64,000 bases of DNA, from positions 17,308,974 to 17,372,973 of the forward strand of contig NC_135259.1 of NCBI RefSeq assembly GCF_964204865.1, in the 5' to 3' direction. This document shows, piece after piece, positions 1 through 64,000 of the stretch. How positions within the stretch are numbered: the stretch's first letter is position 1; each line of letters opens with the position of its first letter. The translations under genes and the position numbers were made by a program. This DNA comes from Styela clava (taxonomy: Eukaryota > Chordata > Ascidiacea > Stolidobranchia > Styelidae). Below the pieces are notes generated by a model. That model searched no databases and was not told where the DNA came from. It worked only from the letters and a program-made list of their open reading frames with translations.

Positions 1-927
1 TATGCTATTAGTCGTACAATAGTGATTCCTTGGCTTTCTTTACCTAAATAGTTTTGAGAGCAATTTAGAACAATTCCAGGGTGACCGTACCCGTGACCCT
101 GGCCTCTCAAAACAAAAACAGAATTTATATGAATAAATACAAATAAAAATACAATTTTGTATTAGATAGCAGAGACTTCTGTGTCCACGATTGTTGTCAA
201 ATACCAAATAAAAGTTATATATGCGTATGAAATGAACCTAATTTTTTATCGCCTTCAATTCAAACTGTAATTACTGCCTTATTATCCAATCAGCTTTAAT
301 TGAGAGATTGATCTTTTAATTTGCTCGACAAACACGCTCGCATTCATTTTTAACAAAGAGTTATATATGTGCACAAGTTAAAGTTTTCGGATACCTTCAG
401 TCGGTTGTTTGAAATGATTGCAGACCTTTGACTAGTTATTTTGAATGGCAAATTTGATTTTATATTATCATGAGTAACTGTAAATTACACCAAAAATTTA
501 ATGATTTTATGAATACTCTTAAACACACTCACATTTTCATTAACTTCAATTAATATCTAACCAGGACATTGATACTGGGATTCAACAAAATTATCCAAGA
601 GTCACAGAAACGGTAACAACACCAATAAACTTGCTTTTGTTCTTTTCATTTCGAAAGTTATCGGTGTTTTATCGGATAAATTTCTAATCACATCCTTTTC
701 CTATTAATCATCAACATTAAAACTTTTTTGGTGACATTTTTATGATTTTAGCATGATTATTTTCTTCATGCATACGGGATTTAATTTTTTAACCAGTCAT
801 ATTATTGGCATAAAGATTTTTTTTTGAGAGTTCATGTTTTTATTTTTGATATGTTTTGCCTCTCATTCTAATATTTATCTACAGATGCATCTACACATTA
901 TTTGTTAAAATGTTAAATTTTCCCAAT
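1..927. other. AT-rich non-coding stretch
   Basis: No reading frame with splice borders that I would defend. The only structure noticed is a short GC-rich hairpin near 77-103, with 7-bp arms CCAGGGT and ACCCTGG. Because the receptor gene to the right lacks its 5' exons in this window, this stretch may be intron of that gene. Confidence 0.5.
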
Positions 928-1131
928 TTATAGTTCAAATATTAGTTTAATACCTAATCCCTGCAACCGTCCAAGTGCTCTCTGGTACTCTACTGTTTCC
1001 TGAAGAGTCTCCATGGGATTGTTCCAGGTACTTACTATATCCCTGTAGTGGAACAAAAACAGTGCATATACTTTAGATTTTTCTCTCAGTATTCTCTTAA
1101 TTTTGTTGAGGACTTGTCGCCTTGCTTCAAA
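928..1131 (-). CDS. Terminal exon of an unidentified minus-strand gene
   Basis: Read on the minus strand, an acceptor (actgtag) at 1132 is followed by 67 open codons ending in TAA at 928-930. In-frame TAG lies directly upstream of the exon, so the reading frame needs the splice. The peptide is charged and looks helical: it starts FEARRQVLNKIKR, contains ALFLFHYRDIVSTWNNP and METLQETVEYQRALGRLQ, and ends KLIFEL. Its composition is less AT-rich than the flanks, as expected for coding DNA. I do not recognise the family. No upstream exons were found between 1132 and 1966, so it could be a nested gene in an intron of the receptor gene or an isolated exon fragment. A translated search with these 67 codons would settle it. 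Confidence 0.45.
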   Translation of the reverse strand, partial: FEARRQVLNKIKRILREKSKVYALFLFHYRDIVSTWNNPMETLQETVEYQRALGRLQGLGIKLIFEL

Positions 1132-1966
1132 CTACAGTAAATAACCCTCACTAGTATATCCATATTAATATTTCGAAGATATACAATAATGAGAGAGTTT
1201 GAAATACAATTCAGGGGGGAAAGGGGTAAGGATTCTTATTTCGTTTATATATCCAATTAGTGGAACTTCCATTATTTCATGTAAATTTGAAATAATCTCT
1301 TTCTATATCAAGATCCGGGGCATTAATTTTATTTTTCAAAACCCAACTAAAACCAACTTCACACAGGAGCTCAATTTTGACTCTATTTTTTATTTTCCCA
1401 TGTCATCATTTTTTTATTTTTCTGTTTTTCGACTAAACATACGAAACATGCTTGGTAATTTAAGTTTAAAATTTCAGCTAACACATAAGGATAGATTGTA
1501 TTTGTTAGGGGTAAGTATAACAAGGTGGCATGATTGTCGTTGGTGATAATTAATGCGTCAAACTTGTTTGATATGCTTGAAAATAGTACTTTACATTACT
1601 TGTATTGAAAGGTATGCCACAATACAGAAATCAAAAACTAAATCTTTCATTCGTTCATTTATGCAGTTTTGTAGAATAAAAACCAGATAAAACCAGTTGA
1701 AACCGCCTGATTTAGAATTTAGACTAGGAGTACCATAATTCCTCGGTTCACTCAATGCATTTGACTACGGATTTAATTTGAATATGATAAGTATTAACAT
1801 TAGATTAGATTTTCAATTATTCCTTTTGCATCGCACAATATGACATCTCTAGGCATTCTGTTCATGATATTATCTTACCCTATACATACCAAGTCACTTG
1901 GAATACTATACCTACAGACAACAGGTGAAATTCAAATCTCATCTCTGTCATATTTTTTTCTTACAG
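1132..1966. other. Non-coding stretch before first receptor exon
   Basis: No coding exon supported. It ends in a good polypyrimidine tract and acceptor (tttttttcttacag) that opens the first receptor exon at 1967, so it is read as intron. Confidence 0.5.
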
Positions 1967-2983
1967 GATCCATTTGACAGAATTCTGGTTGTCTGTGACC
2001 CCGGAAGTTTGGCGCTGATGATATGCTCCCAAGCTTATCTCGCTATTCTAGCTCTCATTGCCTTCATTCTTGCTTTCCGGGCAAGGAAGCTTCCGGAAAA
2101 CTTCAATGAAGCGAAATTTATAACGTTTTCAATGTTGATTTTCTTCATCGTTTGGTTGTCCTTCATACCCGCGTATTTAAGCACAACAGGTAACTTTTTT
2201 CTAATACTGTAAAAGATAGCAAAGAAATATAAGAATCGGTGGTTTACCAGGAACAAATTTTCGATTCGAATCTATTTTGAGAAACTCTCATATTTCCTTT
2301 CTGCTAATCGATTTTGTAAAGTTCATCAGAGGAACCCTATGGGCATATTATAAGTTGATTCTAAATTGTCTGTCGCAAAAGACTCAACTTATTGAAAGTG
2401 CCTATTACTTTCATACCATACACTCGTCAAAAAAACTATAGAAAACATAGTAGAATAGATAGGACATACAATTATAACATATTTCTAGGCTGCGTTGCAA
2501 TATTTTCAATGTTTATCTTATTGTCTAATTATACCCAAATGTCTATCGGAAACATAATTTATGGGGAAATAAACAAAATTATTGAAATTGATGATTCTTA
2601 GAAAAAATGCAAACAGTGTCTACAGATCATAAAAGTTTTTTTTACATATATGGATGTTTGACCAAAAGTTGACTTTAGTATTTTTTTTAGGTGTGATGAA
2701 GACGGCTGTTTATTGTATTGGAATACTTGCTTCCACGTTTGGAATACTTGGTTGCATATTCTTCCCCAAACTTTATATCATATTAATTTCTCCAGAGAGA
2801 AATACTACAGAGGTGAGATCTTTCATATCTTTGCATTATCACCCAATATGAGATGTAAAGTTTTTAACAGTAAATCGCAAAACATTATAATTACATTCTC
2901 CGATAATGATTTACGGAGTTCTCTTACTTTGTTTTCTTGATTCATTACTTATCGATTTTTATCGGTGAGTATGTTGATAGGTA

Positions 2984-3020
<37 letters not shown>

Positions 3021-6000
3021 ATGTCTGTATGTCTGTTAGATGCACGCGATATCTCACGAAAGCGAGATTGCATCTGCTCCAGATTTTGCATGTGCGTTCA
3101 TCTTATCTCGGACCAGAAGCCTATTGATTTTGGGCGAATTATGTCGTATAATTAGCGAGCTATTAATTAATTAGTGATGGGACACAAGATGTCACTATGG
3201 AGTAAGAGCGCTGTTTAGGGGATCCCCTAACTTTCGATCGATAAGTCTTCGGTCTCTGACCGATATTCTCGTATTTGTTATTGATTCAGGCCATACAAAA
3301 ACAATTAAGTCTTATTCTTACTAAAAATTAAACGAGAATATCGGTCAGAGACCGAAGACTTATCGATCGAAAGTTAGGGGATCCCCAAAACAGTGCTCTT
3401 ACTTCATAGTGACACCTTGTGTCCCATCACTAATTAATCAATAACTCGCTAATTATATGACATAATTCGCCCAAAATCAATAGGCTTCTGGTCCGAGATA
3501 AGATGAACGCACATGCAAAATCTGGAGCAGATGCAATCTCGCTTTCGTGAGATATCGCGTGCATCTAACAGACAAACAGACAAACAGACATACAGACATA
3601 CAGACATACAGACAAATACCTATCAACATACTTACCAATTAAAATCGATAAGTAATAATAAACCGTTGATATGTACGATTAATATACGAATATACTCGGA
3701 CACTTAACTATAGCTATGTTTATAGAAAATTTTATACGTCTTCCCACCAATAGCCAATTCATTTACGGAAGATCAGAGAATACATTTTCTCATTTTACGC
3801 TTTGTTTATTTCAGAGAGTACGAATGAACACTGTAACTCACGCATTCCGTTCAGCATCGAGATCAGTTATTTATCAGATCAACACACAGAAACAAAGTAA
3901 TGGGACAGATTCAACATCTGCAGATTGTAAGTTTCAAACCTATTTCAAACAAACATTTTTTTCAAATTTTTCTGAAGTCAATAAAAGAAATGGTGGAACT
4001 GTGTTTAACAAACGCGTTTTGAAATATTTTGTAAAGCGTTTCGCATTAAGATTCATTGTCTTTCAAATATTTTCTTCCCAATATGACGCGGTAAAGATTC
4101 AGAATGCATTAATAATTAATCGGATCATTTTAAATATAAATCTGTACGATTTGGATTGAAAAAAAAATGCAAAAATACTTTTAGAAAGTATTGTATGCTT
4201 ATAAAGTATAAATATTTGTGATTTTCCGTACAAACGTCATCGGCATTTTGAAGTTTGCGGATTAGTTCAAAGTTGAGTTTCAGCAAAATACAATTTAAGT
4301 CAAACTACTCCTTTACTAAAATCTGAAAAATTAAAATTTGTGTATAAGCCAATTTTACGCCAGTATTATTTGAGCATAGCCCAACTCAAATTTATATTTT
4401 TTTTGTTCAAAACTAAACTCAATTATTATTTTTAGCGCGACTTCGAACAGAATTAGATTCTACAATTTCAAAGTCGAGATCTACACCTTACACACCGTCC
4501 CCGTGTCTTTCAAGAGCAAAGAGGGTTAGTTTCGTTTTTATACCTATTTCATGTTATTTTTGTCTGAATAAGGATTCAAATTGGTTGAACTAGTTTTGAA
4601 TCGGCACCAATTGGCACTTCATATTTGAAAACGATTGTCGAAGTTTTAGCAGAAATACAAGGCAAATACCAAACCCACTTGTGAGTTACATGATTGTTCT
4701 GAAGATTACTAAAATACGAATAGAAGTTTGGGCGTTAAATTTGTAATTCATTAATCATTCTTGTACAAAGTGAGTTATCGACAACCAACATTAGCAAAGT
4801 TATGAATGTATTTTTACAGAGCTGTTAAAATTTGAAACGTTTAATTTGGTTTAATATTTTACACGAGATTTCCATATTTAGCAGGCCACGTGCGACGATT
4901 CAAAGAAACGAACTCCTGCTTCAAAGTGGAGATCAGCAGTTAAGAAAAACAAAGAGTACAGCATAGAAATTAATGGCAAAATGACGTCATCAGTGACGTC
5001 ACCTGCAAGGTGCACATATCAAATTCAACTACAACCTAATATAATTGGCAGTGAAATAATAAATGTATTTCTCATATTTTGACTATTGGAGCGCCCACCC
5101 ATCTCCGATGAAATAATGGAAATTGCATTTCGCGCACCTTAATAATTTTCTCGGAAAACGCTCTTAATGCCCCTTTCAATCCAATTTCTTTCTTATAATC
5201 TGCGATCCCCGTGAAACAGTGTATTCTATGTTTCTTCAGAAAAAATAGCGGGAAAGAAAAAGAACAGGTGAAATCACGTTTCGACGTTACATTACAAGTT
5301 AATATCGCACCAGATTCAGAAGAGACTTCGTCCGAAGTTGAAACACCAAAGTACGTATATTGCAATGATATTGGTAGTTTATTCTCCTGAGATGTAGCTG
5401 TCTAGCTTATCTTAAGTCTAACTTTTTCATAAATGATGACGTCATATTCTATATCATGACGTCATATTTTATTATAACGTCGCTCCTTGTAAAAATTTTT
5501 CCTGCAAACTCAATTAAATATTTTAAAGCTGTTATCTATTTCGAAGCTCTGTTTTGAATTTAAATATGAAGTCACGTTTTATAGCATGACGTCATGATTT
5601 ATCATAACGTCACGCTTTAAGAATTTTTTTATGCATTATCACCTCCGCTTTCATCATGTTCTAAAATAAGGTAATGTTTTATATTGTCTTATGCCCGATT
5701 TCTGTAGGCTAATTTTTTTAATTTGGTACAAATAGAAAACGAGGGAGGGTTTTTGTGAAAAATACTTGTCATTAGCACAATCACTGCTAGGTACAAATTA
5801 CCTGATTTGCTGCTGTAAGTTGTATTTGATTATGGTGATGCAATCATTTGCATATTCATCAACGATTCAGCAACAATTTTCATTTTCAATCATGACTGCT
5901 TAAATGCTTATTGTGCATGAAACAGCTGCGTAATTGCTATAAAAAGAAAAGAAATATTTAGGAGTTGTTCTTTAATTTATAATGAAATTCAGATTATGAT

Positions 6001-7660
6001 ATCATATTGAACCATATAACCAAGTATATACATGTATTACTAGTCATTATTAGATAATTCATTAAATTACTGTTGCTCTAAGTCCGACCCATTCTGTATA
6101 ATAATTTATTTAAATTACATGGTGCAAAGAAACATAAACAAAATCCTTACCCTTCGAAACCACGAGATGAAACAGACATTAAAATATTATCGGAAATTTG
6201 GATTACTGTTGTCAGATTTATTATTCTTTTCTCTGCTACAAACTTTACAGGCGCATTTATATTCAAAACCGAAACAATCGTAGTCGGCATTTGAGGACGC
6301 TCAGCTGAAATAAATTACCTAGTAAGGACATTGAGCATGTTTGATAAAATCATTCATCAATTCATTATCTCAAAATAATACAAATTTTGAAAGAACTAAC
6401 TATTGGTGTCGGAATCATTGCATGCTTGGGCTATTATTCATTTTATTGGGTGATTCCTCATTTTCAAGGTTTTAAAAAGCTAATATGGGGTGTACTAGGT
6501 CACTGTGTATTGCACTGCAAGTCCTTTCGCCTTTTTCACTTTTTACTTCGGATCCGTATGTGTCAGTATTATAAAAATAAATAAAAAATAACACAACCTC
6601 CTTCAACGAAATAGCTAGTACTTATATTTCTCAGCTTTTGTTACATCATAGTTGAACGGCTTCAGACAAAACAAGATATGGCTTAATCAAATAGCGCACC
6701 AACTTGACTTACATTCACAAACGTTTTGTAATATTTCATTTTTTCAATTTCATGCGTATTGTCAACGACTATGTATGGTTTTGAATTCATCTTTATATAT
6801 GACTAAACCCTTCTTTGTGATAATTTAAATTCATAGTTGAGTTACGCCGGAATTACATTTCATTTTATGCGGCCTTTTTAAGTTATGGCTAATGCTTATC
6901 ATCTTCTACAACTGTTCTACTGTTATAGGACCCCTTTCACTTATTCAATATCATCGTTTACTCTTTTTGGTGAACCTTTTTTCCTGGCTACAAACTTATT
7001 TTTTTGATTTCATTTCTTCTCATTTTAATTTTTTATTAATAGCAACGTTGCGGAGTAACATGCGGAATCCGTGTTGCAATACTTTACATAATTAAGCAAA
7101 ATAATTTGAGAATCAATGTTTCTGGTTATGATAAATGAATTTCTATGTAGAATACAGAAAATCTACGTCTAAAAAACACGTATGTCAAAACTTTATGAAG
7201 TTTTTACAAACATAATTTTACCATAATAATTAAGAAAATATCCGTTTCATGACAAATTCACATTTTTCAATAAGTTTATTAGTATTTAACCAATTGTTTA
7301 AATTTTGGTATTATCTGGTTTTTTTTTAGGATTTAGTTTTTGATTATACGCTTCGGTGTCGCCACAATTCCATTTTATCAAATATCATTTTAATAATCTA
7401 ATCCACCTTTCAGAAGCGAGGACAAAATGCTTTCCGAGACAGACGAACAGAGCACAGACGAACACGAAGTCAAGCACAACAAAAAGAAAAACTATCAAAG
7501 AATTCCATTGAGTGAAACGTCGGATACCGGAAGTCGAAATTCTTTAAAAAAATCGGAAAGTTTCAATTTTTTCGCCAAACATATTCAAAGTGACGTCATA
7601 AACGATAACACGACAAATAAATTGAACGTTTATCATCACACAAGATCGTCGTCTGCGTGA
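1967..7660 (+). CDS. CaSR-like: Extracellular calcium-sensing receptor-like class C GPCR, 3' part (TM5 to C-terminus)
   Basis: Class C GPCR; calcium-sensing receptors bind extracellular Ca2+ in an N-terminal Venus-flytrap domain and signal through G proteins at the plasma membrane. Only the 3' end is in the window. Seven exons fit with GT..AG borders and unbroken phase: 1967-2189, 2691-2812, 3815-3926, 4436-4524, 4882-5009, 5240-5350 and 7414-7660. They total 1032 nt, or 343 residues plus a TGA stop at 7658-7660. The first exon carries TM5, the hallmark [17 protein letters not shown] and TM6 ([13 protein letters not shown]). The second carries TM7 ([22 protein letters not shown]) and the start of the tail, ending NTTE; the third continues with [10 protein letters not shown]. 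The motif match is closer to vertebrate calcium-sensing receptors than to metabotropic glutamate receptors. The tail of about 235 residues is Ser/Lys-rich and ends SSSA. The Venus-flytrap, Cys-rich and TM1-TM4 exons must lie left of the window, or the gene is truncated. The identity of the TM exons is firm; the last tail exons rest on phase and splice sites. Confidence 0.85.
2946..3657. repeat. Large inverted repeat (two head-to-head copies of a dispersed element)
   Basis: Left arm about 2946-3271 and right arm about 3332-3657 are near-perfect reverse complements of about 325 bp around a spacer of about 60 bp. Each arm contains a CTGT/CAGA microsatellite (2987-3037 on the left), an inner end reading GACCGATATTCTCG, and an outer end ACTTATCGATTTT. 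It lies in the intron between the TM7 exon and the first tail exon of the receptor gene. Single copies of the arm occur at 23773-24073, 24074-24320 (partial), 37384-37625, 47937-48175 and 56198-56504, so this is a mobile or dispersed repeat present here twice in opposite orientation. Confidence 0.8.
5437..5594. promoter_or_regulatory. Cluster of CRE palindromes (TGACGTCA)
   Basis: Full TGACGTCA palindromes occur at 5437-5444, 5457-5464 and 5587-5594 in the receptor intron. Further copies lie at 4982-4989 and 4994-5001 inside a tail exon and at 7591-7598 in the last exon. CREB/ATF proteins bind this octamer. Clustering is seen directly; regulatory use is inferred. Local duplication explains part of it, since the two intronic stretches around 5440 and 5580 resemble each other. 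Confidence 0.35.
5595..7413. other. Long last intron of the receptor gene
   Basis: AT-rich intron sequence between the donor at 5351 and the acceptor at 7411-7413. It holds a 65-codon open stretch at 6387-6584 with a non-ATG start and a hydrophobic start, and a 67-codon stretch at 6892-7095. Neither has recognisable features, and both are taken as chance. Confidence 0.6.
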
Positions 7661-7704
7661 TTTTGCCGTCAAATCTCAATTTCTATTTTTTGAGGGTTTT
7701 GCAC

Positions 7705-7710
7705 ATTAAA
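7705..7710 (+). terminator. Possible polyadenylation signal (ATTAAA) of the receptor gene
   Basis: The ATTAAA variant lies 45 bp after the receptor stop codon. No canonical AATAAA was seen closer. Position fits; there is no transcript evidence. Confidence 0.3.
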
Positions 7711-8722
7711 TCCTCAGAGCAAGTGTGCCAGAAATACATTTCACATTGACTAACGTTTCAACCTGGTCCTTAATTGTTTCCAATCTAAAATATTACCATA
7801 TTTCAGTGAATTTATCACAGTATTCGGATTTGTCGGCCATTCCTCTCATTTTGTTCTTTTTTGGATTTTACATACAGAATTTCTGAACAAGTACGGCAGC
7901 AGTAAATTTCACATTGACCGGCATTCTAATTTGACCCCTAGTTTTTCCAGCTTACATTATCGGCAAAATTTCAATGACTTTTTTAAATACAGTAGTCAGA
8001 TTTGATCGCCATATTGCATATAATTTAAAATGTGAATGAAATATGGGGAAATTCAATGAAATATATTACCCATTCGAGTCACTGTATGAGATGATATTTA
8101 TCGCCTCTATTTTTAATGTAATTTACTTTTTTTTATCATTTGTTTTTGTTTTCATTTTTTGATTTTTAAACCTAATTTAAACTGAGGCTATTAGGATATC
8201 CACACAGTGGAATACTAATTCTATTTGGCTAGTTAGGGGAACGTTTTTGACTTTTGAATTCCTTGACACGATGAGCAGTGTTATTTTTTTATTCAAAAAG
8301 ATAGAAATTTTGGGGGGTGGACAACGTTCCCTCTAAGAGCTTGCTTAGTTGCGCGGAATAGAAGGCCATGTGAGCTCCCAAAAAAAAAAACGTCTGCGCG
8401 GAACATCAAAAACAATAGAAAAGAACACAACATTTTGAACGAACCAAGAATTTATTTATAAACTCCAGTGCTTGGTAGAACGAAATTACTGCGCGGGGAT
8501 TACGAGTATACGTATTCGAGGCGAGATTTACGGTAACTACTCGTCACATGCCTTCCTGAAGGTACACCTGCAAAATTTTCGATTGAATAAATGTTGCTAT
8601 TAGAGCCATCCACATGAAGCGGAAGCTTTCATGTCTTCGAATACCTATCTGCAGCAAGTCAAGACTATTTTATGAGATTTTTGTCATCCTTATCAGCAAC
8701 CAATGAGATGTGGAGAGCTATT
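7711..8722. other. Intergenic, no gene seen
   Basis: No coding exon supported. The stretch 8336-8540 has a GC-richer patch resembling decayed hAT-type repeat. Confidence 0.5.
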
Positions 8723-8731
8723 ATATCCTGA

Positions 8732-8918
8732 GGTTCCATTACATTTGAACCCACGTACAGTTGAACCCGTAATTTGAACCCACGACAATTGCACCTGCAT
8801 ACTATTGCATCTATGGGGAAACAATTTTACGTTTGTTTGAACCCATACTAGCACCCTCATATATATTGAACCCGCGAATATACGGGTGCAAATGTATGGG
8901 TTCAAATGCACGGTCACC
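8732..8918. mobile_element. Small MULE-like MITE with 9-10 bp target-site duplication
   Basis: The ends are inverted: GGTTCCATTACATTTGAACC on the left, and the reverse complement of the right end reads GGTGACCGTGCATTTGAACC. The element is flanked on both sides by ATATCCTGAG (8723-8732 and 8919-8928), a 9- or 10-bp target duplication, since one base can belong to either. The inside contains further TTGAACCC copies in both orientations. Target duplications of 9-10 bp are typical of Mutator-like elements. It is non-coding and about 187 bp. Confidence 0.75.
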
Positions 8919-9323
8919 ATATCCTGAGTAAAGCTGATGATCTGAGATTTGAACTCGAGAAATTAAATGCAACTTGCATAAAGCTGAGATTGATTTTTCA
9001 TCTAGTGCGTCCCCGCGATTATCCATGTTGTTACAAATAAAACACCAGAACTTCACTCGACAGTTATTTCATGATCTGTCTTTTTGTTATCACTTGTGTA
9101 AATTTTATTTTTCAAATTTTGTTAAAAATCAATGCCACTGCACCGCAAACTTTTTTAAGGTTTTTTTTACTGCTCAATATTTATTTTGTGATTTCGACTT
9201 TAATTTGTAAAATAAAGTTTCGCTATGCAATCAATACTTTGTCAGAATTGAAGCAGAAATATTGGGTGGGCCTTGCCCACTTCAGGAGGTACATCTCTTT
9301 TTTTGCGTGTGATTAAATCGCCT
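8919..9323. other. Intergenic, no gene seen
   Basis: AT-rich; short open frames overlap in several frames and show no splice-bounded coding character. Confidence 0.4.
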
Positions 9324-9554
9324 GGTACTCCCGAAGTATTTGAACCAAGATGGTGGACACCGGAACGTAGTATGTGTACCAGGTCAGGGTTAGCCATAAT
9401 TCCTGGTACAAATACTATGAGAGTCACCTGGCTAGTCCCTGAACTCGTAATAGAAATAAAATAAGAAAAATTGAAATAAAATTATGGCCCAACCCTAACG
9501 TGGTACACATACTACATTCCGGTGTCCGCCATCTTGGTTCGCATAATACGTACC
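9324..9554. mobile_element. Palindromic MITE family P (full-length copy)
   Basis: About 230 bp and almost fully self-complementary. Arms run GGTACTCCCGAAGT, then AACCAAGATGG, then a TGTACCAGG-TTAGGG-like stretch, a central CTCGTAATAGAA, and back. This is the best single copy of a family with about 17 members in this window. No protein-coding capacity. Confidence 0.8.
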
Positions 9555-10769
9555 AACAATTATGTTGAACTGGGAGGATTTGAGTTCTTCTTAATTCAAT
9601 AAATCGCTCCGTTGAAGCGGCTGCTGTTACATTAGAAATATGCTGACAAGTTTTACCCAGCTTTGTCGTCCATCGTGAGTCCATTTCATACCATAGCCAA
9701 GTAAAATTACCTGATGATGAATATTGTGGTATAAATTGTAAGTCTTTGATGTTGATTATGTGTAATTGATAACCATAATATTTTGATAGTTTTAAAAACG
9801 ACCGTGCTATTTGGCACGAATGCTCCACCTAAACACTCTGTTATAAACAATATAATTGGTTGTATACTGATCCAGCAGTAATTTAATAGGATTTTCAGCA
9901 TGCATTTTATAGAACTGTGGAGGAATTCCGACCTATTGCTAGGGTGACGTCGTGAAAAGCGATGACCCAACTGAGTTGACGTCGAATTTATAGTACTGGG
10001 TTCTACTCCCGCGATTGTTATTTTTTATTAATAAGGGATAGTTCAAAGACTTAGTTGGAATTAAGACGTAACACACTCCGTAAAACCTTCCTGTTATAAA
10101 AAAGAGTTCATTGCACGTCATCTTCGTAAGTTCGTAAAGATATTAAAAGTCATTCGTAATCACAAATCTGGACGTTTTAGTTCATTCGCTTCTTCTTACT
10201 TTTGTTTCCATCTTCGTGTGCTTGATGGTCTTAGCTTCTGAGTTTCTTCTAAATAGTTAAAAAAAATTCATACCTATCACATAGAAAGGAACGTTAGATA
10301 TACAACTCAATCATATTAAGAATCGCGGCCTTTCGGACAAAAGTCCGAAAATAGCAGGGAAATCTGAGAAATCCTTTCATACGATGACTTTTTATCATAT
10401 ATAATCTTCTTTGAGCTCCTTTGAGTGATTGATTCGCCGAAACCATACCACACGACAATAACAATAATAGAAAACTGAGAACTATAATTGGATATTAAAG
10501 CCTATAGTGTCGCCACTAAATAGGAATGGTTGACTCCCAGCGGCTTCCATTCTCCAGTAAAACTGTGTGCTTACTTTTTTCTCGTAATTTGTGTTCGATC
10601 AATTTTTACTTGTTCAAAAAATAAAACTTAATTTGACTTGTAATAAATAAATCCATAATCTGGGAGAGTATAATATCATCCATGCGCATTATGACGCAAG
10701 TATGCGAGGACTAGGAAAATGAAAGACCAATCCCATGTCTTCAAGAACTGTACCACACTAGATGGCCGT
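9555..10769. other. Intergenic, no gene seen
   Basis: Open frames on the minus strand at 9424-9828 and 9707-9970 overlap each other and the MITE. They contain MITE-derived codons and are not accepted as genes. No other structure recognised. Confidence 0.4.
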
Positions 10770-11060
10770 TTTCACGTGCAGTACAAGTGTAGTACAAAGA
10801 CTAATGTGGAACAAATATCGGGCAAGTGTGAGACAAACAGTACATTTCGACAAAATAGGTGCCTAAACTGTCGTGTATGCTTGACCCACTCCTCCACTTG
10901 GTATTCGCTTTTACGTATATATATTACAAGTGTGAGACAAGTAAGGCAAATATGGAAGAAGTATGGTACAGATATGAGACATGCGCGGCAAGTACAAGAC
11001 AAATGGGACAAGTCCGGCATTTCAAGCAATTTTACAAGTAGGACAGCGGGCAAATTGAGG
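10770..11060. repeat. Degenerate tandem repeat with ~10-bp period
   Basis: The + strand repeats a decayed unit near GGRACAARTR about every 10 bases. Clear runs are at 10940-11030, for example AGACAAGTAA, GGCAAATATG, GAAGAAGTAT, then CGGCAAGTAC, AAGACAAATG, GGACAAGTCC. Weaker units occur from 10770 to 10860. Because the unit is stop-poor, both strands stay open for over 400 bases (10719-11192 + and 10772-11185 -), which mimics a gene. Confidence 0.5.
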
Positions 11061-11665
11061 AAAGTGGGGAACGAGGAGATAACGAGATTTTTGAATTTCT
11101 CAAATCGAAATATTCCGGCAGAGCAGAACTTGTGGACTATTGGAAAACAAATTTTTGGGTTATCGATTCCCGTACTTGTAGCCAAACATTAATAATATTC
11201 CATCTCTTGTGTCCTGAATTCAATATTTAAATTTTAAGGTTTTTAGATCGCACGGGATCATATGCGGATAGAACTTTATTCTAACTCTACAAATGAATTG
11301 CTAAGAAGTCGAAAATACACAATGGCTACTCACAGTTCTTCTGCTGTAGATAAACGACTTTCCATTACTTCTATTCGTTTTTCTAGCATTCTAATGCGTT
11401 TCATGATGGAATATATTACAATCAGATCCAAGTTACCTGAAAGATTACGTTTAATAGAGTATGTATGAGTTGAATAAATATTAAAATGAAAATTGTTGAA
11501 GTTTACCAAATTAACTGTGATTATTCAAGAAACATTTTTTTTTAATATACATTCCTACTATCAGTGGGGGATCCTTTGTACAAAGTCGATGCCACGAATG
11601 AAAAAATGCGAGATTTGAAAAAAACACGAGATATGTGGTAAACGTACTCTCACGTTTTTAAGTTT
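11061..11665. other. Region downstream of the minus-strand gene
   Basis: No exon supported. On the minus strand an AATAAA (reverse complement at 11276-11281) lies about 390 bp after the stop codon of the gene at 11666 and could be its polyadenylation signal. Confidence 0.35.
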
Positions 11666-12060
11666 TTAGCTCGCAAAGCGTTTAAAATAGAACTTTGACT
11701 CTGACAACAATTTCAGCAAAGATCGAAGTCAAGTTTTTTGACTGAAAAAGCAATTCTGGAGTGGTGAAAGAGAGCGACAGTCCATTTATTTAGAAACCCG
11801 ATTTGAGATTTGGGTAAGGTGTTGAATTCTTGTCAATAAGAAGACAGGGTGAAATTTAATTTTACCTGCATCACGTTCTAAACTTCTTCTATCAGAAGAA
11901 TAACCGTCGAAAGAAGTAAGCTGCGCAAAGTTAATTGTACTGAAATCATTGTCTTCATGATCACTTTGTTCTTCTACATGGAAATTAATTTGATTGTAAT
12001 ATCTTTGTATGAGGATACCTTTGTATAATAAGGTAATACAAGCTAAACGTTTGTTTTATG
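11635..12060. repeat. Downstream copy of a ~690-bp-period tandem duplication
   Basis: Contains one 36-codon exon and the functional-looking last exon of the minus-strand gene. The paralogous copy is at 12330-12760. Conservation extends through the introns but is strongest in the exons. Confidence 0.7.
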
Positions 12061-12679
12061 ACAAAAAAATAACAAATTAGTTATTATCCAGTTACGGTTA
12101 GCGGTCGCAATGATTTGAAATTTGAATTTCCAGTGCAATCTGCTTTCTTCACCCAAACTCTGACTGCATAATCGCATTTGACCCGCAGGACACAAGTTGC
12201 GAACTCCCATAACACATTACATGATGGGACTAGATATCGTCGTTGCTTTGTATCTATGAATATTTTGTTTTCGCATTTGGCTAATTTATAGAGTCAGAGT
12301 AATATTTAACTCCGTTATCACGTCACAGTTATGTGCTGAACGTACTCTTACGTTCGTAAGAGTTTTAGCTTGCAAAGCGTTCAAAATAGAACTTTGACTC
12401 AGACAACAATTTCAGAAGAAAATCGGAGTTTTTTGACTAAAAAAAAACAATTCTGGAGATGTGTGAAAAAGCAGGACTTTATTTCTTCAGAAACCTGAGT
12501 TGGGATTTGGAAAAGATGTTGAAATTCTTGTCAATAAAAATATGGGGATAAAATTTTGTCTTTGATTTTACCTGCATCACGTTCTAAACTTCTTCTATCA
12601 GGAGAGTAGTCTCCGAAAGAAGTAAGCTGTGCAATGTTGATTGTACTGAAATCATTGTCTTCGTAATCGCTTTGTTTTT
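11666..12679 (-). CDS. 3' end of an unidentified gene with a tandemly duplicated 36-codon exon
   Basis: Three minus-strand exons fit in phase: 12572-12679 (108 nt), 11866-11973 (108 nt) and 11666-11700 (35 nt, ending in TAA). The two 108-nt exons are paralogous. Both start after an AG acceptor, are phase 1-1, end in ERDA plus one G, and use the same donor (gtaaaat). Their peptides share QSD.EDNDFSTIN.AQLTSF and YS.DRRSLERDA. The differences are few: K/E, H/Y, F/I, DG/GD and S/P. The last exon adds ESKFYFKRFAS. The whole ~690-bp unit (exon, intron and last exon) is duplicated. In the upstream copy the last-exon acceptor CAG has become CTG, so splicing could run through to the downstream exon. 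The peptide is acidic and Ser-rich, probably intracellular and disordered. I do not recognise the family and found no exons further upstream with certainty. Confidence 0.65.
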
Positions 12680-12760
12680 CTGAATGCAAATTATTTTGAT
12701 TATATTATCTTTGTATGAGGATACCTTAGTATAAGGAATAGAAGCTGAAAGTTTGCTTTA
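12330..12760. repeat. Upstream copy of the same tandem duplication
   Basis: Carries the other 36-codon exon (12572-12679) and a silenced copy of the last exon near 12364-12396. That copy still reads SKFYFERFAS-stop, but its acceptor AG is lost (ttgtctgag instead of ttgtcagag). Confidence 0.7.
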
Positions 12761-14018
12761 TGGGTCAAACTGAACTGTGGACGTTTGACATATTTTTGAC
12801 ATTATTGCAGTTGTTATGCTTTATTTTTTTGTTTTTTTTCTTTTGAACTACTTAATTAATTATTTTAATTATTACTATTCGCTAAAAAAATATTATTTTT
12901 CCATTATTCCTTGGATTTTCTGGGAACATTCCTGAACGTTTTTTTTGTCGATTCTGAGAAAACTGTTTAAAATCACGATGAATTAGCGGAAGATTTTTTT
13001 TATGCACGGTGAGTTAAAAATTTATTGTAATAAAGCGACTTTGTCGATTCTATTTTAGACGAAGAAAATACTTTGCTTCTCGATCCTTTGCATTAGGCTA
13101 CGTACCTGATTCCCCATACAAATAAGTTGCGTCGTCATAGTTTGATGCAGACCATTTGCTAAATGTGAAATATAAATATACAAGTTTGCGTTTTTACATT
13201 CAAGACGTAGACTAGAGGATCGAAATTTCAATGGCATGGCCTCCTTAGCAATCTGGGGTTTTTCCCTCATGCCAACTATTTCATACATAATACCAAAATT
13301 CTACAGAGCCGAGCGTGAACGTATTAACCGTCTCGTGTAAATTGGTAACTATATAAATTATAAAACTGTCGGTGAACAGCTGGAACTGATATGGACAAAC
13401 TACGACCTGTGGGTCAAATCCGACTCGTTGGGTAATGGCCCGCAATCGATATGGCCCGCATGATGCTGGCACAATCAAACTGAAACCAAATTTTGATGAT
13501 TTAGCTAAAGAAAAAATAGCTCAAGGATATTGTTGAGATGGCGATTAAATTTATTTTTATCATCTGGTTCATTGTTTTTCATTTTCGCTTTTGTAACACT
13601 GTGAATATTGCTCATAAAATGTAACTTTTCACGTCACACTTACATGACCCGCCAGTTTCAGGTGGGAAATTTTTTTGTGGCCCCTGATCAAAAAACCTTG
13701 CCCGCCCCTACTAGAATCACGGGGGGTAAGCATAGTTTCGACCGTATATAGTATATAGTATTTTGAAATAATAAACAAACTTGGAAAACAGTTGGGTTAT
13801 TTCTGAATATTAATAAAGATATTCCGTATTACTACCAAAAAACGGTAACTTGTTTTATCAAAAGTTATCAAAACATTGATAAATACTAAATGTGAATCAG
13901 AAAACATTAACCTGTTTTTTTTTAAACAGATAAATATCAGTAAATATTTCTCTCGAAAATACAGAGATTTGTAATTACGTTTCAAATACTTGTTTTACTC
14001 ATTACCCTTACTGGTTTT
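12761..14018. other. Transposon-scarred intergenic or intronic DNA
   Basis: The 13380-13480 stretch (repeated CGGGCCAT and a GGATTTGACCC-like motif on one strand) and the 13620-13720 stretch (GGCCCCTGATCAAAAAACC) look like pieces of hAT-type repeats. No exon supported. The minus-strand open frames at 13055-13288 and 13281-13478 fall in this repeat DNA. Confidence 0.4.
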
Positions 14019-14228
14019 GGTACTCCCGTAGTATGTATACCAGGTTAGAGTTTTTTATTCCGTTTTTACTTATTTTGGTTCTATTATGTGTTCGGGGACT
14101 GTCTGTGTTAGCCAAGTGTAATATCCCCCCCATCCATAGGTTCAAGTCCCTACAATCAACTTGATGTAAATAAAGTAGGCGAGCAAAATTAGTTACTTCC
14201 ATATTGGTACACATAGTACTGGAGCGCC
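14019..14228. mobile_element. Family P MITE, variant with internal ACACAGACAG-type segment
   Basis: Starts GGTACTCCCGTAGTATGTA and ends in a GGAGCGCC-like end. The centre has GTTCGGGGACTGTCTGTGTTAG and a downstream GGTTCAAGTCCC. Similar variants lie at 59707-59912 and 62780-62993. It shows no clear gene. Confidence 0.6.
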
Positions 14229-14571
14229 CTGGTTTCTATCACTTCTTTCTGCAAGGTTAGTAAAATCACAAGTTTTGACAATAAATTTTTGGTGTTCCGG
14301 AAACCCACATTGTACAATTTCTGGTATTTTCGAAAGAAAATTACTGGTTAAACTCCGTAAATTAGTTATAAAATTATTTTACAAAATTCCTCCCATACCT
14401 ATTTTTAGTCTGTTCTTGATTGTCTCGTTGGGAAGCCATTTCTTTGATATAGGTTTGAGGTTCTTGACAAATACGGAGTACTGCTAGAATATATACTGAA
14501 TGAGTCAAAATTGGGGTTACAGTTAACATAGAAACATTTAATGTTAACTATAATCCCATTTCTGACCAATC

Positions 14572-14780
14572 GGTGCTCCCGAAGTATATGAACCAAGATG
14601 GCGGACACCGAAATGTAATATGTGTACCAGGTCAGGGTTCGTCCAAAATTTCAGGTACAAATACTACGGGAGTCGCTTGGCTATTCCCCCAACTCGTAAT
14701 AGAACTAAAATGAATGAAATTGAAATAAAATTATAGCCGAACCCTAGCCTGGTACACATACTACGTTCCGGTGTACGACC
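14572..14780. mobile_element. Family P MITE, right end truncated
   Basis: Left arm GGTGCTCCCGAAGT with AACCAAGATGGCGGACACC; right arm breaks off after GTTCCGGTGT. Same central CTCGTAATAGAAC as other copies. Confidence 0.7.
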
Positions 14781-15473
14781 AATCAAAGGAAAGTTTTTAT
14801 CAAATTAATTCTGATTCCTGTTTCTGGATTGACAAAAATTTAAACTTCGCTTTCTTGCACGAAGGAGAATTCGAAATTTTTGTACGAGCACTTGGTCTCT
14901 AGCGTCAGAAATTTTTATAATCTTATTTTCTAATTCCGGAGGTTTTGAAATCACGCAGAAAACCTTAAATTAACCTTGAAACCTTAAAAACAGAGTACCT
15001 GCGTAAAATCCTTATCCGCACTCCGGTTAACCATCGCTAAATACCATTGAACCTGCATATTGTTTCGTTTTATTTCTCTCTTACAGTGCGATATGGCGCT
15101 TGAGTCATGTCTGTTATTCAAATATTACATAAATAAATTGAATAAGTTGAATTTACTTGTTTTAGCGTATATATGATGATTTTCATATTGTTCCAACATC
15201 TTTATATTAATACTATTACAGCCCCATTTTTTTTTATATTGCTTTCAATATTTTATAGTTGATCGGCGGTGATAATCTTTGCTCAATAATGATAATATTA
15301 ACCGCAATTTGTCACTGATTTTACTGATCGCATTTTTAAAGTATTGGCGCATCATGGTTTCCGTCTATTGTGAGATTATTGCAACGCTGCGTTGGCGATC
15401 TCATTGTAGCACGGGCGTCGGAACGTGTCAAGTCCCGTTGTGCACTTCCCTATATAATTACATATGCTAGTTC
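14781..15473. other. Intergenic, no gene seen
   Basis: No exon with splice borders. The 63-codon frame at 15279-15470 has no recognised domain. Confidence 0.4.
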
Positions 15474-15779
15474 AGGTGCGTGTAACAGACGGCCCGCGGG
15501 CCACCACCAGGCCTGCCAAGCCGTTTAGTGTGGCCCTTCTTAGCACTCAAGTTTTTCCCCATTAAGTATAAAAATCATGATCAAAAGTTTGTTTAATAAA
15601 AATGCATTCACGTGGGTATAAATAGATAATGTTTTTTGCTCTTGCCGCTGCTTTAAACCATTGCCCGGTGCCTTTATTACTGTAAGGCTAAGCGATAGTC
15701 GCGTTCTCTATTATTGCGGTCCAGCTAGATTTTCGAATTTGGTTATATGGCCCGCTGACAAAAATGTTGCACACCCCTG
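15474..15779. mobile_element. hAT-like non-autonomous element
   Basis: Ends are inverted: CAGGTGCGTGTAACA on the left against a right end whose complement is CAGGGGTGTGCAACA. The inside has GGCCCGCGGGCC and GGCCCGCTGACAAAAATG, typical of hAT MITEs in animals. CTAGTT occurs on both flanks but offset by a base, so the 8-bp target duplication is not exact. Relatives are seen at 25870-25931 and 63280-63350. Confidence 0.55.
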
Positions 15780-16588
15780 TCTAGTTAGATTGTAAATCAA
15801 TTATATTAGTGAATTTGATATTTGCGATATTAATATTATTAGCACAAAAATGTTTAAGAAACCAAGCATCGATCACGAGAATGAAACTTAATCTAATTTA
15901 CTCTGAGAACTTATTCAACTTATCCGTGATCTAAAAACATTTTCGTAAGGCTGGGCATTGTCGACACACCATGTTTCATCACTTACAGGTCATATTTCAG
16001 AATTCCTTTTTTAAAATATGGCTTCAAAAAATAACTGAGCTATTCATCTCGACCTTTATCAGGTGGCAGGTCTATGTCAGATCGAATCAACAAAAACAAT
16101 GCACAGAACTACTGTAGTATAGAAATGAATTTGTACTAAATTAGGAAACAAAGTATCTATCAACTTTTACACAGAATATCCAATTTTATTTCTTCTTTTT
16201 GTGATGATTGACCAGACCTATATGAAAAGAGCAGAAATTTGAAATATAGGAGATACGTGCTTCAGTCAACGCAAAACAAGTTTCCACGAGAAATCGTCTT
16301 TTTTAAAAACAAGACAGCGATGCTCGAATATATGGACACGGAGTAGTGAGGGTATACAGTCTGTCACAGTAGCCTACCCGTGACCGCAGTGTTCACGACT
16401 TCGTCTGACGACAAGGCCGAACTGCCTTAAAGAGCGTAATTTCTAATTTTGGTGACATCATCGCAGACAAAAACGTAACGCTCAGGGCCCACAGAAATGT
16501 TTGAGATAAATAAAAGTAATGAACTTTTAGGCGAAATTTTAGCCAATAAAAGTTTCAAAGCAATTGATCCACTAGTTAACGAGAAAAG
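15780..16588. other. Intergenic, no gene seen
   Basis: AT-rich DNA with no supported exon; it ends where the first segmental duplication begins. Confidence 0.4.
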
Positions 16589-19090
16589 CGATTTTTTATC
16601 ATAACGATAGGAAGAAAAATTCTAACAACAACAAAAACATAATAAAAAAAACAATCTATATGTTCACTACGTGCCCCAAAATAAAGAAACCAGAATCAAT
16701 TAACATTACATTTGTCTGGCAGAAACACTCAATATACATAAAATACAATCTCAGAGATTTGGACAAAGTCGATCAAACAATGATTTGACGCAAAGAGAGA
16801 AACTTGAAAATCCCCAAACGTCCCTAAAAAAAGTCCAAATGTTCTTTAAACTTGAAGCGCTTCCTTACACAGAGATTTGTTAAAAGCGAAGATGCGAGAA
16901 AATCATGAGGAGAACGAAAAGAATGTTTATTTCAATGAAATTTTCACTCGAACGAACCGTAGCAAACTTCAATCTTATGTTAAAGATACTATCTCAAACT
17001 TTTGTCGATATTATTTAAGATTTTCAACGAAAGAATGTATTTCGTTGACACCTTGAGGCTATGAAACAAAACTTTCAGTTGCAGACAGTATAGCATCAGG
17101 ATGAATTGAACGTCATAATTAGTCGTAGACCGATCTAACAGAAATGGTAATTTGATTTTCCACGGCTTCACCACGTAGCGAAGTAACAGTCATTTGTTAT
17201 TTTTGAAAAATAATAAAATGAATTCAATGTTTTTATATTGCAAAGCTTTAGCAAAGCAGGCTCTACTTTTATAGATTTCGCATTGCTTTTGCAACTCATG
17301 TACAACCCGCCGGATGTCATAAAATTATTCATCACACGAATTTCAAACATAAAGATGCTAGAATTGCATAGTCAAACAGGTCAATTTAAAGATTTATAAT
17401 TTAAAGAAGTTCGTCACTCAGGTCTAACAATAATCTATGTGTTTGTTTCAAAAAGATCATATATTATACATAAATCTGTCAAAACCACGAAACATTTCAT
17501 CAACGTACAAGGGTTCCACAATTTCATGAAATACGCCATCCATACAAATGTAAGTATCGTAATATATGTTTATGAATCAGGCAGTGCTTTATGCTTTGTT
17601 GTCTACATTCAATATCAGTAAAGGTACACCGACTGGGCCTTATAGTTCGGCGCGCCCGATGTATTAAAAAAAATATAAGCTATTTATTGACAGTGCACTT
17701 TATAATCAGGTGCGCTGTATGGTCCGCACAATACGGTACGTTTTCTTCAAATCCTCTTGAACCCGAAATTAAAATGGAAATTTTGCTGTTCTATTTTATA
17801 TCATGGAACACTGTTTATGAAATATGGGACGCTTGTCTACCACCCATCTTTTCAGTTAACTGCGGTGCCTTACCGTACCGGTACCGATGCGCGATCTTCG
17901 TATCTATATATTATAGCATTACACTCTTGTCGTAATAAATTATCCCCGATAGCGTTCACAGTAACAAAACGATGCAGTTATTGTATTCTTGTAAAAATTT
18001 CCACATTATCTTTTAAACATTATCGTATGAATTTATATTCAAATGATTAAAAATAAATCAAAAGTTGAATATTTATTTTTTGCCGCCATTTTTCTCAAAC
18101 TATGTTTGGTTACAGGAAAGGACTTAAAACCTGCTTATGGTGTTGTTTATGTTGTTTTCCGTTTCCCATTGTTGGATTGGAGATCTTTATACTTGGAATA
18201 CTAATTAATGACACTGACACATTTGAAACGGTGGGTGGAGCTGTCGGCTTTATAACTCTTTCCATTATTTATGTTTGTGCTGCATGTTGTATCGTCTATT
18301 GCGATATGAGAAAACAAAGAAAAACAAAACAGCGCTCTAATATACAGAGCGTCAGTGAAAACTTTCAAAATGGCAATCAGGAAATGCAAAATACTGCGCC
18401 AGATCCTGAAAACATTGATGAAAAATCCATGGCACTCACGCCTTTGCCAAATGCCTCAAGTCACCAAGCATCATCTTCACCCAGCAACAGTGTAAACTCA
18501 TTGACAATAAACTCTAGCAGATCTAGTACAAATCTCTATGATCTGCCACCACACGATTGTACGTATGTCACGCCACAAGTTGAAAATATTGATGCCACCA
18601 TAGAAAACGACGTAAATGGATATCCACAGCAGACTTCAATTGCTACCCAACCCTGTATGCATGTACCAGAACCAGTGTGTTTATATAAAGATATGTATTC
18701 CCCTTGCTCAGAACAAGAACGTAGTTGCAAAATCACATCGTCAAAAGATGAATATCCCAGCATGCCACCACCACCCTACTGTCTTTTTGTCAAAAGTTGC
18801 ATAGAGGATATAAGGTTCAAGGAATCACGGGAATCAGCCTCTTCCGAAGAACAACAAACTGGTTGCTCAGTATCGCAATCTAGTGGTAAAGACCCTCCTT
18901 GTTATGACGTAGCTATTTTGATGTAGAAAATGTTCCGTCAACGATGAATTTTTTGAAATATACATTTTGTTATATATTGTTGAATGATCCCCATACACAC
19001 CTCATTATTAAAATACGACATTGACTTTGTTTAAAAGAGTGGTTCCCAACTTTTTCGTTAAATTCCTCCGTTTGACTATTTTGGAACTGT
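16589..19090. repeat. Segmental duplication, copy 1 (family A gene with 1.5 kb upstream DNA)
   Basis: Aligns with 25932-28230. The first ~900 bp (to about 17490) are almost identical between copies. From there through the gene the copies differ at many sites. The upstream part is also related to DNA on the minus strand at 35352-36420, 45572-46620, 39560-40560, 50095-51110 and 55760-56170, so the 5' flank of family A genes travels with them. Confidence 0.8.
18102..18926 (+). CDS. Family A small membrane protein with PPxY tail (most complete copy)
   Basis: 274 residues and uninterrupted. The N-terminus is short and basic (FGYRKGLKT) with a Cys cluster (CLWCCLCCFPF). Two hydrophobic segments (about residues 14-36 and 48-70) are joined by an acidic loop (INDTDTFETV), then a basic stop-transfer stretch (RKQRKTKQR). 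The long polar tail is Ser/Asn-rich, with SSSPSNSVNSL and two PY motifs: MPPPPYCLF near residue 225 and DPPCYDVA at the C-terminus. PPxY motifs bind WW domains, for example in Nedd4-type ubiquitin ligases, and YCLF fits a YxxΦ sorting signal. A tetraspan identity is unlikely, as only two membrane segments are visible. The start ATG is followed by TTTGGTTACAG|GAAAGG, which also looks like an acceptor, so a spliced upstream first exon is possible, as in family B. Convergent with the family B gene at 21.0 kb. I do not recognise the family. Confidence 0.7.
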   Translation: MFGYRKGLKTCLWCCLCCFPFPIVGLEIFILGILINDTDTFETVGGAVGFITLSIIYVCAACCIVYCDMRKQRKTKQRSNIQSVSENFQNGNQEMQNTAPDPENIDEKSMALTPLPNASSHQASSSPSNSVNSLTINSSRSSTNLYDLPPHDCTYVTPQVENIDATIENDVNGYPQQTSIATQPCMHVPEPVCLYKDMYSPCSEQERSCKITSSKDEYPSMPPPPYCLFVKSCIEDIRFKESRESASSEEQQTGCSVSQSSGKDPPCYDVAILM

Positions 19091-19679
19091 TTATTCCTCC
19101 CGCATCGGGCATAAAAATCCCTTTATTTAATCAGTCCTCATTGCATCCTTAACTAGTGCTATGCGCGAGTCGCTCTGTCGCTTTCGTACAGTTTGTGTAG
19201 TCTATAATGTGGGATGTGTGCATAAATAGGTAATATAGTAAAAATAAAGTACTAAAGAATATTAGTAATACAACAGAAAATATAAAACTAAATTCCTCAC
19301 TGAGGAGAAAGTCCTCTTGGGTGGCGAGACGTGGGTAAATATATTGGTATTAGCAAACCTCAATGAGACGTTTCAGTTAAAATTCTCGTTGTTATTTCGA
19401 TTTTTTGTAAACATGATGGCATACATATAATATTAAAAATGAAACTAGTGTCCCATTTTATCTGAAGTTGAATAAGGCAAATAAGTATATATCAGTTTCT
19501 AACCAACTCGAATTGTTTTATTAAACACCATTGCACCATGCACCATTGAAAATTCGTCTGTGAAAATTTCTGTGTTGCCCTGTTTCTCCTGGTGCTCCAA
19601 GCACAATATGTTCTCCAACTTTTTATTTCAGGGCGGGGGTCAAGAAGGGAGGGTATTATTTTGTTATTAGCGATAAAAC
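19091..19679. other. 3' flank of family A gene, repeat-rich
   Basis: Begins with a dispersed repeat (AGTGGTTCCCAACTTTTT near 19040) that also lies downstream of the family A copies near 28181 and 34550, on the matching side of the stop codon. No exon supported. Confidence 0.4.
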
Positions 19680-19789
19680 GGTACTCCTGAAGTATGCACA
19701 CCAAGATGTCGCACAACCTGAACCCTAACCTGGTACACATCCTAAGTTCAGGTTGTGCGCCATCTTGGTGCGCATGCTTCAGGAGGTCC
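19680..19789. mobile_element. Family P MITE, short palindromic subtype
   Basis: About 110 bp: GGTACTCCTGAAGTATGC, CCAAGATGTCGCACAACC, centre CTAACCTGGTACACATCC, and back. This is a distinct short subtype with GCGCACAACCTGAAC arms instead of GGCGGACACCGGAAC. Same subtype at 22320-22424, 29053-29342 and 31591-31692. Confidence 0.75.
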
Positions 19790-21002
19790 GATAAAACTAT
19801 GTATAATTTATGAAAATGTGTTTTGTATTTATTTGACTGATCATCTGCAATAGAATATGAGCCTCATTTTAATTATTCGAATACATTTTTATTTAAGAAT
19901 CAAGGTATTTGAAATTGTAGAGTGGTGTTCACCCCTATAGGGGAAATCCCTGCCTTGGCAAGTGCTTATTTTGCGTAATGTTTAATTCATCGTTGGTTAT
20001 CCTGTTTTTGTTTTTTCCGCAACAAATGAACCAGCCTATTTTGAATTCTCAGTGTTTGAAGGTGGAAAAAGCCGCCAGAAAGCAATTTTTTTACGTAATA
20101 CTTGTCTTTTTCAGCAAACTTGAGGATCTTATTGTTTTTTAAGTTACCGGTTACGATGAGCTACCTTCGTGTCCATATATAAGGTGTCACAAAATAAATG
20201 AAACCTGTATTTGAGCATTACTCTCTCTCTCTCTCTCTTTATTTTTAGTTTTTGAAGGTAAACGATCATCATGAATTCCCGTTTATTCTCAAGTCATTGT
20301 CGAAGGTGACAGTTGCACTGTGCAAGATTTTTTTAAACTTTATTCCACGCGCATTTTCACCAGAGCAACCTTTCGCGGGCCGAATAAAATTCCAAATGGC
20401 GAGTTGTTTGCACAAAAAACCCGGTATAATATATTCGGTCTATATTTGCAACGTCGAAAGTATATTTTCAATAGCATTATCGAAAAGGTATGCAAAATAG
20501 AAATTTTTGGCACTCCATTTAAAAGCTATTGCAAACGTAAAAAGCGAATGCAATTTGTGTGCTACTTTGATATATGATCTCAGTGGTTTTAGTTAGGGTT
20601 GAGATTAGGCGTTACGCAATTGAGATCGCATACCAAAGTTGCCTCGTAATTTATAAACCGATCTATTGTTTAATATTGCGACAACACATATATTGGTCTT
20701 AGGACCCTGTTACAGGTAGTCTTATATACCGTGATACATTTTCACATTTATAAAATAAAAGTATTCGTGTCTATATCGAGATATTTTAAAATAAATTTTG
20801 AAACTATAAGCATAAACTCTTCTAAGTAAGAGTTTTCCAAATAAACTTTCTACCTCGTAAGCATAGCCATTATATATACATGTATATATTTCAAAATACG
20901 TGACATGAAATTAATTGAAAATATAAATTAAAAGCTTCGTCCCCAAAAACTTTGTTTACTTTTTCAAATTATTGTCTGATTTATAAGTTTTTTTTTCATT
21001 CG
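19790..21002. other. Intergenic between convergent family A and B genes
   Basis: Contains a CT microsatellite at 20220-20238. The stretch 20580-20780 is related in reverse orientation to 34160-34370, 39230-39410 and 49790-49960, which also lie between B-type and A-type sequence. No exon supported. Confidence 0.45.
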
Positions 21003-21947
21003 TCAATACGAGCGAATAAAAAGTAGGGGTGTGGACTCGTCTTCGCCATCTTTTCCCGATTGGTGTGACGCAAATTCAGTTCCAGCGTTATTCGAATTTA
21101 TTTCGTCATAGTCCAATGTTGTTTCCGAACTTATAGTACTTCGCCAATTCATTTTTTCGTCCACTTTGGATTTCAAATTCTGACAAAATGATTTTAGTCT
21201 TTTGTAACAAATGCTGGCTCTTTCAAAGATATTGCATGTTAAGTTGTGTACATGTATATAAGCGACGGTACAGAAAAATACAACTAGGAACACAAGAGCC
21301 AATCCAACACCCATGAGCGTTACAGTTTCCCTATTGAAGCCAGCAATTGTGGTCGTTGTAACAATCAAGGCCAGATATACAATGATAAACATTGAAAAAC
21401 AAACAACCTTTCGACCTGAAATACGAAAAAAACAATATATATTAAAATATATGAGAGCGATGCTAATATATAAGAGTATAATGGAGTGGTACGCGTATAC
21501 AGTTACAGTCTTACACAGTATGCTGCCGGTACCCGCAGTGTTCACAACTGCAAGATCGCTAACTCAAAGATGAAATCGCTACAAGAAGCGCTATTTTTAA
21601 ATTTGATGACGTCATCACATACAAAAAGCGAATCTCTTAGACTCTCAGAGTGAACGAATCTGAAAATATTTTGTGCGTACCTCGTTCGTCAAAATGCGGA
21701 TATTCACACTCTGATAGGAAATAACTTATGTTATGATATTCATAATCAATAAATATTGTCATCTCCTATTTTAATTTAATATTTCCTTTAATTGAAAATT
21801 TGATTACAGAAACATGGTAAAATGCTACTTCAAAACGAGAGAAAAATTGACAGTTTTTTAGGCGTAATACATACGTCTCCAAACATATTGCTCATACTCG
21901 TACTGAGCCTGAAGCTCGTCATATTCTTCCATGGATTGTCCAACCAT
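21003..21947 (-). CDS. Family B small membrane protein, short-tail copy
   Basis: Two exons: 21875-21947 (ATG plus 24 codons and one base) and 21003-21415, joined in phase 1, giving 161 residues. Exon 1 encodes VGQSMEEYDELQAQYEYEQ, matching the 32-kb copy (MEEYYELQAQYGHGQ). Exon 2 has two hydrophobic segments separated by a loop GFNRETVTLMG, then a basic, Cys-containing region, and a short acidic tail with ISSETTLDYDEINSNNAGTEFA. It ends TPLLFIRSY, with no PPxY, so this copy lacks the long tail of its paralogues. Longer upstream reading in the same frame (to 21545) is intron. Likely integral membrane; function unknown. Confidence 0.65.
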
Positions 21948-22319
21948 TGTATTGCAGTTCTTTATTCCACACTACCTTCCAAGAGAATTATGTTAAAATA
22001 ATTGCATTTGCGCGCAATCTGATGGAATATTTGGATTAGAAAAGGTGTCCAAATGTAACCTCCGCCTAAATACATTGCTAAGATTAGATATATAGAGGCT
22101 TACCATACGTCCCGCTTTAGGCGGTACAGTCACGTTTTTTAGCGTATTGTCCCGTCGTCCCGAAAAGACGGCCAAAAGTCCCGCTTTGGCGTTCGGCCAT
22201 TAAGCATTTATGCATAATACACTGAGGGAGCGCAGCGCTAGCCTACTTACTGAATGCGTTATTTGTTTGTTACGTTGGTTCCCGCTAACACTGTCAGCGA
22301 ACGTATCACGTGTAAAATC
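21948..22319. other. 5' flank of the 21-kb family B gene
   Basis: No exon or clear promoter motif. Partial repeat similarity around 22100-22200 (GTCCCGCTTTAGGCGG-like, repeated as GTCCCGCTTTGGCG), resembling a decayed transposon end. Confidence 0.35.
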
Positions 22320-22424
22320 GGTACTCCCGGAAGTCAAGAAGTATGCGTACAACCTGAACATGGTATGTGTACCAGGTTAGAGATCAGGTTGTGCGCCATC
22401 TCGGTGCACATACTTCTCGGGAGC
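22320..22424. mobile_element. Family P MITE, short subtype
   Basis: Arms GGTACTCCCGGAAGT and CACAACCTGAACATGG with the complementary right arm ending CTTCTCGGGAGC. Confidence 0.7.
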
Positions 22425-23499
22425 GTCGTGAAGTCAAAACTAATTGGTCTTGTTCTGACGTTTACGAAATGTAACATTAAACAATGTCTTTTCTGAAGTA
22501 CTTTTTATCTACAAAAAAAACATGCTTGTCGGGCAAATAAGTAAATTCTCAATGCTTCAAAACCACAGACTATTTCATTATCCTTTCTTCCTTTCGCTGT
22601 ACATAAAAAATCTAAATTCGGAATATTTGTATCGTTAACGGCAAGTCTTTTTCATTTTTCGAACTGAACCCGATATTTGGACAGAGAATATGCGCATGAA
22701 TTCTCGATGACAATATGATCAACGAAGACAGCCGGGATGGCTTTAAATGTAGGCCTATGTGATAAAATCGACAAATGTAAAGTTACAAAATCACAGGCAA
22801 GGGATCGTTTGTCTTTGGCGTCCCGCTTTGAAGTCACAAAAATATGGTTACCCTAGATATACAGGGTGTCCAAAAAGTCTTAATTTTTTTAAAAATTGCA
22901 GAGGTAACTTATTGATACCATATATTGTTTTGGCCCTCACAGATGTATTAAAATTTAATGAAGAAAAATACTTGCAATTACTAATTAAAAATAAATTCTG
23001 GTTAAGATATATTGAGAACTGACTTCATATCAAAATTGAAATTAAAAAGGCACTTTTTATGGACATTGAGTATAGTATATCATCAAACCATCCAAAAAAT
23101 GCTACCACTCAACATATCAATCACCCTGCTTCGTTACCTCCAGCACTTAAGGTGCTTCAATTCCTCGCTGAATAAAACCTATTTTTTCTTTAGTTATTTG
23201 TGAAATTGCCTCTATCGTGGTTTAACAGTGTCGTAGAATAAAGCTAGCAAAAGCCTGGTCTAGAACGAAAAGCGCAATGAATGAGTCCGACGCAATACAT
23301 TCACAACAGGAAAAAAATAGTCTTACTATAGACAAATAAATATGATGAACGTAATATGCTATTCACTATATTAAACTAGCATACAAAACGCTCCGAACTA
23401 GTAATCTACTCCCGAATATCTATCGCCCATGCAAAGAACACCAATATTATTTCACCATTTATTAAGATTTCCAACGTAAGCGTGTGTTTCTTTAACTTG
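22425..23499. other. Intergenic, repeat remnants
   Basis: GTCCCGCTTTG-like repeat near 22818 and an ACAGGGTGTCCAAAAAGTCTT motif at 22860, which resembles a Tc/mariner-like end. The 23270-23460 part is related to A/B intergenic DNA at 57600-57760 and 40780-40900. No gene. Confidence 0.35.
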
Positions 23500-23740
23500 A
23501 CACCTTGAGGCTATGAAACAAAAGTTTCAGTTGTAGACAGTATCAGAATTAATTGAACATTATAATTTTACGTGGACCGATCCAACAGAAATGGGTATTT
23601 GATTTTCCACAGCCACATCACGTAGAGAAGGAACAGCCATTTATTATTTTTAAAAAATAGTAAAATGAATTAGATATTTTCATATTGCAAAGCTTTAGCA
23701 AAGCAGGCTCTACTTTTATAGATTCCGCAAAACGAACACT
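23500..23740 (+). repeat. Relic of family A 5' flank
   Basis: Matches 17050-17290 and 26420-26660 (CTTGAGGCTATGAAACAAA, GATTTTCCAC, GCAAAGCTTTAGCAAAGCAG) but no family A coding sequence follows. Evidence of a deleted gene copy. Confidence 0.6.
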
Positions 23741-23772
23741 TTTATTGTCAAAACACATTGATCATTGTTAAT

Positions 23773-24320
23773 TATCGATCTTGATCGGTAAGAATGTTGA
23801 TAGGTATTTGTCTGTTTGGCTGTCTGTTTGTTTGTTAGATGCACGTGATATCTTACGAAAGCGAGGTTGAATCTGTTTCAAATTTTGCATGTGCATTCAT
23901 CATACCTCGGATCAGAAACCTATTGATTTTTGATGAATTATGTCGTATAATTAGCGAGTTATTAATTAATTAGTGATAGAACACACGGTGTCACTATGGA
24001 GTAAGAGCGCTGTTTCGAGGATCCCCTAACCTTCGATCAATAAGTCTTCGGTCTCCGACCGATATTCTCGTTTGTTTGTTTGTTTGTCTGTTAGATGCAC
24101 GCAATATCTCACGAAAGCGACAAATTTTGCATGTGCATTTATCATATGTCGGACCAGGAGCCTATTGATTTTGGATGAATTATGCCGTATAATTGGCGAG
24201 TTATTAATTAATTAGTGATGGGACACGCAATGTCGCTACTGAGTCTAAGCAAAGGATATACGCCGCTAGATCGATTATACACGCCGCTAGATCGATAAGT
24301 CGGCGGTCTCTGATCGCTAT
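23773..24320. repeat. Dispersed CTGT-containing repeat, one full and one partial copy
   Basis: Same element as the arms of the inverted repeat at 2946-3657. A first unit (23773-24073) is followed by a partial second unit (24074-24320), both in the + orientation. Confidence 0.7.
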
Positions 24321-24785
24321 CTCGTTTGTCGTTTATCAAGTTAAAATATGCAAAAACCACAAAAAAACTTCTGGAACGTGCGAAAATCCTACCATATCTA
24401 CATTTAGTGTAAGATTTCAAACACTTCATAACGGAGAAAGTGTCATAACGGGAAAAATGCCGTTTTAGATTGTCATCGACACAACTTGCACGCATATTAC
24501 AAGTATTGTGGTACTCCCCCTCCCATATTCAGTCAAAAATTTGTTCAAATTGGTCAGCTTTCTTTTCAAACTCATGTTTACAAAATACCTTACAAGTAAC
24601 TGCAGATTAAACTGATTACCGAATTTTACTAAATTTGAGATACAGGAGGGTAATTACCAAATTTTCTGACATATAGGTAGCATTTTTTGTAATACTGTTT
24701 AGGCTGGTTGCAAAAAACACCAGACAGGAACTATATTGTTCGTTCATTACAATAATATTTAGTTATCAGACATAGCCAACCTATA
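24321..24785. other. Intergenic, no gene seen
   Basis: No supported exon. Confidence 0.35.
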
Positions 24786-25609
24786 GTCACGCTAATAACC
24801 GAATTGCGTTGCGTAAGTCATTTTTGGCGATTTTGAGTTTTTTTTTATAAAATAGGTATTTATGTAATGCTGCGCACCTGCCAATTAACTCAGATTTTAT
24901 TTTAATTCCGAAACCCATAAAAATGGAGATTTAGTATGACATGCACATTTTTGCAATTGTTTCGTCATAATGAATTATCATTGTTACCGCAGTACTATTG
25001 TGACGTCACAAAGGCAAAATAACCTCTGCGACGTATTTTCGAGTTTTTGCATCTCGGATTCTAGCTTAGCACGTATTAATTTGAATTTATACTACAGTAT
25101 AGGAAGACGTGCACTTGTGATATTGACTGTCCGAGTCCAATTCACCTTGGTTGGTTTATATATTGGGTGCATTGCTGTTTTATTCTTTATATTTAATCTT
25201 AGTCTTATTTCAGTGGGTGTGCAGAACGTGTTATATTGATGAAATATATATTTTTAAACATAAAAAATAATGTAATTGAAACTGATTAGCTATTTTGGGG
25301 ATTAGACATTGTAGATACTAAGAATTACATTCGTTTTTGGAATGTTTAGTTTTCAGGACTGGTGCATGTAGTAAAGTTGCAAAATTGCGTATGTCCCCAA
25401 TTCATACCCACATTTCTGCCTAAGTCACAGTGCGCCATTATGACGTCAGTTAACTGCGTCATACAAATTAAATTAAATCCGGCTACGATCAAAAAATTGA
25501 ATCATGGCATATTATTGACTCTCAATGGCATAACAATATCATTAGGAAGGTTTTTTATGTTTTTCTCAAAACTGCGCAATGACTTACGCAATTCGGTTAT
25601 TAGCGTGAC
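24786..25609. mobile_element. Non-autonomous DNA transposon with ~35-bp inverted ends
   Basis: Left end GTCACGCTAATAACCGAATT followed by GCGTAAGTCATT; the complement of the right end reads the same. The left copy carries an extra TTGCG. About 824 bp with no transposase frame. A diverged relative occupies about 38063-38597 and, by duplication, 48613-49147 (ends ATCGTCACGCAGACAAC and ATCGTCAGGCTGAAAAC). The target duplication is not evident. Confidence 0.65.
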
Positions 25610-25931
25610 GCTCTGCTAATAGATTCCTCATTCGATTCTCAGTTTTTTATGAAGCTTATTTTGTTAGCAGATATTTCCGACAAAAACAATAAAAAGCCAG
25701 TTAACAATTTAGACTAGCCAAACACATTATTCAACTTCACTAGTTGCCTCAGCTAGCCATAACACTAGTCAATTCAGTGACATTAGTGACGTAACAATAT
25801 GTCAAAAGATTTTTCTGGTTATTTTTATGACGAAAAACATCAAATGCCATTTTTTGTTTACCCTCGCGCAAATGCGACGCGGGCCACAGATAATGAAGCG
25901 GCTGGCCACATGTAGCCCGCGGGCCTGGGTT
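25610..25931. other. Intergenic with hAT scrap
   Basis: The end of this stretch (GCGACGCGGGCCACAG, then TAGCCCGCGGGCCTGGG) is a hAT-type fragment that abuts the left breakpoint of the second segmental duplication. Confidence 0.4.
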
Positions 25932-28230
25932 CGATTTTTTATCATAACGATAGGAAGAAAAATTCTAACAACAACAAAAACATAATAAAAAAAACTATCT
26001 ATATGTTCACTACGTGCCCCAAAATAAAGAAACCAGAATCAATTAACATTACATTTGTCTGGCAGAAACACTCAATATACATAAAATACAATCTCAGAGA
26101 TTTGGACAAAGTCGATCAAACAATGATTTGACGCAAAGAGAGAAACTTGAAAACCCCCAAACGTCCCTAAAAAAGTCCAAACGTTCTTTAAACTCGAAGC
26201 GCTTCCTTACACAGAGATTTGTTAAAGCGCTTCCTTACACAGAGATTTGTTAAAAGCGAAGATGCGAGAAAATCATGAGAAGAACGAAAAGAATGTTTAT
26301 TTCAATGAAATTTTCACTCGAACGAACCGTAGCAAACTTCAATCTTATGTTAAAGATACTATCTCAAATTTTTGTCGATATTATTTAAGATTTTCAACGA
26401 AAGAATGTATTTCGTTGACACCTTGAGGCTATGAAACAAAACTTTCAGTTGCAGACAGTATAGCATCAGGATGAATTGAACGTCATAATTAGTCGTAGAC
26501 CGATCTAACAGAAATGGTAATTTGATTTTCCACGGCTTCACCACGTAGAGAAGTAACAGTCATTTGTTATTTTTGAAAAATAATAAAATGAATTCAATGT
26601 TTTTATATTGCAAAGCTTTAGCAAAGCAGGCTCTACTTTTATAGATTTCGCATTGCTTTTGCAACTCATGTACAACCCGCCGGATGTCATAAAATTATTC
26701 ATCACACGAATTTCAAACATAAAGATGCTAGAATTGCATAGTCAAACAGGTCAATTTAAAGATTTATAATTTAAAGAAGTTCGTCACTCAGGTCTAACAA
26801 TAATCTATGTGTTTGTTTCAAAAAGATCATATATTATACATAAATCTGTCAAAACCACGTAACATTTCGTCAACGCACAAGGATTCTACAATCTCCTGAA
26901 ATATGTCATACAGATGTAATTATCGTTATATATGTTTATGAATCAGGCAGTGCTTTATGCTTTGTTGTCTACACCAAAATCAGTAACGGTACCGGCTGCG
27001 CCCCTAGTTCGGCACGACCGATGTATAGAAAAAAAACCTATAACCAATTTATTGACAGTGCACTTTATAATCAGGTGCGCTGTATGGTCCGCACAACACG
27101 GCACTTTTCTCCAAATCCTCTTGGACCCGAAATCACTATGGAAATTTTGCTGTTTCATTTTATATCATGGAACACTGTTTATGAAATATGGGACGCTTGT
27201 CTGCTTCTGTAGTGTCCATCTATATTTGCAGTTAACTGCGGTGCCTCTCTAAAGCCTTACCGTACCGGTAACGATACGCGACATTCGTGTCTATATATTT
27301 TAGCAATACACTCTTGCTGTAATAAATCATCCTCGATAGCGTTCACAGTAACAAACGATACAGTTATTGCTTTCTTGTAAAATTTTCCACATTACCTTTT
27401 AAACATTATCGTATGAATTTATATTCAAATGATTAAAAATAAATCAAGAGTTCAAATGTTATTTTTTCCCGCCATTTTTTTCAAATTATGTTTGGTTACA
27501 GGAAAGGACTTAAAATCTGCTTATGGTGTTGTTTATGTTGTTTTCCGTTTCCCATTGTTGGTTTGGAGATCTCTATACTTGGAATACTAATGATGACCCT
27601 GGCACATTTGAAAGGATGGGTGGAGCTGTCGGCCTAATAACTCTTTTCATCTCTTGTTTTTGTGCTACATGTTGTATTGTCTATTGCGATCTGAGAACCC
27701 AAAGAAAAACATCGCTCTAATATACAGAGCGTCAGTGAAAACGTTCAAAATTGTTGAAACAAAACGTTGAAAATATTGATGCCACCAAAAAAAACGACGT
27801 AAATGGATCTTTACAGCAGACTTCAATTACTACCCAACCCTGTATGCATGTATCTGAAGCAGTGTGTTTATATGAAGATTCCTCTTGCTCAGAACAAGAA
27901 CTTCGTTGCAAAATGACAACATCAAATGATGATTTTCCTAGCATGCCACCACCACCCTACTGTCTTTTTGCCAAAATTTGCATGAGGATCGAAGGTTCAA
28001 AGAATCAGTCTCTTCTGAGGAACAACGAACTGAATGCTCAGTATCGCGATCCAGTGGTAAAGATCCTCCCTGTTACGAAGTAGCCATTTCGATGTAAAAA
28101 TGTTCTATCAAAGATGGAATTTTTGAAATATATATGTTGTTATATATTGTTTAATGATCTTGATTTCAAAATCCCCATAGTGGTTCCCAACTTTTTTCTT
28201 TGAATTCCTCCGTTTCACTATTTTGTGAAA
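25932..28230. repeat. Segmental duplication, copy 2 (with family A pseudogene)
   Basis: Pairs with 16589-19090. It contains a 28-bp local tandem repeat (unit GCGCTTCCTTACACAG...) at about 26198-26255 that copy 1 lacks. Confidence 0.8.
27488..28096 (+). pseudogene. Family A pseudogene
   Basis: Starts like the 18.1-kb copy (FGYRKGLK.CLWCCLCCFPF) but a one-base deletion in the loop after the first hydrophobic segment shifts the frame. A stop follows RTQRKTSL, and about 200 bp of the Ser-rich tail are missing between the FQN-like and VENIDAT regions. The later part still encodes SMPPPPYCLFAK but is frameshifted again before the final DPPCYEVA-type motif. Not able to make the full protein. Confidence 0.8.
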
Positions 28231-28653
28231 CAGAGAGGGTTGGGAGACTTGACCTAATTACTCGTCACATGTCTTCCTGAAAGTACATTAGCTTAATTGC
28301 TTCGATTAAACCTTTTTATACCTTTTAGAATAGAAACGCTCATGTCAAATCGCAGGGTTTGGTGTACTCAAGTTATGTTGTTCCGTTTTCTTTCTGTACG
28401 ATTCACTGAGGTGTGACACTGAAACAATCTCAAGACGGTTGTGCGTAAACACAGGGCCTGACTGTTACTGACACAGTACAAAGCATTTAAATAACAGCAC
28501 ATTTTATAACATTTTTTTTTACATAAAATTTGTACACATAATTTGTTCTTGCTTGAAAATACGCATAATTTCTGGTATCCACAACTCGCTTATTGTATGG
28601 CAGTCAAATAGGTTGTTACGGAAAAAGAGACCTCATTGGTAATTTGAAACTTC
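28231..28653. other. Intergenic, no gene seen
   Basis: Repeat related to 8540-8580 (ACTCGTCACATGTCTTCCTGAA) near 28260; nothing else recognised. Confidence 0.35.
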
Positions 28654-28882
28654 GGTACACCCGAACTATGTGAACCAATATGGCGGACACCGGAATGTAG
28701 TGTATGTACCAGGTCAGGTTCGGCCATAATTCAAGGTAAAAATACTACGGGGTCACTTGGCTAGCACACGAACTCGTAATAAACTAAAATATAGAAAAAA
28801 AAATGGAATAAAATTATGCCCTAACCTGATACACACGCTACGTTCTGGTGCCCGACATCTTGGTTCACATACTTTAGTCCGG
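28654..28882. mobile_element. Family P MITE (full-length, decayed)
   Basis: GGTACACCCGAACTATGTG, CCAATATGGCGGACACCGG, centre CTCGTAATAAACTAA, right arm with CATCTTGGTTCACATAC. Confidence 0.7.
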
Positions 28883-29052
28883 CAGATAAGGGGACCTTTG
28901 TGGCCCAGGTTTGATTTCAGACATAAAGTTTCTTTTATTTGTGATTATTCATCTTGAGTTCATTGCCCATCATTTCTACATGGGTGTGGGAGTTTGCAGC
29001 CTTGAGCAATTTTTTTTACGGCTCGATATTTGTATTTGTGTTTTTTGTCAAA

Positions 29053-29342
29053 CCTGTGCATGATAATGACGCACAACCTGAACCATAACCTGTTACAATA
29101 ATATGTTCAGGTTGTGCGCAATCTTGGTGCACAAACTACGCAAGCACCAAATTTACTAGGAAATAAAATCAATAACTTTTAGGTATTATTATTATTTATA
29201 ACATGTGCATCATAATGACACACAACCTGAACCATAACCTGATGCAATACTATGTTCAGTTTGTGCGCAATCTTGGTGCACAAACTACGCAAGCACCAAA
29301 TTTACTGGGTAATAAAATCAATAACTTTTAGGTATTTGTTGA
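29053..29342. repeat. Tandem pair (149-bp unit) containing a short family P element
   Basis: Two units at offset 149. Each has CGCACAACCTGAACCATAACC or a close variant, GTTCAG/GTTTGTGCGCAATC, and GCAAGCACCAAATTTACT followed by AATAAAATCAATAAC. The MITE plus flank has been duplicated in place. Confidence 0.75.
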
Positions 29343-31208
29343 GCCCAGCTTTGAGTCGCGACTCATCAGTATACTGTCGAAACATACGCGTAAAATGAGG
29401 AGTACTATTTCAAAATACCCGTTTTTGTTGCAATTAACAATACAAGCCTGCTAATGCAGTCGACAGTGGTTCAAGTGGATGATATACACCAGGTGGAGAA
29501 CAGTCAATTATTTGTTAGCGAGAATTGTTATGCAGCGGGATGATCACGACGACGCAGTGAAAGATAATGATATCACGAGAACAAGAATGAGAAAATTGCT
29601 ACATTTTATAGTATATCCCTGGGAAAGAATGTAGTTCATTCTTATGTTCCATGCCAATGCTTTTCAAACTACCAAAGACTCTCAACACTTTTTCTTCTTC
29701 TCTTCTATAAAAATACATTGTTATTATATATTCGCATTTCCATCTGTTTGTTCGTGCTCCCAGATAACCGATCAGCGGCCAAGGAGTCCCCTTTTAAGAA
29801 ACCCTGTCATAAACTAAAAGAGGCGACCGTGCTTCTCTTGCCTGTTGTCATGCTGTCCCTGGAATTCAGCTACAACGAAAATTTCACGAAAACGGATTTT
29901 CAAATTTTATGATTTTAATAATATTCTCAATAATGATGATATACGGGTGGTAAAATGCCAAGTTATTCCAACAACATGATCATGTTTTGCAATTTACAAC
30001 CAATATTCTGTATGTAACTTTGTTGGACAGAGCCCCAAGAGCTCTAACTACAAATATCAATAATGTGAGGCCAAAAAAGTCACACTACAACATTGTCAAA
30101 TGTGCTGTATTTACGATAGATCACAGGTTTACCAAAAAGAATTACATGAAAAATGGTAAAATAAAGATCAATTCAGCAATATCTACTTGGTGATATGCAT
30201 CTGTTGATGATTTTAAGTCTTTGTTTCGAGAGTTTAATAACAGAATTAATTGTGGTTGTTGGGGATGTTTTAAAAAAAGGTTGCATGGAAAAAAGTTTTC
30301 ACAAAACGTCAAGGTTTGATAGTAGTAGAGAAGTAGAAAAAATACTCCCATGTTTTTTTTTCATTTGATAACCACGCCACAGAACTTCCCCGATAAGTAT
30401 ACGCAGCAATTGCGAGAAGCAGAAATGCCAAGATGAGATTTCATCGCATATTAGCAATTCTTATATATATTCGCACATTCCCATCTGAACAGGTGGAAAA
30501 GATTATACCCATCTACACACTTTAAGAACTATGTCAGATGAGCGTCATATTATCGAATATCAGTAAAGGAATAGTGCAGTGGGAAAAGACATATAAGGCG
30601 GAACTTTCAGTAGTATGCAGTCATATAATCTTATTATAGAATATATATATATTTAAAAACATTTCGTCATGCCAACTGCATTCCGAAACTTTTTGTCTCT
30701 GGCTGAGCTTAGATAACAATTGGCACTCGTGTAAACTGGTAAGACTGTAAGAGGCACGCAATGAGCAGATACTAAAAGTATCCATCCCCCAGCTGTCATT
30801 TGAGTGGGTACTGCTGTTTTTATTGCAGATGTTACTGATCTTTTTGTGTTAAAGATTTACTGGCATCACCGATTTAAGGATGTTGGAAACCAACACGCAA
30901 TATTACAAAACTTACCTTCAACACGCGGTTTGAATGAATGAAAAAGCTGGAATTCTTTAGAACAGCATACAAATTCTATGGAATGAAATCATACACAAAA
31001 GCTCCTCAAAAACCTATAGCTCAATAATCAAGTGGAATTTGATGCGTGTGCGCAAAAACGTGCGCGTTACTGCGTACAACCGAAGCACGCAGAAAAATGT
31101 GTGTGATGTACTAGTGTTTAAAATGTTTGACACAACTATGTTGGCATAGCAGGTGCACATCTCGGTTTCGCATACGCATACCTTCTATCTCTACAAGGAT
31201 ATATCAAT
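29343..31208. other. Intergenic, no gene seen
   Basis: Several 64-69-codon frames (29718, 29987, 30142) with no recognised domain or splice context. No MITE recognised. Confidence 0.4.
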
Positions 31209-31497
31209 TTGGCCAAAGTCAATGCTGCACCTGAAAGGTTCCGGTTCTTCCAAAAGAAAACACGTTACACATCGTTAGATACCAGTGCATGGTTTTACAC
31301 GGCCTTGTTCGGAGTGAAAGACGAGGTCGAATATTCCCATCCAACTAATAAAATATTTCCCAAGTCCCTAAGATTACTAGGAAAACGAAATTCCCGCGGC
31401 AACGCAAATGTAATTTGAAGAACGCAAAAGAAAGTGGCTAGATGCCGTCGATAGATCTTGGCTTGTATTAGTGAAATAAACTACCATTTATTCTACT
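31209..31497 (+). pseudogene. Possible decayed coding sequence, unidentified
   Basis: An open stretch without a usable ATG reads ERFRFFQKKTRYTSLD and ends at TGA (31418). A minus-one frame then continues FEERKRKWLDAVDRSW to a stop at about 31480. The second peptide resembles the end of DNA-binding transposase domains such as THAP, but the zinc-binding Cys and His are not seen. It may be a transposon-protein remnant; low certainty. Confidence 0.2.
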
Positions 31498-31590
31498 AAA
31501 TTTGAATTTCTGACATTGTAAGAAGATTCAATGTTACTATGTATGCAAAACTAACCGATGTAGTTATGAAATAATTGTTTTTAACAAAAA

Positions 31591-31692
31591 GATGCTCCTG
31601 AAGTATTCGTACCAAGATGGCGCACAACCTGAACATTGTATGTTTTACCAGGTTAGGATCCAGGATGTGCATCATCTTGGTACGAATGAAGT
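31591..31692. mobile_element. Family P MITE, short subtype
   Basis: CTCCTGAAGTATTCGTACC, AAGATGGCGCACAACCTG, and the complementary arm ending CATCTTGGTACGAATGAAG. Confidence 0.7.
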
Positions 31693-32149
31693 CGATGTCG
31701 GGGTCTTTAACCTCGAGACCGAATTATTTCACAAATTTCTGAATGAAAGGTTTGGGTTTAGTTTAGCGAGGAGTTTCGGCAACTAAAGAGCTGGAGGTGA
31801 CGTAGCAGGGTAATATGTTTAGTGTGTTGCATTTATTTAGATAGGTTGATAATAAGTGCCTTTTCAATTTCAATTCGTTATGAAGTCTGTTCTCAATATA
31901 TCTTAACTAGTTTTTATTTTTAATTAGTAATTGTTCAAGTATTTTTACTTCATTTATTACATCTGTGATGGCAAAACAATATATGGTATTAATAAAATAC
32001 CTTTGCCATTTTTAAAAGACTTAAGACCTATATTTCTAATTTTAGCAATGCATTTGGGCGAGATTTGCATTCAGACCCCTTTTCTAATTCAAATTTTCCT
32101 TCAGATTGTGAGCACATTAAATTAGCGTGGAGTAAAGACCTACTGTACA
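31693..32149. other. 5' flank of the 32-kb family B gene
   Basis: AT-rich; no exon supported. A core promoter could not be placed. Confidence 0.35.
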
Positions 32150-33092
32150 ATGGCTGGAACTTCCATGGAAGAATATTACGAGCTTCAGGCACAGTACGGG
32201 CATGGGCAAGCTATTCTGAGAAGTATGTATTACGCTTCGAATAATTTTGTTTCTGTTCTTTTCTCCTGCTTTGAAGTAGCATTTAACCATGTTTCTGTAA
32301 TCGAATTTTCAATCATAACAAACTATGAGATGACGAAATATTTATTGATAATGAATATCATAAAACAATTTATTTCTTATCAGAGTAGTAATATCCGCGG
32401 TATACGTTCAAAGCATTGGTTTCCTATAATGGAAGAGTGGGGAATATCGTGTTCATAGATATTGTATCAATTCTTATTTTCGTATTTCAGGTCGAAAATT
32501 GACAACAGGAAATATAATTTGCCTCGTACTGTTTATTTTATTAGCACTGGCCTCGATTAGTGCACCAGCTATAATTAGTGGCTTCGATAGGATAACTGTA
32601 GCGATCATGGGTCTCGGATTTGCTCTTGAGTTTATAGTTGTATTTGTCTACATGGTCGCTTATATGCATGCACACAAAGTGAACGAAAAAAACAAATCGT
32701 CAGAATTTCCACAAAATGAAATTCGAACAAATTCATATCTAAATGTTGTCTCAAACCAACTACGCCCCTTCCCAACTCTTCGTCAGCCATCTCGTTCTCA
32801 TTCATTGGACTTGCCACGATGTAGCAATATAAGTACTATAAGTTCGGAATCACCATTGGACAATGAAGAAATAAATTCGAATAACGCTGGTATTGCGTTT
32901 GCCATGCACCAACCGGGAGAAGATGACGAATGCATGACGATACAACATTCAGATATAAGCCTGACTTCAACCAGCATTCGTATTGAAGACAACTGTTTGA
33001 GCAGAATTTTAAGAAGCACTGATAGCAACTGTATTCAACAACAAAGTATCTCAAAGGATCTCAGCCCCGATAATACGCCATCTTACGACTAG
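32150..33092 (+). CDS. Family B small membrane protein, tail cut off by a hAT MITE
   Basis: Exons 32150-32222 (ATG plus 24 codons and one base) and 32491-33092 join in phase 1 to give 224 residues. Exon 1 reads AGTSMEEYYELQAQYGHGQ. Exon 2 has two hydrophobic segments (LVLFILLALASISAPAII and IMGLGFALEFIVVFVYMVAY) around the loop SGFDRITV, then a His/Lys stretch and a Ser-rich tail with STISSESPLDNEEINSNNAG. The reading frame runs to SPDNTPSYD and hits a TAG that is the first codon of the inserted transposon at 33090. In paralogues the frame continues NLELTDVVC and ends in PPPY, so this copy has lost its last ~75 residues and the final PPxY. Convergent with the family A gene at 34.7 kb. Confidence 0.65.
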
Positions 33093-33498
33093 GGCTGGGC
33101 ATTTCGAATCAAATATTCGAATAGTAAATTATTCGAATCGGTTCAGGGCAAAATTTCGAATCGCCACCATCTTGTTTTTTTTTTACTTTCTGCCAATGGT
33201 CGAGGTGAATTTCTCAATTTTTTTTATTGAAGCCATATTTTTTCTAACGCCATTGTGACATATGACTATTTTCTGTAGTGAGTTATTGATAAAACGTTTT
33301 TTTTTATAGAGTATGGACGCTCAGTAATTCGTCTGAGTAATGTATTCTATGTTTTCCGTAATTCATTTGTTGACAGGTCCAATTAAAATAAAATAGTTGC
33401 TTACTATTATATATTTCCCAAGTATTCGAGATTCGATTCGAAAAAAAATATTCGATTCGATTCTGAGATCACCAGGTATTCGAAAATGCCCAGCCCTA
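33090..33498. mobile_element. hAT-type MITE inserted in a family B coding exon
   Basis: 409 bp. Terminal inverted repeats TAGGGCTGGGCATTTCGAA and TTCGAAAATGCCCAGCCCTA, with internal repeats of ATTCGA. Flanked by an exact 8-bp duplication CTTACGAC (33082-33089 and 33499-33506), the hAT signature. The 3' part is copied at 43710-43975 by the 10.5 kb duplication. Related elements with GGGCTGGGCATTTTGAATC ends lie at about 36770-37226 and 47318-47775, each holding a nested family P element. Confidence 0.9.
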
Positions 33499-33764
33499 CT
33501 TACGACAACCTTGAACTTACTGATGTCGTGTGTGTTGACTCAGAAAAGTCGTCCATCTTCTTTCAACGCAAATGGCTGGAACCTACTTTGAGTTCTAACG
33601 AATATATATACACTGCCTCGTTTACACCAGCAGAAATTGTCAGCGAACAAAATATCGCCTACGAAACGTATGAATCTACTCCTCCTTCCTACTTCGTATT
33701 TGCTCGTGTTGGGAACGAAGCTTTTAGTTTATTTCTTCAATTAATTTCACGCCACGCATTATGA
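33486..33764 (+). pseudogene. Orphaned family B tail fragment with transposon-supplied ATG
   Basis: Continues the interrupted family B frame after the MITE: YDNLELTDVVCVDSEKSS, then RKWLEPTLSSNEYIYTAS, FTPAEIVSEQ, and STPPSYFVFARV, ending at 33764. The MITE right end gives ATG CCC AGC CCT in frame, so an open 92-codon frame exists that starts in transposon DNA and keeps a PPSY motif. No evidence of expression. Confidence 0.6.
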
Positions 33765-33878
33765 ACTATAAACATACAAATATAAAGGCAAGACTTACCA
33801 TGTAGAAAGTTTATTCGGCAAACTCTTAATTAGACGAGTACATGCTTATAGTTTCAGAACTATATTATAAAATATTAT

Positions 33879-34100
33879 GTACTTCCGTAGTATGTGAACT
33901 AAGATGGCGGGCACTGGAACGTAGTATGTGTTGTGTACCAGGATTGGGCCATATTCCCAGGTACAAATACCACGGTAGTCACTTGGTTAGTTTTCAAACT
34001 CGTAATAGAACTAAAATAAGAAAAATTGGACTAAAATTATGGCCTAACCTGATACACATACTATGTTCAGGTGTCCGCCATCTTAGTTCACTTACTGCGG
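33879..34100. mobile_element. Family P MITE
   Basis: TACTTCCGTAGTATGTG, AGATGGCGGGCACTGG, centre CTCGTAATAGAACTAA, right arm GTGTCCGCCATCTTAGTTC. Copied at 44353-44576. Confidence 0.75.
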
Positions 34101-34688
34101 CCAAATATTTGTATATAGACGTGAACACGTTTATGAATGCGTAAATATATCCATATATATATAACTACATGTACTGGGTCCTAATACTATAATATGTGTT
34201 GTCGCAATATTAAACAATAGTTCAGTATGCAAATTACGATGCCACTTTGGTATGCGATCTCACTTGCGTAACGTTTAATTTCATGAAAACATTTTTATAG
34301 AATTAAATCTTAAATAAATTACCGAGATCACACAATCGCATACCAAAGTAGCACATAAACAGCGTTCGCTTTTCACGTTGCAATAGCTTTTAAATGAAGT
34401 GCTAAAAATTGTTATTGTACATACTTTTTGACAGTGTCATTGAATATATACTTTTGAAGTGTAAAATTTAGATTGTGCCCCAATTTTATGCCCAATGAGG
34501 GAGGAATAAAAAGTTCCAAAAAAGTCAAACGAAGGAATTCATCGAATAAAGTTGGGAACCACTTTTTCAAACAAAGTATATGCCGTATTTTATTAATAGG
34601 GCGCGTATGGGAATTTTGAAATCAAGCTTATTCAACAATATATAACAATATATATATTTCCAAAATTTCATCGTTGGCCGAACATTTT
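34101..34688. other. Intergenic between convergent B and A genes
   Basis: Holds the same conserved non-coding block (TTGTCGCAATATTAAACAAT, CACTTTGGTATGCGATCTC) as 39230-39410 and 49790-49960, and the TGGGAACCACTTT repeat near 34550. No exon. Confidence 0.45.
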
Positions 34689-35351
34689 CTACATCGACAT
34701 AGCTACTTCGTAACAGGGAGGATCTTTATCACTTGATCGCGATACTGAGCATTCAGTTCGTTGTTCCTCAGAAGAAACTGATTCTGGCGATTCCTTGAAC
34801 CTTATATCCTTAATGCAACCTTTGGCAAAATGACAGTAAGGTGGTGGTGGCATGCTAGGATTATTATCCTTTGGTGGCGTGACATACGTGCCAACGTGTG
34901 CTGGGGGATCATAGAGATTTAGACTAGAGCTGCAAGAGTTTATTGCCAGTGAGTTTGTACTGTTGCTGGGTGAAGATGATGCTTGGTGACTTAAAGCATT
35001 TGGCAAAAGCGTTCGTGCCATACATTTTTCATCGATGTTTTCGAGATCTGGCGCAGTATTTTGCATTTCTTGATCGCCCTTTTGAACGTTTCCACTGACG
35101 CTTTTTATATCAGAGCACTGTTTTGTTTTTCTTCGTTTTCTCAGTAGGCAATAGTCGAAAAAACATATACCACAAACAAGAGAGCTGAAAAGTGTTATAG
35201 GGGTGGCGACTGTACCCACCCATTCAAGTGTGTCAGGGTCATCAATTAGTATTTGAAGTATAAAAACCACAAAATAAGCGAGGGCAAACGGAACTAATAA
35301 TAAACAACACCCTGAACAGGCTTCTTTAAGTCCTTTCCTGTAAACAAACAT
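34689..35351 (-). CDS. Family A small membrane protein with PPxY tail
   Basis: 220 residues, uninterrupted. FVYRKGLKEACSGCC is followed by a first hydrophobic segment (LLLVPFALAYFVVFILQILI), an acidic loop DDPDTLEWVG, a second hydrophobic segment to about residue 70, and RKRRKTKQ. The Ser-rich tail retains SSSPSNSTNSLAINS, MPPPPYCHF and the C-terminal DPPCYEVAMSM. Compared with the 18.1-kb copy, about 50 residues around VENIDAT are missing from the middle of the tail. Both PY motifs are kept. ATG context TTTGTTTACAG|GAAAGG again allows an alternative splice acceptor. Five residues differ from the duplicate at 44.9 kb. Confidence 0.7.
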   Translation of the reverse strand: MFVYRKGLKEACSGCCLLLVPFALAYFVVFILQILIDDPDTLEWVGTVATPITLFSSLVCGICFFDYCLLRKRRKTKQCSDIKSVSGNVQKGDQEMQNTAPDLENIDEKCMARTLLPNALSHQASSSPSNSTNSLAINSCSSSLNLYDPPAHVGTYVTPPKDNNPSMPPPPYCHFAKGCIKDIRFKESPESVSSEEQRTECSVSRSSDKDPPCYEVAMSM

Positions 35352-36420
35352 AATTTGAGAAAAATGGCGGAAAAAAATAACATTTGGTCTTTTGATTTTT
35401 TTTTAATCATTTAAATATAAAGCCCTACGATAAAGTTTAAAAGATAATGTGGAAAATTTTACAAGAAAGCAATAACCGTTTTGTTTGTTACTGTGAACGC
35501 TATCGGGGATAATTTATTACAACAAGAGAGTAATGCTAAAATATATAGACACGAAGATTGCGCATCGGTACCGGTACGGTAAGGCACCGCAGTTTGCTGA
35601 AATAATAGGTGGGCACTACAGAAGCATACAAGCGTCCCATATTTCATAAACAGTGTTCAAAGATATGAATAAAACAGCACAATTTTTATTGTAATTTCGG
35701 GTCCAAAAGGATTTAGATAAAAAGTATCGTATTGTGCAAACCATGCAGCGTACGTGATTATAAAGTGCACTGTCAATAAATTGCTTGCATAGATTGTGTT
35801 CTTTTTCATACATTGGGTACGCCGAACTATGAGGTCCAGTCGGTACCGTTACTGATTTTGAGTGTAGACAACAAGCATAAAGCACTGCCTGAATTATAAG
35901 CATATATAACGATACTTACATTTGTATGACAAATTTCATGAGATTGTAGAATCCTTGTGCGTTGACGAAATGTTACGTAGGTTTGACGTATTTTATATAA
36001 TAATTATATATAATCCTTTGAAAATAAACAAATAATTTATTGTTAGACCTGAATAATGGACGCCTTTACTCTTCATAACGATCTCTTGCAGTTCTGTATA
36101 TGCAATACATATTTATACATAAACCGCATTTTGCATAATCTAACGACTACATGCGGGCTGTTCAGGAGTTGCAAAGGCAATGCGGAATCAATTAGGGTAG
36201 AGCCTGCATTGCTAAAGCTTTGCGATATGAAAACATTGAATTCATTTTACTATTTTTCGAAAATAAATGATTTCCTCTGCGTTGTTCAGCTGTGGAAAAT
36301 CAAATTACCAATCTTGTTGGATTGGCCTACATCTAATTATAATGTCCAATTAATTCTGATGCTGTACTCTCTGCAACTGAAATTCCAAATCTCTGAGATT
36401 AAAGTTTATGTATATTGAGT
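35352..36420 (-). repeat. Family A 5' flank (minus orientation)
   Basis: Matches the DNA upstream of the 18.1-kb gene (for example GGGACGCTTGTATGCTTCTG and GCACTGCCTGAATTATAAGC). Conservation of about 1 kb upstream suggests the regulatory region was copied with the gene. Confidence 0.6.
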
Positions 36421-36768
36421 GTTTCTGCCAAACAAATGTAATGTTAACTGTTATGATTTATATTTAAAATGAAACAATTTTTTCGTGGAACCTTGTATCA
36501 AATTTCTTATATTTCAAAGGTTTTTTTTTCTTTACATAGCCCTGGTCAATCACCACAAGCACGAAAAATGAAATTGGATAAAAGATCCCAATGCTCCTTG
36601 ATTCATTGTAGATCTCTTCCTATACTATTAAGAATCTATTTGACATTTGCCCTCATGATTCTATGTATTGCTTTTGTTAGTTTGATCTGACATAGACTTG
36701 CCACGAAATAAAGGTCATTTTAAATATGGAGCCTAAATCAAGCCAAATTATGGTATGACGAGGGCTGG
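36421..36768. other. Intergenic, no gene seen
   Basis: A 73-codon + frame (36469-36690) with a hydrophobic end has no paralogue or domain recognised and is not called a gene. Confidence 0.4.
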
Positions 36769-36769
36769 G

Positions 36770-37226
36770 CATTTTGAATCGAATATTATGTTAGATCATC
36801 GGTTCTGGACCAGAGGGCCATGGCCATACATTTTCACATGAGCCAAAAGGCTATAAAAAATTGCTGGAGTTATTGATGAATTTGTATAATTTGATTGAAG
36901 TAGCAATGAATGATGATGCTTTTTTGAAACTGTGTAGAAATTTTCCATTTGATTGAAAAAACTGGCAGTGTCTATTTTTGCGGAAAGTATTTTGGTACTC
37001 CCGAAGTATGAGAACCAAGATGGCGGACACCGAAACGTAGAATGTATACCAGGTTAGGGTTAGGCCATATTTTTTTTTCAATTTATTTTATTTTAGTTCT
37101 ACTACGAGTTCAGGGACTAGCCAAGCGACTCCCGTAGTTTTTGTACCTGAAATTATGGCCATTCGAGATTCAATTCGAAAAAATATTCGATTTGGGTCTG
37201 AAATCATCAAGTATTCGACAATGCCC
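36770..37226. mobile_element. hAT-type MITE with a nested family P element
   Basis: Outer ends GGGCTGGGCATTTTGAATC and TATTCGACAATGCCCATG; inside, a family P copy at about 36994-37147 (GGTACTCCCGAAGTATGAG, AACCAAGATGGCGGACACC). The P element is truncated at one side. Duplicate at 47318-47775, with P at 47543-47695. Confidence 0.65.
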
Positions 37227-37383
37227 ATGTTTATCGCGGATGAGTTTTCCGAGTATTTTAGATTTAGTTTTATTACCTTGTTGGATGCTCGGTTTCATAA
37301 ACATTTTTGTCTATTCTGTTGCTTTTTTAAAGATAATAGTAATATCGCAAAACATCAAATTCATTATTATATTGGCATAACAG

Positions 37384-37625
37384 TTCAACGAGAATATCGG
37401 TCGGAGACCGGAGATTTATCGATCGAGCGATAATTAACTAATTAATAACTCGCTAATTATACAACATAATTAACCTAATCTATAGGCTTCTGGTCCGAGA
37501 TATGATGCATGCACATGCAAAATTTGGAGCAGATTCAAGCTCGCCTTCGTGAGATATCGCGTTCATCTAACAGACAGACAAATACCCATCAACATACTTA
37601 CAGATCTTAAGATCGATAAGTAACT
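37384..37625 (-). repeat. Dispersed CTGT-type repeat
   Basis: Short copy of the element forming the inverted repeat at 2946-3657, in reverse orientation; duplicate at 47937-48175. Confidence 0.7.
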
Positions 37626-38787
37626 AGTTACTTGTATATATATGGGAGTGCACAACATGACTTGAGATCGTAAACGCTGCGTTGCAATAATTGCACAATA
37701 GACGGAAACCATAATGAGCCAATACTTAGCAATCAGTTAAATCAGTGACAAATTGCGGTTATTAATATCTGTTCTGTTCTGAAACATGAAAATGGACGCA
37801 ATAGTTAGATGATATTAAATGGAAGTTGTTTGATTATCATATTTAAATTTATTTACATTTCTACTGCGCTTCTTTGACTGCTAACTGCTGAACACTTGTC
37901 GAAATGTACATAACGCAATAATGCATCGATTATGATATGAACCACAACTAAAATAGTTTTGTAGAAAAATTACTCTAAGCTTCATGGTCGATAAATAGTG
38001 GAGGCTAGATTACTAGTTTGAAGCGTGTTGTATACTAGTTTAATATAGTGAGCTGAATAGCATATCGTCACGCAGACAACTAAATTGCGTAAGTCATTTT
38101 ACGAAATTTTGAGAAAAACGTATAAAAAACTTCTCATGAAATTGTCATGCCATCGAGAGTCAATAATTTCCCACGGTTTAATTTTTTAGTCGTAGCCGGA
38201 TTCAAATTAATTTGTATGACGCAGGTATGTGACGTAATAATGTCGCACTATCACTTAATGAGAAATCTGCCAAGTGCACACTTTCCTATGCTGTAGTGTC
38301 AATTCAAATTTATAAGCGCTAAGCTAGAATCTAAGGTGCAAGAATTCAAAATTATTCTGCCGGTGTTATTTTGCCATTGTGAAGTCACAATTGTCTTGCT
38401 GTAATAATAATAATTCAATATGACGAAACAATTGCAGAATGTGCATGTCACACAAAATCTCCTTAGGTTTCGAAATTCTTGGGTCAAAATCAGAGTTAAC
38501 AGACAGGTGCGCAGCATTACCTAAAAAAAACTATTTTATATAAAAAAGGTTAAAATCGCCAAAAAAGAAAAAAGCAATTCGGTTTTCAGCCTGACGATAT
38601 TACGTATATTATTTTTATTTGTCCATAGTGGGATTTATATTTTCATGTTGTGAATGTAATACGCCGGACCCATCCTTGTGCTTTTCGGTCTATAGCAGGT
38701 TTCCCAATCTGTATACTACGACACTGCTATACCTCGAATAAGCGCGGCAAAAATTCAGTGTTAATAATAAATGCTTACACTTAGGAA
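37626..38787. other. Intergenic, contains a diverged inverted-end element
   Basis: About 38063-38597 is a relative of the 24786-25609 element. The rest (37680-38060) resembles in reverse the B-gene 5' flank at 40860-41390. No exon. Confidence 0.45.
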
Positions 38788-38962
38788 CTCAGCCTCGATA
38801 ATCCACCATCTTACGATAACCTCTATGAACTTACTGATGTAATTAGTGTTGATTCGACGCAAATGGCGGGAACCTTCCTTGAGTTCTAACAAAGATTATA
38901 TATTCTGCTTATATTATATATTCTGCTTTGTCTACACCAGCAGAAATTGTTAGCGAACAAAA
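38788..38962 (+). pseudogene. Family B tail relic
   Basis: Starts CTCAGCCTCGATAATCCACC, encoding LSLDNPPSYDNL as in family B tails, then TDVIS. It shifts frame and meets stops; AAATTGTTAGCGAAC at the end equals the EIVSEQ region. Only the 3' end is left. A second identical relic lies at 49338-49512. Confidence 0.8.
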
Positions 38963-39554
38963 GATCGCCTCTTATTGATCCTTACTTAAAACTAAATATA
39001 ATTTTTGGGAGCGAGACTTTAAACTTCCATTTTTAATCAATTTCAAGTCACGTATTTCAAACTATATATAACGCCCAGGCTTAAAAAGTAGCACGTTTAT
39101 TCGGAAAACTCTTAATTATGAAGAGTATCTGCTTATAGTTTCAGAACTATACTATAAAATATCTTTATATAGACGTGTTAATATAAGTATGTCGAAATGC
39201 ATGTAGGTGTCTATGACCACCTGTAACTGGGTCCGAAGACCAATATATGTGTTGTCGCAATATTAAACAATAGATCAGTATACAAATTACGATGCCACTT
39301 TGGTATGCGATCTCACTTGCGTAACGTTTAATTTCACGAAGACATTTTTATAGAATCCAAACCCTAACCAAAATCACCGAGATCACACAATCGCATACCA
39401 AAGTAGCACCTATATAGTATTCGCTTTTTGTGAGGCAATAGCGTCTAAAATAAAGCGCTAAAAATTGATATTACGCATACATTTTCGACAGTGTCATTAA
39501 AAATATACTTTTGGCGTTCAAAATTTAGAATGAGTATATACTAGGTTTCTTGTG
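38963..39554. other. Conserved A/B intergenic block
   Basis: Similar to the spacer after 33764, lacking the family P MITE there. This gives an empty-site comparison for that MITE insertion. Confidence 0.5.
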
Positions 39555-40570
39555 TCAAGAACTTGCCATTTGCAATTTTATAAGGCCTACCAAAAAGCGT
39601 GCGCGTGGGAAAAGTTTGGGAAACTCTTGTATAGTACCCTTGACTAATACTGCTTTGAGTGTAGGCAACAAAGCGTAAAGCAGTGTCTGACCATATATTA
39701 GGCACACTGGATTATAATGTACACGATCGATTTTGAGAAAAGTGATTTTGAAGTGTGGTGAGTAAAATACGGAATATACCCAAACATCCATCAACAAAAC
39801 CACAATTTAGCGAATCAATCCATATGTACACTACGTATCTATAATTATGGTTCTTGACAATGCGGCGAAAATACACGATAAATGCATTATTGGGAATCCA
39901 ACCTATTCCATTCAAAACAGATAAAACGATACTTACATTTGTATGGCATATTTCATGAGATTGTAGACCCCTTGTACGTTGGCGAAATGTTACGTAGGTT
40001 TGACGGATTTTCTATATAATATTATGATCTTTTGAAACAAACAAATAACTATTGTTAGACCTGAGTAATGGATGCCTTTACTCTTCATAACGATATATTG
40101 CAGTTTTGTCTATGCAATGTCTATCTATAAACTAAAATCGTTTTTTTGTATAATTTCATGACCTCACGCGAGCTGTACAGAGCAAAGGCAATGCGCAATC
40201 TATAAAAGCCTAGCCTATTTCTCCACAGCTTGAAAAAAACAGCAAATTCGTTTCCTATTTTCCAAAAATTACTGATGGCTGTTACTCCTCTGCGTGGTTT
40301 AGTTGTGTGAAATCAATTTCTTATTTCTGCTAGATCGGTCTACATATAATTATAATGTCCAATTCATCCTGATGCTGTCTGCAACTGAAAGTTTTGTTTC
40401 ATAGCCTCAAGGTGTCAAGTCAAAAAAAATACACTTTTACTGGTAAAAATACTGGTAAAACTAGAGATAAGATCTTTCACAAGAGATTGAAGATTGCCAA
40501 AGTTAGTTCGAGTGAAATCTTTGTTGAAATAAACATTTTATAAATATTCCTATTGATTTTTCTCGCTTCG
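39555..40570 (-). repeat. Relic of family A 5' flank without coding region
   Basis: Minus-strand similarity to the upstream DNA of family A genes (CAGTGTCTGACC, CTTGAGGCTATGAAAC complement, GATTTTTCTCGC). The family A reading frame is absent between this block and the family B relic. Duplicate at 50095-51110. Confidence 0.55.
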
Positions 40571-41394
40571 TTGGTCATTCACGATTAAGGGGAGATTTAA
40601 GGGTTTGTAGGGAATTTGCCAGTTTCTCTCTTTGTGCTAAATCATTATCAGCATCACTTAAACAAATTTTATTGTGTTGTGGCACATCAGTGAGGTCTAA
40701 ATGTTGATGAGGCACACATGAAATAAAGAACAATTTCACGCTATGTTCATGTCCCGAACGACGAAAAAACTGAGTGAGAGGGATTCACAATATACGTTTA
40801 ACTTCTGCCCACTGCCCTAAACTGTTATTTAACACGCTTCGAACTATAGTAATCTACTCTCGCCTATATCTAACGCCCATGCAAAGTACAGCAATAGTAT
40901 ATCACCAAATCGCAAATAATTTCATAATTATACTTCACAATAAATAATCGAGCTTTTTAGCAGCAGACAATAATCTAACAATTTACGGTAATCAAAATAC
41001 CTCGAGGCTTTGTCTCAATATCGAAGAAAAAACGGCTAAAAACTCATTTAGTTGTGGTTCAAATCAGAGTCGATATATTGCGTTCGACATTTTAACTAGT
41101 GTTTATCAGTTAGCAGTCAAAGAAGCGCAGTAGAAATGTAAATAAATTTAAATACGATGATAAAACAACGTTCATTTAATATCATCAAGCTATTGCGTCC
41201 ATTTTTATATTTCAGAACTTTCTTCTAAACGCAAGTGGCATTGGCCACGCAATGAAAGTCGATAGATTATAATATTTTTGGCTGTCTTAGTTGTTTAATA
41301 ATATATATTACCTACGTTACATCTGAAATTAATGGTGTAATTTTAATAATATGTCAGTATAGCATAAAATCCTTAAGAATTCTGCTGATTACCG
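40571..41394. other. Family B 5' flank
   Basis: Conserved with 51110-51933 (copy) and 57660-58184, so it travels with family B. It includes the tRNA-unlike AGCAGCAGACAATAATC and TTAGCAGTCAAAGAAGCGC motifs. No exon seen. Confidence 0.5.
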
Positions 41395-43620
41395 ATGCCA
41401 ACGATTGGTGGACCCGGCGGAATTCATGATACGCATTCGAGGCAACAAGCGGACTGGAGTCGGCAAGGTATGCTTATAAAAATATCTAGTTTGTTCGTGT
41501 TCAGAACTGCTTTGTAATTAATTATTATAATTTAAACTTGATCGAAGTTTTTTTCTTAACAAAAATATCAAACCTGTATCCAGTGGTGAGCTGTAGCCGG
41601 AACGGCGTTCCGGTTGTTGGACATTTCACTGCATTTGCGTTTCTGTTGTTGAAATAAAATTGTGGTACAAAAAGTCTAGTTTCTCTGGTAAACTTAGTTA
41701 TTAATTTATGTTTTGTTAAATCATAATTCTTAATCTTTTTACGTCACATCACGCAAATAAGTAGTACAGCAGTAAGGTGTAATAGATGTTTCGCCGACCT
41801 TTGACCACATGAAAATTCATTCAATACCTTTCTAATAGTAAGATTTGTATTGAATTGCTATGAATACTCTTATAATTTTACACAAACATATTTCATATTA
41901 TAATTTCTTCGCAGTTCATTGCAGTTCTTTGAAAGTCCGCGTCGTGTTGTGAATATATTACAGTTTTGCGAATTAGGTGCGTTCCGGTTGTTAACGATTT
42001 TTTCAGCTCATCACTGCCTGTATCTACCTACTGCTTGATACTAGGTAGCGAATTGTCGAGTAAGTCATCGGTGCTGATTCGTTCAGTTGTGATTTCAGAA
42101 ATTAAACCTGCTCTTGCAATAGGGTAATCCACTGACTCCGGAGATCGTTTCATTTAGATTCAACAATTGGATCTCCGCTCGATGAGGCCCTTATTGTCAG
42201 TAGGCCTTTAAGTCCGTCTGTCTGAGACAGTTCTGAATGAAATTTCTCAAGTGGGTTATCCTATCACCCTAGTATTGTGCGTTGCAGTGAAAATTCGAAA
42301 TAGTGTTTTGTTCCATGGCAGCAGTAAAAATGCGCGTCGATTGTTGGAAAATTTCGAATTTACTCTTACGTTTTGCCAATTTATGGTAAACGTGGACGAA
42401 AATTAAAATTCCGGGAACGCTACCCCTTGCGGAATAAACTACTCTTTCGAACAAGTCCTTCATCATCTCGATACGCCATAAATTGGGGAAGCCTTAGGGT
42501 TTTCAGTGAAAATTATTTCATTTGTTATACTCCAGTATACTATATCACTCACTCGAGAACGTCAACGTAACGCGCAGTGCTCAAAGTGAACTGGCAATTT
42601 CGGCGACCTGCTCACTTAATAACGCTGCCGTGCTAGATGCGCAAGTTTCTATGGATGGTAACCGGTCGCCTGTGTGAGGACTTCAACTACCAGCAGAGAT
42701 CCTGGGCGCCTACCAGCTTGTTTATGGATGTATGTCACTGAAAGTTTCTTTTTCATTTCAGGTGAATGCGATACAAAAGAAACATCTTGCATCTTGTGTG
42801 GGTTTCTCCATTTATACGGTGTTTATTTTTCTGCCAACTATGATTTGCGGTTTTAACGTGGGAACTATTATTATACCCTTTTGGAACTTGTTTATATTGT
42901 TAATAGGAGTTTTTTGCGCCATTGGTCGTAACATTCATGATAAATGTGCGCAAAAAACTCAAAGTTGAAAATTATTTATTGTTTGTATTGGCACAATTAC
43001 AAGCAAACGGAATTCAAACCAATGCATCTCCTACTGCTGCTCGATTCTACATACGTGCTATCTCATATCCTCCCCGGCGCTTTCATACAGGTCCCGGGTC
43101 TTTAGAAGTGAATCCGAGGATTTTTAAAATAAATGCTATAAGTTCGGAATCAACACAAGAAAATGAACATATAAAATCGAATAATGTAATTACTCGGTTT
43201 GCCGAACCTAAACCAAGCGAAGCTGATGGAAATCATTCGGACGAAAAAGTGATTAGAAAATGGAATAGTATTTGTACAAAAGATGATCCTTCTTCGTCAA
43301 GAAGTTCAAGCAGAAATTCATGTAGCATTGATAGTAACCGTCGTCCATTGAGAAGCTCTATCGAATTAATTACATCGAATCTCAGCCCCAATAATCCACC
43401 TAAATACGACAACCTTGAAATTACTGATGTCGTGTGTGTTGATTCAGAAAAGTCGTTCATCACATTTCAACACAAATGGCTGGAACCTCCCTTGAGTTCT
43501 AACGAAGATATATACACTGCCTCGTTTACACCAGCAGAAATTGTCAGCGAACAGGAACAAAGCATCACCCCAGATACTAATGAGTCGAGTCCACCTCCGT
43601 ACTCATCCTTAGAAAACTGA
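41395..43620 (+). pseudogene. Family B copy with stop and frameshift
   Basis: Exon 1 41395-41467 (PTIGGPGGIHDTHSRQQAD, phase 1) and exon 2 from 42762. Exon 2 codes for a hairpin of two hydrophobic segments (FSIYTVFIFLPTMICGFNV and FWNLFILLIGVFCAIG) but hits TGA at 42966-42968. The paralogue at 53 kb has CGA there. Four extra bases just downstream shift the frame. The tail stays open in the shifted frame to 43620, with SSSRSSSRNSCS, NNPPKYDNLEITD and SSPPPYSSLEN. Exon 1 phase also does not fit the frame of exon 2, as in the 53-kb copy. Probably non-functional. Confidence 0.65.
41581..42016. mobile_element. hAT-type MITE in family B intron
   Basis: 436 bp. Ends CAGTGGTGAGC and GCTCATCACTG with sub-terminal GGCGTTCCGGTTG / GTGCGTTCCGGTTG, flanked by the 8-bp duplication CCTGTATC (41573-41580 and 42017-42024). 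The 58-kb family B intron lacks it. Confidence 0.9.
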
Positions 43621-43709
43621 AAATAACAGAAAACGAAAAAATACTTATTGATCAGACAACAATTTTTTTAAAGAAACTTTTAATTACTTGTTTTCAGTAT
43701 GTAAATACT

Positions 43710-43975
43710 AAGCCATATTTTTTCAACGACATTGTGACATATGACTATTTTATGTAGTGAGTTATTGATAAAACGTTTTTCTATAGTGTATGGACGCTCA
43801 GTAATTTGTCTGAGTAATGTATTCTATGTTTTCCGTAATTCATTTGTTGACAGGTCCAATTAAAATAAAATAGTTGCTTACTATTATATATTTCCCAAGT
43901 ATTCGAGATTCGATTCGAAAAAAAATATTCGATTCGATTCTGAATTCACCAGGTATTCGAAAATGCCCAGCCCTA
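43710..43975. mobile_element. 3' part of the duplicated hAT MITE
   Basis: Lacks the left inverted repeat; retains the right end ATGCCCAGCCCTA. It was created by the duplication breakpoint, not by a new insertion. Confidence 0.85.
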
Positions 43976-44241
43976 CTTACAACAACCTTGAACTTACTGA
44001 TGTCGTGTGTGTTGACTCAGAAAAGTCGTCCATCTTCTTTCAACGCAAATGGCTGGAACCTACTTTGAGTTCTAACGAATATATATACACTGCCTCGTTT
44101 ACACCAGCAGAAATTGTCAGCGAACAAAATATCGCCTACGAAACGTATGAATCTACTCCACCTTCCTACTTCGTATTTGCTCGTGTTGGGAACGAAGTTT
44201 TTAGTTTATATTTTCAATTAATTTCACGTCACGCATTATGA
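43963..44241 (+). pseudogene. Second orphaned family B tail fragment
   Basis: 92 codons from the MITE-derived ATG: PSPTYNNLELTDVVC, RKWLEPTLSSNEYIYTAS, STPPSYFVFARV. Differs from 33486-33764 by a few substitutions (D to N, A to V, L to Y). Still open. Confidence 0.6.
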
Positions 44242-44352
44242 ACTGTAAACACACATATATAAAGGCAAGACTTGCAATGTAGAAAGTTTATTCGGCGAAC
44301 TCTTAATTAGACGAGTATATGCTTATATACAGAACTATATTATAAAATATTA

Positions 44353-44576
44353 TGTACTTCCGTAGTATGTGAACTAAGATGGCGGGCACTGGAACGTAGT
44401 ATGTGTTGTGTACCAGGATTGGGCCATATTCCCAGGTACAAATACCACGGTAGTCACTTGGTTAGTTTTCAAACTCATAATAGAACTAAAATAAGGAAAA
44501 TTGGACTGAAATTATGGCCTAACCTGATACACATACTATGTTCAGGTGTCCGCCATCTTAGTTCACTTACTGCGGC
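44353..44576. mobile_element. Family P MITE (duplicate of 33879-34100)
   Basis: Same arms and flanks; carried by the 10.5 kb duplication. A deletion of about 250 bp follows it relative to copy 1. Confidence 0.75.
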
Positions 44577-44908
44577 CAAATATTTGTATATAGACGTGAA
44601 CACGTTGTGATGAATGAAGTGCTAAAAATTGTTATTGTACATACTTTTTGACAGTGTCATTGAATATATACTTTTGAAGTTTAAAATTTAGATTGTGCCC
44701 CAATTTTATGCCCAATGAGGGAGGAATAAAAAGTTCCAAAATAGTCAAACGAGGGAATTCATCGAATAAAGTTGGAAACCACTTTTTCAAACAAAGTATA
44801 TGCCGTATTTTATTAATAGGGCGCGTATGGGAATTTTGAAATCAAGCTTATTCAACAATATATAACAATATATATATTTCCAAAATTTCATCGTTGACCG
44901 AACATTTT

Positions 44909-45571
44909 CTACATCGACATAGCTACTTCGTAACAGGGAGGATCTTTATCACTTGATCGCGATACTGAGCATTCAGTTCGTTGTTCCTCAGAAGAAACTG
45001 ATTCTGGCGATTCCTTGAACTTTATATCCTCAATGCAAACTTTGGCAAAATGACAGTAAGGTGGTGGTGGCATGCTAGGATTATTATCCTTTGGTGGCGT
45101 GACATACGTGCCAACGTGTGCTGGGGGATCATAGAGATTTAGACTAGAGCTGCAAGAGTTTATTGCCAGTGAGTTTGTACTGTTGCTGGGTGAAGATGAT
45201 GCTTGGTGACTTAAAGCATTTGGCAAAGGCGTTCGTGCCATACATTTTTCATCGATGTTTTCGAGATCTGGCGCAGTATTTTGCATTTCTTGATCGCCCT
45301 TTTGAACGTTTCCACTAACGCTCTTTATATCAGAGCACTGTTTCGTTTTTCTTCGTTTTCTCAGTAGGCAATAGTCGAAAAAACATATACCACAAACAAC
45401 AGAGCTGAAAAGTGTTATAGGGGTGGCGACTGTACCCACCCATTCAAGTGTGTCAGGGTCATCAATTAGTATTTGAAGTATAAAAACCACAAAATAAGCG
45501 AGGGCAAACGGAACTAATAATAAACAACACCCTGAACAGGCTTCTTTAAGTCCTTTCCTGTAAACAAACAT
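44909..45571 (-). CDS. Family A small membrane protein with PPxY tail (duplicate)
   Basis: 220 residues, same layout as 34689-35351: two hydrophobic segments, basic RKRRKTKQ, Ser-rich tail, MPPPPYCHF and DPPCYEVAMSM. By eye the two genes differ at eight coding sites, five replacing (L/V, L/P, G/V, K/E, R/K) and three silent. Where they differ this copy often agrees with the 18.1-kb gene (TPLP, CIEDI), so copy 1 has changed more. Family and function unknown; a WW-domain partner is expected from the PY motifs. Confidence 0.7.
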   Translation of the reverse strand: MFVYRKGLKEACSGCCLLLVPFALAYFVVFILQILIDDPDTLEWVGTVATPITLFSSVVCGICFFDYCLLRKRRKTKQCSDIKSVSGNVQKGDQEMQNTAPDLENIDEKCMARTPLPNALSHQASSSPSNSTNSLAINSCSSSLNLYDPPAHVGTYVTPPKDNNPSMPPPPYCHFAKVCIEDIKFKESPESVSSEEQRTECSVSRSSDKDPPCYEVAMSM

Positions 45572-46620
45572 AATTTGAGAAAAATGGCGGAAAAAAATAA
45601 CATTTGGTCTTTTGATTTTTTTTTAATCATTTAAATATAAAGCCCTACGATAAAGTTTAAAAGGTAATGTGGAAAATTTTACAAGAAAGCAATAACCGTT
45701 TTGTTTGTTACTGTGAACGCTATCGGGGATAATTTATTACAACAAGAGAGTAATGCTAAAATATATAGACACGAAGATTGCGCATCGGTACCGGTACGGT
45801 AAGGCACCGCAGTTTGCTGAAATAATAGGTGGGCACTACAGAAGCATACAAGCGTCCCATATTTCATAAACAGTGTTCAAAGATATGAATAAAACAGCAC
45901 AATTTTCATTGTAATTTCGGGTCCAAAAGGATTTAGATAAAAAGTATCGTATTGTGCAAACCATGCAGCGTACGTGATTATAAAGTGCACTGTCAATAAA
46001 TTGCTTGCATAGATTGTGTTCTTTTTCATACATTGGGTACGCCGAACTATGAGGTCCAGTCGGTACCGTTACTGATTTTGAGTGTAGACAACAAGCATAA
46101 AGCACTGCCTGATTTATAAGCATATATAACGATACTTACATTTGTATGACAAATTTCATGAGATTGTAGAATCCTTGTGCGTTGACGAAATGTTACGTAG
46201 GTTTGACGTATTTTATATAATAATTATATATAATCCTTTGAAAATAAACAAATATTTTATTGTTAGACCTGAATAATGGACGCCTTTACTCTTCATAACG
46301 ATCTCTTGCAGTTCTGTATATGCAATACATATTTATACATAAACCGCATTTTGCATAATCTAACGACTACATGCGGGCTGTTCAGGAGTTGCAAAGGCAA
46401 TGCGGAATCAATTAGGGTAGAGCCTGCATTGCTAAAGCTTTGCGATATGAAAACATTGAATTCATTTTACTATTTTTCGAAAATAAATGATTTCCTCTGC
46501 GTTTTTTAGCTGTGGAAAATCAAATTACCATTTCTGTTGGATTGGTCTACATCTAATTATAATGTCCAATTCATTCTGATGCTGTACTCTCTGCAACTGA
46601 AATTTTTTTTTCATAGCCTC
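45572..46620 (-). repeat. Family A 5' flank (duplicate)
   Basis: Same as 35352-36420; extends further with CTTGAGGCTATGAA-complement sequence lost from copy 1. Confidence 0.6.
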
Positions 46621-47317
46621 AAGGTGTCAAGTCAAAGAAACACTCGCTTTCGTTGAAAATTCTAATAAATATCGACAAAAATCAAAGATAATATCACTAA
46701 CAAGAGATTGAAGTTTGCCACAGCTCATTTGAGTGAAAACTTATGTTGAAATAAACATTTTTTATGTTCTCTTGATGATTTTCACGCATCTTCGCTCTTA
46801 ACGAACCCCTGTTCAAGCAAGCGCTTCAAGTGTTAGGGACGTTTAGACTTTTTTAGTGACGTTTGGGGGTTTGCAAGCTTCTCTCTTTGCGCCAAATCAT
46901 TGTTTGGTCGACATTGTCCAAATCTCTGAGATTAAAGTTTATGTATATTGAGTGTTTCTGCCAAACAAATGTAATGTTAACTGTTATGATTTATATTTAA
47001 AATGAAACAATTTTTTCGTGGAACCTTGTTTCTCCGTGCGTTGATCAAATTTCTTATATTTCAAAGGTTTTTTTTTCTTTACATAGCCCTGGTCAATCAC
47101 CACAAGCACGAAAAATGAAATTGGATAAAAGATCCCAATGCTCCTTGATTCATTGTAGATCTCTTCCTATACTATTAAGAATCTATTTGACATTTGCCCT
47201 CATGATTCTATGTATTGCTTTTGTTAGTTTGATCTGACATAGACTTGCCACGTAATAAAGGTCTTTTTAAATATGGAGCCTAAATCAAGCCAAATCCTGG
47301 TATGACGAGGGCTGGGC
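46621..47317. other. Intergenic, duplicated block
   Basis: Includes about 330 bp absent in copy 1 that match family A upstream DNA at 16800-17040 in reverse orientation, so copy 1 suffered the deletion. No gene. Confidence 0.5.
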
Positions 47318-49337
47318 ATTTTGAATCGAATATTATGTTAGATCATCGGTTCTTGACCAGAGGACCATGGCCATACATTTTCACATGAGCCAAAAGGCCA
47401 TAAAAAAAATCGCTGGAGTTATTGATGAATTTGTATAATTTGATTGAAGTAGCAATGAATGATGATGCTTTTTTGAAACTGTGTAGAAATTTTCCATTTG
47501 ATTGAAAAAACTGGCAGTGTCTATTTTTGCGGAAAGTATTTTGGTACTCCCGAAGTATGAGAACCAAGATGGCGGACATCGAAACGTAGAATGTATACCA
47601 GGTTAGGGTTAGGCCATATTTTTTTTCCAATTTATTTTATATTAGTTCTATTACGAGTTCAGGGACTAGCCAAGCGACTCCCGTAGTTTTTGTACCTGAA
47701 ATTATGGCCATTCGAGATTCAATTCGAAAAAATATTCGATTTGGGTCTGAAATCATCAAGTATTCGACAATGCCCATGTTTATCGCGGATGAGTTTTCCG
47801 AGTATTTTAGATTTAGTTTCATTACCTTGTTGGATGCTCGGTTTCATAAACATTTTTGTCTATTCTGTTGCTTTTTTAAAGATAATAGTAATATCGCAAA
47901 ACATCAAATTCATTATTATAATGGCATAACAGTTTAACGAGAATATCGGTCGGAGACCGAAGATTTATCGATCGAGCGATAATTACCTAATTAATAACTC
48001 GCTAATTATACGACATAATTAACCTAATCTATAGGCTTCTGGTCCGAGATATGATGCATGCACATGCAAAATTTGGAGCAGATTCAAGCTCGCCTTCGTG
48101 AGATATCGCGTTCATCTAACAGACAGACAAATACCCATCAACATACTTACAGATCTTAAGATCGATAAGTAACTAGTTACTTGTATATATATGGGAGTGC
48201 ACAACATGACTTGAGATCGTAAACGCTGCGTTGCAATAATTGCACAATAGACGGAAACCATAATGAGCCAATACTTAGCAATCAGTTAAATCAGTGACAA
48301 ATTGCGGTTATTAATATCTGTTCTGTTCTGAAATATGAAAATGGACGCAATAGTTAGATGATATTAAATGGAAGTTGTTTGATTATCATATTTAAATTTA
48401 TTTACATTTCTACTGCGCTTCTTTGACTGCTAACTGCTGAACACTTGTCGAAATGTACATAACGCAATAATGCATCGATTATGATATGAACCACAACTAA
48501 AATAGTTTTGTAGAAAAATTACTCTAAGCTTCATGGTCGATAAATAGTGGAGGCTAGATTACTAGTTTGAAGCGTGTTGTATACTAGTTTAATATAGTGA
48601 GCTGAATAGCATATCGTCACGCAGACAACTAAATTGCGTAAGTCATTTTACGAAATTTTGAGAAAAACGTATAAAAAACTTTCTCATGAAATTGTCATGC
48701 CATCGAGAGTCAATAATTTCCCACGGTTTAATTTTTTAGTCGTAGCCGGATTCAAATTAATTTGTATGACGCAGGTATGTGACGTAATAATGTCGCACTA
48801 TCACTTAATGAGAAATCTGCCAAGTGCACACTTTCCTATGCTGTAGTGTCAATTCAAATTTATAAGCGCTAAGCTAGAATCTAAGGTGCAAGAATTCAAA
48901 ATTATTCTGCCGGTGTTATTTTGCCATTGTGAAGTCACAATTGTCTTGCTGTAATAATAATAATTCAATATGACGAAACAATTGCAGAATGTGCATGTCA
49001 CACAAAATCTCCTTAGGTTTCGAAATTCTTGGGTCAAAATCAGAGTTAACAGACAGGTGCGCAGCATTACCTAAAAAAAACTATTTTATATAAAAAAGGT
49101 TAAAATCGCCAAAAAAGAAAAAAGCAATTCGGTTTTCAGCCTGACGATATTACGTATATTATTTTTATTTGTCCATAGTGGGATTTATATTTTCATGTTG
49201 TGAATGTAATACGCCGGACCCATCCTTGTGCTTTTCGGTCTATAGCAGGTTTCCCAATCTGTATACTACGACACTGCTATACCTCGAATAAGCGCGGCAA
49301 AAATTCAGTGTTAATAATAAATGCTTACACTTAGGAA
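47318..49337. repeat. Duplicate of 36770-38787
   Basis: Carries the hAT MITE with nested family P element, the CTGT-type repeat at 47937-48175, and the inverted-end element at about 48613-49147. Confidence 0.8.
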
Positions 49338-49512
49338 CTCAGCCTCGATAATCCACCATCTTACGATAACCTCTATGAACTTACTGATGTAATTAGTGTT
49401 GATTCGACGCAAATGGCGGGAACCTTCCTTGAGTTCTAACAAAGATTATATATTCTGCTTATATTATATATTCTGCTTTGTCTACACCAGCAGAAATTGT
49501 TAGCGAACAAAA
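49338..49512 (+). pseudogene. Family B tail relic (duplicate)
   Basis: Same relic as 38788-38962, with the NPPSYDNL remnant followed by frameshift and stops. Confidence 0.8.
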
Positions 49513-51933
49513 GATCGCCTCTTATTGATCCTTACTTAAAACTAAATATAATTTTTGGGAGCGAGACTTTAAACTTCCATTTTTAATCAATTTCAAGTCA
49601 CGTATTTCAAACTATATATAACGCCCAGGCTTAAAAAGTAGCACGTTTATTCGGAAAACTCTTAATTATGAAGAGTATCTGCTTATAGTTTCAGAACTAT
49701 ACTATAAAATATCTTTATATAGACGTGTTAATATAAGTATGTCGAAATGCATGTAGGTGTCTATGACCACCTGTAACTGGGTCCGAAGACCAATATATGT
49801 GTTGTCGCAATATTAAACAATAGATCAGTATACAAATTACGATGCCACTTTGGTATGCGATCTCACTTGCGTAACGTTTAATTTCACGAAGACATTTTTA
49901 TAGAATCCAAACCCTAACCAAAATCACCGAGATCACACAATCGCATACCAAAGTAGCACCTATATAGTATTCGCTTTTTGTGAGGCAATAGCGTCTAAAA
50001 TAAAGCGCTAAAAATTGATATTACGCATACATTTTCGACAGTGTCATTAAAAATATACTTTTGGCGTTCAAAATTTAGAATGAGTATATACTAGGTTTCT
50101 TGTGTCAAGAACTTGCCATTTGCAATTTTATAAGGCCTACCAAAAAGCGTGCGCGTGGGACAAAGTTTGGGAAACTCTTGTATAGTACCCTTGACTAATA
50201 CTGCTTTGAGTGTAGGCAACAAAGCGTAAAGCAGTGTCTGACCATATATTAGGCACACTGGATTATAATGTACACGATCGATTTTGAGAAAAGTGATTTT
50301 GAAGTGTGGTGAGTAAAATACGGAATATACCCAAACATCCATCAACAAAACCACAATTTAGCGAATCAATCCATATGTACACTACGTATCTATAATTATG
50401 GTTCTTGACAATGCGGCGAAAATACACGATAAATGCATTATTGGGAATCCAACCTATTCCATTCAAAACAGATAAAACGATACTTACATTTGTATGGCAT
50501 ATTTCATGAGATTGTAGACCCCTTGTACGTTGGCGAAATGTTACGTAGGTTTGACGGATTTTCTATATAATATTATGATCTTTTGAAACAAACAAATAAC
50601 TATTGTTAGACCTGAGTAATGGATGCCTTTACTCTTCATAACGATATATTGCAGTTTTGTCTATGCAATGTCTATCTATAAACTAAAATCGTTTTTTTGT
50701 ATAATTTCATGACCTCACGCGAGCTGTACAGAGCAAAGGCAATGCGCAATCTATAAAAGCCTAGCCTATTTCTCCACAGCTTGAAAAAAACAGCAAATTC
50801 GTTTCCTATTTTCCAAAAATTACTGATGGCTGTTACTCCTCTGCGTGGTTTAGTTGTGTGAAATCAATTTCTTATTTCTGCTAGATCGGTCTACATATAA
50901 TTATAATGTCCAATTCATCCTGATGCTGTCTGCAACTGAAAGTTTTGTTTCATAGCCTCAAGGTGTCAAGTCAAAGAAATACACTTTTACTGGTAAAAAT
51001 ACTGGTAAAACTAGAGATAAGATCTTTCACAAGAGATTGAAGATTGCCAAAGTTAGTTCGAGTGAAATCTTTGTTGAAATAAACATTTTATAAATATTCC
51101 TATTGATTTTTCTCGCTTCGTTGGTCATTCACGATTAAGGGGAGATTTAAGGGTTTGTAGGGAATTTGCCAGTTTCTCTCTTTGTGCTAAATCATTATCA
51201 GCATCACTTAAACAAATTTTATTGTGTTGTGGCACATCAGTGAGGTCTAAATGTTGATGAGGCACACATGAAATAAAGAACAATTTCACGCTATGTTCAT
51301 GTCCCGAACGACGAAAAAACTGAGTGAGAGGGATTCACAATATACGTTTAACTTCTGCCCACTGCCCTAAACTGTTATTTAACACGCTTCGAACTATAGT
51401 AATCTACTCTCGCCTATATCTAACGCCCATGCAAAGTACAGCAATAGTATATCACCAAATCGCAAATAATTTCATAATTATACTTCACAATAAATAATCG
51501 AGCTTTTTAGCAGCAGACAATAATCTAACAATTTACGGTAATCAAAATACCTCGAGGCTTTGTCTCAATATCGAAGAAAAAACGGCTAAAAACTCATTTA
51601 GTTGTGGTTCAAATCAGAGTCGATATATTGCGTTCGACATTTTAACTAGTGTTTATCAGTTAGCAGTCAAAGAAGCGCAGTAGAAATGTAAATAAATTTA
51701 AATACGATGATAAAACAACGTTCATTTAATATCATCAAGCTATTGCGTCCATTTTTATATTTCAGAACTTTCTTCTAAACGCAAGTGGCATTGGCCACGC
51801 AATGAAAGTCGATAGATTATAATATTTTTGGCTGTCTTAGTTGTTTAATAATATATATTACCTACGTTACATCTGAAATTAATGGTGTAATGTCAGTATA
51901 GCATAAAATCCTTAAGAATTCTGCTGATTACCG
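49513..51933. repeat. Duplicate of 38963-41394
   Basis: A/B spacer, family A 5'-flank relic on the minus strand (50095-51110) and family B 5' flank (51110-51933). Confidence 0.75.
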
Positions 51934-54135
51934 ATGCCAACGATTGGTGGACCCGGCGGAATTCATGATACGCATACGAGGCAACAAGCGGACTGGAGTC
52001 GGCAAGGTATGCTTATAAAAATATCTAGTTTGTTCGTGTTCAGAACTGCTTTGTAATTAATTATTATAATTTAAACTTGATCGAAGTTTTTTTCTTAACA
52101 AAAATATCAAACCTGTATCCAGTGGTGAGCTGTAGCCGGAACGGCGTTCCGGTTGTTGGACATTTCACTGCATTTGCGTTTCTGTTGTTGAAATAAAATT
52201 GTGGTACAAAAAGTCTAGTTTCTCTGGTAAACTTAGTTATTAATTTATGTTTTGTTAAATCATAATTCGTAATCTTTTTACGTCACATCACGCAAATAAG
52301 TAGTACAGCAGTAAGGTGTAATAGATGTTTCGCCGACCTTTGACCACATGAAAATTCATTCAATACCTTTCTAATAGTAAGATTTGTATTGAATTGCTAT
52401 GAATACTCTTATAATTTTACACAAACATATTTCATATTATAATTTCTTCGCAGTTCATTGCAGTTCTTTGAAAGTCCGCGTCGTGTTGTGAATATATTAC
52501 AGTTTTGCGAATTAGGTGCGTTCCGGTTGTAACGATTTTTTCAGCTCATCACTGCCTGTATCTACCTACTGCTTGATACTAGGTAGCGAATTGTCGAGTG
52601 AGTCATCGGTGCTGATTCGTTCAGTTGTGATTTCAGAAATTAAACCTGTTCTTGCAATAGGGTAATCCACTGACTCCGGAGATCGTTTCATTTAGATTCA
52701 ACAATTGGATCTCCTTGGAGACCCTTATTGTCAGTAGGCCTTTAAGTCCGTCTGTCTGAGACAGTTCTGAATGAAATTTCTCAAGTGGGTTATCCTATCA
52801 CCCTAGTATTGTGCGTTGCAGTGAAAATTCGAAATAGTGTTTTGTTCCATGGCAGCAGCAAAAATGCGCGTCGATTGTTGGAAAATTTCGAATTTACTCT
52901 TATGTTTTGCCAATTCATAGTAAACGTGGACGAAAATTAAAATTCCGGGAACGCTACCCCTTGCGGAATAAACTACTCTTTCGAAAAAGTCCTTCATCAT
53001 CTCGATACGCCATAAATTGGAAAAGTCTTAGGGTTTTCAGTGAAAATTATTTCATTTGTTACTCCAGTATACTATATCACTCACTCGAGAACGTCAACGT
53101 AACGCGCAGTGCTCAAAATGTACTGGCAAATTCGGCGACCCGCTCACTTAATAACGCTGCCGTGCTAGATGCGCAAGTTTCTATGAATGGTAACCGGTCG
53201 CCTGAGTGAGGACCTCAACTATCAGCGGACATCCTGGGATGGATGGATGTATGTCACTGAAAGTTTATTTTTCATTTCAGGTGAATGCGATACAAAAGAA
53301 ACATTTTGCATCTTGTGTGGGTTTCTCCATTTATACGGTGTTTATTTTTCTGCCAACTATGATTTGCGGTTTTAACGTGGGAACTATTATTTTCCCCCTT
53401 TGGAACTTGTTTATATTGTTAATAGGAGTTTTTTGCGCCATTGGTCGTAACATTCATGATAAATGTGCGCAAAAAACCCAAAGTCGAAAATTAAACAGAG
53501 TATTGGCACAATTACAAGCAAACGGAATTCAAACCAATGCATCTCCTACTGCTGCTCGATTCTACATACGTGCTATCTCATATCCTCCCCGGCGCTTTCA
53601 TACAGGTCCCGGGTCTTTAGAAGTGAATCCGAGGATTTTTAAAATAAATGCTATAAGTTCGGAATCAACACAAGAAAATGAACATATAAAATCGAATAAT
53701 GTAATTACTCGGTTTGCCGAACCTAAACCAAGCGAAGCTGATGGAAATCATTCAGACGAAAAAGTGATTAGAAAATGGAATAGTATTTGTACAAAAGATG
53801 ATCCTTCTTCGTCAAGAAGTTCAAGCAGAAATTCATGTAGCACTGATAGTAACCGTCGTTCATTGAGAAGCTCTATCGAATCAATTACATCGAATCTCAG
53901 CCCCAATTATCCACCTTCATACGACAACCTTGAACTTACTGATGTCGTGTGTGCTGATTCAGAAAAGTCGTTCATCACATTTCAACACAAATGGCTGGAA
54001 CCTTCCTTGAGTTCTAACGAAGATATATACACTGCCCCGTTTACACCAGCAGAAATTGTCAGCGAACAGGAACAAAGCATCACCCCTGATACTAATGAGT
54101 CAAGTCCACCTCCGTACTCATCCTTAGCAAACTGA
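51934..54135 (+). CDS. Family B membrane protein with PPxY tail (53-kb copy)
   Basis: Exon 1 51934-52006 matches the other family B first exons in length (73 nt) and phase 1. Exon 2 starts after an acceptor at 53281 and is open to 54135: two hydrophobic segments (FSIYTVFIFLPTMICGFNV, LWNLFILLIGVFCAIG), basic RKLNR, a Ser-rich tail, YPPSYDNLELTD, and SSPPPYSSLAN at the end. Joining the two exons directly gives the wrong frame and a stop at 53373-53375. Relative to the 58-kb copy, two bases are missing near the start of exon 2. An in-frame ATG at 53239, within what would be intron, allows a 298-residue protein without exon 1. So the gene either uses a different first exon or start, or is recently broken. 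The tail lacks about 23 residues present in the 58-kb copy. Confidence 0.5.
52120..52554. mobile_element. hAT-type MITE in family B intron (duplicate)
   Basis: Same ends and the same flanking CCTGTATC (52112-52119, 52555-52562) as 41581-42016, so it was present before the 10.5 kb duplication. Confidence 0.9.
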
Positions 54136-54227
54136 AAATAACAGAAAACGAAAAAATACTTATTGATCAGACAACAATTTTTTTAAAGAAACTTTTAAAT
54201 ACTTGTTTTCAGTATGTAAATACTAAG

Positions 54228-54799
54228 ACCGAAATGTTAATCGCTCAATACATGTATAAAAGTATATGTATGGTTATATGGATAATGTCTACAAGCAAAG
54301 AAAAACTGCATGAGAATAAATTGTACTAACGAAAGTCAAAAGGGAACGTTTTGCCCATGGCAGGTATAGCGATTTCATATCACGAAAGCATTGCAGTATA
54401 AATAAGAAATCAAATTCATGGCGCATACATGTTGGGTTCATAATTCAACAAATCAAGTCATATGAATCTGATAACAACCAGAAAAGGCAGTCAGACTGGA
54501 TATATATCTGAATGGGACCAAGTTATGAGAAAGCTTGTTTTCTTCTGTATTTCAATCACAATTGTGTTTTTAGCTGCAAGTGAATGAAGCAGAAATTTGG
54601 TTTTTAATTTACAAAAAAGCAAACAATTTAAATGAACATTCAGTTAAAACGCCCGAGGGTGTACATAGACTTGAACAAATACCACAATTCTCGTTTTAAT
54701 ATGATCAATATGTAGATTACCAAACGAGTGTACTGCATTGTTGATTTCATATGGTGAAACTCCGCTCTCGATCTCGTTGTACAAGAAATGAAGTCTGTG
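54228..54799. other. 3' flank of family B, unique side
   Basis: Similar to the flank of the 58-kb copy (59555-59650 and 60000-60180): ATGTTAATCGCTCAATACATG and CCAAACGAGTGTACTGCATTG. No exon. Confidence 0.5.
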
Positions 54800-55013
54800 A
54801 GGTGCTTCCAAGATGGCGGACATCGCCGCGTAGTATGGGTAACAGGTTAGGCCAAATTTTATTCCAATTCTCCTTATTTTAGTCCTAATATGTTCGAAGA
54901 CTAGCCAAGTTCCTCCTGTAGTATTTGTACCTAAAATTATGACCTAACCCTAACCTGGTACACATATTACATTCCGATGTCCGCCATCTTGGTTCGCATA
55001 CTACAGGAGTACC
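54800..55013. mobile_element. Family P MITE
   Basis: CCAAGATGGCGGACATCG left arm; ATGTCCGCCATCTTGGTTC right arm ending CTACAGGAGTACC. Confidence 0.75.
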
Positions 55014-55032
55014 GTCTGTGATATGCGCGCTT

Positions 55033-55266
55033 TGGTATTGCCGAAGTATGTGAAACAAAATGGCGGACGACGGAACGTAGTATGTGTACCATATTGTGGT
55101 TATGCCATAATTTCAAGTACAAATACTACGGAATACGGATGTCACTTGTCTGTTCCCCGAACTCGTAATAGAACTAAAATAAGAAAAATTGTAAAAAAAA
55201 ATTATGGCCTAACCCTAACCTGGTTTCGGTGTCCGCCATTTTGGTACACATACTTCAAACCGTACC
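55033..55266. mobile_element. Family P MITE, adjacent second copy
   Basis: GGTATTGCCGAAGTATGTG, AAAATGGCGGACGACGG, centre CTCGTAATAGAACTAA, right arm TGTCCGCCATTTTGGTAC. It lies only about 20 bp from the previous one. Confidence 0.75.
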
Positions 55267-56170
55267 CATATATTTGAGCATAGCTCTTCTGTTAGTTATA
55301 AAGAGCAAAATATATTCAGCATCAACAATATAATTTGTGAGGGGGCTGATGGACACATGTGGAATAGTCATGATTATGAAGTTAACAAGGTCCGAAAATT
55401 TTGTTGTTTTCATGTCTCTTTGTGCATGTCGTATTGTCGTCCTATTTATTAGACGCTAAACCTAAATTTAACTATTTTTACTGAATTTTATTCCAATGGG
55501 TATACCATGGGATGGGGTGGGACAGACATAATTTCTATGAGATGGGATGGAAATGTGACAGACAAATATGTCACATGGACAAGCCTGGTAATCTACTCTC
55601 GCTTATATCTATAGCCTATGCAAAGAACAACAATATTATTTCACCAAATGTCAAATAATTTATAATTATACCTCACAATAAATAATCACGATTTTCAGCG
55701 TCAGACCAAAAAACATTTTCAGATGACCGCCATCTTGGTTCACATACTACGGGAGCGTCATTTATTGTTAGACCTGATTAATGGACGTAATTTATAAAGA
55801 TCTATTGCAGTTTTGTCTATGCAATGCATATCTATGTATATAATTCGTATTTTGCATAGTTCCATGACATCACTTGGACTGTACAGGAGTTGCAAAGGCG
55901 ATGCGGAATCTAAAAAAGTATCGCCCGCTTTTCCAACGACTTGTCCAAGACAAAAACAGTAAATTCATTTTACTTTTTTTTTTAAATAACTGATGGCTGT
56001 TACTCCTCTGCGTGGTTTAGCTGTGGGAAATCATTTTGTTATTTTTGCTAGATCGGTCTACGACTAACTATAAGGTTCAATTTATTCTGATGCTGTACTG
56101 TCTGCAACTGAAAGTTTTGTTTCATAGCCTCAAGGTGTCAAGTCAAAGAAATACACGCTTACGTTGAGAA
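55267..56170. other. Intergenic with family A 5'-flank relic (minus)
   Basis: 55725-55752 is a family P fragment (CGCCATCTTGGTTCACATAC). From about 55760 the sequence matches family A upstream DNA on the minus strand, with no coding region to its left. Confidence 0.5.
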
Positions 56171-56197
56171 GCTTATATGTATCAGCAAAAATAATAG

Positions 56198-56504
56198 ACG
56201 AGAATATCGGACAGAGACCGAAGACTTATCGATCGAAAGTTAGGGGATCCCCAAAACAGCGCTCTTACTCCATAGTGACACCTTGTGCCCCATCACTAAT
56301 TAATTGATAACTCGCTAATTATACGACATAATTCGCCCAAAATCAATAGGCTTCTGGTCCGAGATAAGATAAATGCACATGCAAAATCTGGAGCAGATTT
56401 AATCTCGCTTACGTGAGATATCGCGTGCACCTAACAGAAAAACAAACAGACAGACAAATATATATCAACATACTTACCGATTAAAATCGATAAGTAATAA
56501 GATA
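56198..56504 (-). repeat. Dispersed CTGT-type repeat
   Basis: Near full-length single copy of the inverted-repeat arm unit. Confidence 0.75.
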
Positions 56505-58184
56505 TTTAACAAGAGATTGAATTTAACCACGGTTCGTTCGAGTGAAAACTTTGTTAAAATAAACATTTCATAAATATTCTCATTGATTTTTCTCGTTTCG
56601 TTTGTCCTTCAAGATTTAGGGGAGGGTTTGTAGGGAGATTGCCAGTTTCTCTCTTTGCGCTAAATCATTATCATCATCACTAAAACAAATTTTCTAATTT
56701 AATTTTTTTTAATTTTTACTTCAGAATTACTGGGGTCCGGACATTTCAGAAAATTTATTTTATTAAATAAACGAAACTTCAAATGCATTATTAGTTAAAT
56801 ACAAGAGCAATGAATGGCTCACAAATACGGATACACATGTCGCACATCGGTACCAGTATACTGGTTGGATGTTTCCCCGTCACTTCGTTCGCTCGGACAG
56901 ATATTCAAGCATGGCTGTAAACCAGCCTCGTTTTTTGTGGCCTCGCGTGTTATTTCTGAAAATTAGTTGTAAATGAAGTATTGTAGCTGTCATCATGTCT
57001 TCCTAAAAAGCTTTAGCTTAGTTACAATACTAAAAAATGAGTCCCGGGAAAGCTGCGATAGACTATGCTTAATTGGGTGTGTAAGCGGCATGTGGTTGTA
57101 TATTTTATAAAAATAATGTGAATCAATTTGTAAATGTCAACTTTCTGAAACACTCGCATTCATAATTTTGCAGTAGTAAAATATAGGGAGAAATTTCCTA
57201 GGGTCAAAGGTTGGGGATACATCCTAAGGATCTTTTCATCCAGTATATGTAAATAGTATAAAAATCATCTGAAACTATAGTATAAAACGATGTAATCTTA
57301 CGTCGACCCTGTACAAAGCTAAGCAAAACGCTCAAATAAGGCATGGCTGAATGCAAGTGACACTGAACACAAGAGACACCATGATACGGAAAATGAAGTT
57401 TATTTTCTCATATGCAAAGTTAATCCCCAAAAATGGTTATTTCAGCAATGACTCACAGAATAACAATAGCAGACGCGGTCCAAATGCAATGGTCGATAGG
57501 TCCGAATTCGGACCGCCAGTTGAGTAGCCCTGCCCTAGCATACAGTTTGGGGAAAGCGTGGTTCAGAGCGAATAGCATAATGAAAGGGTCCGACGTATCC
57601 CTTCACAACATAAAAATAATATACAAATCCCACTATGGACAAATAAAAATAACATACGTAATATTCTATTCTGCCCACTGCGTTGAACTGTGATTTAACA
57701 CGCTACGAAATAGTAATCTACTATCGTCTATATATAACGCCCATGCAAAGAACAGTGATATTATATCACCAAATCGCAAATAACTTGTAATTATACCTCA
57801 CAATAAATAATCGCGCTTTTTAGCAGCAGACCATAATCTTAAAATTCAATCAAAATACCTCGAGGCTTTGTCTCGATATCGACGCAAGAAACGAATAGAA
57901 AATTATTTTAGTTGTGGTTCATATCATAATCGATGTATTGCGTTATCGACATTTTAACCAGTGTTTAGCAGTTAGCAGTCAAAGAAGCGCAGTAGGAATG
58001 TAAATAAATTTAAATATGATGATAAACTTACTTCTAAATGAAAGTAATAAGTTGATACATTTAATAATTTTTGGCTGTCTTAGTTGTTCAATATTGTATA
58101 TTACTTACGTTACATTTGATAATAATGGTGCAATTTCAATAATGTGTCAGTAGCATAAAATCATAATTCTGCTGAGGAATACCG
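56505..58184. other. Intergenic, family B 5' flank at the right end
   Basis: 56510-56680 matches 40490-40660 (A/B spacer). 57440-57560 (TTCGGACCGCCAGTTGAG) looks like a hAT end. 57660-58184 is the family B 5' flank. The 86-codon frame at 57433 runs through the repeat and is rejected. Confidence 0.45.
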
Positions 58185-59451
58185 ATGCGTTCAACTAGAA
58201 AATACGGGGGATTCCATGGCACACATTTGAGGCATCAAGCGGGCCGGAATCGGCGAGGTATGCTTGTAAAAATATCTAGTTTATTTGTTTTCAGAACGGC
58301 TTTGTAATGAATGTACATTTGTACTTAATCAAAGTTTTGTTCCTAATAAAAATATCACAAATTCACCTTACTACTTGATTGCCAACCATGCCGATTCGTT
58401 CAATTGGGATTTAAGAATTTTTTATGCAAAAGAAATTTTCACCGAAGTGAACAATTTTTAATCTGATTCTATACTTTATGATTAAATATACCGCTTTGAG
58501 TGTATATTGACTGAATGCTTCTTTTTAATTTCAGATGGGAAATGTACAATAGCAAAATGCATTGGGGTCCCGCTTTTTCTTTCCTTTTATGTGGTGATGG
58601 GTTTTGTGCCAGCTTTTATTTTCGGTTTCAACGTGGGAACTATTATTTTCTCGATTTTATCCTTGTCAATATTGTTAATTTCAGTGTTGTTGGACATTCG
58701 CATTTACATTCATAATAAATGTACGAAAAATCCAACATGTCTTGTATTAAATAGGATCAATTTGTGTTGCAAACGAGTAAACTCACTTTGTCCAACCCTA
58801 AGTTCATCAAAAAACAGCGAATTGCCAAAATTACGAGCAAACGGAACTCGAACCAATCCATCTCCTATTGGTATCCTAACCCAAATACGTGCTATCTCAT
58901 ATCCGCCCCAGCCTTTTCATACAGGTGCCGGGTCTTTGGAATTGAATCCGCGAATTTGCAACATAAATGCTATAAGTTCGGAATCAACACAAGGAAATGA
59001 ACATATAAATCCGAAAAATGTGATTACTGGCTTCGCCAAACCTAAACCAAGCAAAGCAGATGAAAAACATTCAGACGAAAAAGTGATTACAACATCGAAT
59101 AGTATTTGTACAAATAATGATCCTTCTTCGTCGAGAAGTTCATGCAGAAATTTAAGTAGCAGTGATAGCAACTGTCTTCCATCGCATAGCTCTATCGAAT
59201 CGAGTGCCTCGAATCTCAGCCTCGATAATACACCTTCATACGACAACCTTGAACTCACTGATGTCGTGTGTGTTGATTCAGAAATGTCGTCCATCACATT
59301 TCAACGCAAATGGCTGGAACCTTCCTTGAGTTCTAACGAAGATATATACACTGCCTCGTCTACACCTGCAGAAATCGTCATGGAACAAGAACAAAGCACA
59401 TCTGAGACTAATGAGTCAAGTCCGCCTCCCTACTCATCTTTAGAAGACTGA
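58185..59451 (+). CDS. Family B membrane protein with PPxY tail (best intact copy)
   Basis: Exons 58185-58257 (73 nt, phase 1) and 58535-59451 join to give 329 residues. Exon 1 encodes RSTRKYGGFHGTHLRHQAG. Exon 2 opens DGKCTIAKCIG. Two hydrophobic segments follow (about residues 37-58, LFLSFYVVMGFVPAFIFGF, and 63-84, IFSILSLSILLISVLLDI). Then come a basic Cys-containing stretch (INLCCKRVNSLC) and a Ser-rich tail with SSRSSCRNLSSSDSN. Near the end come TPSYDNLELTDVVC, RKWLEPSLSSNEDIYTAS and the C-terminal SSPPPYSSLED. PPPY fits WW-domain binding; YDNL and YSSL fit YxxΦ sorting signals. Likely an integral membrane protein with a cytoplasmic tail. The second motif is TPSY, not PPSY, in this copy. 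Family not recognised. Confidence 0.7.
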
Positions 59452-59706
59452 AATTAACATATAAAGAAAAAATACTTATTAACCCGACAACAATTCTAAA
59501 CAAAGTTTCAGCAAAGCTTTTAACTTCTTGTTTTCAGTATGTGAATATTAAGACTGAAATGTTAATCGCTCAATACATGTATAAAGGTAAATGTATGGTT
59601 ATACGGAGAATGTCTATAAGCAAAGAAAACTGCATGCGATTAAATTTTACTAACGAAAGTTTAAGGTACCGTTTTGCCCATGACAGGTTACGATTTTCGG
59701 TGACCG
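59452..59706. other. 3' flank of the 58-kb gene
   Basis: Similar to 54136-54400. No polyadenylation signal picked out with confidence. Confidence 0.4.
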
Positions 59707-59912
59707 TGGTACGTGAACCAGGTTAGGGTTGGGGCATAATTTTATTCCGATTTTCACTATTGTAGTACTAATATATACGAGTTCGGGACTGTCTGTGTTA
59801 ACCAAGTGGATATAACCCCTGCCCATAGGTTTCAGTTCATATACACAACTCGATGTATAATAGGCGAACAAAATTAGTCACCTCTATATTGGAGGAACAT
59901 ACTTCTGGAGCG
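59707..59912. mobile_element. Family P MITE, variant subtype
   Basis: Has GAGTTCGGGACTGTCTGTG and CATAGGTTTCAGTTC as in 14019-14228; ends CTTCTGGAGCG. Confidence 0.6.
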
Positions 59913-60179
59913 TTCGATTTTCAGATCACAAAATCAATGCAGTATAAATAATAAATCAAGTAAATGAGGCAGCAATTTAGTTTTTTATTTACAAAAAAAG
60001 AATACAATTTTCTGGAACATTTAGTTGGAACACTCGAGGGTGTATATCGACTTGAACCACAATTAGCGTTTCATTATGATCAATATGTAGATTACCAAAC
60101 GAACCTACTGCATTGTTGATCGTGGAACTCCGCTCTCAATCTCGTTGTACGGGAATTGAAATCTGTGATATACGCGCTT

Positions 60180-60422
60180 GGTTACTCCCGAAGTATGTGA
60201 AGCCAAAATGGCGGACGTCGGAACGTAGTATGGGGACCAGGTTAGGATCAGGACATAATTTCAAGTACAAATACTACGGGTGTTACTTGGCTAGTCCCCG
60301 AACTCGTAATAAAACTGAAAGAAATAAGGAAAATTGGAATAAAACCTATGGCCTAACCCGAACCTGGTATTCATACTACGTTCCGGTGTCCGCCATCTTC
60401 GTTCACATACACCAGGAGTAAC
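60180..60422. mobile_element. Family P MITE (full-length)
   Basis: GTTACTCCCGAAGTATGTG, AAAATGGCGGACGTCGG, centre CTCGTAATAAAACT, right arm GTGTCCGCCATCTTCGTTC and end CACCAGGAGTAAC. An extra few bases sit in the centre. Confidence 0.75.
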
Positions 60423-61616
60423 AGCGCTAGTCCTATTTTCCATATAAACGCAGAGGATAGGAATTCTCAAAACGATTCTTCACTCTCACAACCAGAATCA
60501 AAGGTTTTATGATTCGATGGCCCTTAATTGCATGGATGATGTAGATTTACGCGATAGAAATATGGAAGGATACTTGTAAAAGAGGGCGAAAAACATTACT
60601 GATTCTTGATGGCATGGCCGTTGTATTAGTGACTTTTGTGCATTCTTAATTATAGCAGTAGAACCCCATTATTTTGCGCGCAATTCCTGTGTGTTGATTT
60701 GGTGAAAGCTCAACAAGTTAAAGTGTCTTGAAGACAGAGGCGAGACATCACAAGAACAATTTAATATTCACTATGGCATCCTCAAATTTTATAAATATAT
60801 TTGATTACGGTTTCCGTAGCTTTTAAATTCTGCCAATTTGCTGTCGCAGGAGCTGGTGCATTTTGCGGGACCACTTTTTACAAAAGCAAATTCTTTCAAA
60901 ATAAAGTTCTCGCCAAACTATATCCCCACTAGATGCCGCCCGCCCATCAACTTCATTCTTGCCCTGTCTCACCATCAAAGAGTCCGTTCTTGCAAATGCT
61001 TTCCACATGGTCCAGCGTTTTTCAAACTGCGTGCCGCAAGAGATTCTCGGGTGTGTCGCAGAGCTTTTTGTAATTTTAGAAAATTAGCTATATATATCCG
61101 TATTACACATAGGCATGCATGCAACGGACAAGCTAGTGAGACTTGAGTATCCAGTATTAGACTGATAATATTGCATTTGCCTTTTCGTTGTAGTAAGCGT
61201 GATTGTCTGCTCTGACTGAAATTAACAGCAAAAAAAAAGAGCAACGGAACCTCGTTTCAATTGTTTCTCAAAACAGGCACACACATCCTATTTGCAGAAT
61301 AATTTGTTTAAAGCTAACACAAATTTTTTTTTTATTTTCTCCGTGCGCCGCGAGCAAAAAAAGAACCACATCAGGCATAGACTATCCACTCAAATTAGCA
61401 TCTTGTTTGACCACGCTGCAAAAGAGAAAAATAACAAGAGTAGTTCTCGATAACTAGCAGAAAGTCTAGCCTTATATGTTAACTTGTTCAAAGGAAGAAC
61501 GAACGTCCGTCCAATACCGAAGCCATTTAATTGATCGCATTACAATCACCGCCATGTAGAATCCATTCCATCATATTTAATATCTGGCAAGCGCTCCAGG
61601 TTTCGGGCCTTTGATT
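60423..61616. other. Unassigned stretch
   Basis: 60823-61244 is open on both strands. The minus-strand peptide KALRHTRESLAARSLKNAG looks protein-like but has no clean splice borders. Left unassigned. Confidence 0.3.
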
Positions 61617-61832
61617 GGTGCTTCTGAAGCATGCGTACCAAGTACCATCGGGATGTAGTACGTGTACCAGGTTAGGCTATAATTTTATCCCAATTTCAGT
61701 TCTGTTACGAGTTTGGGGACTAGCCAGGTGACTCCCGTAATATTTGTACCTAAAATTATAGCCTAACCCTAACTTGGTACACATACTACGTTCCGGTGTC
61801 CGCCATCTTTGTACACATACTTCATGAGCACA
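61617..61832. mobile_element. Family P MITE
   Basis: GGTGCTTCTGAAGCATGCG left end, shortened left arm, centre with GGGGACTAGCCAGGTGACTC, right arm GTGTCCGCCATCTTTGTAC. Confidence 0.7.
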
Positions 61833-62443
61833 ATCAATATATGTCAAAAATGGCCCGACTGAAGAACCTTAAACGATTAGATTCAACACATTCCTATTTT
61901 ATTTAACTTGCACAATACCAGAACCTTTAAAAAAAAACAGTCTTTGCGAGTCTCAAATTCAAAGAAAACAATTATTAAACAGTGGTTAAATAACCGAAAG
62001 TATAATACAGTAGTGAACTATAGTATTATTTATGAATGTTAACAGACAGTTTGTAGTATTACGTGTACAAAGCTCAGCGAAACGCCCAAATTAAGCATGG
62101 TGAATGCAAGTGGGCAGCAATCAACACAAGAGACGCCGATATACGGAGAATGGAGTTTAATATCTGATATACAAAGTTGATCCTCAAAAATGGTTATTTC
62201 AGCAGTGACTTACAGAATAAGGAATGCATATTATTATTAACTCGCTGCAAATAAACGATTCGAAGTGAAATTTATTCACGAGACAAAATTTCAGTATATC
62301 GAATTCTTGGAATACCCATTTTCAGTCTAATATCAAATCGCCAATTATATCAAAGGCACAAGCATTTAACAATCAACGTATGTACAGTGAAACTCAAAAT
62401 ATGTAACAACGAAAACGAAAATTTAACAATAAATTGAAATCGT
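61833..62443. other. 3' flank of the minus-strand coiled-coil gene
   Basis: On the minus strand AATAAA (complement at 62271-62276) lies about 170 bp after the stop codon at 62444. The part 62060-62220 resembles 57310-57450. Confidence 0.45.
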
Positions 62444-62582
62444 TTAGTGTTTCTCTAGCTTTTTCAGACTCCCTTTGTGTCTTTCGACTTTTTCGCGCAA
62501 TCGCTTTATTTCCGCCTCTGCCTGTTCGATTTCATCATCGTGATGATCTCGCAGTTCTTTCAGTTGTTGGGCTTGAACTCTC
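62444..62582 (-). CDS. Terminal exon of a coiled-coil protein
   Basis: After an acceptor (ccatttttctcag) at 62583 the exon reads 46 codons to TAA at 62444-62446. The peptide is RVQAQQLKELRDHHDDE, then IEQAEAEIKRLREKVERH, then KGSLKKLEKH. Heptad-like spacing of L, I and V among E, K and R indicates a coiled coil. Phase at entry is 1 (one base then AGA). The continuous open frame to 62644 in the same frame is intron. Upstream exons should lie to the right, but none was found before 64000. Protein family not recognised; coiled-coil similarity is non-specific. Confidence 0.6.
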
Positions 62583-62779
62583 CTGAGAAAAATGGTGAAA
62601 TATGGCTGTTTACTTTGAACAATGTTTCCCGACCGGAGAGGCAATGATCCCTGGTCGGAATTTTGTCGCTCTTGGGGAGAAATTCTGCTTTGGCCTTGTA
62701 TGATTCAGCTCTTTATTATTACTATAATACATATTTATGCATACATTATAAACTACACTTGAACTATACAAAAGCGGGG

Positions 62780-62993
62780 GCGCTGAAGAAGTGTGTGTGT
62801 TGTGTACCAATATGGAAATAACTAATTTTTAATAACTTTATATCAAGTTCTGTAAAGGAACGGAAACCTATGTGCAGGGGGTATATTCACTTGGTTAACA
62901 CAGACAGTTCCCGAACTCGTAGAACTAAAATAATGAAAATCGGAATGGAATTATGCCCTAACCCTAACCTGATACACAAACTACGGGAATGCC
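62780..62993. mobile_element. Family P MITE, variant subtype (reverse orientation)
   Basis: TGTGTACCAATATGG, TTGGTTAACACAGACAGTTC, CCCTAACCCTAACCTG, end CTACGGGAATGCC. Confidence 0.6.
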
Positions 62994-64000
62994 AAACCGG
63001 GAATGCAACTTGCGCATAACAATAAGCATTCGTTAAAAAATAAACAAATGAAGTGAAGTATTTTCATGCCTAGTGGGGGAGCAATGTGAAGTCCCAAAAT
63101 AGGCGAAGAGAGGAATTTAACCAACGGTTGGGAAATACTGATTTATTACTATTTTGCTTCACTTTTAGGCCTGAGCTTTGCCATTTTGCAAGTGTTTATT
63201 CCGACAGAAGTTTATATTAGTACAGTTGAAAATCAACTATTCCTAGTGTATTTAGTGTTTATCATATATACACCTGGGTTGTGCAACCTGCGGCGCGTGT
63301 GCCAAATGCGGCCCACAAGAAAAAATTGTGCGGCCCGCAGATAAGTGGCGTTCGCCGCGAAATGAGTTTTTAATTCAGTTCAATCAGGTACGTGCGAATA
63401 ATTCCAATCCCTTTGCGTTGCAAAGTCTATACCCGAGTCCAATTTATTATCTATGCCTATGGCGTTACAACGCCCAAAGAGCTAGCTTGTGCGAACGTGG
63501 GAACAACGCATGTCATAAGATCAATAACCGAAATTGTTGGTCCTGTAACTACGAGCATCTATTAAATTAAGTTGTGACCCGTGACCCGCGATTTCTCGAA
63601 GGTATTTGTATCTGGCCTTCCTGTATTAAAGGTTGCAAACCCCCAGCATACACCTTCTACTGGGCATATGAATCTTATTATATATAGTAGGTAGTACTAT
63701 GTATTACTCCTACACCCCCGTACGTTCATGCGCTCCTCCAGATATATCAGAATCCTTTAGCCAATTTTAGCGGAAGAACTAATTTGATGGTAGCACTGTC
63801 CGAGGATAGCGTATATCTGATAGCACTTGACTTATTGAAACTTTGAATTGAAACAGCTAACTGTGATTCACAATTCCAAGGAGCGTAAAAACGATTAGGA
63901 AATCTAATGAAAGATTGCTTGATTAATATATTTAGGTGTTGGATGTTCGGCCAAGCTTCGCTTTAGTCTTTTTTACTTCCGAGTGAAATATCATGAAAAT
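62994..64000. other. Right end, no gene seen
   Basis: 63070-63140 holds the GGTTGGGAA-type repeat. 63270-63350 is a hAT-like fragment (GTTGTGCAACCTGCGGCGC, GTGCGGCCCGCAG). The 80-codon frame at 63328 starts in that fragment. Nothing else supported. Confidence 0.4.

Follow-up and report, generated by a model that had tools for sequence, protein, structure and literature searches.

Yeast Sna3p is described as a small protein with two transmembrane (TM) segments, sorted through the binding of the Nedd4-type ligase Rsp5p to a PPAY motif at its cytoplasmic C-terminus (PMC2171029). Drosophila Commissureless is reported to be a membrane adaptor that sends Robo1 to endosomes, with additive contributions from its two PY motifs, PPCY and LPSY, to its action with Nedd4 ligases (PMC12101832). 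In the fission-yeast wtf meiotic drivers, according to one report, cytosolic PY motifs bind Rsp5/NEDD4 ligases and set the toxic state of these membrane proteins; the motifs are given as N-terminal, the proteins as multi-transmembrane, and toxin and antidote as products of alternative transcription (PMC10721834).

The window analysed here (the whole stretch of DNA, 64,000 nucleotides of Styela clava) holds two small gene families, A and B, packed into 41 kilobases of a large genome. The array that the first-pass annotation had pointed out is real: it comprises four copies of family A, three intact (18.1, 34.7 and 44.9 kb) and one broken (27.5 kb), and five mutually homologous copies of family B at 21, 32, 43, 53 and 58 kb, with B58 the sole plainly intact one. 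The annotation knew of no named family with this layout, a statement that leaves Sna3p out of account: two TM segments and a C-terminal PPxY are found by hydropathy and motif in A18, A35 and A45, and the two helices are probable in B53 and B58. A and B differ from Sna3p in lacking a sequence match in the Pfam scans, in their longer tail with mostly two PY motifs, and in the arrangement of their genes in a local array. Family A shares the PPCY motif with Commissureless, which is a single-pass membrane protein; A and B are predicted to form a two-pass hairpin. Unlike wtf, A and B have their PY motifs in the C-terminal tail. NDFIP and LAPTM4/5, PY-tailed membrane partners of Nedd4 ligases, would resemble them in this role and have more membrane segments; TMEM51-type proteins share the two TM segments and the long tail, which in their case has PSYE-like motifs.

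All 23 genome matches obtained with A18, B58 and B32 as queries fall within this window; this confinement is observed directly, and the proposed expansion therefore stands as a local one. In 40 kb of flank searched for neighbouring arrays, the best A or B match reached only E 0.34, and no title on this array was among the literature matches listed. Within the searches done, A and B appear to be two small-membrane-protein families limited to this locus. Despite their similar layout we do not claim a common ancestor for them, because hhalign gave a probability of 8.9% over 21 TM1 columns, from input alignments of just 3 and 4 rows.

Both families had been called unrecognised, and they stay so. 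In 12 Pfam scans of all nine A and B copies (B21, B32 and B58 being scanned again in spliced form) no family rose above cut-off, strong matches to a known multi-pass family included, and a PDB sequence search returned no similar chain (best E 2 for A and 0.6 for B). The best sub-threshold Pfam match was Mucin15, which hit the Ser-rich tail of A18 at E 0.00066 and 19.7 bits (cut-off 27). The Commissureless model PF15957 scored E 0.13 and 12.9 bits against A18, below the cut-off of 27, and no NDFIP or LAPTM family was among the Pfam matches of the A and B copies. PF01679, which we take to be the Sna3/Pmp3 model, was absent from matches to E 10 or E 1, a range in which HMMER filters drop most very weak matches; the TMEM51 model PF15345 gave no match in the scans of A and B, where weak matches can be filtered out as well. 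A viral origin was rejected: B58 and alignment A1 had no relative in viral_contigs, and in one search there the pattern matched 34 stretches, with 0 of 34 confirmed.

The family A copies, with one candidate upstream exon, are:

18102 to 18926, forward strand: A18, 274 aa, hairpin followed by a tail that bears PPPPY and PPCY
27488 to 28094, forward strand: A27, disrupted by a frameshift plus a large deletion, the sequences of both PY motifs still legible in the DNA
34689 to 35351, reverse strand: A35, 220 aa, two PPxY
44909 to 45571, reverse strand: A45, 220 aa, two PPxY, 97.7% identical to A35
17817 to 17899, forward strand: candidate first exon of A18 (phase 2) with the weak donor GTATCT, not claimed

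A18, A35 and A45 follow the plan proposed for family A, each an open frame with a pair of hydrophobic regions, a basic stretch and two PPxY motifs, and the 27.5-kb copy had rightly been called a pseudogene. The hairpin loop is short (about 10 residues) and has no lysine or arginine, against 3 ahead of TM1 and 6-7 behind TM2. The N-terminus of A18 is uncertain, since its start codon sits inside an acceptor-like TATGTTTGGTTACAG followed by G. Three first-exon candidates were found, two of which have ATG and GT in all four copies. The exon at 17817-17899 keeps an open, in-phase frame in A18, A35 and A45 and is broken in A27; in place of GTATCT, GTGTCT is read by eye in others, and the weak donor leaves it a candidate. 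A first exon at 17591-17709 was rejected, being broken in three of the four copies.

The B proteins do not start within the listed open reading frames; a separate 73-nt first exon, which the annotation had missed, lies upstream in all five copies:

21875 to 21947, reverse strand: B21 exon 1, 73 nt, phase 1, donor GTATGT
21003 to 21415, reverse strand: B21 exon 2, hairpin and short tail without PPxY; 161 aa spliced
32150 to 32222, forward strand: B32 exon 1, 73 nt, phase 1, donor GTATGT
32491 to 33092, forward strand: B32 exon 2, running to NTPSYD; 224 aa spliced
41395 to 41467, forward strand: B43 exon 1, 73-nt form; the hairpin's in-frame ATG is at 41426
42762 to 43620, forward strand: B43 exon 2, broken, with a stop at about 42966 and a frame change between TM2 and tail
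51934 to 52006, forward strand: B53 exon 1, whose 73-nt form does not share the hairpin's frame; the ATG at 51965 does, phase 0
53281 to 54135, forward strand: B53 exon 2, hairpin followed by a tail that bears PPSYDNL and PPPYSSL
58185 to 58257, forward strand: B58 exon 1, 73 nt, phase 1, donor GTATGC
58535 to 59451, forward strand: B58 exon 2, hairpin followed by a tail that bears TPSYDNL and PPPYSSL; 329 aa after splicing

The open pattern ATG-73 nt-GTATG occurs at exactly five sites on both strands of the window, and these are the five B copies; the B gene structure is shown at the sequence level. B53 requires another start because of a 2-nt indel. The claim of two hydrophobic segments is borne out by hydropathy in A18, A35, A45, B21 and B32. 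In B53 the windows overlap (23-72) and B58 gives a single 57-residue span (28-84), so that the two helices of these proteins are placed by alignment and length.

PPxY tails had been attributed to the array as a whole. They are found in A18, A35 and A45 (two motifs each), B58 (one PPxY plus TPSY) and B53 (two), and not in B43, where the motifs lie behind the stop that follows TM2, nor in B32 or B21, which has none. A PPxY tail is thus within reach of the frame in two of five B copies, fewer usable copies than the annotation implied. The PPxY counts lie beyond chance: among 5000 tail shuffles, an equal or greater count arose in 0.28% for A18, 0.14% for A35 and 0.08% for A45; the shuffles gave 2.4% for B58 and, depending on which of its two starts is used, 0.02% or 0.10% for B53. 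Motifs PPSYDNL and PPPYSSL of family B have the PPxYxxL form, which in ENaC is reported to bind Nedd4 (PMC2582799). The tail motifs fit WW ligands, as the annotation proposed; recruitment of a ligase is predicted from them. PPxY is also bound by WW domains other than those of Nedd4 ligases.

With moderate confidence, we suggest that the A and B proteins are most likely adaptors or co-sorted cargo of Nedd4-type WW-HECT ligases; in our best reading they would work like Sna3p or Commissureless, without detectable sequence kinship to either. With N- and C-terminal ends taken as cytosolic, the two membrane helices would form a hairpin with a short loop, and the Ser/Asn-rich tail would present PY motifs close to its end. 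The hairpin may pair with a membrane partner while the PY motifs bring in the ligase, and the ubiquitinated pair would then pass to endosomes and lysosomes. The PY motifs are kept, and the constraint on the A frames and on the tails of A and of two B pairs, detailed below, also speaks for this reading. Against it stand the three B copies with no in-frame PPxY tail and the two B pairs whose tail dN/dS is not below 1.

An unlikely alternative is that these are fast-evolving recognition or arms-race proteins. The hairpin would be the selected part, meeting within the membrane a partner that changes, be it ligand, receptor, pathogen factor or sibling copy, and the PY tail would serve as a fixed module for disposal or signalling. 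Between A18 and A35, 28 of 48 TM residues differ, and dN/dS is 1.98 in the hairpin versus 0.40 in the tail, with head/tail borders that were chosen with the alignments already in view. Nonsynonymous differences in the A hairpin exceed those in the tail (p 2e-5) and the divergence of the flank (p 0.002 for the whole 5' flank, 9e-5 for the near flank), and 38 hairpin changes were observed where simulation expected 27.9 (sd 4.4; P 0.02). Exon 1 plus hairpin of B58/B53 differ at 93/277 sites, against 66/503 in the 5' flank (p 4e-11) and 17/97 at the intron start. However, the hairpin outpaces its flanks in just two of four comparisons, A18/A45 and B58/B53. The A18/A27 head is 90.8% identical, about as much as the near flank (91.0%; A27 being a pseudogene), and in B32/B21 exon 1 (79.5%) and head (73.3%) are kept better than 5' flank (65.5%) and tail (60.4%). 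The intervals of dN/dS in the A head reach 1 (1.03-5.46 versus A35, 0.96-5.57 versus A45). B heads give 0.85-0.97 with intervals that include 1 in all four pairs, counted from the acceptors; a version with a few intron codons in the heads gave like results. Since dS of the B58/B53 head is high too (0.46), its mosaic descent is possible, an origin weakened by the intron start lying below exon 1 (24/73) and hairpin (69/204).

The proteins might also be ordinary ligase cargo with no adaptor role, degraded via their own PY motifs while the hairpin has another function. PY-tailed membrane proteins can be substrates, as reported for ENaC (PMC2582799), and nothing at this locus tells substrate from adaptor; we regard this reading as quite doubtful.

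It is very unlikely that the copies are dying or non-coding repeats whose open frames are owed to recent duplication rather than function, as the damage in A27, B21, B32 and B43 and the near-identity of the tandem units might suggest. The other elements mapped in the array are:

33090 to 33498: hAT-like non-autonomous element, 409 bp, directly behind the B32 TPSYD codons
33499 to 33764, forward strand: severed distal tail of B32, including PPSY
43976 to 44181, forward strand: severed B32 tail copy, brought along by the tandem duplication
38734 to 38963, forward strand: B tail fragment
49284 to 49513, forward strand: B tail fragment that duplicates the one at 38.7 kb
33230 to 43712: tandem duplication unit 1
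43710 to 54227: tandem duplication unit 2

The hAT-like element has terminal inverted repeats TAGGGCTGGGCATTT and an 8-bp target duplication CTTACGAC; its first three bases are the TAG stop of B32, which is truncated right after TPSY. Pieces of the tandem units (33.2-43.7 versus 43.7-54.2 kb) are 96.5-98.8% identical, so A35/A45 and B43/B53 are near-copies and part of the copy count is recent copying. Yet the flanks of A18/A45 differ at 17% of sites and both frames remain open, their indels all being multiples of three (3 and 165 nt, against two of 16 indels in the flanks), whereas 1.5% of 2000 A frames stay open in a neutral simulation at flank divergence with substitutions alone. Reading-frame constraint in family A is clear. 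The 73-nt exon and its donor are retained in all five B copies, and tails are constrained in family A and in two of the four comparisons within B. Tail dN/dS is 0.38-0.40 in A (intervals within 0.23-0.73), the A35/A45 value of 0.47 (0.06-1.90) being uninformative because these sequences are too alike; the nonsynonymous rate of the A tail is lower than the divergence of the whole 5' flank (p 0.015), and the near flank shows no such difference (p 0.28). For B tails, dN/dS is 0.59 (0.35-0.92) in B58/B32 and 0.53 (0.31-0.93) in B53/B32, and not below 1 in B58/B53 (0.70, 0.44-1.19), whose tail diverges as fast as the flank (88/633 versus 66/503, p 0.73), or in B32/B21 (0.76, 0.43-1.25).

A self-contained recognition or selfish system seems highly improbable; in it, changing hairpins would be checked by ligase-recruiting PY tails, and tail-less sisters (B21, B32) would sit beside tailed forms (A, B53, B58) in a layout parallel to that of the wtf meiotic drivers.

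At this locus small indels and a transposon have removed the PY tail copy by copy. Provided that the proteins are made, A and B would be two unrecognised families, each gene combining a changeable membrane portion with a retained tail that would recruit a ligase, and they would offer a directly testable case for the origin and turnover of PY-tailed adaptors at one locus.

The array of families A and B is real, local and fast-turning, and it comprises two orphan families. The open reading frames named in the first-pass annotation are present in the window (C13:17308974-17372973 within a 376.6-Mb genome of 379 contigs). We searched the genome in six frames with three queries, each named by family and approximate kilobase position: at E up to 0.01 there were 9 matches for A18 and 8 for B58, and at E up to 1 there were 6 for B32. 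All 23 matches lie within the window; as the search scored just the best candidates for these three queries, distant members elsewhere could be missed. Across 40 kb of flank the best A or B match had E 0.34. The A35/A45 and B43/B53 pairs arose when roughly 10.5 kb was duplicated in tandem, with pieces 96.5-98.8% identical. The array has the following surroundings and interspersed elements (L026, upstream flank piece; L027, downstream flank piece; L028, a further flank piece):

Window 1868-2209 and L026 (C13:17298974-17308973) 1411-1839 and 6655-7071, plus strand: class C GPCR exons (Pfam 7tm_3 E 5.6e-25, ANF_receptor 4.6e-18, NCD3G 1.6e-13)
L027:2851-5844 (window scale ~66.9-69.8 kb), minus strand: 998-aa non-LTR retrotransposon frame with endonuclease and reverse transcriptase domains
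L028:5616-5939 and 1147-1377, minus strand: a pair of cysteine-rich frames that contain CSKQRGEKCGG; the first, when scanned, was IGFBP-like at E 0.0079, under the Pfam cut-off
Window 9394-9528, 14593-14777, 33899-34083, 44374-44558, 55055-55177 and 60203-60325: dispersed repeat, also present in the flanks, several copies translating to variants of WRTPERSMCTRLGLGHNF
Window 2969-3635: inverted repeat, 304-nt arms, 93% complementary, 59 nt spacing; relatives lie at 23.8 and 56.2 kb
Window 62447-62704, minus strand: coiled-coil-like open frame (APG6_N, E 0.00091, under cut-off), possibly an exon of another gene

All five B copies have a 73-nt first exon (24 codons plus one base) followed by a GTATG donor. 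Their second exon follows a TTTCAG acceptor and starts shortly upstream of the first predicted membrane helix. Scanning both window strands for an open ATG-73 nt-GTATG arrangement returned five sites, all of them the five B copies:

21947, minus strand: B21
32150, plus strand: B32
41395, plus strand: B43
51934, plus strand: B53
58185, plus strand: B58

Spliced lengths are 161 aa (B21), 224 aa (B32) and 329 aa (B58). PPxY tails had been ascribed to all five copies, which holds for B58, whose frame is open, and conditionally for B53, which needs another start. A 2-nt indel separates B43 and B53 from B58, so that their 73-nt exon is no longer in frame with the hairpin; the B53 open frame has 298 or 294 aa, depending on whether it begins at an ATG further along that exon or at one preceding the acceptor. 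The ascription fails for B43, with a stop codon downstream of the second helix, for B21, which lacks PPxY, and for the interrupted B32. In the latter, a 409-bp element lies directly behind the TPSYD codons. The inverted ends of the element read TAGGGCTGGGCATTT, and its target duplication CTTACGAC is 8 bp long, a length from which we infer that it is hAT-like. Its first bases form the B32 stop codon, and the remaining tail, including PPSY, lies beyond it.

In family A, the frames of A18, A35 and A45 are open and that of A27 is broken, in line with its annotation as a pseudogene. The putative start of the frame is at ATGTTTG, an ATG inside acceptor-like sequence. A candidate upstream exon (17817-17899 of A18) has a weak donor; A18, A35 and A45 keep it open and in phase, and in A27 it is broken.

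Hydropathy resolves the two annotated hydrophobic segments in A18, A35, A45, B21 and B32, but the windows overlap in B53 (23-72) and fuse into a single 57-residue span in B58. A18, A35, A45 and B53 have two PPxY motifs each; B58 has one, plus TPSY. Among 5000 tail shuffles per protein, as many PPxY occurred in 0.28% (A18), 0.14% (A35), 0.08% (A45), 0.02% or 0.10% (the two start forms of B53) and 2.4% (B58). The family B forms PPSYDNL and PPPYSSL share the PPxYxxL form reported for ENaC (PMC2582799).

Between A18 and A45, coding indels measure 3 and 165 nt; of the 16 flank indels, 2 have lengths divisible by three. In a neutral simulation of this pair at 17.3% divergence, 1.5% of 2000 frames stayed open; the hairpin had 38 changes against 27.9 simulated (sd 4.4, P 0.02) and the tail 34 against 47.4 (sd 5.5, P 0.01). 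At 14.5% divergence, P was 0.0005 for the hairpin and 0.13 for the tail. For A18 versus A35, dN/dS was 0.78 (0.50-1.29) across the whole alignment, with values of 1.98 (1.03-5.46) for the first 82 codons and 0.40 (0.24-0.73) for the tail; the head interval for A18 versus A45 was 0.96-5.57. Nonsynonymous differences in the head exceeded those in the tail (p 2e-5) and the divergence of the near flank (p 9e-5), with p 0.28 for tail against near flank. The A18/A27 comparison speaks against a fast A head, as it has no excess there (identity 90.8% in the head, 91.0% in the near flank, 86.6% in the tail), with the caveat that A27 is a pseudogene. A35 and A45 are too similar for selection inference.

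B58 and B53 differ at 24/73 sites in exon 1 and 69/204 in the hairpin, and at 66/503 in the 5' flank, 17/97 at the intron start, 88/633 in the tail and 30/220 in the 3' flank. B32 versus B21 shows the opposite, with higher identity in exon 1 (79.5%) and head (73.3%) than in the 5' flank (65.5%) and tail (60.4%). Counted from the acceptors on in four pairs, which are not independent and whose head/tail borders were picked after the alignments were seen, head dN/dS was 0.85-0.97, every interval including 1. Tail values were 0.59 (0.35-0.92) for B58/B32, 0.53 (0.31-0.93) for B53/B32, 0.70 (0.44-1.19) for B58/B53 and 0.76 (0.43-1.25) for B32/B21. With tail intervals below 1 in two of the four pairs and all head intervals including 1, the B tails are under some constraint, and dN/dS does not demonstrate selection as the cause of the faster B heads.

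Pfam scans of the A and B proteins placed no family above its cut-off. Below the cut-offs, Mucin15 matched best, in the Ser-rich tail of A18 (E 0.00066, 19.7/27 bits). No PDB chain resembled either family, and among the titles listed in literature searches none concerned this array. By mechanism, Sna3p (PMC2171029) and Commissureless (PMC12101832) are the nearest systems. The boldest reading of the array would take wtf drivers as its model, where PY motifs can render a harmful membrane protein harmless (PMC10721834). Families A and B are predicted, with about an even chance of being so, most likely to serve Nedd4-type ligases as adaptors or cargo with PY tails.
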